Source: Henckelia pumila (taxonomy: Eukaryota > Streptophyta > Magnoliopsida > Lamiales > Gesneriaceae). From it: a stretch of DNA of 64,000 bases. The notes under the pieces are model-generated. The model was not told the origin of the DNA. It saw only the letters and a program-made list of their open reading frames with translations, and ran no database searches. The stretch lies in assembly GCF_033568475.1 (NCBI RefSeq), contig NC_133121.1:132464375-132528374 (forward strand), given 5' to 3'. Below are positions 1-64,000 of this stretch, in pieces. Positions within the stretch are counted from its first letter, which is position 1, and each line of letters opens with the position of its first letter. Both the position numbers and the translations under genes were made by a program.

Positions 1-504
1 AAAATTATGAAAACCGAACCGATCGATCAAGTTTTTTAACAAACCAAACCGATCGAATTTTTATAACAAAACCGACTAAACCGAATCGATTAAAAATCGG
101 TTATTTCGGTCGACCGAAATAACCGATTTATTATTAATATTTTTAAAAAAAAGCCTTTTAAAAGTCATTTAAAAAAAACAAAACTATATATAAATAAAAT
201 TGGGAAAAGTGAAAAAGTTAAATGAGTCAAAAAGTCCTAGATAATCTTTTCTAGTTGGGTTGGGTTAATTAAAATTGGATATATAATGTTAAAGCCCAAC
301 AAAAATAAAAAATTTGGATATCAAAGTTAAGGCCCAATATGTATTTTTTAAATATATAAATAAATATCGGTTAAACCGATATTTTTTGAAAAAAACCGAA
401 ACCGAACCGATATTTAAAAAAAAAATAACCGACCAACCGAACCGAATTTTTGATTTTTTTCGGTTCGGTCGATTTTTTTGGTTTGATCAATTTTGCTCAC
501 CCCT
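1..504. repeat. CCGAACC/GGTTCGG-rich interspersed repeat, left end outside window
   Basis: The stretch is a degenerate mixture of CCGAACCGA and TTTCGGTT words in AT-rich DNA and ends at a CACCCCT sequence near 497-504. Many non-autonomous hAT-like plant elements end in CACCCCT(A) and carry such low-complexity interiors, so this is probably the right part of one. The left end and any target duplication lie outside the window. The open frame at 314-646 inside it is compositionally biased and has no recognisable domain. Confidence 0.5.
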
Positions 505-802
505 GCTGATAACACTACATTGTGTTGTTTTCGCAAAACGGCACCGTTTTGTAAGCTGGAAAAAAAAAAAGGAATTAACGACAGTGCTTTTCATTTTGAC
601 TTTGATATTTTGCCGAAATAAAAAACGAGAAGTCTGTACACCATAACAGAAGGAAAACCAAAGTTAAAAATAAAAATAAAAATTTGAGTGAACATGGTAT
701 TTGTTATTATGATTATGATTATTTTTTATTACAATACGAGTAGGTGATTTATTGTTATTGGAGTTTAAAACCCTCGTTCGTCGTGTATTTTTCTTGACTA
801 AC

Positions 803-968
803 ATTTTTGTGAGACGGTCTCATCCGTGAGACGGGTCAACCCTACCCATATTTATAATAATAAGTAATACTTTTAACATAAAATGTAATACTTTTTAATG
901 GATAATTTATATAAGAAACTCATTTCAAAAAAATAACCATTGAGACCGTCTCATATGAGTTTTTGTCA
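803..968 (+). repeat. MITE-like element, GAGACGGTCTCA family, copy A
   Basis: About 165 bp, beginning near TGAGACGGTCTCA and ending near TGAGACCGTCTCA, with an AT-rich interior that includes ATATTTATAATAATAAGTAATAC. The same sequence recurs at 19056-19226, 19434-19605 (inverted), 19680-19850 and 32739-32905. The ends are imperfect inverted repeats of about 20 bp and there is no coding capacity, which fits a short non-autonomous DNA transposon. I do not recognise a named family. Confidence 0.75.
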
Positions 969-1249
969 TCTTTCTTCTTGGCCATAACCTATTTTGGATT
1001 TTTAATTTATTCAACTATTCTGTCAATAAGAAGGAGAAGGAAAAAAAAATTAGAGCCCGTTTGCTTTTAGTAGCTTTTTTAAAAAAAAATATGTATTTTT
1101 TGAAGTTGATTTTTAAAAATATTTTTTTAAGTAAAAACTGAAATAATTTTGTATTTGGATAAATAGATTGAAAGCACTTTTTTAAAGTTGAGTTATAAAA
1201 AAAACATTGAAAAGTTATAAATATGAGCTTTTAAAAAAGAACTTATTTT

Positions 1250-1980
1250 TAGGGGTGGAATCGGGTCGAGACCCGTCCCGTAACCCCCTTACCCGATTTC
1301 CGTTCCGATAGGAATTGGGATATATTTTTTCTTCCGATCCCGCACCCGAAAAGTGTCGGGACCCGAATGTTCGGGATCCCGAACATTCGGGATCCCGTCG
1401 GGTCGGAAGAGGGTAATCCCGAATAATATTTTTTTCAAAAAAAAATTCTATGAAAATATTTTTTTGAAAAAAATTTATGAAAAAAATCAAACAATTTCTT
1501 AATACATTATAAATAAATTAAAATTTCTTTATATATAACCATTAAAAAATTAAAACATTTTTTTAGTACATTACAAATAAACTAAAACAACTACTTTATT
1601 AATAAAAAAATATATAATTATTCATAATAAATAAAAAAACAAAATAAAAATTTATAACTCAATGTTAATATTAAAAAAGATAAATATAAAAAAATTATAT
1701 GGTATATAATTATAAAATATTATTATTAAAACATAAAATTTTTAAAAAAAATTATTTTTTTAATTAAAAAATATTATTAAAAATATTATTTTTATATTCG
1801 GGTCGGATCGGGAATCCCGTCGAGAAGGGTTGCCTATCCCGATCCTGATGCCGACATTGATCGGGTCGGGAAAAATCCCAACCATTCGGGTCGGGAAAAG
1901 TTCGGGATGGGAAAAATTCGGAACGGGAACGGGTTGGGAATCGGGACGGGTCGGGATTTCTGTAAAATTTGCCACCCCTA
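1250..1980. mobile_element. Non-autonomous hAT-type DNA transposon, 731 bp
   Basis: The element starts TAGGGGTGG and ends CCACCCCTA, a perfect 9-bp terminal inverted repeat. It is flanked by identical 8-bp copies of CTTATTTT (1242-1249 and 1981-1988), the target-duplication length of the hAT superfamily. The outer parts are rich in CGGGTCGGGA words, the middle (1490-1790) is almost pure A/T. There is no transposase frame, so it would have moved only with an enzyme supplied elsewhere. The perfect target duplication suggests a fairly recent insertion. Confidence 0.85.
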
Positions 1981-1991
1981 CTTATTTTGAC

Positions 1992-2550
1992 GGGTGTTTG
2001 GTTAAGCTTATTAAAAAGAGCTTATAAGCTCTTAGAGCTTAAAAACTGTTTTACGAGCTTATAAGCTGATAGAACTTATTTAAAAATAAACTGTTAAACA
2101 GTTAAAGTGTTTGAGTAAACTTATTTTAAATAACTTAAAAATATTGATATATTTCGTATTATAAAATATTTTTATTGTCAAAATTACCAAAAAGAATATA
2201 ATTCTATGAAAATAATGTTTTAAGTTATACATATACGAAAATAGTTTTAGAATAAACTTATATTTAAAAAAAATGTTTTAATATTTTACTTTAGAAAAAT
2301 TTATGTGATTTGAATTTTTTTTAAATAATATTTAATGGGTGGAGGATATGATGGAGATTTTTTAAAATATTCAAGGATATTTTAGAGAGATAGAATATTA
2401 AAATAAGATCTTTTTCAAAAAAGTATATCCCCTTACTTTTTTAAAAACAGCTTATTTTGACCGCTTATAAACTGTTTTTAAAAATTTTTACCAAACAATT
2501 TTTTGGAGCTTATAAGCTTGCTTTGGAGAGCTTATAATCTCAACCAAAGT
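1992..2550. repeat. AT-rich MITE-like repeat with GAGCTTATAAGCTC words
   Basis: The left end (GTGTTTGGTTAAGCTTATTAAAAAGAGC region) is an imperfect inverted copy of the right end (GAGCTTATAATCTCAACCAAAG region), and the palindromic word AGCTTATAAGCT recurs inside. It abuts the right target duplication of the hAT element at 1250-1980. Exact boundaries are uncertain and no family name is offered. Confidence 0.4.
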
Positions 2551-3524
2551 GCTTTTAAAAACACTTAAAATTTATCCAAATACATTTGAGATAATAAAAG
2601 AACTTTTTTAAAAAAACACACACACACACACAATTTTTTTCTCTTTTGTCTATTGAAACCAAATGCACTCTTTAATTGATTAGTGGGAAATATTAAAGAA
2701 CTTTAGAAGATAGCTTGCAACTAATAAAGCATGAAATCCAAGTGACACTATATAATATAATACCAATTTGATTCAATTATATGGGTCCATTAAGATTTAC
2801 AAAACGGGCCGAAAAAGCAGCGTGCTTTATTAAAGTCGGCTTTTTATACACACAAAATATCTCAGTGATTGTCTTTGAGAAAAGAAAATTAAAAACTCTT
2901 CAAAGTTCTAATTCTAAAAATACAATGCGATATTACAAAGTAATACTTTATGTGTTAATATTATTACCACAGGTCCCTGTTTCGAATCTTTGATGTTTTC
3001 ATATCGCTCAAATATCGTCAAACAAGAAATTGGATTTTCTATATTACAACTGAATTATTTTTTATACTACACCTGAATTATTTCTCTTGTACGATATAGT
3101 CACATTTTAGACACTAGATACCTAACATATGACGTGTATTTCCATTAAACTATAGGACCACGTCAACTTAGCCCGACAATTTAGACAATGGACACAACTT
3201 ACAAGCTAATATTGAAAGCGTTAATAAGATTGTGTCCAATACAAGAATGCAAAAGTACACAACAGCAATGTATTCCACAGAGAGAAATCCTGGCATGTTA
3301 CTTTTCTGCTTTTTTTTTTTTTTTTTTTGCCACCCAATTCTCTCATTCACATTTAACTAATTGCTCGAGTTAATTTTGTCCAATAACAAACAATGAACAA
3401 ACCATGATCTTTTGTACCCCTGATGAAAAGTTCCAACATTAAGCTAACTCATCTAGACCTACATCAATTTGAGTCAGTTGAGAAAATGCTAATCAGACAT
3501 GTTAAGAAAAATTGATCTGTGAGA
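2551..3524. other. Intergenic, downstream of REF6
   Basis: This stretch holds a short (CA)n run at about 2617-2632 and otherwise unremarkable AT-rich DNA. The 3' untranslated region of the REF6-like gene must lie in its right part. A poly-T run sits at about 3309-3328. I see no gene in it. Confidence 0.6.
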
Positions 3525-10820
<7,296 letters not shown>

Positions 10821-11086
10821 TAGTGAGTAAACCAACTACTACTAAACCTCCCAAATCATATCCACGAACCAATAAGTATACACAAACAACTGTGCAGAAA
10901 AAAATTGAATATGCATGTAACCAAATGTGAGATCTGGGGGGTTTACAGGGGAAGCATTGTGAAGTATAGAATGCCGAAATTAGTCAAAAGTATGGATTTT
11001 GAGATTCCCTTTCGCCTTATTCTATAATATTTTGTGGTATTTTGTGGGTTTTAATGGGGAAATATATAAATTTTTTGGGTAGTTGT

Positions 11087-11128
11087 CTCTCCTCTGTTTC
11101 TTGGTAAGAAACGAACAGAGGAGAGGAG
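11087..11128. promoter_or_regulatory. Hairpin holding two inverted REF6-type CTCTGYTY motifs
   Basis: CTCTGTTT lies on the + strand at 11092-11099 and its near mirror GAACAGAG (CTCTGTTC on the - strand) at 11113-11120. The flanks extend the symmetry: CTCTCCTCTGTTTCTT on the left pairs with AAGAAACGAACAGAGGAGAG on the right around GGT. The site lies about 270 bp upstream of the REF6 start codon, in its leader or core promoter. CTCTGYTY is the published recognition sequence of the REF6 zinc fingers, so autoregulation is possible. CT-rich leaders are common, so chance is not excluded. Confidence 0.5.
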
Positions 11129-11129
11129 A

Positions 11130-12017
11130 AAAGGTTAATTGAGAGTGAGTTAATGCTAGTGTGAGACTGTGCACTGCTGGTTTAGTTCAAGGTTGGGCAA
11201 ATGACTGTGACCTTGGATTAAATTACTTTTTTGCCATTATATATATATATATATATTATTCATTTAGTTTTTGTGTTTATACCCTTGGTTACAAAAATAG
11301 ATAAATTAATTTACTAAATTCTAAAAAATCACTTTTTTATCTTCTTAAAATCTGGACTTCTATAACAATTGAGTATGATACTTGAGATTTCGTTTCAAAT
11401 TTAAACCACGAAATCAGACCAATTATAAGTTATCGACATTGTCTCTCTCTTTTATCCAAAACTAAAAAGCCATATTTTTTTGACATATTTTTTTACCTTA
11501 TTCTCAAATTCAATTCCATTGTTATATATTTTCTTTATTTGGATTTGGAAATGAACTTTGTTTGATTTATTTAGTAAATGAAATAGATTTTCTATTACAC
11601 ATGCTGTATATCAACTCTTTTAGGCAGAAATAATGTGTCGGGTGGTTAAAAACGTGATTTGATTTCCAAAAAAAAAGGTTGACATGGAAATAAACAAAAG
11701 TGTATAAAATTAAATTAAAAGTATCAAATATATGAACCATACTACTGTAAGATAATTTTTTTAAAAAAAAAAACTTAAATTTTTTTTTAAAAAAAAGGAA
11801 AATATTTTCTATTTATGAAAAATGAAATATTTGGAAAGAAAAAGAAGTAATTATAAATTAGTTTATTGGATTATTATTTTTAGTATGTTTATTATTATTT
11901 TTTTCCTTTGTTCAAAAATCATAAACCCTGCGTGCAGTTCCTAGCCAAACCTCCACCAGCTGCAGTGCGCTGATCCAGGGTTCTTCCAGTGCCCGAAGAA
12001 AACGACGACGTTCCGGA
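11130..12017. other. Intergenic between divergent REF6 and SURF1
   Basis: AT-rich DNA with a short (AT)n run at about 11240-11258 and several poly-A/T tracts (for example 11759-11798). It must contain the promoters of both divergent genes. I see no convincing TATA box assignment and no further gene. Confidence 0.5.
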
Positions 12018-12059
12018 TGTCATCCTCACCATCTCCGCCATGGCAGCACCTTTCATAGC
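12018..12059 (+). promoter_or_regulatory. Short upstream ORF overlapping the SURF1 start
   Basis: An ATG at 12018 opens a 13-codon frame that stops with TAG at 12057-12059, in a different frame from SURF1 and overlapping its start codon at 12040. The context of the upstream ATG (C at -3) is weak, while the SURF1 ATG sits in a strong GCCATGGC context, so leaky scanning would reach it. Whether the upstream ATG is in the mature leader depends on the unmapped transcription start. Confidence 0.45.
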
Positions 12060-15000
12060 AAGGAATCTCCGCCGGCGAGTGGGTCCCGCAGTCAATCTCA
12101 AGTGGGCACCACAATTATCCCTGTTTTCCACTTCCGCGCCAGCCATCTCTGTACCTGATGTAGAACAAGGTTGAATCATGTTATTCCACCAAAGATTCGA
12201 TATTTTTCCATTTTTTGCGTCTGGGGCTGATGGGTTTTTCCAGGAGTGGTTGATATCGTGAGAAAATTGGTTCTTTTTTTATAATGGGATGGTAAATGAT
12301 CTCCTATTCTGCAATGGTGTTTATTGATTTATGGTTTTGCAGAGAAAAAGGGGAGGTCAACATGGTCAAAGCTACTTCTTTTTGTACCAGGTGCCATTAC
12401 TTTTGGCCTTGGCACTTGGCAGATCTTCAGGAGACAAGAAAAGGTTAGCTTTTGTATTATATTTATTTCTGGATTGTGTTATCTTACCTGCGGATGTTTG
12501 TTCCATAGTAGTGTTGGTTTGTTTTCAGTTAAATGAGTATCTTTTCTACTGTTTTAAAATATTTGGTCAATTTGTAAGATATTTGGGAGTAGTAGCTGAT
12601 TGTGATTATGCTTTTAGTTGATGCACAAAATTGTGAGAATAATGAACTACTTTTGCTGCTCATTGCTTAAGATCACTTTTTCACGTAGTTATTTGATCAT
12701 AAGCCGTGCAATCTAACCATACAGTGTGATGATTTTGATTAATGCAACAAATTTCTTTGCATTTGGATTGGTGAGAAAAAATGAAAAAAATCACTATGTA
12801 ACTTCCAATGGATCTGGGCCATGGTTGAAATTCATCCCTCCCACTCCCTCTTGGTTTGCATGTACAGATAAAAATGCTAGAGTTTCGGCAAAGTAGACTT
12901 GGAATTGTACCACTTAAAGGCAACCAAATTTTGTCTTCCATTGGCAACCCTGATTCTTTGGAGTTCAGGAGAATACAGTGTAGAGGAGTTTTTGATGACA
13001 AGAAGTCAATATATGTTGGCCCACGTTCAAGGAGCATTTCTGGAGTCACTGAAAATGGATACTACATTATAACTCCCCTTATTCCAGTGCTTGGTGATCC
13101 TGAAAGGTAAAATTTTGGAGAGAATATTCAGATAAGCAAGCCAATAAATATTATTTGATGTCATCCACCTTCCGGTTTTGCTATTTAATTGTGTTGAAGT
13201 AATATAAGTTTTGAAAAATGATTTGCATTGTGATGCAGTATTTGTTCTGCTTCTGCAAACCATTTTCTGTTTGCTGGACAAATTTTTTAGCGAGCATGGA
13301 AAACATCTAGGTAGTGTTTGGATGTATTTGCATAAGGCTTTCTCATTTTCCTACTGACATGGTAATTCTATTTAATTCAACCAGTCATCATTACTAAAAA
13401 ATCCTTTATTGTATATTATGTTTTTACTTTTAACTCAATATTTCATATATTAGACTCTAAAATACCCCGTAAACCAATAAATTAGCTTAATATACGAAAT
13501 GTGACATCACCAAAACAATAAGTTTTTTCATGATTTGACATCTGCAATTTAAAAAAATATCATTTAGAAGTTAAAATCAAGCATAGATTCCAAAACGCAT
13601 TTTCTCGTAATGTTTTCTGAAAACATTAAAAAACAGTTCCATACATTTGCCATCTGGGTGATCAGGGGCACTATTGTTTTACTTCACAAGTGATTTGTGG
13701 CTGTTGCTAAAGATTTCCTTATTGTTCTTATGAATATGATAGCGGCAATCCTTGATTTCTACTATATTCATAATAAATTTTTCTTGGTTGCTTGATGTAT
13801 CCAATATGCATTGTCAATTATGTTCATGGTTTCTGAGAATACAGATAAGTTTATTCAAACTATCCTTGAATTTCTTGCAGTCTGCAATCACCTGTGTTAG
13901 TCAATAGAGGGTGGGTGCCGCGTAGTTGGAGAGACAAGGCATTAGATGTCTCAGAGGATGATAGACTGTCAAGTAGTTCATCCATCCCAACTCAAGAGAT
14001 CACAAAAAATTCTTGGTGGCAGTTTTGGTCTAACAAACCAAAAAAACTCAAGGTTGTAACTTTTGTTTCCTTGTGTTTTGGCAAGCGTTAATGGACTTAA
14101 CTATGAAATAAAATTACAACGTGTTAAAGCTGACAGGAGCATGATGCATCTGTCGTCTCAGTAGAAGTCCTTGGTGTTATACGTGGTAGTGAGAAGCCAA
14201 GCATATTTGTGCCACCAAATGATCCTGGTACCTCTCAGTGGTTTTTTGTTGATGTTCCAGCAATTGCTCAAGCTTGTGGGCTTTCTGAGAAAACACTTTA
14301 TATGGAAGCTATCAATGACAATATCAAAGCAAGTAGCCCATACCCTGTTCCGAAGGATGCCAATGCACTTATTCGTAGTTCGGTTATGCCACAAGATCAT
14401 CTTAATTATACATTAACATGGTATGTATCATTCTGTTGCCCTTTTGTAGTCATCCACTCAAATTTGCATCCTTTTGTACTTACTTGATACCCCTTCTATC
14501 AAATGAGCTTGATTTTCTTGGTATTTTCCTCAATCACTTACTAGATTTTCCAATATATGAAAACCTTTAATCTTCCCATGATTTCTTGGTGCCAATTTGC
14601 AATATTCATATTTTAGTAGTATTATGCTCAATGTTGGAGAACTTTTTTTCTGAATGCATTTCATATTTATTGAAATTACTTATTTTTGAAGTTAATAGGC
14701 TTCCTGCTTCTATCATAATTTAGAGCCATGACAATCTTCAGCTTCATCATATAGGGATGTAGCTTCCATTCCTCTACCCAACCCTTGAGCTATCGAATCA
14801 GTTAAGAATTTGAGTCAGAATAGGAGGCTAGGGTTAATGGGATATCTGGATAAACTTCTAAAAGGCGTCTGTCATCACCACAGTTGTTAAAGGCTCGGTC
14901 CTCGTGCCTTGGCACGACTCTTTATGAAGCACACTCCTTGCCCACGAAGCATGTGTCTTAAAGCCTCAAGCTTGCTTTAACCGAGCCTTGTGTCCAAAAA

Positions 15001-15470
15001 TCAATTTAAGGTCGAATATTGTCTTATTGCGCCTTATTTCAATAAGGCTCACACCTTGTTATTTACCTTGAGTGAGGTTATTGGCCAGAGTTATCCAGTT
15101 TTATCCTACACGGATATTATTTAAGTCATCCAAAGATTGCCTCGAAAAGACTTCCTTGCTACTATTTTGCGGTAACAGGATTACACGTTCGGGTGGGTGG
15201 TGTTTTTTTCCTTCTATGTAAGCTGTTACATGAATGAGTCTGATTTTTAGGAAATGTGCTGAGACTTCTTTAAAGTTTGAATTTTTGCGATGGGCTTAAC
15301 GTTGATTTCTTTTTCAGTTATAATCTCCATTTTAGTCTCTTCACTTGTGATAATCTACAACAATGGTTTTTTCTGATATAAAAAATGTTATCCGGTGCAG
15401 GTACTCACTTTCAGCTGCAGTAACATTCATGGCTATCAAGACACTCAAACCGAGAAAGAATAGGAGATAG
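12040..15470 (+). CDS. SURF1: SURF1 cytochrome c oxidase assembly factor, mitochondrial
   Basis: Six coding exons: 12040-12169, 12343-12443, 12868-13106, 13881-14052, 14137-14420 and 15401-15470; 331 residues. SURF1 is an inner-membrane protein that helps insert haem a into subunit 1 of cytochrome c oxidase. The N-terminus (MAAPFIARNLRRRVGPAV) is basic and lacks acidic residues, like a mitochondrial presequence. The first membrane segment follows WSKLLLFVPGAITFGLGTWQ, the family core includes YVGPRSRSISGVTENGYY and VLVNRGWVPRSW, and the second membrane segment is near the C-terminus (TLTWYSLSAAVTFMAIKTL). The ATG at 12040 has an optimal context; the frame open upstream begins with GTG only. 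It is divergent from REF6. Intron 3 (13107-13880) holds a worn repeat starting TGTTTGGATGTATTTG. Confidence 0.95.
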
Positions 15471-16518
15471 CGCAGTTCATTTTCAACAGCTTTAACACAT
15501 GACGAGTTGATTCCTCCCTCCCATGCAAAGAATTGGCAATTGGGGTGAGATGAGGCATTTCGGCATTCCGGCTTACAGTGTTGCACATGCCACCAGGGAA
15601 GTAAACTTGATTCTTTTCGTGACTCTTTTTTTACATGCTTCTATGTTTCCTTCACCAGACCTAAAAATTGATGCTCCATGATTCTTGAGCTACGTTTTTG
15701 TTACAATATGCGGTTGCAAGTTTCTGTATTCAATAAAAAGATCATGTCTCATATTTTCGAAATGAAATATCGTCCAAATGTGCAATGTACACGGGTGAAT
15801 TCCCCCATTAGTCCTGCATTAAGATGCATGGATGAACTCTCCCTGTTGACTGAAACCCCTTATAAAATGCATAATACTCCTTAAAATACGCTAATATATT
15901 CTATAATGTTTAAGATTTAATCAAGTATATTTTTAATATTTGTATCGAAGACACTCAAGCACAGGTGTATCATTTATAAGATGTTTCATACATGATTTTT
16001 AAAAACAACATAAATTTTAATATAATTAAATTTACAAAAGAGGTTTGTAAATATTTTGTAGTTTTTTTATGGTGTATATACAATTTGACTTGTAAATTAT
16101 GTGGAAGTAGAAGTCTGTTATAAAATGTTATATTTTGAATGTGAGAGATATTTTTTTTATCATATATAGATTTAGAATACCACCCCAAAAAAAAACCCTT
16201 CTCACAAATTTTAGCACATGTCCAGAGTAAGATTTTCTAAATTGGATCTATTTGACTTTGTTCAATTCTTAAAATTAACTACTACTTTAATAATCAAAAT
16301 CTGTCGTTAACCATTAATACAAAATCTGGCGCCAGAATAAGCTAAAAAAAATCTTAGTAAAACAAAATATAAATATAAATAATATATTTTCATTTTAATT
16401 CCACAAATATAAATAAGTAGCAAGCATGCATGTCAAGTCAAAATAAAGAAAAAAAAAATGGACCCGGACTGGTAAATGTTGAAAAAAAGATGGGCAAAAA
16501 AGATGGTTAGCCCACTGA
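15471..16518. other. Intergenic between convergent SURF1 and small GC-rich gene
   Basis: The left part should hold the SURF1 3' untranslated region. The rest is AT-rich with no repeat or gene that I can name. The minus-strand frame at 15341-15586 is a shadow of the last SURF1 exon. Confidence 0.5.
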
Positions 16519-17216
16519 TCATTGTCCTAAACAAACGCTGCACATATTGCACCACCGATCCACCGCCGAGAATCTGCACATCCCCGACGGCGCCGCCGGC
16601 GAGGACTCCTCCACGACCTCCGCCGGAGGTAGGACCCTCCCCTCAGCGAACAAAGCCCGCCCATTCCGCGGCTGTCCCAGAACAATCCCTTCTTCCAGCT
16701 CCACCGCCACACTGCCGTCTCCGAACCTCCTCTCCACTTCCAGATACTCCCCCAAAGACGCCCTCCTGGCGGCGTCGCCCTCTTCCCCACACAACATCCA
16801 CCACCTCCGCCTCTGCCGGGCCGCAACCCCACCTCCCCTGACTTTCTCCGGTCTCCTGCTCCTCCGGCCCACTGCCGCCGCGGAGATACTGGAATTCTCC
16901 CGCTGGGACGCGGCCCTGAAGGTGATGGCCTGGAGGGTGACGCCCATGAGAGTGCCCAGTGTGGTACTTCCATCGTGGAAGAATGATCCAGTCGACTGTA
17001 AAAGAAAAAGAAATTCAAGAAATGATTTGCTGGAAAGATTAAAAGGGTGAGCCATTTTTGTACCTCGGTGTCGAGATCGGAAGAAGATAGCGAAGAATCC
17101 GACGGGGAAGACGGCGGCGGCAGCATATCGTTTGCCGGATCTAACATCAAATGGTTGTTTGTCGGTAGAAATGGAGAAGGAAGCAGAGCAGCTACTATGG
17201 TATATTTTTTTGACAT
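16519..17216 (-). CDS. Small GC-rich protein of the plant At3g17950-like family, function unknown
   Basis: Two exons, 17216-17064 and 16995-16519, joined in phase 0 give 209 residues. The junction makes SSSDLDTESTGSFFHDGS, a signature I recall from the Arabidopsis At3g17950 family, annotated only as a transmembrane protein of unknown function. It is followed by TLGTLMGVTLQAITFR, a basic Arg-rich stretch, and the tail RWCNMCSVCLGQ. No catalytic motif is visible. An internal ATG at 17147 (MLDPANDM) is an alternative start giving 186 residues. Exon 2 is far richer in G+C than its surroundings, which creates long false frames on both strands. Its position beside SURF1 and mutarotase matches At3g17910-At3g17950, which supports the assignment. 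Confidence 0.75.
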
Positions 17217-19055
17217 GTAATGTAATGGCTACCAACTGAAATCCAATCTTGGAATAAATTAAATTTCATTTTTTAAAAAAAATAAACAAGATATAAAATA
17301 TATATTTACTACTTATCGTCTCATTTCATGAGTCAAGTAGTGACTGTCTTTTTATTATATGTTACTTATTTATCATTTGTATGTAACACGAAACCTCTAA
17401 TTTTATCATTTATCGTCTCATTTTACACATTTTACAAATTGAGCGATGATTGTGTGAAAATATGTATCATTTTTTGAAAAGTAACTATTTTTTCCTCGAA
17501 ATAGATTATTTGCTCTCTATTTGTTTTGTGCACATCTTTTAGATTGAAATTTATAATTAATTTATATAATAGAATGATATAAATAGGAGAAGGCTCCACA
17601 CACCTAAAGAGGAGATGAAACTTTCCACCTAAGTAAGGTGAGCAATAATTCTAGTAAAATGTTACATGGAAAACAAATGGACCACTGGATGTACACAAGT
17701 GAGACTTGATATTCCCAACAAGTTTTAGAGTTGGTTGGAAAATTAACAGTGATTCGATGTAAGAAGTAAATGTTTTCAAGGGGGAAAAAGGTAAAAGTAA
17801 TTTAATGCGATCTCACGAATTTAACTTGTGAGACGGTTTCATATCAGTTTTTGTGAAAATTATATCATTAGATGTTTTATAAAATGATAATACGACTCTA
17901 TATTTGTGAAACATATCGATTTGATTTATATTTATAATAAAAATAATAATACTTTTAATTATTTAGATCAAATCGAAGATTCATCCCACCAAATTTTAGC
18001 GTAATAACTATCATTGAGTTTTAGTGTATGATTATATACTCATAAAAATCAATAAGCAAGAAGTCGGTTGGACCTTCTTCATTGCGACATACTTGATTCC
18101 TTTTTCTACGTTTAGAGGATTTTATCCATAATATATTTTATATACAAATTATTGTGATATGAATTTTTTAATTGGATCACGCGTGATATTATATTATTTT
18201 TTAAAATATATAATTATTTATTATTAATATTGATGGATTTGGCCCATGGATCTAACAAGAGATCAACTCCTTTTATATGAAGATAAAAATTTAAAATAAG
18301 CATACAGTCCCAACAACACACGATAGTTGATAAAAGAAAAGCAATTAAAATAAAATTGTTTGTGAGATTTGGCCTAGGGATTTGAAATTTAATTTAAATG
18401 GCCTCATGAAACAAAGATTTAAAATGCAAGTTCTAACGAAATAATTTTAAAAGTAAACCTAAAAAAAAGTTAAATACAAATAAATTCATTTATTCTTTAA
18501 TTTAAAATATAGTGCATCTGACAATCAAGAACATCACATTTTAAATTAATGCTTTTCAAATTATGCCTTTCTATGATTTTTTTTTTACTTGGAATTGTGA
18601 ATTTTATACAATATCTTTTAAATTTTAATTATTGTTTATTTATTTTTATTTTAATTTTTTTTACAAAATACTATGTTGATCACTCACGGAATCCACACTA
18701 GCCAAAAATCCACATAAATCTCGTTTCCCCCTAAAATTATAGATAAACCACATGTATATATCCTAGTGTCTTGTTAGACCAAGATCATTAATATATTGCA
18801 AATCTTTACCATTATTCAAACTTTGTTTTTGTAACTGGTTCAATGTTACGTCAAATTTATAGATTTTATTTTATGATAAATTTCATTCAATATTATCTAT
18901 AATTTTATATTATACATTGTTTGATTCCTGGATGAGATGATAAATAATGCATAATATAAGATAAATCAATATAGTTGGATAAGATAAATATGCATGAGTC
19001 ATGACACTAATTTTTTTGTTGAATTTGAGTTAAATATTGAACAAAACAAAAATGA
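17217..19055. other. Intergenic with a partial GAGACGG-family repeat
   Basis: AT-rich DNA without a gene. A truncated copy of the GAGACGGTCTCA family lies at about 17817-17965 (TGTGAGACGGTTTCATATCAG followed by rearranged interior). Nothing else is recognisable. Confidence 0.5.
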
Positions 19056-19226
19056 GTAACACTCTTGTGAGACGGTCTCATCCGTGATACGGGTCAATTC
19101 TATCCATATTTATTATAATAAGTAATATTTTTGACATAAATTATAATATTTTTTAATGAATAACCCATATAAAAGATTCGTCTCATAAATATGACCCTTG
19201 AGACCGTCTCATAGAAGTTTTTGTCA
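19056..19226 (+). repeat. MITE-like element, GAGACGGTCTCA family, copy B
   Basis: About 170 bp, from AACACTCTTGTGAGACGG to TCATAGAAGTTTTTGTC. It is the mirror partner of copy C, about 208 bp to the right, and the two could pair as a long hairpin. Confidence 0.8.
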
Positions 19227-19433
19227 ACAAAAATAATTGATTAGTCGATATCTTATCCACCGTGTCATGAACTCATGGTGTAACTTTTATATAAACAAAT
19301 AAGTACCCAATATATCTCATGGTGTGGAGAATATATTTATATTAGAACGACATGATCTATATTATTGTAAAAAATGATATGTATCATATGAAAAAATAAT
19401 AGTTTTTCAATAATTTAATCGAATAAGAAATAG

Positions 19434-19605
19434 GCAAAAACTTCTATGAGACGGTCTCAAGGGTCATATCTATGAGACGGATTTTTAATATAGGTTATCC
19501 ATTAAAAAGTATTACAATTTATGTCAAAAGTATTACTTATTATTATAAATATGAGTAGAATTGACCCATTTCACAAATGAGACCGTCTCACAAGAGTGTT
19601 ACTCA
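19434..19605 (-). repeat. MITE-like element, GAGACGGTCTCA family, copy C (inverted)
   Basis: Reverse complement of copy B with high similarity across the whole length (roughly nine bases in ten by eye), starting AACTTCTATGAGACGG on the + strand and ending CACAAGAGTGTTAC. Confidence 0.8.
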
Positions 19606-19679
19606 AAGAAATATATCATATGAAATTGATTCGTGACAATTCACGTGAGTTCTTGTGTTGCTAAACTATAATATAAAAA

Positions 19680-19850
19680 GTAATACTCATGTGAGATCGT
19701 TTCATACTTAAGACGGATCAATCCTACCCATATTTACAATAATAAGTAATACTTTTGGCATAAAATATAGTAATTTTTAATGGGTGACCCAAATAGGAGA
19801 CATGTCTCACATAATTAACTCGTGAGACCGTCTCATGAGAGTGTTTGTCT
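19680..19850 (+). repeat. MITE-like element, GAGACGGTCTCA family, copy D
   Basis: Third full-length copy in 800 bp, in the same direction as copy B and more diverged (GAGATCGTTTCATACTTAAG at the left end). It ends 247 bp before the mutarotase start codon, so it lies in that gene's promoter. Confidence 0.75.
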
Positions 19851-20096
19851 AATATAAATTATATAATAACGAGTTCATAACAAAATCGAAAAATAAAGAA
19901 TTGACCAAGTCTTAAATGTCGCTGAAATCTAGTTTAAAAAATAAAATAAAAATATCGTCGTAATCTGATCACCGACTACGTTGGCAAAATGAATCCGAGT
20001 CCTTTCAGTATAAATCTCTTCCCCAACGTTGTTTCTTCCATCGATCACGTTCAAAGAAAACAAATTACAAGAAAAAGGAAGTCTTGAATCAAGTCA

Positions 20097-22855
20097 ATGG
20101 CAGAGGCCAAGATCTACGAACTTAACAATGGCTCTATGCAAGTCCATGTCTCCAATTTTGGCTGCACGATCACCTCCTTGTTGGTACCTGATAAAGAAGG
20201 TGATTTCACCTTCTAAATCATGAAGAAATAGTATAATTCCGGAAAAGATTGAGTGTGAATATCTGTTTACTGATGTTTTGTATTTGCATTTGAAGGGAAA
20301 TTGGCTGATGTTGTTCTGGGATTTGACACTCTGGAGCCATATTTGGTCAGTGCCTTTTTTATATCGATTTATTTATTTTTTTTAAAAAAAAAAACCCAAG
20401 TGATTTTAGTCTCGATCTTGTTGTTTTCATGTGAAAAAATTGAATCTTGGCGTGTTGTCGAGGGTAAATAAAGGTACCCATCGTCGTTCTTGCTTTGCTG
20501 GGACACTTAATTTCTGACATGGGATATGATTTTTTCGTGGGGCAGGAATCTTTATGGGTTGATTAATTTACTTTTCTGAATATGGTGTCTCCCCCTTTTA
20601 TGTCTATGTACAGAAAGGGGCTTCCCCTTACTTTGGGTGCATCGTGGGTCGGGTGGCAAACAGGATCAAAGCTGGGAAGTTTACTCTAAACGGTGCTGAG
20701 TACTCGTTACCTATTAACAATCCTCCGAACAGCCTCCATGGTACTCCTGTCTAAGTGTGTTTCAAAATCTTTTTGTGTTCCTGTGATTCTATTTCAAATG
20801 CATGTCTGTCATTAAATGTGGTCACGTAGAAGCGAGTGATTGCGATGGTGGCCCGAATCATTGTGCTACATTTTAGGACACCCTTGTACTTGTAAACCGA
20901 TAGCCGGAAAATATATATCCGGAAATGATTTCCACCATGTACACATTCATGTTAATTGGACATTGTAGGACAAAAACTAGCCGAGACCAACTCGACTTAA
21001 TTGTGGGGTTGTGAAATTCAATGTAGTAGCTGCTGATACTTGGTTGTAAAATTATAAGATTTGTTTTGTTGAATATTTTTTTAAGAACAGATGTGACTCT
21101 ATTTGTTATTGTTGTTGTTGCATACTTGCATATCTAGATTATACGTCATTATATATGTTAGTGCATCTGGCATCATTTCATTGTCTAGCCTTGAACATGC
21201 GCCTTAAATAACGATGATATGTCATGTGAAGTTGAGGTTTCTTGGGTGTGGGTTTTTGTTGATGTTGATTGTTGATGGATGTTTTTTGTTATTTTGTATT
21301 GACCTGCCTCACCTTGATGTTATCTTTAGAAAAGTAAAAATCTTTAAAGATTCCAGAATCAAATTCTCTGGATATAAAATATAATTATCAGTATTTTAAA
21401 GGAAGATAAATATTGTTATATTTCTTCACGAGTGAATGATGTGTATCTGAAGAAGAATTTTATATAACTAGAGTGTTGTTTTGCTTCATTATTTATATAG
21501 TTGGGCCATATTTGTCTCACATATGGTAAATTGATTCTTACTTATAAAAATAAAAGGAAAAATTGTTATTCTTTACAAGTAGTCTTCCTTTCAGTCTTCA
21601 GATCTCATCTGTTTACTTGTATGATATCAGATTGATTGGAGATGTGGGAAGAGAGAAAACTTCTGTAAAAGTTCACCATGATGCATGACCTTTCAGCTTC
21701 TTAATTAAGATTACACATTAAGCAATAATGCACAAATGTTAATTACGAATCATTTTGTTCACAGTTTCACTTCATGCATGACCAGAAACTACGTCTTTTA
21801 TGTTTGCTTGCTGGCCTTTATTTTGGTGCTAATGGATATGGCATAGTATGGCTGTATGATAGAGATTATATGATGATAATAAATCTAAGAGGAAGGAAGT
21901 GCATTGTATTTTCATAGCAGATGAGGCTGCATCTATCATTCTTTGGAATGACAACTAATCTGTATCTAGAAGGCCATGTGATTCCTTAAAGATTCCAATT
22001 TTCTAACACCGTCTTTGTATAATCTTTTGAACCTTATCTCTCGAAGGTGGGCTCAAGGGATACGACAAGGTTATTTGGGATGTCGTGGAGCATAAGCAGG
22101 GTGATAATCCATCAATTACCTTCAAATACAAGAGTTGGGATGGAGAGGAAGGTAACCCCTGTATTTTGTTTTGGCTCACAGAACTAATGTGTATACTGAT
22201 ACTACCGTTTCTTTTGTTTATTTTTATTGCAGGCTATCCAGGTGATGTTTCTCTCACTGCGACTTACACACTTACTTCCAAGACTACACTGAGACTCGAC
22301 ATGGAAGCCGTGCCGGAAAACAAGCCAACACCGATCAATTTGGCTCAGCACACCTATTGGAATCTGGCAGGCCACAATTCTGGTAACATTCTTGATCACA
22401 CCATACAAATATATGCGAATCATCTTACTCCGGTGGATCAACACACTATTCCGACCGGGGAGATCATTCCCGTCAAAGGCACTCCATTTGACTTTACAAC
22501 TGAAAATAAGATCGGTAGCCGTATCCACGATGTTGGGATGGGATACGACCATAACTATGTCCTTGACTGTGGAGAAGAAAAATTGGGATTGAAGCATGCG
22601 GCAAAACTGAAGGATCCCATTAGCTCGAGGACTTTAAATTTGTGGACTAGTGCTCCTGGTATGCAATTTTACACTGCAAATTATGTTAATGGACTCACCG
22701 GCAAAGGTGGTGCAGTGTATAATAAACATGCTGCTGCGTGTCTCGAAACTCAAGGGTTTCCAAATGCCATCAACCAACAAAACTTCCCCTCAGTGGTTGT
22801 TCAGCCACGCGAGAAATACCAGCACAGCATGTTGTTCGAGTTCTCCACCGAGTAA
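20097..22855 (+). CDS. GALM: Galactose mutarotase (aldose 1-epimerase)
   Basis: Five exons: 20097-20199, 20296-20345, 20614-20740, 22047-22151 and 22233-22855; 335 residues, the usual plant length. The enzyme interconverts alpha and beta anomers of aldoses such as galactose. Recognisable parts are VGRVANRIKAGKF (about 62-74), the substrate and catalytic histidines His93 (NSLHGG) and His168 (QHTYWNLAGH), Asp234 (YDHNYVL) and the general base Glu300 (CLETQGFPNA). All expected active-site residues are present, so the protein looks functional. There is no clear signal peptide, suggesting a cytosolic enzyme. Intron 3 (20741-22046) is long and holds nothing I recognise. The gene is the expected neighbour of SURF1 and the At3g17950-like gene in Arabidopsis (At3g17940). 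Confidence 0.95.
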
Positions 22856-24173
22856 GATCGGACTCTTTCGGGTAAATATAGTTTTTTTATGAGAATAATT
22901 AGGACTGGAGCTATGTTAGGAGTCATCAATGAACATCTGAAACTTGCATATTTCCTAAAAGGTTTTCAAATTTCCTTCATTTTGTTCCTGGATGAGCTCT
23001 TGCGTGCTTCGGTATCATTGTTTCTTGGATTCTTGAATTGCTAGGATAATGAGAACGTTGATTCTGGGGTATAATCTTTTAAATTATCACGCGTTACAGT
23101 TATACAATAATTTATTTGTGCCATAAATTTTCGGTTCGGAGTTCCGTATTCATAAATAATAATGCATGGAATTCCATATTCCTGAAATACTCGTACCTTT
23201 ACACGAATACCAAGTATATATGCACACAACACGTGAGAGAAGTGGTATTATTATCAAGTTTCTCATTGCCCCAACCTCATCATTCAAATGAAACAAAGCC
23301 TCAAATGAAGAGCAATTTTATTAGCAGCCAATCATAAGTTATAATCACAATCATGGTATAGCGTAAATTTGTCTGAAAAAATAACAAGATTTCACTATTC
23401 AGCTACTGAATATAACTCAGGTCTTTAGGCACTGTTACTGGAAGAGGACTCCAACTCCCACCACAATCGACATCCATTGGGGAAAAAAAACTCATCAGGT
23501 AAAGTAAAACGCCCCAGAAGAAAAACTGTTCCTACTCCAATGACCGCCCTCCGGAATTTGCCGGAAGGTAAAATATATGTAAGGAAAACACCAGAATCGT
23601 CACTTCGAGTACAGAACATCGTCATGGTTACCTGCAAATTTTTGTGGCACTCTTGCTTAAAGAAGTTATGTTGATCAATCGCAACGCAGTTATATTCGGA
23701 GTGTCAATTAAATTAACCGCAACCACAAAAGAAAAAAAGTGATTACATTTGAAATTCCTTTTAGACTCTAGTTACTTGGAAACTACAAAGCAAGTCAGTA
23801 ATATTCTTGGATCCTTTTGGATTGAAGAAGCCTTACAAGATCGTCACTTCAAATAATTTGAAAGTAATTTTAAATTCATAACATGTAAAAATCAACAAGT
23901 ATACCTCGCAATCACACGGGAAAAAGCTATCTTGTCATTGTCATGCTAAACACTGATAAGCTTATAAGATCTAAAAATATTAACTATCATACCTTAAATA
24001 TGGCCAAAATAGGCAATAGCCTAAGAAAAATTTTAACCACGATTTCTCGATGTCTAAGAGACATTTGACAGGAATCAATGACAATAAACACACACAAGGC
24101 ATCAACAGAAAGCTACAAAAGTTAGGGGTACTGCTTGAAATGGAACATAATCTAACCTAGTGATAAAATTGTT
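22856..24173. other. Intergenic between convergent mutarotase and eRF3, with an unassigned minus-strand frame
   Basis: The stretch holds the 3' untranslated regions of both genes. On the - strand a 70-codon frame (23637-23425, MQVTMTMFCTRSDDSG to LESSSSNSA) follows a plausible acceptor TTTGCAG. I do not recognise it. It could be a spliced 3' untranslated exon of eRF3, a small unknown gene or chance. Confidence 0.4.
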
Positions 24174-27100
24174 TTATGCACCATCAGCTGTAATAAGAGC
24201 TGTTACTTTACCCACAGCAACAGTTTTCCCTGTCAGAAAAGAATTGTAAGGAAACTTAACAAGGTTGAGCTACTCGAGTAGCAGCATCAGAGAATAATAA
24301 TTTACACAAAGCCAAATGTTTTTTCAACCTTCAGTGCGAAGAGTGAACCGTCCAAGTTGAGGAAAATCAGAGAATTTCTCAATACATATCAAGTTATTCA
24401 CCTGAGGGCAAAAATGTAGCAACACAAATTATGTCAATCCCCTAAATACAAAATTCAGTAGAGAACTATAATACCAAGATTAGGAACAATATTAAACATA
24501 TCAGATAGCACATAAATCATATGTCAATCACCTTTATTAAGCCTGCACGTCTCATATAATTCGATAGATCGGTTCAACTCAGATTAAAAGAATTTTAGAA
24601 AGAAACTAATACATTTTTAAAATAAACTAACACCACGTAAAAGTATTATCACAAGAAAAAATGTGAAACTATGTTAACCTGAATGTGGCATACAACAACT
24701 GCACCATTCTTCACGAAAAGAGGTTTTCTTTTCATAGGTTTTTTAGTTTTGGGATCAACCTGTTGCGTCAAGTCAACAATCTCACACTCCTCCACAACTG
24801 CATGGATGTGCAAAACAGCCTTGTATCCAGCAGTAAAAATTGCCTAACATGAGAAACATACCTCTTTAGATACGATGACGTTATATCCGAGTAAATAGAT
24901 GGATAGAAAAGCAAGTAAATAAATGAACAGCAAATATGCACATGAAAAGACAGACAAGTATGCACATGAATACGCAGACAAGTATGCAAATGAAAAGATT
25001 AAGAGAACGAAAACATAGATAAATAGATCAAAGAGAAAAAACCATACATTGTCGAGCAACTCCAGAATCTGCAACTGGGCAACAAATTCAGAAACAGCAG
25101 CCATTTGCTTCACTGTAAACACAATCAAATAATTTTGGTTAAAAACACATAAAGCAACAAAACTCACAAGCTTGAGAATTAAGCAACCAAATGCAGTACA
25201 TGGAGCCAACATTTCCACCCATTGAACTCATTCAGACATACATATATATAATATATTTTATAAGAGTGAGACTAATAATTATCAACATTAATAGAATCAC
25301 TATAATTGAACTCAGACAGGAACACGGTCTATGTTCCGAGAGTCTCTCTCCTTTAACTAGTAAATAATGACCATGACAATTTCTAAAGGAGCTACCTCAT
25401 CGATATTTAGAAACTTTGTACAAGATTTTCTGTACAAAGCTCTTGAAATGCATGTTATATTTGCAAATTGTAAACCAAAAAAGGGAAAGAAGAGATCAAA
25501 GCACAACACAAAGAGTAAAGACTCTGGATGATCAACAAATGAGAACTTCAATTCATACATTCAAATCCGATGGTCTTCATCCCAATAGAGCAATGCAACA
25601 GATCCCCCCAATTTGTGTAGTACAAATCACAACACAGGTATAATACGCAAAAGGATACTTCATTGAGTAATAGATGAAATTCGGGAGAATATACATACTT
25701 TACCTACCAGTGCCACATAAGACAAAACCAGAAAGGATATCCTCTTCCTCAATCCCAGAAACCCTGACTCGCAAATTTTCACCAGGTCCTGCACGACCAA
25801 CTTTATCTTCATCACAGAAGATGGCTAGAACCTTCACCTGTACCTGAAAATTATCAAAGCACAAGATTTAACCCCAAATCGATTCATGCATTCATATAAT
25901 AAAAATTTCGTGCAAGGACAAAAGGTAAGGGGTAAAAACACCTTATTTGGCATGATCAACAAACTATCGCCTTCACGAATACTCCCGGATTCTACTTTGC
26001 CCATAACAACAGTTCCCATGTCTTTGAATTTGTCAATAATGGGCATTCTATCACACAACAAGCAGTCAAGCACATAAAATTAGGCTGAAAAGTGTGTATG
26101 GCGTGATTACTTTCCCAGGTAAATCGAGAACAAAAGTAGCAACTTATAATTTTCATCTAACGAGATAACCAAAGAAGACAGAGGAATAATAGAAATGATT
26201 ATATTCTACCTGAATGGACCTTTTGGATCAAGTGCAGGGACTTCAACACCATCAAGAGCTTCAAAAAGATATGGACCCGTCCACCATGGGCAGACATTTC
26301 TGTCGACTCTTGTCTTCATATTTGTACCCATAAGACCAGATATGGGAAGAAATTGTACATCTGAAACCAAAGACAAAAATATAAAAGAACTTATGATCAA
26401 TACATTAATAAGGATACCAATAGATAATATTTATGATGAATTCATTATTTAGTAGAGCATCTGCTCACATTGAACATCATTTTAAAATTCTTTCCTGAGA
26501 AAAGGCTTCTCGTTATATGAAGTCTTTAAATCAACATGGCAATTCAACATTGATTTCAGGCTATAACACATGGATACGAACAAGGACATGTACAAACACA
26601 GACATGGACAACACACAAGATGGCGACATGGATTTTTAAAAAGTCGAGTACATGAGAGCAAATTGTGGGCACATATATATTCGTATTATGCATGCATGCA
26701 TATTGCACATAAAGGTTTGTAAATTACTGAATATGAAAATAAAACCAATTATATTATATTATATAAAGTAAAAGTATCACAATTAAAAAAGATAAGTGTT
26801 GTGAATATATTTTAAGACACCAAATCCATCTCATTTTAAAATTAATATTATAGTCCAGTAAATAATAAATTCACTAATAAATTGAAAGACAATGATTTAT
26901 TCAGTTTTAAAATTGAAAAAAATTTCAAGCATAAGAAAAGATTCACTAAAAATGAATGTGTTTTGACTTTTTGGCCTAAAATTTTAAGAAATATTATAAT
27001 TTATGGGAAAGTCCCTTGGCATGTCCCACACACATTTGTGCCACGTCAAAGATGTTTCTATTTTTCAGGTGTATCCAACCTGGCATGGGCCAATAATTTT

Positions 27101-30100
27101 AAATGTTTGTGGATCATGAGTCAATTATTTTAAATGCATGTGGATCATATGTTTAAGGTAACACACGAGTCATATCCCGAGGAGTGAAGTCGAATTCTAT
27201 TATACTGAGAACGTACATGGCCTCATTTCTATAAAAAAAATTTCTCGCCACTTAGCTTCATGGTTCCGACAAGGAACCAAATTAGTCTAGTGAGTTCAAG
27301 TTCAATTGTTAAGAACATAGTGACAGGACTCGATAACAAACACTGAAACACACACTAGTAAAATAAACAAATCAAAACACAGTGTCAATCTGATGCTCCA
27401 AGCCAACAAGGAATTTACCTTTCTTCACATTGTAACCTGAAGACTTCAGAAATGGTGACATTTTTGACTCAATCTCATCATATCTGCAATTACACAACAG
27501 CATCAACACAACTACGCAAGGAAAATATTAAATACAGGATTTTCAGATGCTTGCTCAACTCTCAGAAAAAGGCACCTCTCTTTTGACCAGTTCACAGTAT
27601 GATCATCCATTTTGTTCACAACAACAAGAAGCTTCGAAACACCCAAAGTTTTGGCTAATTGGACATGTTCGCGTGTCTGTCCACCTCTCTCATAACCAGT
27701 TTCAAATTCTCCCTTCCTGGCAGAAATTACCTGTGATCATAAGATGATTAAATGGAAGAGAAGAAGTCAAAATCTGACCAAGTAAAGCATAAAGTTCAAC
27801 ATTTATAGGTGTACTTACCAGTACACCTATATCAGCCTGAGATGCTCCACTAATCATGTTAGGTACATAGCTCTTGTGACCCTGAAGTACCAAAGTTTAA
27901 AAACAAATGTGCTACACAAGAAGTGCAGATAAATCAACTGGTGCGTAAAATGGTAACAAAATTGTCTAATGAAGTATATTCATTGAATGCCATATATAAT
28001 GTAACTTTAAAAGATTTATGTCAAGATCCAATGCATTTCCAATCTCCCTCAAGAATGAATATAAAAAATTTCACGTCAGAAATCAAGATCAATTTATAAC
28101 AGGTGCGATCAATTTAAAGCTTTAACAATATAAATATAAAAATATCAAATATGTAATCGAAATTTATTACAACTGCAGAACTTCTACAAGAGAAATCGCA
28201 AAGCAATGAATAAAAGGAAAATAGAAATTACCGGGGCATCCAATATTGTAAATCTGGTAGTTTCCGTTTCAAAGGAAGCTCGACCAACTTCAACTGTTTT
28301 TCCCTACAAAAGACAAAATAGGGCCACAAGCCACTCATCTCTTCACACATTCAAATGCATTTGGTGGACAAATATCGCCAGGCATCACTCAGTAACCAAA
28401 GCCACAGATAAGTACCTTAACCCTCTCTTCTTCATTTGTGTCCATGATATAAGCCATGTACCTAGTTTTTTGGAAAAAGCAAAGGAAATCACAAAAACAG
28501 AAGCTAGATTAAGCAATGTTATCTAACAGGGAGTTGAACGACTGCAAAAATTATCCCACCAGCACGAAAGAAGTGCAAAAAATTTGAACAAATGGTTTAG
28601 AGTATCTATTTATAGATCTGAGGTCGGAAAAACCCTTCCAATATGTTTGGGAATTAATAAAAGATTGATGACGAAAGGACTTAGGGGAATGCAGAAACAA
28701 GACACTAAGAGGGGAGCAAGCAAAAATTCATTAGAATTTTGCCTTCCGCCTACTTTCACTACAGAAATTTAGCACAAATTTTAAAACATTTTTTGTAAGA
28801 AATTCGAAGGTGGTATTCGGACAGGCCACAGGGTCTTCATAAGCTGATCAATGTGAAGTGAATTTGACTCACAATTACAGAAAATGTGAATGAAGTAATG
28901 ACTCGTTGAAAACAGCATAGGGAAAAAAATATGATTGTGTAATACTTTGAATAGATTTGAAGTAGAAAATTATATGTTGGTTGCAATTTTTTTTTCTAAA
29001 AAAGCAATACTCAAAACAGTTCAAAGGTTCAAGAGAGCAGGAAAATGTATGATACAACATTACATCCCTAGATGATATCGCATATAAAGCAACCTATTAT
29101 AATGATGACAGCAACAGATTAGATGAAGCCCATCACTACTGCACCGTTACGATAGAGATGCGTCTAACTTTCTAAGACACAAACAAAATTAATTACTCAT
29201 GAACATCATTGCAGCTGATGAAGCTGAAGTTCAAATATGAGGCTTCTGTTATGCTACACGAGGTGTTAAAACTTAAAAGTAGCAATTTCTCTGTAAATAC
29301 TCATGAGCATTTTGAACCAACATCAGTTGTAACATTTCCAAGCAGCATATGAAGCAAGTTAACACTCACCAACTCTCTCTACTTTTATCCTTTGCCTCTT
29401 TCTCATACTTCTGAATAGTTCGGTCATCGACTTGTCCACTGAGAAACAGTATTTGCCCTCCAGTTGTTGACTTGCCAGCATCTGCAGACACGATGAATAA
29501 TATTGCTCATCATGACAAACTATGATTATTGATATGTTAAAGAGCAGCAACAATCCAATCAGAACCCAAGTTCGAGGGTTCCATTCCCTTCCTGTGCTAT
29601 TTGAAACCCAATGAAGAGAAAGCAATGAAATATTGAGTAGTTTTATAGCAGTACCGGTAACCAAAACCCAAAGAAAATGATAATAACAATAAAAGAGATG
29701 GCATCAGAACTGCAAGCCAGAGCATATCAACAATTAACACACTAAGGTAGCCCATGTTCTCCCAGTCAGAGCACATTTGGAAGGAAAATTTCATATTATG
29801 ATAAATACAACAATTCACATGGATCTCTTAATTGAAGAAAAATTCACTAACCAACATGGCCAATGAATACAACATTCAAATGTCTCTTTGTATTAGCCAC
29901 CTCATCCAAAACATCCTCTGGAGCAGAGATTTCTTTTTCTTTGACTGAACAGACCAATCAAAAGTCAAATATAAATTACATCCTCAAAATAAACTTAACT
30001 TTAAAAATGAAGAATCGCCTTCAATGTAGAATTCACTCAAAAACAGTACCTATAACAATAAAATAAAATCACAGAGACCTTTCATGGTATGGGAATTCGA

Positions 30101-31960
30101 AGCAAACACAACCCAAAAAAAAAAAGATTCCGGATGCAAAAGGGCAATAATTTCGCTTAAGGCAGGATTAGTGGTGTTTTAACAAATTATTATAGTTTTA
30201 TTTTGTTATCTCTAATATGCAATAAAGTGGAGAACTAATTAATCTAAGGTAAAATGTTTTTTATCGTCAAGTTTATAACATTTAATTACAGAGAGACCGA
30301 CCTTTTATCAGGCCTTGTTCTTGCTTATAGGGGCATTAATTTGACGTTATGGTGGTGGGATTAGGAGTTGTTGATGGGTTATTATTATATCATATTATCA
30401 AATGATAGGTTAGTAGTTATGTTAGTTATGTGTGAAAATTCACTATTAGCATAAACAATTTATTCTCTCAAAAAAATATACTTTAAAATGCGAGTAAATT
30501 AAATAAACAAAAATAAGGTGAGAACAAAACATAAAAATGGCAATTTATAAATATAAAACTGGATATAGAAAAGTGATCAAAAGGTGATTATTTAAGCCAT
30601 TATCTCTTGATGCGGATGTATATTTTTATATTTAAGCTTTTTATAATAAAAACAGAACAAACCAAGCGAGGATTACGCGACTAAGTTCACTTGCAAGGCA
30701 TTGCGGGGACACAATGCTGATAAAACACTAGATTCAGTAATTACCTACTTTCAGATACGTCTCTTCGCTCTTCTTGCAATGGTTTGGAGTCTGTACACGT
30801 TGCACTGGCCAAACCTAAATCCATCATCAAAATGAGCTCTTTTTTATAGACGATAAATTCGAGAATCGAGATCAACAAATTATAAACCTTATTCTTTTGA
30901 TACTAAATTGCCATGTGTATATGCATTATATGCATCGAAGATAAAAGTGATAAAAAAATAATTTTTGGGTACACATGAGAATCTCCAGGTGATCTATTCA
31001 GTTTCTTATCATGGTTATAAAGCAGCATATAGTGAAGCCCAATATGAGTTCTCCTCTCAAAAATGGCAGGTGTCAGATGTAGATGATTAAAAATAGAAAT
31101 TCACTAAAAAGAATCCTTGTGACATAATCCTCAATCTCCAAGCATAAATCACAAAGACGTGTCATACAGTGCTACCAAAACAACATAAAATCGGGATAAA
31201 AAAATTCCTCCGATCTATACTAAGCACATCATATGTGACTTCCCCACCTTTATCCACCTCCGGATTCACTTCTATGTCAAGCTTTTCATCTTCCTTGTCA
31301 GCGACAACAGTATCTTCTGCAAGCAAAAAATTTCAACCTCCCAAAAATTACAGTGACAACAACAATACTCTATTGTATACTACAAACAATAACGCACAGA
31401 TTCTGATGGATACAAGGAATTTGATTTGAAAAAGATAGTTGCTAATCCTCTAATAAAAGAATATACAGATTCTTGAATGAGTGATCGTAATTTTTGTTTT
31501 GTTAACACATTAGCAAGTCTCAGAACCATGAAATAAAGCAAAGGTTTTCAAATTCACGGCAAACTAGCCAAAGTTCTTAATCAAAACACAGACTTTTCGA
31601 TGAAACACACGGAGAATAAAAGTAATAATCATAAAAAACTTCACTTTTTAACTTCTGAGAAGTTAAACAATAAAATTACACGGAGTAAAAAATTAAACGA
31701 CTATCATACCAGATGAATCAAGCTGCAACGCCTTGATATCCTCCTCGATATCTATATCAGTTAACAACACAAAACAAAACAGCAACTAAATAATGAGGCG
31801 ATGTAAAAAAAAATCACATATCACAAATATCGACACATATAACTTCAAAAAAAAAAAAAACACCCTCCATTACTATCAATCAGATGAATTACAAGGGAAA
31901 GTGATAAAAAAATGTAAAGTGAAAATGAATCGAAAAAACAAAAAACAAAAACAAACCCAT
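24174..31960 (-). CDS. eRF3: Eukaryotic peptide chain release factor eRF3, GTPase subunit
   Basis: Seventeen exons: 31960-31957, 31751-31710, 31316-31248, 29944-29852, 29481-29370, 28461-28416, 28303-28232, 27881-27819, 27730-27576, 27483-27419, 26360-26210, 26047-25942, 25843-25708, 25112-25048, 24843-24679, 24401-24329 and 24229-24174; 490 residues. eRF3 is the GTPase that works with eRF1 in translation termination. A short acidic N-terminus ([15 protein letters not shown]) precedes an EF1A-like core: G1 GHVDAGKS (67-74), G3 DAPGH (144-148), G4 NKMD (206-209), then domains II and III with [13 protein letters not shown] and [16 protein letters not shown]. Intact motifs suggest an active enzyme. 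The start codon lies in a first exon with only four coding bases. HBS1 is the nearest relative, but the C-terminal domain matches Arabidopsis At1g18070, which is also next to MIR159b and RACK1A. Confidence 0.95.
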
Positions 31961-32737
31961 CAAGTAAAATTCGGGTGGCCGACAAGGGTTTCAGATGCGG
32001 CGGTGATCTTGAGCAGTGGCCGTCGTTTTGGGCTGCAAGCCGCGGCGATAACGATATTACAAGTGATTTCGAGTTTCGATCGACACAAATTTTGTATTTG
32101 ATTTAGACACCGTGGCTAATTTCATTTTTTTCACTTATACTTTAATTTAATTTAATTTAATTTAATTTAATTTAATTTAAATATAAATATAATGTTGTCA
32201 ATATATTTTAGTATTGCGTGATTTATTTATCTATTTATTCAGTGTTATAAATATGTAATTATAACAATATAACTTATATATAAAGATAAAAATCTCAATC
32301 ATTATATTTATATATTTATAAATATTTATCGTAAATATACTTGAGTATATAATTTTTTTATTGATATATGTGTGTGTGTGTTGGTAATGATTTATAACAT
32401 TTTTTTATACAACGAGTATAACATATTTATTATAATATTTAAATCAATATAAATTTATGCTTACAATTTTAATGAATAAAATAAATTTAAAATAAATAGC
32501 CGTGCCAGTATGTGTGTATATATGTACATCCTATGCCTAATCTGTGTTATTTTCCAATGAATTTCCTCAACCAATCTATGTGGGTTTTCAGACTCTTTGG
32601 ATTGTGACATGGAATAATGTATTTAAAGATCCCAAAATCTCATCCGTCTTTATCAAATTTGAATATTTGAAAATATCGTACGTTGTACGTATATACGTTG
32701 AATTACGTGACTCGAATTGGAAGAAAATAAAAGGAGT
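31961..32737. other. eRF3 leader and promoter side, with (TTTAA)n
   Basis: The first 140 bp are relatively G+C-rich and should hold the eRF3 leader. A (TTTAA)8 microsatellite lies at 32141-32180, followed by AT-rich DNA without a recognisable gene. Confidence 0.55.
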
Positions 32738-32738
32738 A

Positions 32739-32905
32739 AGGTTAATGTGAGATGGTCTCATCCGTGAGACGGATCAATCCTACTCATATTTATAATAATA
32801 AATAATACTTTTGGCATAAAAAATAATACTTTTTAATGAATAATCCATATAAGAGACCCGTCTCAAAAAAATGATCATTAAGACCGTTTCATAAGAGTTT
32901 TTGTC
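32739..32905 (+). repeat. MITE-like element, GAGACGGTCTCA family, copy E
   Basis: Full-length copy, from TGAGATGGTCTCATCCGTGA to AGACCGTTTCATAAGAG, with the same AT-rich interior as the other copies. Confidence 0.75.
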
Positions 32906-33030
32906 AAATAAAAGGCAATGAAATGGCTTAAAGCCTTCAACCCTAGTTTTTCAGTTTTTACATGGATTAGTGTGACTAGTTTAAAAATCCAATATCTAAC
33001 TATATGATTCAGTAATGGGTAATTTACACT

Positions 33031-33195
33031 GGGTTTTGGTACACTAACTTTGCATTTTTTGTGTTTTTTGGTCCAACTGCATACGTGTCAGCTTCTGATT
33101 GGTCCACGTCATCATTTTGGACCAATCAGAAGTTGACATGTATGCAATTGGACCAAAAAACACAAAAAAATGCAAATTTATTGTTCCAAAACCCA
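33031..33195. repeat. Foldback MITE with ~75-bp arms
   Basis: The left arm (GGGTTTTGGTACACTAAC on through TGATTGGTCC) is an inverted copy of the right arm (GGACCAATCAGAAG on through CCAAAACCC) around a short loop at about 33107-33120. Arms match almost throughout. Such foldbacks are non-autonomous DNA transposons and are common small-RNA sources. Confidence 0.75.
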
Positions 33196-35390
33196 CATAA
33201 AAAAAGTTAATGGACCAAAACCAAAACATGAATAAGTTAATGGACCAAAAAACTTATTTTTTTTTTAATTCTCTTACATTATAATTCTTACATTTGATAA
33301 CTGATAAGGAAGGTAAGTGTCAAATACATAAACGTGAATGCAAATGATCTGTTCATTAATTATTGTTTGTAAAATTAGGTCGATTAAATAAAAACTTATA
33401 GATTGGATTTTTACAATGAAAACTTGCATGATAAATTTATCACTAAAAAAATCTTATAGGACTTTCGTGCATTAATAATATTGATGAATAATTATTAAAG
33501 AGTGATTATTATTGCGATATTGTTTACATTTGTATGATCTCAATACAAACAAAAGAGTATGCATTTATTCAAACAAAAAAATTGTTTATAAGATTATATT
33601 ACACAATTTTGTGAGACATATCTCTTATATGATCAACTTATGAAAATAAATATTTTTTAAATTAAAAGGTAATATTAATTTTCATTGCATATGTATAAAA
33701 ATAAATATTTTTTAAATTAAAAGGTAATATTAATTTTCATTGCATATGTATATCAGGTCGATCGTTATCAGATTTATTTTAAAAATAACCTTATGACTTT
33801 ATTAAAGATTAAAAAAAAATTAGTATATTTCCACATTAGCACTTTTTTGTTTAAAATGAATAAAATGCGAGACATTATTTATTAATATTAATTTGGAATA
33901 TTCTATTTGTTTTTTTATTATTGTATTTATGTTATTGAAAGTTATATATAAATATATAATACTTATTTTCGTCATTTTGTAAAATTTGGATGCGGCTCTC
34001 AAACATAAAATATCGGATCCACCTGTACGACGAATATAGATATGTGAGACGAGCTCACTCAATAAACTCAAGTCATCTTAAATATTATTATTTTATTTAA
34101 ATTATTGTAACATTAATATCAAGTTTGAATATATCTACTTACAAAACTTAAACAATATATACTATTTTTATTATTTTTGAAAATTTTATTAAAAATTATA
34201 GGTCGTGAATTCTGATCATATCATTGATCTTCTTTTACATAATGATGATATTTCTAAGATAGCAGTAATGGTTTTATTAAATTTGTTTATAAATGAACTA
34301 GAGTATGCATTTTATAGGCAATCTAGTTTCTTCTAATAGTTTTAAAAAAATTAAGGAAATTTTTTTAAATTTCCATTGTAGTAAGTTGAGAGTTTCCAAA
34401 ATCAATTTCAATGTTTGCCAACTATAATAAATATCGTTATTACAGTTATTTTGTGAGTAAATATAAAACCAATTATATACTTTATATTTAGAAATTTGAC
34501 ACTAATAATTATTTGAAAAATGTTCTCCCCATAAAAAAAAAAAAATTATAGCTCACTCCTTGATTTTTCAACCATAATTGAATTTGAAAAAAGCACTAGA
34601 ACACATATGGAGGCTGCTTATTACCCATAACAAGCCATATTTTTCTTTTGGTTCTAACTAGAGAATATATATTCCATAGGAATAAAATAAATTGTAAAAA
34701 CAATAATCGTGAATTTAGATGTAATTAAGGAGTACTCGATTTGGATGAAAGATTATTTGATTCAGAAAAGTAATTTAAAAGACGACTTTCCAAACTTGAA
34801 TGTATTTCAAATCCATCCTAATCAGTTAACCATCATTGCATCCACACAAATCAAATAAGGGAAGGTACTGAATTCTTCGTAAATTCATCCAAACATTCAA
34901 AAGATTTCAACTTCATGAATTCGAAATCTTCATATCCTTCCATCGAGTCAATGATCAAGATCTTGCTATGTCACAAACAATTAAGCACAATATATACATG
35001 TGGCTACTAGCTAGCTATATACCATGCATGCACACAAAAACATGAGTAGTTTAACCTTCCATTAAACACCAAGTGCAGCAAACGGACAATAGAATACAGT
35101 TGGAATGGGCATTGACAGCACATACACTTTCCCCATTCCATAATGTTGGACAGACCATTTAATGGTAATTTTGGGGCCAGTCAAAGCTAGCTCTACCCCC
35201 TCTCTCCCCTTTTTCTTGTACAAACGCATGTGATTTTCAAGCAAAGGGAATCTAATCAATTAACCCTTCTCCTCTTCCCAAGATCTTTTTTTTCCCTCCA
35301 AACTTTTCACTCCTACATATGCAAATAGTTTTTCTTTCATTTAAAACAACATAAAATATACATATATACAACAACTAGATTTGATATTAC
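33196..35390. other. AT-rich intergenic, 54-bp tandem duplication, upstream of MIR159
   Basis: A 54-bp unit is duplicated exactly in tandem at 33643-33696 and 33698-33751. From about 35040 the base composition rises toward balance and this part may belong to the MIR159 regulatory region. A 65-codon minus-strand frame at 35062-35259 has no recognisable domain. No gene is seen. Confidence 0.5.
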
Positions 35391-35501
35391 GAGCATTCAT
35401 GATGTGCACTTTTGTGTGCATCGCTGACGTGACATCATTTACATCCAGTAGGTGAACGTCACTTCAGCAGGTGCACACATAAATGCACATGATAGATGCT
35501 C
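35391..35501. repeat. Short foldback element in the MIR159 upstream region
   Basis: GAGCATTCATGATGTGCAC at the left end is mirrored by GTGCACACATAAATGCACAT and GATAGATGCTC at the right end; the arms are about 50 bp with a short centre. It lies about 280 bp before the MIR159 TATA box. It resembles a small MITE. Confidence 0.6.
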
Positions 35502-35747
35502 ACCATATCAAAACTCATAAAACAACTCACTCAATGCATGTATTGATTTATCATCGTTATATCATACATTATGCATCATATCAACCACAAATCGATGCAA
35601 GTGATCATGTTTTGTGATACAGTGATATAAACTAAAAAAAAGGACAGAGTAGTGACGCCTATAGCCCCCCCTCCCACTTGCTATTTTTCTCTCCACTCAA
35701 GTCTCACCCACCCATATCTTATCACTAGCCAGCCTAATCTCTCCCCC

Positions 35748-35760
35748 TTTATATATAGTA
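35748..35760 (+). promoter_or_regulatory. Probable TATA box of MIR159
   Basis: TTTATATATAGTA follows a pyrimidine-rich stretch and lies about 265 bp upstream of the MIR159 hairpin. If used, transcription would start near 35780-35790. No other TATA-like element is as well placed. Confidence 0.6.
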
Positions 35761-35818
35761 CTCACATCTTCTCCTGGCCTTTCTTCTTGTGCTAGGGTTT
35801 CCACTTCTTGGCTGAGTT

Positions 35819-35962
35819 ATGGGATCTGTCCTCCTATGTGTGTCTTTTTCTCATGAATATACATACATGGTCTTCAAGGGCTTAGCTAGATCTGGTTCAT
35901 ACACACAAATCTCACCCCAAAACAACAAGTTTTCTTGCAATATTATTCTTGTAGCTAGCTAG
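35819..35962 (+). other. 47-codon ORF in the 5' part of the MIR159 transcript, candidate micropeptide
   Basis: The first ATG after the predicted transcription start opens a frame of 47 codons (MGSVLLCVSFSHEYTYMVFK at its start) that ends at TAG before the hairpin. Some plant primary microRNA transcripts encode peptides (miPEPs) from the first ORF of the leader. There is no further evidence that this one is translated. Confidence 0.3.
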
Positions 35963-36013
35963 CTAGGTTTCTGTTTTTGTTTGTTTGTTGGAGATTAAGT
36001 AAAGTTCATGAAG

Positions 36014-36195
36014 AGTGGAGCTCCTTGAAGTCCAATAGAGGATTCTGCTGGGGAAGATTAAGCTGCTGGCTTATGGATCCCTCAGCCCCTATCCCCATAT
36101 GTTGACTTTGGATGGGGTTTGTGGTTTGCATACGCCAGGAGCTTGAAAATCCACCCGTTTTCGATCCTTGTTTGGATTGAAGGGAGCTCTACACT
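36014..36195 (+). ncRNA. MIR159: MIR159 precursor; mature miR159 at 36171-36191
   Basis: The 3' arm at 36171-36191 reads TTTGGATTGAAGG followed by GAGCTCTA, the 21-nt miR159a sequence. The 5' arm (GGAGCTCCTTGAAGTCCAAT, from about 36017) pairs with it. The long stem also keeps the conserved blocks typical of MIR159: GGCTTATGGATCCCTCAGCC on the left and GTTTGCATACGCCAGGAGC on the right. miR159 represses GAMYB-type MYB transcription factors. miR319 is related but differs in the mature sequence. The locus lies between eRF3 and RACK1, the same neighbours as Arabidopsis MIR159b (At1g18075), although the last mature base is of the 159a type. Confidence 0.96.
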
Positions 36196-36699
36196 TCTAG
36201 CTAGCTACTTATGATTAATTATAATCAATCAATCTGGTTAATTAATTAATTAGTTTGGTTTTTCAAGATCCGAGAGCCGTTGAAATGAATGGTATCTGCA
36301 GACAGAATTTTAATTTGTGAATAATGGTTAATTTCTTGTTCTTGAATATTAATTGGATCATATATATATCTAATTTCTTGTTTTCTTACTTGATTATGAG
36401 ATATATAATACCTGTGGATCTGGATTAATTAATGCTGGGACATTTTTTTTTTTGTTTTTGTTTTTGTTTTTTAAATCCTGATTCTGCATGCAGATGGGGC
36501 TAGCTGATGCTGCTTATAGATATCATGACTTGTGAATCTATATATCTCTAGATTTGCTTTGCCATTTTTGGTGTCTGGAGAAAGCAGCGTTCCGTTGAAG
36601 CTATATTCAAGCCAACATTGGATTCTATAGAATTTTCCTTTTCATTTTTTTTTTTCATTTATTTATTATTTGATTGTGATTTTTTTTTTTCATTTTATT

Positions 36700-37243
36700 T
36701 TTGTCAAGGGATTTTTGGGTTTTATTTGTTGCAAAATTTATGACGATTTACTCATCAGAAATTAAAGGATGAATAATATATGGACCACATTCATCCGTAG
36801 GGGGGATTAGGTGTGGCAGTGCAACAGTTTTGATTTATATATGTGTTTAATTAATTATTCATATATATATATATGGATTAATATTTTCACATGCAACGGT
36901 GTTTAATTTCTTGTGAAGTTTATTTTATTTCATTTATGTGGGATGTATGTGAAAAACCAGCCTAAGAATGAGACTTGGATTGGTTACAAATACATAAACT
37001 GTTTGGTTCATAGATTAGATAACGATGAATTAATAATATAAATATTTTAAATCAATATATTTGGATTAGATATTGGTGAATGACACTAATCCTTTTAAAA
37101 ATTTGAGCAAAATAAGCAAAATAAACAATAATTATTATTCAACCAATGTTTTATCCTTCGTACCAAACAATATCAAAGTTTGAGTTATCATAATTTGTCT
37201 CAAGTTTTATAAGATATATTAGGGTTATGAATCATGATGCTAT

Positions 37244-37295
<52 letters not shown>

Positions 37296-39325
37296 TGATT
37301 TATTGTTTTTATATTATATATTTTCATCGTTATATCTCCCTATTCAAATGAAATCTTGTGAAATACCGAGGAGAGGAGGATAAGTAGGATGTTATTATAT
37401 AAGTTGTTTGCACGTGCGATTAAAAATCAATTTTAACCTTGATTGGTAATAAGTAAATTTGAACAATTGTTAGGAGTTTGACTTCCTCCACAAACAATTT
37501 GTCGATCGAGTTTGTCATATGAGATGTAGTGTGATTTATTTGATTAACTTTCTTTACATATTATTGCGTTGATTGAGTTTGTCATATAATATCTAGTGTT
37601 ATTTATATGATTAACGTTATTTACATATTATTGCGTTAGTCCCAAAATTTATTAAATGAGCATTGAAGTGTAGCGATTGTTGGTTCTATCACCATAAAAA
37701 CAAACAAATTTAACCCTGATTGCAATAATTATCCAAGGACATAGTTTTATTATCAATCAGTCAATTAACGATAAATCTTGATGATTTTATATATTTTTTA
37801 CAACTATAATTTACAGACGGGACAATCATTGGACGAAAAATATATTGCCATTAATTTTTTTTTTAAAAATTGTTTAATTTGCAAAATTTGAATTTTCGTC
37901 GTGCAAAGATTACCATTAATTTACGTATCATTATGAAAAATATTAAATATTACTAGTTATTAATATTATTTTAAGATGAGCCAACATTATTTCTTGGAAG
38001 GAATTGAAACCGATTAAAGTTGCACAATGCTCGAAGCAATATATATTTAAAAGAAAAAACATTTTGTCTACGCCTGGTTAATGGTTATACTTTTAAATAG
38101 ATTAATCAAAAGTTAAAAAATTCGGATTTTAAAGCTTTTGTTTTAACTTATTAAACAAGTATTTTACAATAATTAATCATCCTTCCAAAAATTATAGAAT
38201 TTGCGTGTGTGCGAGTTTTTTTAATGACACTTTAATTAAGATGGTATGACAAGTGAAAATAATTTAAAGGTTGGTAGTGTTTGCAATCTCTAAAAATAAG
38301 TGATTATGGAGATTCTCTTTACAAATTAATAAAAAAAATCTCCATAATAATTTATTTTTAGAGGTTGCAAACACGATCTTAGTCAAAGTTTTTAATATTC
38401 AATGCAATCGAGTTCTCGTCCCAGCTGTAGGAGATGAGGTTTATGTCATTGCATTGTTAGAGTCTTTCACTATACAATATTCATATTTTATGGTTCAACT
38501 AAGAGGTGCGATGAGAGGCACCTCCAACTATATGACTCGCTTTCTATTTTGTTTCGATTTTAGGCCTTATTGGGGTTGGTCGATGCTGGGTGTAACGTTG
38601 TTGCTTTAACAGTTTAACCCATTCACGGTTTGCCACATGTAAAATTACATCCATTATTTTTTTAAAAACAAAAAGAATATATTTTTATTCACACACCCAA
38701 CATCGAATTTTCTCATTTGGATAAGAACTTGTAACATTTTTATAAAAGTGTATTTAACAAAATTTTATAAAAGTTCTCTTAAGACTAAACATGTGTTTGT
38801 GCAACCATTCTATAAAAATATTTTTATAGTTCAAAAGTAATTTATTTGATCTCTATCGTGTTGCCTTTAATTCTGAAACATGAAAAAATATCTTAATTAT
38901 TCTCTAAACACTATATTTAGAAAACAATTTTTTTTATAAAAAAATATGAACTTTTAATTTTTTTTGTTAAAATATATACTTTAAGTTTTTTTTTTATAAA
39001 AAACTAAAAATATTTTTTAAGTATTTTTCTAAACGGAGTTGAAGTTTCTTTATTATCTAGGTTACTATTTGAACAAAAAACTATTCCTTTAAATTTTTAT
39101 AACCAAAAAAAATTGCGACATAACTCATGAAATAATAAAAAGCACTAATTTAATTTTATCTGCTATATTATAGAATATATATTATAAATATTTGATTTTT
39201 AATTTAATTTAAAACAAATAAAACATGGGTTAAATTCAAGTTTATATAAATTAAAAGTTGTATACTTATGCGGGCCAAGGCATGTTTGGTCACGACTCAC
39301 GAGAATTGAGAAAATATTAACCTGT
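36700..39325. other. Intergenic between MIR159 and RACK1
   Basis: Contains a pure (AT)n run of about 50 bp (37245-37294), a degenerate tandem pair of about 68 bp (37506-37573 and 37574-37640, GAGTTTGTCATAT start) and a foldback at 38276-38374. The rest is AT-rich with no gene visible. Confidence 0.5.
38276..38374. repeat. Short foldback repeat
   Basis: GTGTTTGCAATCTCTAAAAA at the left is mirrored by TTTTTAGAGGTTGCAAACAC at the right, with the inner arms ATTATGGAGATT and AATCTCCATAAT also paired. About 100 bp in all, a small MITE-like element. Confidence 0.7.
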
Positions 39326-39418
39326 TGGGCTAATTTTCTTTTATTATTGGGCCGAATTTTGGTCCAACTGGAGTTAATGTTCCAAACCCCTGAAACCCAA
39401 TAAGACCAAAAACCCTAA
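39326..39418 (+). promoter_or_regulatory. RACK1 promoter: site II elements and telo-box
   Basis: TGGGCT at 39326-39331, TGGGCC at 39348-39353 and a telo-box AAACCCTAA at 39410-39418 precede the RACK1 ATG by about 120-210 bp; a TATA-like CATATATACA sits at about 39430. Site II plus telo-box is the known arrangement of plant ribosomal protein genes. RACK1 is a stoichiometric 40S ribosome component, so the signals fit its role. Confidence 0.65.
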
Positions 39419-39534
39419 TTTCCCAGACTCATATATACAAAAAACACACACACATTTCGCCTTCTATCCTCGTCCCCGCCTCTTGCAAACACACACTCAC
39501 ATTTTTGCTCAGGCAACCAGCTGCGGCGACGAGT

Positions 39535-41934
39535 ATGGCGCAAGAACAGCTGATCCTCCGTGGAACGATGCGAGCCCACACCGACTGGGTCACGGCCATC
39601 GCCACTCCAGTCGACAACTCCGACATGATCGTCTCCTCTTCCCGCGACAAGTCCCTCATTCTCTGGTCCCTTACCAAGGAGGACAAGAACTACGGTGTGG
39701 CCCGCCGCCGCCTCACGGGACACGGGCACTTCGTTCAGGACGTTGTCCTCTCGTCCGATGGCCAGTTCGCCCTCTCCGGGGCCTGGGATGGAGAGCTCCG
39801 TCTGTGGGACTTGCAGACTGGGAACACTGCTCGCCGCTTTGTGGGACATACTAAAGACGTCTTGTCTGTTGCTTTCTCCATTGATAACAGGCAAATCGTA
39901 TCTGCTTCCAGGGATAAGACGATTAAGCTGTGGAATACACTCGGGGAGTGCAAGTATACGATTCAAGAGCAGGATTCCCACTCCGACTGGGTTTCTTGCG
40001 TGAGGTATGGTTATAAAGTGGTGTGTAGTTTGTTCATTATAACTAGTAATTTTGTGTTGTCCAGTTGCCGTGGGTAGTGTTGAATGTTTATGTTTTTGAA
40101 GGTTACATTTGGGTTCTTGGAGCGATTTTGATACATTTATATTTCTTTGCCATCGGAATCGTGAATCTAAATTCCAGAAGCATGATTGAAATTCTTAGTG
40201 TTTTGTTGACTTTTAATCTTAACGACTGCAAACAGTATTCTAATGTCAATAGCCTTTATCTTGTTGTGTTCAAGATTTTCTCCGAGTGCCCTCCAGCCAA
40301 TGATTGTTTCAGGATCGTGGGATAAAAATGTAAAGATATGGGGCTTATCTAATTGTAAGCTGAGGTCAACACTGAGCGGCCATACTGGATACGTAAACAC
40401 TGTAGCAGTGTCTCCTGATGGGAGTTTGTGCGCGAGTGGTGGGAAAGATGGGGTGATTTTGCTCTGGGATTTGGCGGAAGGGAAGCGTTTGTATTCATTG
40501 GAGGCTGGTTCGGTTATTAATGCCCTGTGCTTCAGCCCGAATAGGTATTGGCTTTGTGCTGCAACAGAGAGTAGCATCAAGATCTGGGATTTGGAGAGCA
40601 AGAGTGTTGTGGTGGATCTCAAGGTTGATTTGAAGCAGGAGAGTGAGATGGATGCTGAGGGGACTGATCAAACATCTGCTTGTAAAAACAAGGTACATAT
40701 TAACTCTCTGCATTGTAGATTCAGAGTTGCACTTTGTGCCATTTGTGTTTGTAGTTCTTTACTATTTTTATGTTTTTTGCCTTCTTGTTACTTATAGTTT
40801 CTTTTTGTCTTCTGTGTTGCTCTTTTGTGCCATTTTGTGTTTTTAAGTTTTTAAGTAATATGGTTTTTTGTCCCTTTTGTTGCTTGTTCGATTAATATGT
40901 CACTTATTGATTAATAGTTATCAGGCAATAGTAAATCTTAGTATGGATCTGTTTTTGGTGTTTTTGTTTTGTTTTGTATGCTTCTGGTTGTTTGTATGAA
41001 ATATGATGACTTTGTTCACTTGCTTAGTGATTTGGCTATTTCTTTTATTTGTGATGGCGTTAGTTTCCGCTGTCCAATTATTACGGATTTGTTATATTGC
41101 CTGGCTGGAAAGAGCTTACGGAAGATAATGCTTGAAACTTTGTCAAGTGTCAAATGTAAAATTTTGGTACCAATTATATCTGCAGATTTTTGCATGATCC
41201 GTTCCATCAAAAGTTTTGAATTCCATGCCAAACTGATAATTGCCTTAGCCTTATTGGTCATCATCTGGTTGTGGATTTTGTATGGGAACTTGTCACTGGG
41301 GACTATGCTTTGTGAGGTCTAGCTTGTTGGATTTTGTGGTTTTACGGTTAAAAGTCCTTAATTCCATGTCAAGTTGATTATTGCATTATAGGTCGTCATC
41401 TGGTCGTGGATTTGGTATGGGAATTAGTCATTGTGGACTGTGCTTTGTGAGGTCCAGCATTTTGAATTTTGTGGGTTTACATCATCTTACTTTGTTGGAG
41501 GTTTGCGATCAGTGTCTATAACCCCCTTGTAGGGGTTGGGAAGGTTGATCGAGCTAGTGGATCATGATTATTACTTGTGACTACAGGCTATCTTGCTGCT
41601 ACTGCAAAAAATGTAGCTAGGATTCTTGGCTTGTTGTTGCGACTGTTTTTTTATTGGAAGATTCACATTTCTTGTAGGATATATTCGTAATTGCATTAAA
41701 CTGAAGGCTTCACGGGTTCTTTGTAATACATACCATAAGAAAAAGCCGAAAGTCAAAAATATATATTTGACTAACAGATGGATGGATTGATGTGTTTATC
41801 ATTTATCTGATATTGTCAATGGTCTGATGTAGATCAATTTCTGCACTTGCCTCAATTGGAGTGTTGATGGAAGCACACTTTTCAGCGGTTACACAGATGG
41901 CGTCATTCGAGTTTGGGGTATTGGACGTTATTGA
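39535..41934 (+). CDS. RACK1: RACK1, WD40 scaffold protein of the 40S ribosomal subunit
   Basis: Three exons: 39535-40004, 40275-40692 and 41833-41934; 329 residues. RACK1 is a seven-bladed WD40 propeller on the head of the 40S subunit that also docks kinases and G-protein signalling partners. The repeats are clear, each ending in a W-D-like pair: LILWSL, LRLWDL, IKLWNT, VKIWGL, ILLWDL, IKIWDL and VRVWGI. The GH dipeptides of the blades are also present (LTGHGHF, FVGHTKD, LSGHTGY). The N-terminus [12 protein letters not shown] is typical of plants. Nothing appears damaged. Intron 2 (40693-41832) contains a tandem duplication of about 140 bp. Arabidopsis has three copies (At1g18080, At1g48630, At3g18130), each in duplicates of this block. 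Confidence 0.97.
41211..41485 (+). repeat. Degenerate tandem duplication in RACK1 intron 2
   Basis: Two copies with a period of about 141 bp. Both run from AATTCCATG through CATCTGGT(T/C)GTGGATTT, GTATGGGAA and TGCTTTGTGAGGTC to ATTTTGTGG. Similarity is moderate, so the event is old. There is no open frame and no snoRNA box pair spans it. Confidence 0.75.
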
Positions 41935-43688
41935 AAGAGGACCAACTGAAGTTGATATTTTGTATCCCTGGAAGGGATTCAAGGAAAACCTTTTGTTGCC
42001 ATGGTTTGATGTCTACTGTTAAATTTGAGTTTTTTTGTTGGTAGATAGTATATTTGCTAATTGTTAAGTTATTTACTTATTTTCGTGTAATCGAGACTTG
42101 TTGAAGTTTTGCAGTTTTTACATTCAAGAGTGGTGACGTGGGTCAAAAATTCATTTCTATTAAATTTTCAATCCAAAGTTTTAGTATTTCAAGTTACAAT
42201 ATGCAATAATTGTTCACATATAATTCGATATCATTGCACTTTATATCCCCAAGCCTACAAAATTATATAATTTAATAAAAAAACTATTAAACTTGTTATT
42301 CGAAGCTCTCAAGGTTTATCAAAATCAATTTCAACAGTTTATTTTAAATCTACGGTTCAAGGATATGGTACGGTACCTATACTTAATACCATATTATTGT
42401 CGAAAACATAATTTTAATATTTTTTTTTTTGAAAGCAGTATTTTACTCTTTTGAATCTTTGATGTCTAGTCTTGATAGCATTTCGATGCCATCGTTATTC
42501 GAAGACCACCCAAGCCAAGCCCCAGGAGGCTTCTTTCAGTGATCACAACTTGCTTAAAAAAAACCATTACAGAATCCATGTTTGGTCCAAGTCGCTGAGA
42601 AGTGCGCCATAGAATTATTTTCGCACGGCAGTGTACATATATTGCGAGTCAATATATTATAGGTGCATCAATTTTTTACATTACAAAAAATTCAATACAA
42701 AAATTCTATTGTCACAAAATGTTTTGATAAATTGAATACAAAAATCTCATGATCGATAGAATAGTTATAGATATAGAATGTATTATATATTGGACGTACA
42801 TTAACATTATTATTGGTGTACTCAGACTGGAGAATGGTGCGGGTGGCAAATGTTAAAAGATGGTGGGGTAGAGACGAGAGGCATGGAGATATTTACGATA
42901 TTCCAAAAGGATGGGACACAGGCGAGTTAGCACGCAAAGGTGTTATATTGTTGCATCATTGAATCGTCGGACAACTGTTTTTTCATACCACAATTGACTG
43001 AACCCTCATTTCACCATTTTTATTTTTACAATTCAATTTTAATATATAAAATTTGTCTCTGACTGTACGTGTCATAGAAATATGTACACATACACTATTG
43101 TATTTGTACGTACATATGGTATTTAAATAAAATAAAAAGAAGAAGAAGAAGAATGAAATGGAGACAAAAAGTGTGGTTTGTGTGGAAATAGCAGTTGGGA
43201 TTGGGAATAATAAGTATGAAAGGCACGAGAGACAGAAAACAATAAATGTGGTGATGAGCCTTATGATAAGCCTCATCATCGTCACGTCGTTTTTCCTTCA
43301 CTTTTATCCATGCATTCCCCTCCCAGAATTCCACGCCTTTCTCCTTTTTTTTCCCCCTTTTTTTTTAAATAGCCAAAAAAATATTTATTTTTATATTATA
43401 AAAGAAGGGATTATCAATTTTTTGACGTAGGAACTCAACTTCGTTTTTTTTCGACGCACATTAGATAAATTTTCAAGCTAACACTTAATTGCAAATCACG
43501 TTAGTTGAGTGAATCACATCGAGCAAGTTCTATGCAAGAGTCTCGAGCAAAAAGGGGATTAAATATCATCTTTTGATCATATTGTAGATTGTCACATCCT
43601 GTTAATTCGATATTTTTTCAATTATTTTAATAGTTTTTTTATCGAAGCGCTGATGTAGCATCGAAAAATGTTGATGTGTCAACGAGAA
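41935..43688. other. Intergenic between RACK1 and the copia fossil
   Basis: The left part holds the RACK1 3' untranslated region. Around 42830-42960 the composition becomes balanced but no frame or RNA is recognisable. A pyrimidine/purine block lies at 43138-43160 and 43340-43370. No gene seen. Confidence 0.5.
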
Positions 43689-43693
43689 GTGCT

Positions 43694-43853
43694 TGATGAC
43701 ATAGAAAAAAAAAGGAGGCTAGGGATTTTTTATTGACTTGCATAATGAATCAGAATACAATAAAGAGTATTTATAACTAGGGATTACAATGAAAAGAAAT
43801 AGACTAAAATACCCTTAAACACTAATAAAGATAATATTATAATACAACTAATA
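43694..43853 (-). repeat. 3' LTR of the copia fossil
   Basis: About 160 bp, ending CATCA on the - strand and beginning TATTAGTTGTATT directly after the polypurine tract. It matches the LTR at 52330-52489 at all but about five positions. It carries a TATA-like TTATAAATAC in the element's direction. Confidence 0.88.
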
Positions 43854-46784
43854 TCCCCCCTCAAACTCACGATGCTACAGCGATAAGCATTGAGAGTTTG
43901 TCAAACAGGAAACGAAAGTGCGAAGCCGGGTGTGCTTTTGTAAACATATCAGCAATTTGCAGAGAAGAAGGAACGAATGGCAATGTGATGGTGCCGATCT
44001 GCAGGTGGTGGCGAGTGACATGACAATCAATCTCGATATGTTTGGTTCGTTCATGAAAGACTGAATTTCGTGCAATCTGAATAGCACTCTGATTATCACA
44101 ATGTAGTGGAGTAGGGTGACAAAGAAAAATACCCATATCAGCAAGCAACCGACGCAACCAAACAATTTCACAGGTAGTTGAGGCCATTGCACGATACTCA
44201 ACTTCAGTAGAAGACCGAGAGATGACATCTTGTTTCTTGCTCTTCCACGAAATAAGCGAGTCAACGAGGAAAATACAAAATCCAGTGGTCGAATTGCGGT
44301 CCGTAGGATCACCAGCCCAATGCGTGAGAGTAAGCCCGCAGCTCTAACGAAGACGTAGAAGGAAACAAGAGACTATGAAACTGAGTGCCCCGAAGGTACC
44401 TGAGAATACGAAGAATAGCAGCCCAATGAACTGTAGTAGGGGCAGTGACAAATTGACTAACCACATGAACAACATGTGCAATGTCTGGGCGATTCACGGT
44501 AAGATAAACCAGGCTTCCGACAATGGTACGATAGAGACTGGAATCTGCCAAAGGAGTGCCATCCGACGGAGAGTATCTAGCATTGGTCTCAAGGGGAGTA
44601 TCAACAGTCCTGTTGTCAGTAAGTCGAGCACGCTCAAACAAATCAGCTATATATTTTGATTGAGATAAGAGATAGCATTTTGGAGAATAGGCAACCTCAA
44701 TTCCCAAAAAATAACGTAGCATACCCAAGTCTTTCATAGCGAAGCAACGTGCCAACTCAGATTTCAAAGATGCAATACCATCATAATCATCACCCACAAT
44801 GATCATGTCATCAACATACAAGAATAAGAGAATACGACCTGTTCTTGTACGCTTGACAAATAAAGCCGAATCATGGTGACTAGAAAGGAAGCCAAGTGAA
44901 GTGATCACCATAGAAAACTTCTCAAACCAGGCACGTGGTGCATGTTTGAGACCATAAAGAGCTTTGCGAAGCTTGCAAACTTCACCAGGCTGATGAGCGA
45001 CACCAGGAGGAGGCATCATATAAACTTCTTCATGAAGGTCACCATTCAAAAAAGCATTCTTGACATCCAACTGAGATATTCTCCATCGACAAACGAAAGC
45101 AACTGCGATCAGAGTGCGAACAGTCGCCATTTTTGCAACAGGGGCAAACGTTTCTTCATAATCCATGCCACACTCCTGGGAATAGCCTTTAGCAACAAGT
45201 CGAGCCTTGTATCGCTCAATGGATCCATCTGATTTGGTTTTAATCTTGTAGATCCAACGAGAACCAATGGTATGTTTTCCGGATGGCAGCGGAACCAAAT
45301 CCCATGTATGAGTCTGGTGTAAAGCAGTAAGTTCCTCAGCCATAGCAGCCTGCCAAAGGGGATCAAGAATTGCCTCTCTATAGGACAAAGGCTCAGAAAG
45401 ACGATGAACAGAGGCAACAAAGAAAGCAAATGAAGTAGAATAAGAGGAGTACTCAAAATCGGGGAGTTTAGTAGACTTACGAGTGCGAGTGAACTGACGC
45501 AGAAAAGGAACATCCGCAATCGCATCCGATAATTGGGTGGTCGTAGGAGCAGGGGAATGTGAGGTGGATGCCTCGTGAACCAAAGTATCAGATAGAGCTT
45601 CATCGAGTTTGGCATCGAAAGGATCAATACGAACTAGATCTGACGGTGTCATATGATGTGAACTAGCAGTAACAGAGAAGAATGGAATATGCTCTAAAAA
45701 CACAACATGATGCGAGACATACAATTTTTGACTAACTGGATCAAAACAACGATATCCCTTTTGACCAACACCATAACCCAAAAAAAAACACATAAGGCGG
45801 ACCGGGGAGACAATTTATTATGCTCAACTTGTGGTCAAAGAACAAAGCAAGTACAACCAAAGACGCGCAACGAGGAATAATCAGATGAATGACCATACAA
45901 CTTTTCAAACGGGGACAAACCTAAATTATGAGATATTGGAATTCTGTTGATTACATGAGCAGCCGTAAGTACTGCTTCCCCCCAATACACACTAGGAACC
46001 TCGGCTGACAACATGAACGAACGAGCTGTTTCAACAAGATGACGATGTTTTCTTTCAGCAACACCATTTTGTTGAGGAGTATCTGTACACAAGGTTTGGT
46101 GGATAGTCCCATCAGAAGCAAGTAACTGAGAAAAATCGTTAGAAGTGTATTCACCCCCCAAATCACACCGAAAACATTTAATGACAGATGAGTGTTGGGT
46201 TTTCACAAGAGCTCTAAAGTTACGGAATATGGTAAGGAAATCAGACCTGCGTTTTATAAGATAAACCCAAGTATAACGAGTGAAATCATCAATAAAGGAA
46301 ACATAATATCTGGAACCTCCTTTGGTGTGTACAGGAGAAGGTCCCCACACATCAGAATGCACAAGATCAAATGGCGCAATTGAAAAAGAAATGCTTTTAT
46401 AAAAAGGCAAGGCGGAAAATTTAGCCAGTTTACAACCACTGCAATCAGAAATATCATGACTGTCCAAATGATCCAAAACTCCTGTAGACACCAAAAACTT
46501 TAAACGAGACCCAAAAACATGACCTAAACGAGAATGCCAAAGATAAAAATCAGAAGACGAACGACTCAAACGAAAAGACGACAAATCCACACTAGATGCA
46601 GCAACATCTGATACTTTTAGCTCATTCAAGACATAGAGTCCCCCTTCCCTACGGCCTGTCCCAATCACCTTCTGAGATCGCGTGTCCTGAACACAACAAT
46701 TGGTAGAAGTAAAAAAGAACTGAGAGACCCGAATCACACAATTGACCAACAGATGCAAGATTTAAAGTTAGATTAGGAATGTGA

Positions 46785-48247
46785 TGTAGTGGCCCATATC
46801 CAAAATTAACGATAATGAGTAATTATCGTGTGATCATGTTATATTTAGTAAAAATGTGATTAAGGAGACTTCTAAATGGATTAATGGAGCCTTGAAATAG
46901 ACCCAAAATGATCAGAAATGGTCCGGTGGGTCAGACAGATCGGAAGCTCCGAAGTTAGGATCGGATGCTTCGAAGGTGATCGAAAGCTCCGATGAACGAT
47001 CGGAAGCTCCGATCGAATTACGTCATCCATGACGTGTGGTTGATCGGAAGCTCCGAACAGGATCGGAAGCTCCGATCACCCTATCCGAAGTCAACCAGTG
47101 ATATTTTGACACGTGGCGGATAATGCAAGATCGGAAGATCCGATGGCAGGATCGGACGTTCCGATCATGTTCGGACATTCCGATCGCGGTTCGGAAGCTC
47201 CGATCGCCGTCTATAAATAGGGGGTGCCGAGCCCATTTTTGAAGTGCACCATTCCTCTCTTCTCTCTCAATTCCTTAGCCTTCTAACTCAGATCTAAGGA
47301 ATTCTAGGCGTCCCGTGGGGAATCCGGAAGTGGCATAGAAATCCAGGCATCGTAGCGGAGTTGTGGCCAAGTTTTGAGGCTATCTACAACAAAGGACTGA
47401 CGACAGACGCAGATATAGCTATGGTCTCCTTAAATTATTTAGGAGTATGCAATAGCTTAGTTAAGACTTTTAGAGCTTATTGAATGATGCATGGGTATTT
47501 GCATTGTAGACTTGATGATAGGCTTGGAACCTAGAGTGGGACTACTAGGACTGTCTTAGAAAGGTACGTAAGTACTGACTGAGATTGGCAGCGGATATGC
47601 ATGCTTATATGTTGCATTTATGTGTTTGCATGTTATTATTCTTATGCGACATGTGCATATCATCTTGTGCCTGTACATCTGTATATCTTTCGAGATGAGC
47701 CAGTTAGGGTTGCTCAGCCCTGTTAGGACGTTTGATATCGAGTACCCTTAGGTACTGATACCTCAAGGACTCCGTGGTCCGCGTTCGGGATTCGCGAATG
47801 AGTGGTCGCACACAGTGGTTAGCTACCCCGATGTGACGAGCTTATATCCCAGGCGCAAGTTTGAGCAGTTTGTATACAGTTATCCCAAATATGGATACCC
47901 GGTCATTTGCATGCATCATATTTGTATGTTTATCCGTGCTTTCGTATTGAGCTTAGAGCTCACGTCCAGTATTTTCTGTGTATCTGGATACCCTATTCGA
48001 TGGGGCAGGTATTAGGTGCAGGATTGAGCACCAGGAGCCTGGAGTAGCCAGTGACCTTGAAGACAGCAGGGTTAGCTGTAGGTTTTATTTAAAGTAATTC
48101 GATTGGGTTGTATAAATCGAGTTTGATTAGCCGGTTGTATTCTGTCGGTCTACTTGTATTTAGTCTTCCGCAGCAATTTGATTTAATGCATGCTAAATTA
48201 TGCTCTTAACTCTGATTTAGTAGGTGATCCAGGTAAGGGTCACTACA
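46785..48247 (+). mobile_element. Solo LTR, Ty3/gypsy type, nested in the copia fossil
   Basis: A 1463-bp insertion beginning TGTAGTGGCCC and ending GGGTCACTACA, with TG...CA ends inside a short inverted repeat, and flanked by identical 5-mers TGTGA (46780-46784 and 48248-48252). That is the structure left when an LTR retrotransposon recombines down to one LTR. A TATA box CTATAAATAG at 47211-47220 gives its direction. Just upstream lies an array of near-palindromic 17-mers. The gypsy assignment rests on LTR size and style only. It is younger than the copia host. Confidence 0.75.
46938..47206. repeat. Array of ~10 GATCGGAAGCTCCGATC-like dyads in the solo LTR
   Basis: About ten copies of a near-palindrome of the form GATCGGAAGCTCCGATC, some reduced to half sites or with one or two changes, are spread over 270 bp at irregular spacing. 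The last ends five bases before the TATA box. The position corresponds to the LTR's U3 enhancer region. Confidence 0.8.
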
Positions 48248-48433
48248 TGTGATATACATTTGAAAGTGATAAACTAGATGTGTGAACAGAGCCAATTCCT
48301 GCCAATGGCATTGGAGTGCCATCGGCGGTCATGACAGACAAAGATGGAGCAGAATTAACAGACACAAAAGAATCAATATCAGGAGACATATGATGAGAAG
48401 CACCTGAGTCTAAGATCCACAGGGGAGACGATT

Positions 48434-51106
48434 TGTAACACCCGGTATTTTAAATACGTAAATCCGCATGCATAATTAGGATATTTAATTATTTAAATTT
48501 TAGATTTATGGGTTAAATAATTATCTGAATTATTTGTGCATGATTTAAATTTATTTTTAAGCATTTAACCCATAATTAGTGATTTTTATGATTTTTAGTA
48601 TTTTAATTATTTTATCGCGTAGACGGGACCGTGGACGGACGAGATGACAACTTTCTAGCCAATAAATTTCATGAGCCTTTTTAGAGCCCAAAAATATTAT
48701 TTTGAGTTTTATTATCTCAAAATTTTTAGTATTTAATTTTATATAATTTTAGGAATCCATTTTATTCAAAATTAGCCAAAATATTGACTTTTTAGTATTT
48801 TTAAAATTCCTTTAATTTATAATTTCGAGATTTTTTTTATGATTAACTTAAATTATCAGATTTTAGTTTTTATTTAGAGTCTTAAAATTTTAGGTTTTAT
48901 ACTTAAAACTTTTAATTATGCTAAAACCTATTTTAATTAAAAATAAAAAAAACTTTAACCTAATCTACCCCAAACCAACCGATCCTTCACCCTCTTAGCC
49001 GCCTCCCTCCCTTCCATTCATCTTCTTCATCGAGCCATCAGCCAAGGAGGTTCCATAGCCGAGTTTTCTTCGAAACTGCGAGTTGTTCGTCGTCCCGTCG
49101 TCCCGGAATCGTCGCACACGCCGTTTTCGCTTCAAACCACGGTGCAAGGCATGTTTCCTTTCGATTTTTCTTGCCATGTCAGTTATGATAGTGTGTGTAG
49201 TGTTGTGCATCGAAAACTTTTAGTTTTTTTCAGAAAATGTTTGAGTTTGATGAAGGCGTACGGTTTTGGTTGCATTAGTAATTCATGCTCACGTTTTTCT
49301 TCTTCCATGGTAGACTAGCTGCTGGTCGAGGGTCTAGTGGGTGTGTATGTGTGACCTGGACTCGAATGGCTCGAGTGGTTCGAGCCAAACGAGTCCAGGA
49401 GGCCTGCTGTTCAGATCGAGTTCCCTAGAGGTGCAGTTTAGGGTTGGAGGGAAGAGGGGTCGGCTGGGGCATGCAGGCCGGGAACCAGCCGACCCATGGC
49501 CAGGTTAGGACCGGCAGGACTTTGGGAAGGTCCTGCCGGCGGCGGTCCGGCCAGTGGTGGCCGAACTGGTGCGGCAGCAGCCCTTGAAGGGCTGCTGCAC
49601 GCAGCCGAGAGGGTTTGAGAGAGGGGGGGGATCGGGTTGGGCTGGGTTCTGGGCCTGGGTTGGGTCTGGGTGTCCTGGGTCGGGTCAGTAGGTTAGTGGG
49701 TCGGGTTAAGTTGGTCCGGGTCCGGGTTTGGTGGGCCGGGCTCGAGTCTTTTTAATTTTAAAATATTTTAGGAATTAATTGGTTTTTGGGCCAATTAATT
49801 AGAAATAAAATTATTTGGACTCCCAAATAATTTTATTTGGGCTTTTAAAATTTTAATTAAGTTAGTCCATTAATTTTATGGGCTTTTGAGCCCATGAAAG
49901 TTATTGGACCAGTCTTTGGGCTTTTGGGCCCATTGGGCCAGTTTAACTTGTTATTGGGCTTAGAATGTTTTAAATGAGCTTTAATTATTTAATTGGGCTT
50001 AGAATAATTTTTATTGGGCTTAAGTATGTTATTGGGCCAGTCTCAGTGTTAATGGGCCAGATTTAAGTAAATGGGCTTGAGTGTTAGGGCCAGCAGTCCA
50101 GGACCATCCATGAGAAAATTGCATGTGTCCTGATTATATATTTAATTATTTTTATGCATTAAGTTATTTTAATATTTATATGTTAGTAAGAAATTAAATT
50201 AAATATATATGAAGGACACACATTTTATTTAAGTACATGCATTCATGAAATAATTTTATGCATAATTAAATGTTTAAGGTTGAGTAATAATAAAGTATTT
50301 TATGTTGGAAGTTGAAGTAGTGTGACAATTTAAGGGGGATTCGTCCCCATATGTGAACTATTGAAGGGCAGTTTACTGCCAATTTAAGAGGTGATTCGTC
50401 ACCGCCACGTACGTTGGTTTCCACGCTGATCAGTATTTAATGTATGATTTAAGATTACACTACGGATACAACCATGCGATGTTAGAAAATTAATTGCTCA
50501 ATAATGTTTATGTATTATGTTATTTAAGTTAAGTTATGTTAGGTTATGAAATTTTCAAGCATGCTCATTCATGTATATGTATGTATTAGTATTTAATTAT
50601 TTTAAATTATTTTAAACCCTTGTTATGTTAGCATGTTGGGTCTCTAGGCTCACTACACTGGTATGGTGCAGGTGAGTTCGTTGAGGATGAGGTTGTACCC
50701 ACCGGAGGTGAGGATGTATGAGCGGGCATGCAGTGACCCCGTGACCGTGATAGATGGCTGAGTCAAATGCATGTTTTTGATTATGTCAGCACGTTTCACA
50801 TTTTATATTATTTTTTTTCAGTGGTTGTGAGTTTTGAATATTATGGAATATTGTCAGTGCATGCAAATTTTACATCATTTTATTATGCAGTATTTTTTTA
50901 AATTAAAGGTTTGACTCAGATATTTATTTTCTTTTAAAGAATGCATTTTTATTTAAGTATTTAATTGTTTATTTATTTATTTATTTTTAAATCTTTTATT
51001 CTGTGCATATATGTATGGGCATAAATGTACATATTTTATTTAGTAAGTATAAAAAAAAAAATTTCGCATATTTATTTATTAATTATAGAGTTAGGGTCGT
51101 TTCACA
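48434..51106 (+). mobile_element. Large solo LTR, Ty3/gypsy type, nested in the copia fossil
   Basis: A 2.67-kb insertion beginning TGTAACACCCGGTATTTTAA, a common start of plant gypsy LTRs, and ending GTCGTTTCACA. The flanks share ATTT (48431-48434 and 51107-51110), one base being ambiguous with the LTR end. The interior has a G-rich GGGTTGGGCTGGG-type tract (about 49625-49745) and AT-rich parts, and no coding domain. It is inserted 187 bp from the other solo LTR and is likewise younger than the copia element. Confidence 0.7.
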
Positions 51107-52316
51107 ATTTACCTGAATTATCGAACAAGGACAAACCTTTATGAGAGGAGGCAGACATGGCATGAGGCTGGGAAGCGAGGAACTGTTGAAACTGCTCCAA
51201 CATATGTGGATCCAAGGACGGGGCAGCAACTGCATTGTTGGCCTGAGGTAGGCGATACGACCATGGAGCAGTCTGTGGCGGGCGTGGTGGTTGAGGTGGT
51301 CGTTGTTGCTGTTGTTGTTTTTCTTTACCCAACAATCTCGGACGCTGAGCCTTCCAGTGACCCTTTTCTTTGCAGAAAGCACATTCATCCGAAGAAACCT
51401 TAGGAGCTGGTCTATTTTGGTTGCTAGGCGGAGACTGTCATGGAGCAGCAAAGACAGATGGAGTTGTAGGTGTGACAAACCCCTTATCTGCTTTAGACTT
51501 AAGCCGAATCTCCTCTGCTAACAGTTCATTAACCACAGAATCAACAGACGGAAGAGGAGAACGATGTAGAATTGTCCCACGCAATCCCTTGAAATCATTT
51601 CAAAGAGCCATCAAAAACTGTACCAGACGTTGTTCTTCTCTAAGAGCCAAATATGGTTCAAATATTCGCAGCTCTGCAGACTCAGTGAGAGCCAACTGAT
51701 CCCAGAGATTAGTCGTGTCAGAATAAAACTCCTGAACATTCATATCATTCTGCTGAAGTGCGCGAATATCGGTCTCCAACTGATACTGCTTGGCGAAATT
51801 AGACTGTGTGCACAATCTAGCCAGATGATCCCAGACCTCTTTAGCCGTCTCATACTTAGCCAACTGAACGCCAATGGAGTGGGTAACAGAATTGTTAATC
51901 CATGTAATAATTTTTGAATTATCAGCCTCCCAACTGTCGACCAAGTCCGCATAGTTGGTTGTCGTCTCGTCTGTAGGTTTAATACGTACACCTGTAACAT
52001 AGTTCCACAGAGATTTTCCACGCAAGAAATTCTTCATAACGTAGCTCCAATACGTATAGTTTTTACCATCCAATTGAACACTAATCGACTGAAGTGAATC
52101 ATCCTTACGACTAACCATGATGAAAGAGGCACAAATACAAATAAAAACCCCAAAACCGAAATCAACGGATTCGAAATTCCCAAAATTAACCGAATCCAGA
52201 CAAACCAACGCGAGCGAGAACAAATCAAAGGGAAAACGGAAATACCAAAATCAACCGCAAAAGCTGTGGATTGGATTATAACTTCTTCAATCAAACAAGG
52301 AGAATCCATAAACCTA

Positions 52317-52329
52317 GGCTTTGATACCA
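52317..52329 (-). other. tRNA primer-binding site of the copia fossil
   Basis: On the - strand TGGTATCAAAGCC directly follows the 5' LTR. It is complementary to the 3' end of initiator methionine tRNA with one difference from the usual TGGTATCAGAGC, the standard primer of plant copia elements. Confidence 0.85.
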
Positions 52330-52489
52330 TGATGACATAGAGAAAAAAAGGAGGCTAGGAATTTCTTATTGACTTGCATAATGAATCAGAATACAATAAA
52401 GAGTATTTATAACTAGGGATTACAATGAAAAAAAATAGATTAAAATACCCTTAAACACTAATAAAGATAATATTATAATACAACTAATA
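52330..52489 (-). repeat. 5' LTR of the copia fossil
   Basis: About 160 bp, TATTAGTTGTATT to TATGTCATCA on the - strand, matching the 3' LTR at 43694-43853 at all but about five positions. Very short LTRs of this kind occur in several copia lineages such as Ale. Confidence 0.88.
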
Positions 52490-53066
52490 ATGCTGACATA
52501 TGAAGACGAAATATTGCTGATGTATCTGATGTCACGGTCAGTATTGTCGTGAAAAAGAACCAAAATGAAGAAAACAAATGCAAATTGATGGATTAAATCT
52601 ATGAATTGACCGATAACATGTAACATAAGACGAAAAATAGGGGAAAAAATGATTTCCCAATAAATAAATAATAATAATAATATAGCCTTTGATTTGTGAC
52701 TGCCACTGCCCCATCTCTTAGCCTTAGTCAACTTCATGAATTGAAACCAAAAAACACCCCTACTCCCCCTTTGTTTCCCTTTCTCTTTGTGGGTTTCTTG
52801 TTCAATCTCTTTCTCTCAAATCCACATATTTATTTTTGGCCTACTTACCTACTTCTTCGCTTCTCCTTATGGAACCCTACTTTATGATCTTATAACTAAA
52901 AATTCCACCATAAATTTCCCACTACTTTTCTTGAGTTTTCATCATACATATATTAGCTAATTATTACTAATTTGCCTCGCTTGATCATGGAACCCTAGTG
53001 GCACTGAAAACCAAAGAATAAATAATTATACATTAATATTCTTGGTTTCCCATAACCAAACTTGAG
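52490..53066. promoter_or_regulatory. WOX1 upstream region
   Basis: The copia fossil ends only 577 bp before the WOX1 start codon, so this is all the unique promoter-proximal DNA. It contains a CT-rich leader-like part (about 52740-52880). No TATA box can be assigned with confidence. Confidence 0.5.
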
Positions 53067-54478
53067 ATGTGGATGATGGGATATAACGATGGGGGAGACT
53101 TCACCACCCTTCAAGAATCATTCGGCGGCCGGAAACTCCGAACCCTTATGCCGAGACCCGCCGCCGCTCCTTCCACCACCACCACCGCCACCGCTAACTC
53201 TCCATGCTTAAACCTCCTACACGGCGCTGACTTTCTTTCCTTGAATCATCATCTCGGCAAGTCACCAATATTTCTCATTCTTTCTATATATCATTTGTTA
53301 ATTTTGTAGGGTCAAATATTATTTTACTAAGTACTAATAAGTAGCCATTTTTTTGGGTGCATTTCTTGTTTGAGCAGCAGCGATTTCTTCGTCGGAGCAA
53401 AATAAGAGAGATTTAAGCAGCACACTGCAACAACAAGTAGTGGTGAGTTCAAGATGGAATCCAACTCCGGAGCAACTCGGGACCTTGGAAGAACTATACA
53501 GAAGAGGCACTCGAACCCCTTCCGCCGAGCAAATCCAACACATCACCGCGCAGCTCCGCCGATACGGCAAGATCGAGGGGAAGAACGTCTTCTATTGGTT
53601 TCAGAATCACAAGGCTAGAGAGAGGCAGAAACGCCGCCGCGGCCAGCTCGAATCTCCCGCCGCTAAACAACCCCAGTACATGACCAACATGGAAGAAAAT
53701 GCCCAGAAGATCAATAAAGAATACCAAGGTATATATATATATATATATATGTAGCTAGCTCACATGCAGTCAGTGGTCGGAGACGAGTTGTTGAAATATA
53801 TATAAACTTTCTTCATCAGATGAATAATCAAGAGGGAATGATTTTAAATTTATTGAGTTAATAATATATTATGAGATGTGATTTTTTTTTTAGTTTTTAG
53901 ATTGGGAGTTCAGTTTGTTGGATCATTGGTTTCCATTTCCAAGAGTTTCTTGACTTGTAGCATAAAGTTGAAATATTTTTGGGCAGGTGAAGAGACCAAA
54001 AACTGGGCATCTCCCACAAAATCTAGTACAAATACAGAGGTCTGTTTTCTGCTGCTTTTTTTACCCTTTGTCTTACTTCATGTTCCCTTTTTTTGCAACT
54101 CAGATTTCTAAAAAAGCCATCCCACAAGTAACTATAATATTCCCACTAATCAGATCATAATAATTAAGCACATCATTGCATGGTTAATATTACATGTATA
54201 ACTTTTGGAGTATATATATATATATACATTGGGTTTCAGGTAATATAATGATTAATATATATATGTTCTAAAATTTGAAAAGAAAACAATGTTTTTTCTT
54301 TTCTTTTCTTTATTCATTGATTTGGGATTAAAAGAAGCGTCAAAGGCTGCATGCATACCTTCCTTTCTGTCGGGGGGCTGCTGTGCTATTGTTATGAAAC
54401 ATTGCTAGGGTTTTTGGGTGTCGTGCTCATTCATTTCATTCGAATTTTGAATTGCCCAACATTTATATACCTACATAA

Positions 54479-54523
<45 letters not shown>

Positions 54524-55650
54524 CGTACACTTCGAAAGGTAGATTCAACGGTCTAATTTTTTATGCATTTCATATGCAAAATAATTAGAGCCCTCGATGC
54601 ATTACCCGTATGCTAGCATCGAAATCTTCGTATATGAGTGTGTACGGAAAGAAAGACTTTCACCCCTATGCATGAAAACTTGGGGTTGTATACTATTTAA
54701 GTTAAAGGCATATGCAATAAAGATTACATTTTTTACTTCTTCAATCCCACATTTTCATAAATGTGCATATATAAAGCCTAAACAGATTCTTTTAGTAGGC
54801 ATTGGGTCATTAATTATTATAAATTAATCACATGTCAAATTTGTTATGTAGCATATCTGAAATTCAGAAGGGCTCAATTATTTCGAGTTTAATTTTTGTA
54901 AGTTTTTTGGTTCAATCATTTCTATGAAATTCATATATATATCTTTTAATTCCATTTGTATATGTTTCTTAAAAATAAACATTTGAATTCTTATAAGTCT
55001 AACTTTTTTCATAAAAAAAAAATTTGTTCGTACTATCGGTCAATTCACAGTTTTAGTCTACGAACTTGCATTTTCTTCAATAATTTTTCTTTTCCACGTG
55101 GAATTGAGCGTATCATCATTTTTTGATGTCATATCATCATTGCTTAAAGCCTTGAATAAACAGAAAAATGCATCAAAATTATAATTTTCTATCATCTCTT
55201 TTGAACAATATATTAAATTATATATTGACTTGATGCATTAATCAATAGATAAATATTAATGTTTTGAACAATATATATTAATGGATATATAAATTAATAA
55301 ATCAGAAAAATTCAAGACAAGGGTCAGCAAAGGTGACAGAGACAGAATGTAAAACAGATGGATGGTTACAGTTCGATAGTGATGACACAGAATCACAGCA
55401 GAGGAGGACCCTTCTCCAGAGGAATGCCACGTGGCATGTTATGCATTTGTCTTCTTCATCTCCCACGCCACCTCATAATGCCGCCGCCGTCGCAACGGCC
55501 GCCGCCGGGGAGGCACGGACCCTTGAGTTGTTCCCTCTTGGAGGTGATAAGAAGGATAAAGAAGATCATGAGTTATCTGGTGCAGCCAATATTGTTACTA
55601 GTAATGCTACGCCTTTCCCATTTTTTGAATTTCTTCCTTTAAAGAATTGA
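53067..55650 (+). CDS. WOX1: WUSCHEL-related homeobox 1 transcription factor
   Basis: Four exons: 53067-53256, 53378-53728, 53987-54039 and 55333-55650; 303 residues. WOX1 (STENOFOLIA, MAEWEST) is a nuclear regulator of leaf-blade and petal outgrowth at the margin. The N-terminus [12 protein letters not shown] and [11 protein letters not shown] match WOX1. The homeodomain is at about 88-152 ([10 protein letters not shown] to [18 protein letters not shown]). The WUS box TLELFPL is at 261-267 and the WOX1-type end FFEFLPLKN closes the protein. The first intron uses a GC donor (G|GCAAGT), needed to keep frame. The last acceptor (CAAAG|GTGACA) has a poor pyrimidine tract and is the least certain junction. 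WOX3 lacks this N-terminus. PEAMT is the next gene, as in Arabidopsis (At3g18010, At3g18000). Confidence 0.95.
54483..54518. repeat. (AT)n microsatellite in WOX1 intron 3
   Basis: About eighteen AT units in the long last intron. Confidence 0.9.
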
Positions 55651-56781
55651 ATTTATATATATTATTTTGAAAAAAGAGTGCATGTTTCTTTTTTTTTTCA
55701 ATATAATAGAATTAATTAGCCTATCGATGTAATGAAAGGAAATGAATGCATGACATTGTTTGTGTCTTGCTACAAAGTCTTTTAAAGTAGATTTTCTTTC
55801 TTTAATTTCCTCATGCAGTTTCATATTTTAATTTTGATGTATCATTGCAATTAAGTTTATGTTATACTTTTTCTTCTCCTCTCAAATTCCTTTAAATTTA
55901 TTTGAAATTTATCGATCCAAATGTAATGTCTTTTTTATTTACTGAATCGAAAAAATTCAAATGGTGGAAGCAAAATTTTAATTTTTTCTTTTGAAAAAAA
56001 CTAATATAATCGCAATAAAATAACTCATGAACCGAAACATCGATGAGACTAGTGATTTATACTACTCCATGAGGTTGTTTAATTTCGAATCTAAAAAAAA
56101 CATTAATTAAAAAAACCAATCGAATTATTTGAGAAACCCGTATTCTTGAAAATTCAATATATGGTTTAAAATAATAATAAAAGTTGAAATTTGGGAGAAA
56201 ATTTAGGACATGCATGGGAATGAAAAAGCATGGGATGGAGATGAATTAGGACCATGTTTGGGTGAAATAATGAAAAAGTGAGGCAGGGTGTAGTGTTTTG
56301 GACAGAAGCAGTCGCAGACCTTTTATTTAACAAGATTTGTCACAAGTTTTTAAATATTTCTCAGAGAATGGGTATCCCAATGAGAATCTGATATCGGAAT
56401 TAGACTGACAATGAAATTTAATGAAAGTTTTAAATAAAACGGAAATAAATTCGATACATGAATTTGGTCTGTAAGCCATTTTAAAATAGTTGGAGAATTG
56501 TTAATATATTAATATTTACGTTCTACTTCATCGTCCTAAATAATAAATATATTGACTATATGTCCAATTGTTTGGTCGAAAATACGTTGAAAAGATATGC
56601 GATTATTGGAGATGACAATTTTTCCTAGGGCTCGTAGGCTCGAGATCCACGGAAAAACCCGAAATAGAGCGGATTTAAATAAGTTATTTCGGGTATATTT
56701 TCGAGTTCGAAGATTTTTAAAAATCACCGAAATATATTGAGGCGGCTATGGGATGCTATCTCCATCTCCGAACTCGTCCCG

Positions 56782-56862
<81 letters not shown>

Positions 56863-57892
56863 TTGAATTGTACATTTTTTTAATTTTATTAAAATGTTTT
56901 AACTCTTGAAATAAATATAAATTATACTAAATTTTAAAATTAATATTGTAGTTATTTTTTTTGAACTCATATTGTAGTATTTATTAGTTTGCATTATTTT
57001 TGTGAATTATATACCATGCATTTGTTAATGATAACATAATTTTTATAATATAAAAATATTATTTGAACTTCATTTATTTACTTAAAAATAAATAAACTAT
57101 TAAGATTAAACGTGCATATTTATTATTTATTTAAAAAAGATATATAATTTTTACTAAATTTTGATAATAATATTCTATTTTTTAAAAAAATAATTTTTAT
57201 AACACCAAATTATTGGATGTATTTTACATAAAATTGAATTATATATATATATATATATATATTCGAGTATGGAGACGGGGACGAGAAATCACCGATTAAA
57301 AATAATGAGGAATAGAGCGGAAATGGAGATTGGTTTTGTATTCAAGGATGAGATTTCCAGTATCTCTAGCGATTATGTTCGTTCTGAATGAATTAAGTAA
57401 TTAATTAAAGATAAATTTGGTTTAAATTGCCTTAAAAAAAACTTTGGATCTCTAAATTCAAATTTAAATTTGCAATCAATCTCTGTCGTTAAAAATTTGT
57501 TTGCAACATGTCTTTTTTCATATGAAAATCGGTACAAAATATTGCAAATATGATATTAATATATGATATTTAAGTATCGACTCTTCTAGATCTGATATTA
57601 ATATTAACAACAAATTCGTCTACTCTTAAATGAAAATCGACCAAAAAAAACATTGAAATTAGATACTAATATATGATATTTGATCAGTATCAACTGTTTC
57701 AGATATGATACTAATACATGATGTGTGAGTGCGAACACATATTTGTCTTGAAAGACACTAATTAAAATTTAAGTTTGAGTTTGAAGATTTTTACCAATTA
57801 AATAAAGACAAAATAGACCATTTGTTGGTAGCCAGTAAGTTTTAAATTTTAAAAATATATTATTGAGATTTTATATATCAAAAATCAATATT
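55651..57892. other. Intergenic between convergent WOX1 and PEAMT, with long (TAA)n
   Basis: Contains WOX1 3' sequence and a (TAA)n run of about 27 units (56782-56863). The run sits in a low-complexity block (about 56600-57330) with CCCGAACTCGTCCCG-like words on the left and GGAGACGGGGACGAG on the right. That block looks like a worn non-autonomous element. No gene seen. Confidence 0.5.
56782..56863. repeat. (TAA)n microsatellite, about 27 units
   Basis: Uninterrupted trinucleotide run, likely polymorphic within the species. Confidence 0.92.
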
Positions 57893-58200
57893 TTTTTTAA
57901 GTACAAGATTACAAGTAATTAATTACAACAAAGTAATGAAATTGTTCGCACAACCGACGCGACTTGAGTATTGATCCGAGACTTGCTTATCTCGGGCAAA
58001 AAAATTACTTAAATTTATCTAAATAAATTATGAAAAATACCCACAATCAACGGAAATCGAACCTGATACCAATCGATCTCATGACCTCACTCTTAGCCAT
58101 TGGAAAAATACCCACAATCAACAGAAATCGAACCTGATACCAATCGATCTCATGACCTCACTCTTAGCCATTGGGCTAAGGGCTCATGAAACCAATGTCC
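57893..58200 (-). mobile_element. tRNA-derived SINE with a duplicated promoter head
   Basis: On the - strand an A-box-like TAGCCCAATGG (within 58167-58178) is followed after about 33 bp by a B box GGTTCGATTTC (58123-58134), the spacing of a tRNA-type internal promoter. The body runs left to TTGTACTT and a short poly-A tail near 57893, a typical plant SINE end. A 71-bp unit carrying the B box and part of the A box is duplicated (58032-58102 and 58103-58173), so a second B box lies at 58052-58063. No target duplication could be identified with confidence. I cannot name the family. Confidence 0.65.
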
Positions 58201-59007
58201 TTTTATGTCATGTTGGATATTTTTTGAATAAAAATAATAATTATTATATCCATGATATCCGTATGCGATTCTTATGACGTCTCTCTATCATCTGTCCGTG
58301 CAAAAACATTACCGATGCAACATAATTGGCAAAGTTAGAATTGAAAAAAGGTCATTGTCATTTCCAATGCCTTTGTCTAATGAATCTTTATCGGATGGCA
58401 CACTATTCTTTGTGTAAGCAAACACAAATTATTTTGCCAGCAGTTTCCAAAAGGGAAGACAAGGGGTTCCGGTACTTGTAATTTCTTGAATTTGGGACTT
58501 CCAAAACATGTTTTTGGTTGGAGAAACTGGATGTATACAACACCACTTGCTACTCAGGGTTCAAGTCCTAGCATCTCCTCCGGAGACTTTCGAATGAAAA
58601 CAGCGTTTAGGGAGAGGCGATGAACGGGGAGATGTTCGACTTATCTACTGCTATTCTAGCAGGGGTTGATGTTCAGATGCGCGTAAGCCCGTGTTTGATG
58701 AGCGTTGTCACAAGTAATATCAGTTCAATTTTTACACGATGTTTATTTTGCATACATCTCACAATATCAAATGCAAAGTAGCATTGGCTTAAGTTATCAA
58801 AATGTCAAGGTACCGAATTACTACTGTTACATATTGAAACACAATAGAAATTTGTTTATTTCAGACAGAATTGTTGACAATTTGTGTTGTTTTTATTGGG
58901 CACAAATAAGAGACACGTAAAGGAAATAGAGTACCTGAAGAAAGATGTCACTTTCTTTTTATTTTTAATGAAAGTAACGGAATTTTGAGGGGGGGGAAAA
59001 AAAGATT
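58201..59007. other. Intergenic, downstream of PEAMT
   Basis: The right part holds the PEAMT 3' untranslated region. The remainder has no recognisable gene or repeat. Confidence 0.5.
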
Positions 59008-62000
59008 TCACTTTTTCTTGGCAACGAAGAGCCCCCACTTCTGCTCCCCAGAAGAGCTCCTCACAAGCTTAGCCTTCCAACCTCCAACTATTTCATTGTA
59101 GTCTTCCTGCAGACGAGAAACGAGCAGACGAAACACTAAGTGAATGGGCAAAATCTAGGAATAAATTAAGAGGTACGATAAGTGTAAAGGAATAAAAACG
59201 TACTTCCGAGAAGTCATTCGTAAATGTTTCCTTGTCCTTCTCCACAACATTCAATTCCTTCTCAAGAACTTTGATAAACTAGAACCAAGAGAGTACCAAG
59301 TTTAACTATGTCTATGAGATTGATTAAGGTTTGAGCCAAAAATATTGATATGTAATGAAATGAGGTATGAAGCATTTCCTGGTATGAATCACTATAGTTT
59401 GCTCACAACAACAATAAATTTGAAAAATAGAAAGGGTATGATGTATTTTCGGAAAGAAAAAAAGAAGGTACAGATAAAATTTGAAAAAAGGAGAAATCAT
59501 GAGAAATAAAGCGCGAGGAGATCAATGAGCACCTGATCAGTTCGGTCCTCAGCAACAACCTCATCAAACCCAGATTCACGAAGCATCTTTAATTAAAAGA
59601 AAAAAAATACAGCAATGCCTTCTGTGAGATCATTATATTATAACTTGTGAAGAAAATGAATATCGCTGCCTTTAGACACACCTGGCCATAAGCTTTAATA
59701 TCATGTAGATCATATCCCCTTTGCTCAATATACTGAGAAAATTCAGCAGATGGAGATCCAGCACTTCGGCAATAATCACTGATGAGGACTTTGCCTCCTG
59801 GTTTCAGCCACTTGTAGAATGATCGAAATAATGCAGGTTTGTCCTAAACAAAACCACATTTATACAGCAGATTAGAAATAACAGAGCTTGGAACTCCATA
59901 AGTAAAATTCAATATTTACAAAAATCATAGAATACAATCACTGCAAATTTTCAATCAAATTGGTCTTAGAATCTCTTATTTTAATCATGTTTCCAGTTAG
60001 GTGAATCAATGAGAAGTGAGGCAGTAAGCAGTGCTTTTAACAGAAGCAGTCACAGATCTTTTATTTGACAAAATTTGTCACAAGTTTAGATTTATTTCAA
60101 TGAAGTCTATCATATTGAGAAGAATGAAATGGCTTAGAAAAATTCAGGGAAAGAATGTTACTTGAATGTGAAGAATTGTGTCACGGCTATAGATCACATC
60201 AAAGGAGCCAACAGGATATTGTTTCGTGGTGCAGTCAGCAACCTCGAATTCAACAGCACATTTGAGACCAATGGCACGCTCAAGAGCAAAAGAAACCATA
60301 TTGACGGAGAGGTCAATGCCAACAACATGAACGTCATACTTATCAGCCATGTAAAAATCACCTCCTCCAATGCCACAACCCACGTCTAAGACTTTTTGAC
60401 CAGGCTGGAGATCCAATTTAGATACAAATTCTTTTGTGGTATCTGCTTATAAACAGAAGATCAGTTAATGAAACTATAACATAGCATTAATTTCTAATCT
60501 TCCAAATATTCATTCAAGAAATTTTTGGCAATATTATAAATGGTGTTTTGTAAAGATTGGTGATGAAAGAACTAACAAAGCAGATGAGATGCACAGAAAG
60601 TCACACACTCTAGATCCTCAATGCTAGAAACATTATCTAAGTTTAATTTTGTGCACAAAATCCAGCTGGTTAGGAAATTTTGTTAGAGGAAACATACCAA
60701 TCCCTCCAGTGCTCACGAAACCATGCCCAAAGACACGCTCGTAGCGCAATATGCCACTGCATTTATATTGGACAGTATCCAAGAACTTCTGGAATCCCCT
60801 GTCAGTGTCTGAGCTAATCTTCTGCCAAATCCAGCAAATCTGCCAAATGTAAATATACATTAAACATCAATTTCTATTCTTACTATTTTCATTTCTATAA
60901 ATAAGGAGCAATCTTTGTGGACTGGTTCTGAGAGTGGCAAAAGATGGAATTCAAATATGCATCAATTTCCGGATTTAACCCTGTGTCGTACCACTAATGG
61001 ACTCAGAGACAATAACAAACCTGATTTTGATTTTTTTTGTTTTTGACATAAGCTCCAATGCACTTGCAACCAATAAGAGCAAGTTCGAACAAGTTCCCAG
61101 AATCATCATACAAATGACTTTCTTTAAACACCTGCAAGACCAGTACATTTAGGAATCAATATCATGCTTGAATAAACATCCAATAAATCAGCATAGGTTG
61201 AGCGCAATTTCCAAATAATACTCAGCATGCAGTCATAAATAAGCTCCTTTGAATAATTATTTTCCAGTCAACTGTTTAGCAAATCAGACACAAAGGCATG
61301 GAAGCAATCATCAACTGGGGTTAGGATGAAACTTATCAACCTTTTTCTACAAGTCAATTTGGGAGAAATACTCCGTTAGTTTCTTTATGAAATTTTGTGA
61401 CCAAGATGGCAGCAAAAGTACTGCAAGCTGAAGTCATGATAGGAGGGCGAAGCTATAAGAGTACATGATGATATATCAAGAGTTGGTTATGAACAAACAA
61501 ATGTAGATAAAACTGAAACCTTGGTATAAAATCTTGGTTCGCGGTAATGAGTAGGGTTGTTCTTTCTCTTGTGGTCTCCAGACTGATGGAAACATGATTC
61601 TCTGAAAAATATATAGCCACCAACTTTTAACCATTTGATCATTCTCTCAGCAAGACTCTCAACCTGCAAAAGAATAGAACAGAGCAAATTTAAAACAAAA
61701 TTAAAAATAAAATAAAAAAATGAAGCCACAAATTTGACGATAAAGATTCCAAAAATAAACAAAATTCAGAAAGGATTTTGTGAAGGTCCCCAAACGTGGA
61801 TTAAAAATATTACCTCCCTGTCTGAGAGATACATAAGCAGCCAGTTCGAAAATATTAAGTCTAAAGACTGTTCTGAGAAGTTCAGTTCTGGGGAAGTCAC
61901 GTCAGCACATATAAACTTGACATTCTTATGATGTCCGTTTATGCTTTCATTCTATAAACAAAGAATTAAAAACTTACTCCCAATATAACTAAGAGAAAAT

Positions 62001-63554
62001 TTTGAAACTAGAACCACAAAAGCTAAGGTTTTGCACAAGGTTACGTACCTTTTTTATGACACTTTCAATGAAGTCAAGTGCAATAAGTTGGCTAGCCTTG
62101 TCAGCTAACTCACTAGTGAAACGGCCAATACCAGCACCCAATTCCAGAACTGACTTTCCCTCGTACGGAGGAAGAAGGGAAAGTACCTGATAAGAATTAC
62201 GAGCAAGATGAGTTTGGAATCACTTCCTAGTCCAATGGAGAAGTATGACAACTCAATTTACTAGCACTCAGATGAGTTGGTAATTAGCAAGATTAAACAT
62301 TATCTTTTGAAAGGAAACATCTGTAGATTATATGTGAATTGATATGGTAAAACATAAAACCGTGATGGTGTAAAGGTTAGCTATAATGCTACAAGATAAA
62401 TTAACTTTACACAACAACTCTCAGGTTTGCATTTCAGAAGCATGCTGATAAAGTGAGCACGGGACCTGATTAACACATAAAGATAATACTTGATAATTGC
62501 ACAGCCTAAGGGCAAATATAAGTCATATAATAAGAATCACTACCAGATCTAAGAGGCAAGAACTAAATTGGACGTGTAAATTGCACAGCCTACATTCAGA
62601 TTTCATGGCAAAGTTCCGTTTGGTGCCATAAAATATTGCTGAAAGAGGCTCTGAGGCTGAATGTAACCTGTTAGCATTGTTACTTTATATTTATTGGTCT
62701 TGGAGAAACCAAATGGCTGTAAGACCTCCGTAAGCTAATTTTTAGAACCAGTAAGCTTTTACACATTTGAATTTCAAATGTTATTATTCTTGCAGTTCAA
62801 AAAATTTCGAAGCGAAAGCTGACTGATTATGACAAGAACAACGCATATGAATACTCCAATAAAATAAGACCACTCTCACATATTGCACCTCTGTTTCATA
62901 ACTACAGACGCAAAATATCATTATTACCTTACATCAACTCCAAACTGCATAAGGTTTTTTAGAAGTTTAAATATTTATGCATGAACAATAAATTATATCC
63001 ACCCAATTTGGGTTCCAAATAATCCAACAAAAAGCCATTTAGCTGAAAATGGTAGCAACAACGATATCCTTAAGAAAAAGGAGGAAAAACAAATTAAAAG
63101 ATTGTAACTTTGAACTATCCTGCATCAGAACCGAAGAAACAAAAGCACAATTTATGCCCGGAAAGAGTTTGCTTAAAAGAATAAAATTTGCTGGGAGTCC
63201 ATTCCCCTAATACAAAAATAAAAAAACATTGTCATATCTAATCCACGGCACTTATCATATGCATTTTACAAAATGTGTCAAATGAGAGTTCAACACCCAA
63301 AAAAAAATTTACATCAAACCTCTGGTCTCTCTTCTTTGTCAAGGTCAGAGGCTTTGGAATCAAGCATCATAGCCTCCACAGTCAGATCAACAGAGTGCTC
63401 GATCCAATAACTCTTTTGCAGCTCACGCTCTTGCTCTGTAGTTTCAAATCGCAAAACAAGAAGGAATTTCTCTTAAAATCAAACAAACCCAATACATTAA
63501 ATCCCCTAAAACATCTAAAAATCTTGGATTTCGTAAACATTTACCTGTAGCCAT
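59008..63554 (-). CDS. PEAMT: Phosphoethanolamine N-methyltransferase (choline synthesis)
   Basis: Twelve exons: 63554-63545, 63435-63320, 62186-62049, 61951-61814, 61663-61520, 61131-61021, 60839-60698, 60442-60162, 59843-59682, 59586-59533, 59278-59204 and 59106-59008; 489 residues. The cytosolic enzyme methylates phosphoethanolamine three times with S-adenosylmethionine to phosphocholine, the committed route to choline and phosphatidylcholine. Two methyltransferase domains stand in tandem, as in all plant enzymes. The N-terminal one has [11 protein letters not shown] (about 55-65) and does the first methylation. The C-terminal one has [15 protein letters not shown] (about 284-298) and SRDTILHIQ. 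The end [20 protein letters not shown] is family-typical. The first coding exon has only ten bases (ATG GCT ACA G). A 25-residue upstream ORF lies in the leader. Nothing looks broken. Confidence 0.96.
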
Positions 63555-63665
63555 GATGATGACGATATGCAGCAGCACTGATTCCAAGTGACGAAGACTA
63601 GGTATTTAGTAATCGGGCTTTTCTTCTTTTCCAGATGGTATCTGAAACAAAACGGTAAATGGAGG

Positions 63666-63743
63666 CTAAAACCCCTCAATGGCAACGCGTGATCTCGAAA
63701 ATGACCTTGATCTTCGGTTATGGGATCTCCCTTTTTGATGCAT
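63666..63743 (-). CDS. Conserved-type 25-residue upstream ORF of PEAMT
   Basis: In the PEAMT leader an ATG at 63743 opens MHQKGRSHNRRSRSFSRS followed by RVAIEGF and stops at TAG (63666-63668), 111 bases before the main start codon. Arabidopsis NMT1/XPL1 has an upstream ORF of 25 codons (CPuORF30) known to lower translation when phosphocholine is high. The position, the length and the Arg/Ser-rich sequence fit that peptide as I recall it. It would be the feedback switch for the gene below it. Confidence 0.88.
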   Translation of the reverse strand: MHQKGRSHNRRSRSFSRSRVAIEGF

Positions 63744-64000
63744 CAGCTAAAGTTGCAGGATAAATGGGATTTACAGAGACAATAGGAGAAGAAGAAGATC
63801 ATAAAACTGAAGATTGCGATTGTATCAAGATCGAGCTTATGTCGAGCTCAAAGGGTAGGATGAATTGCAGAGGGGAAGCTTTTCAAGATCGAGCATTTAC
63901 TTCAGCTGTATACAATCATGTACTATTTTATTGTTAATATTGAATTAAAGTAATACTCCCTCTCTTTTTCAGGCGTATATTGGTAAAAAAATATTAAAAA
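63744..64000. promoter_or_regulatory. PEAMT distal leader and promoter
   Basis: The stretch begins with purine-rich leader (GAAGAAGAAG on the + strand near 63787) and passes into AT-rich DNA after about 63900. Transcription of PEAMT should start here. No second gene is visible before the window ends. Confidence 0.45.

Follow-up and report, generated by a model that had tools for sequence, protein, structure and literature searches.

In a stretch of 64,000 nucleotides from Henckelia pumila (hereafter the window) a MIR159 gene lies between the genes for eRF3 and RACK1, and the Arabidopsis locus codes At1g18070-18075-18080 give the same succession for eRF3, MIR159b and RACK1A. Does this order survive because selection holds it, because the window is an intact ancestral block, or by chance? 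A sequence-only reading of the window had proposed an unfractionated ancestral block of eight consecutive loci, shaped by either selection on gene order or slow decay. Our results point strongly to another history, in which a whole-genome or large segmental duplication left this genome with an ancient gene neighbourhood in two copies, the window being one of them.

Gene content of the window

The MIR159 precursor (36006..36203, plus strand) matches the full Rfam model RF00638 (positions 1-196) with 112.4 bits against a cut-off of 74. Mature miR159 occupies 36171-36191, with its core at 36172-36189, on the 3' arm of a foldback of -96 kcal/mol (z -9.2) that none of 200 shuffled sequences equalled. 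On its left is the eRF3 gene (24195..31785, minus strand), with exons at 24195-29885 located by tblastn and a 5' end inferred from an N-terminal-like reading frame. Its spliced GTPase part is far closer to eRF3 chains in the PDB (2.5e-161) than to eEF1A (9.7e-98) or HBS1 (3.4e-97). On the right is RACK1 (39535..41931, plus strand), with three matched exons (39535-40023, 40264-40692 and 41833-41931), the first two of which match a RACK1 chain in the PDB (WD40, plant RACK1) over 296 of 296 query residues at 6.3e-177. Rfam, Pfam and PDB matches therefore place MIR159 between these two genes as the sequence-only reading had described.

Further left lie a SURF1 gene (12040..14487, plus strand, its start taken from that reading; PF02104, 5.3e-21, best stretch about 13885-14427), for which an exon query had its sole genome match at the window locus, and an aldose 1-epimerase, or mutarotase (20614..22855, plus strand; PF01263, 3.5e-55 at 22232-22837 and 2.4e-12 at 20614-20754), other copies of which in the genome are 48-52% identical. 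Between them open reading frames mark a putative At3g17950-like gene on the minus strand (16519..17265). This locus (16.5-17.3 kb) had no Pfam match, and the corresponding part of a genome query matched the window locus only. Right of RACK1 a copia retrotransposon of 8.8 kb (43694..52489, minus strand; recognised by its frames, Pol_BBD PF22936 at 2e-9 and 160-bp terminal repeats 96.9% identical) separates it from a WOX1-like gene (53037..55650, plus strand; homeodomain PF00046, 7.9e-16 at 53449-53628). A TLELFPL WUS-box is visible in the 55282-55650 frame of this WUS-type homeodomain gene, a putative member of the WOX1 subclade. The last gene is a PEAMT-like double methyltransferase (59589..63743, minus strand; PF13847, 5.2e-21, two stretches), with recognisable frames reaching about 62.2 kb and a right end taken from the earlier reading; one of its exons recurs at C4:154260234 (86%). 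The proposed succession of eight loci thus held in order and in approximate coordinates for seven; the identity of the At3g17950-like gene is putative, and the copia element breaks strict succession.

At the left edge, outside the range of the earlier reading, is a gene with JmjN and JmjC domains (3525..10835, minus strand; PF02375, 8.3e-15, and PF02373, 1.9e-23), presumably REF6/ELF6-like. The C2H2 matches in its tail are weak (0.006-0.009, under their Pfam cut-offs).

The duplicate segment on C1

An exact pattern for the 18-base miR159/miR319 core has nine sites in the 885-Mb genome, seven of miR319 type and two of miR159 type, and the latter lie one in the window segment, on sequence C2, and one in a segment of another sequence, C1. 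The second MIR159 (C1:91040316) is 81% identical in the precursor and keeps both the miR159 core and a strong hairpin (z -8.7). MIR159 copies on C3 (71-72%) were rejected as intact loci; the 18-base core is absent and the mature region looks altered. A genome search for RACK1 found matches above a background of 32-33% only in the window and at C1:91054221. Both RACK1 loci sit within about 14 kb of an exact miR159-core site, with a chance probability near 2e-9 by a rough estimate that assumes uniform placement.

The C1 segment (90.98-91.11 Mb) is a second copy of the window region. Four genes anchor the pair: MIR159, RACK1, an MPK8/9-type kinase and a Raf-type kinase follow one another in both segments with order and orientation unchanged. 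MPK lies on the minus strand right of RACK1 in both, followed on the plus strand by the Raf kinase at C1:91096670-91098296 and C2:132556391-132558074, the latter 28 kb right of the window. With this C2 copy the Raf kinase is not a C1-only gene but a shared anchor, which strengthens the support for duplication. Synonymous divergence between the copies is 0.85 for RACK1 (335 codons), 0.65 over 491 codons or 0.66 over 534 for MPK, and 0.82 for Raf (379 codons). The two MPK genes are far closer to each other than either is to two further MPK loci, with dS saturated in those comparisons. Over one 72-residue stretch the C2 MPK is 86% identical to its C1 partner and also to a locus at C1:162.39 Mb, and it is dS that separates these loci. 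Together the link between C1 and C2 rests on the four shared genes and two short non-coding blocks described below.

Could the second copy be a duplication artefact of the assembly, or come from the other haplotype? Nothing speaks for this beyond the existence of two copies. C1 and C2 are separate sequences (183 and 201 Mb), and the two copies differ in gene content and have diverged to 81% in the precursor and to dS of 0.65-0.85; this divergence already contradicts such an origin, which we regard as next to impossible. A second eRF3 on C2 (5.597-5.602 Mb) was tried as the displaced partner of the C1 segment and rejected, as its dS is 0.17 over 344 codons against 0.65-0.85 for the anchors; it is a later copy.

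The two copies have lost different genes

On C1 a peroxin-3 gene (PEX3) lies between MIR159 and RACK1, which is 13.7 kb from MIR159, and a CDKD-like kinase occupies the place expected for eRF3. In genome searches PEX3 and the CDKD tail matched C1 only, as did mS35 and CCT4 above 58%. The window lacks these genes that its duplicate kept, and the description "unfractionated" does not apply to it.

Conversely, eRF3, SURF1, aldose epimerase, WOX and PEAMT were not detectable in the C1 copy: frames of seven window genes searched against 200 kb of C1 gave only matches of 24-27 bits (E 0.004-0.01), with none for eRF3, WOX or aldose epimerase. In the other direction 11 C1 stretches (covering ten named genes and one unnamed) were searched for in the window and the 10 kb to its right. 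Ten had no match, among them Raf, whose C2 copy lies farther right, and the CDKD stretch matched nothing there except MPK kinase exons. In the 10 kb left of the window a search for eight C1 genes found no relics beyond kinase cross-matches. On C2 our reading covers the window, 10 kb past each edge and 5 kb around the Raf gene, and C2 copies of further C1 genes (MATE, WAT1, PPR) may lie beyond it. Within this scope the two copies are reciprocally fractionated.

The C1 copy also bears on the idea that selection holds eRF3, MIR159 and RACK1 together, for example because they have cis-regulatory DNA in common or because the translation genes and the microRNA are expressed together. The same adjacency in Arabidopsis (by locus codes) and in this plant speaks for it, as does non-coding DNA conserved next to MIR159 on C1 and C2. 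Yet the C1 MIR159 keeps its core and a strong hairpin with no adjoining eRF3, with PEX3 intervening and RACK1 at a distance, and is thus a predicted working gene free of both neighbours. Likewise the single eRF3 reported for Arabidopsis, At1g18070, leaves MIR159a (At1g73687) apart from it. We therefore consider selection on the order very unlikely. The sequence-only reading had looked to grape or Amborella for MIR159 parted from eRF3 and RACK1; in spirit such a separation is found in the C1 copy of the same genome.

Non-coding blocks beside MIR159

An upstream block (35220..35283, plus strand), 0.72-0.79 kb from the precursor, is identical to its C1 copy in 57 of 72 columns, and a 19-base element from it has exact matches genome-wide only at the two MIR159 loci. 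A downstream block (36549..36584, plus strand), past the hairpin, is identical to its C1 counterpart at 33 of 36 positions. Since the upstream element is common to both copies, each MIR159 seems to be equipped with regulatory DNA of its own close by, and its function need not then depend on neighbouring genes. A bolder, doubtful extension would be that all intact miR159 output of this plant traces back to a single ancient locus, both copies of which have survived since the duplication because each has a private upstream element (35220-35283), and that this element rather than the flanking genes is the conserved unit, perhaps an unrecognised angiosperm-wide control element of MIR159.

Comparison with Arabidopsis and other plants

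Arabidopsis gene order was read by number from locus codes in papers, among them those of CDKD;1/;3, MPK8/9/15, SURF1-1/-2, three PEAMT-pathway loci and RAF4/5; the ancestral order is inferred from these numbers, the genome sequence searched being that of this plant. The codes bear out the match to loci near MIR159b and in At3g17910-18130, and genes split in Arabidopsis do sit together here. Like C1, the segments At1g18040-18160 (MIR159b) and At1g73600-73690 (MIR159a) bring CDKD, MIR159, MPK and Raf together; like the window, At1g18040-18160 has eRF3, MIR159b and RACK1A adjoining. Beyond the content of both, the window has SURF1, aldose epimerase, WOX and PEAMT next to eRF3 and RACK1. Codes for SURF1, aldose epimerase, PEAMT, WOX1, HON4/5, MPK9, RACK1C/B and PEX3 come together in At3g17910-18160 and At1g48510-48635. 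In the At3g17-18 segment, however, SURF1 and the epimerase are on the PEAMT/WOX1 side, whereas in the window they stand next to eRF3. The same Arabidopsis segment has MPK9 between WOX1 and RACK1C, whereas here WOX and PEAMT lie between RACK1 and MPK. The window thus agrees with the codes for eRF3-MIR159-RACK1 and disagrees for SURF1/epimerase and for WOX1/PEAMT/MPK. Gene retention in Arabidopsis is likewise uneven, over four segments, with an order partly unlike that of the window.

These codes also bear on the opposite reading, that the window preserves the ancestral block intact and that C1 was derived by rearrangement, its PEX3, CDKD and other distinctive genes having arrived there afterwards. 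The match of eRF3-MIR159-RACK1 to At1g18070-18075-18080 would fit. Against it, CDKD codes lie beside MIR159a (At1g73690) and near MIR159b (At1g18040), and PEX3 codes near RACK1C and RACK1B, both as on C1, and the SURF1-epimerase side of the window departs from the At3g17-18 order. We find this explanation highly improbable. "Ancestral" is likewise not borne out as a description of the window, since a C1 segment with the same four anchors has other neighbours.

Among conserved, duplicated microRNA loci of plants a similar case is that of miR167, for which date palm and seven other plants have been compared (PMC3738527) and where the microRNA also sits in collinear segments with varying flanking genes. 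In the available text of that paper the detailed case is miR167, not MIR159, and eRF3, RACK1 and WOX1 do not appear. Among the literature matches listed for MIR159 with RACK1, eRF3, synteny or collinearity, no title had the eRF3-MIR159-RACK1 adjacency as its subject, which concerns titles alone and does not imply absence from print.

Discussion

From an evolutionary point of view the data fit duplication followed by slow, uneven decay, the second cause offered by the sequence-only reading. We infer that the event was a whole-genome duplication. Which genes were found or missing, at the search depth used, shows that the copies then lost different genes: C2 kept eRF3, SURF1, aldose epimerase, WOX1 and PEAMT, whereas PEX3, CDKD, CCT4, mS35, an L-Ala-D/L-Glu epimerase-like gene and a HON4-like pair were kept by C1. 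Probably the last common ancestor of this plant and Arabidopsis already had eRF3, MIR159 and RACK1 side by side, and the adjacency has since been passively inherited and retained by chance. Our comparison further suggests that Arabidopsis MIR159a and MIR159b come from one ancestral neighbourhood (CDKD, eRF3, MIR159, PEX3, RACK1, MPK and Raf).

The window appears to be an ordinary relic of an ancient neighbourhood that has partly decayed, not an original preserved whole. Its C1 duplicate allows a tempting claim of conserved gene order to be checked inside a single genome and reveals which adjacencies are dispensable, and the block at 35220-35283 offers a short candidate control element for MIR159.

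Gene order in the two segments

The window (C2:132464375-132528374) of this 884.66-Mb genome (133 sequences) contains a MIR159 precursor at 36006-36203 (+), which scores 112.4 bits against an Rfam cut-off of 74 and folds at -96 kcal/mol (z -9.2). From the left end of the window up to MIR159 lie a JmjN/JmjC gene (-, domain matches), SURF1 (+, Pfam), the gene that the sequence-only reading called At3g17950-like (-), aldose 1-epimerase (+, Pfam) and eRF3 (-, exon matches and PDB comparison). To its right follow RACK1 (+, PDB RACK1 match), a copia element at 43694-52489 (-; frames, domain and terminal repeats), a WOX-type gene (+, homeodomain and WUS-box frame) and a PEAMT-type double methyltransferase (-, methyltransferase domains). 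Eight loci had been named in order from sequence, and seven of them hold by family and order; the At3g17950-like gene found no match in a Pfam search. The proposed position of MIR159 between eRF3 and RACK1 was confirmed, in the order eRF3 (-), MIR159 (+), RACK1 (+). The 160-bp terminal repeats of the copia element are 96.9% identical (5 mismatches), so that it entered the space between RACK1 and the WOX gene fairly recently.

A DNA search of the genome with the window precursor returned, besides the window itself, a site at C1:91040316 (81%) and two C3 sites (71-72%), four in all; a genome search for RACK1 gave two loci above the 32-33% background, the window and C1:91054221. The MIR159-like copies at C3:41435105-41435246 and C3:147659190-147659357 look nearer to the C1 type, have altered mature regions and are probably decayed duplicates. 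Gene order around the C1 copy was read from 200 kb of C1, with names by Pfam where an accession is given and otherwise by recognition of frames: a kinase, an L-Ala-D/L-Glu epimerase-like gene, mS35-like, CCT4-like (PF00118), WAT1-like, GT61-like, MATE-like, a CDKD-like kinase (PF00069), MIR159 (+), PEX3 (PF04882), RACK1 (+), an unnamed gene, a PPR gene, an MPK8/9-type kinase (-), two HON4-like genes, a Raf-type kinase (+) and thaumatin. On C2, an MPK gene lies in the 10 kb right of the window and a Raf kinase at C2:132556391-132558074 (71 and 67% on two exons), each on the strand of its C1 counterpart. With these positions the two segments agree in the order and strands of MIR159 (+), RACK1 (+), MPK (-) and Raf (+).

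Age of the duplication

Simple Nei-Gojobori estimates on partial exons gave a C1-C2 dS of 0.85 for RACK1 (335 codons), 0.65 (491 codons) or 0.66 (534 codons) for MPK and 0.82 for Raf (379 codons). This range of 0.65-0.85 points to an old duplication and rules out that the segments are haplotypes. Over a 72-residue stretch an MPK at C1:162.39 Mb is as near the C1 MPK (86%) as the C2 MPK is; on the longer exons the C1-C2 pair stands at 0.66 and all five other pairs among these two genes and the MPK loci at C1:162.39 and C3:175.67 Mb are saturated. A second eRF3, at C2:5596967-5602070 and thus on the sequence that carries the window but 127 Mb from it, differs from the window eRF3 by a dS of 0.17 (344 codons) and, judged by this sequence comparison, is a recent copy, transposed later. 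It adjoins an SF3b4-like gene (by recognition).

Reciprocal gene content

Genome searches scored the best candidates alone, and "only" and "elsewhere" refer to those. Ten of 11 C1 stretches (ten named genes and the unnamed one) had no match in the window and the 10 kb rightward, Raf among them being found further right on C2; the remaining stretch, CDKD, matched just the kinase exons of the MPK gene. Eight C1 genes had no match in the 10 kb left of the window, where retroelement-like frames were recognized. Genome-wide, PEX3, the CDKD tail, the mS35 exon and the unnamed stretch were found on C1 only, while CCT4 reached 89% on C1 and 44-58% elsewhere and the HON4 stretch 88% and 42-58%. The L-Ala-D/L-Glu epimerase exon matched at 93% on C1, and about 50 residues of it at 76-80% at five dispersed sites, none near the window (C1:20482267, C2:55662657, C2:56185177, C3:162152051, C4:167277933), perhaps gene fragments moved by a mobile element. 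GT61 relatives gave three matches (58-62%) at C2:78679038-78872511. A WOX1-like homeodomain (92%) at C2:77962674 lies less than 1 Mb from these, and the two together are possibly a third, older related segment.

In the opposite direction, the 200 kb of C1 were compared with 1141 window ORFs (at least 30 residues), and matches above 40 bits were limited to MIR159, RACK1, repeats and retroelements. Shorter JmjC, SURF1 and PEAMT frames reached at most 24-27 bits on C1 (E 0.004-0.01), those of eRF3, WOX, aldose epimerase and the At3g17950-like gene had no match there, and a typed eRF3 sequence had no significant one (best E 0.67). Among the best candidates genome-wide there was a single locus for the SURF1 exon and a pair for the PEAMT exon, whose second member is at C4:154.26 Mb (86%); aldose epimerase had, besides its own locus, relatives at 48-52% alone. 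Presence and absence in both searches, with C2 read close to the window, indicate that the C1 and C2 segments have both been fractionated, reciprocally. The view of the window as an unfractionated block thus fails, since it lacks PEX3, the CDKD tail and mS35.

Comparison with Arabidopsis

Arabidopsis locus numbers run in chromosome order, and the comparison is by locus codes from papers rather than by Arabidopsis sequence. We take At1g18075 to be MIR159b, At3g18190 CCT4 and At1g73700 MATE, and presume that RACK1C lies on the At3g17-18 segment and RACK1B on the At1g48 segment.

Passages in the cited papers give CDKD;1 as At1g73690 and CDKD;3 as At1g18040 (PMC6852550), MPK8, MPK9 and MPK15 as At1g18150, At3g18040 and At1g73670 (PMC4511077), PEX3 as At3g18160 and At1g48635 (PMC9110829), eRF3 as At1g18070, single copy (PMC6143672), SURF1-1 and SURF1-2 as At3g17910 and At1g48510 (PMC5877523), and methylation-pathway loci as At3g18000 (PEAMT1), At1g48600 and At1g73600 (PMC5853852). 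Likewise WOX1 is At3g18010 (PMC6305195), a putative aldose 1-epimerase At3g17940 (PMC6409359), MIR159a At1g73687 (PMC3953016), RACK1A At1g18080 (PMC2577656), HON4 and HON5 At3g18035 and At1g48620 (PMC8609783), and RAF4 and RAF5 At1g18160 and At1g73660 (PMC8617523). At1g18075 is reported as a microRNA within a 7.2-kb deletion also spanning At1g18080 and At1g18100, which are labelled DNA repair exonuclease and unknown protein, a misfit with RACK1A (PMC3998191).

By these codes the At1g18 segment holds CDKD;3, eRF3, MIR159b, RACK1A, MPK8 and RAF4; At1g73 a PEAMT-type gene, RAF5, MPK15, MIR159a and CDKD;1; At3g17-18 SURF1, aldose epimerase, PEAMT1, WOX1, HON4, MPK9, RACK1C and PEX3; and At1g48 SURF1, a PEAMT-type gene, HON5, RACK1B and PEX3. 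Wherever these four overlap with C1, the C1 order agrees with them. Agreement is poorer for the window, which, unlike Arabidopsis, has SURF1 and aldose epimerase on the eRF3 side and WOX-PEAMT between RACK1 and MPK, so that its order and that of Arabidopsis differ by at least one rearrangement. Both the window and At1g18 have the eRF3-MIR159-RACK1 triple. It was probably already there in the ancestor, and the window copy would have lost PEX3 and CDKD since.

Selection or slow decay around MIR159

Selection on the gene order, one of two explanations first offered for the triple, finds no support in the C1 MIR159. This copy has no eRF3 beside it and is parted from RACK1 by PEX3, yet its sequence keeps the miR159 core and folds into a strong hairpin (z -8.7). 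Arabidopsis MIR159a is likewise apart from the sole reported eRF3, and both cases suggest that the order is probably dispensable.

Two flanking blocks are common to both MIR159 copies: one 0.65-0.8 kb upstream (window 35220-35283, C1:91039598-91039669, 57/72 identical) and one downstream (window 36549-36584, 33/36 identical). A 19-mer of the upstream block occurs exactly at the two MIR159 loci only in the genome and at eight more places with two mismatches; when up to two mismatches were allowed, its reversed control pattern matched four times. The block is a plausible candidate for a local MIR159 control element. A MITE-like repeat of about 170 bp is present in both orientations at 794-969, 19053-19226, 19422-19616, 19679-19854 and 32746-32906 of the window, and on C1 it lies a short way upstream of MIR159, at 91038848-91039408.

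In earlier work, MIR159a and MIR159b are described as close to each other, in agreement with what had been inferred from segmental duplications that carry miRNAs (PMC3118147, citing Maher and others 2006), and another report describes miRNA segments that are collinear and differ in their flanking genes (PMC3738527). The window and its C1 counterpart are one more such pair of collinear miRNA segments whose flanking genes vary.
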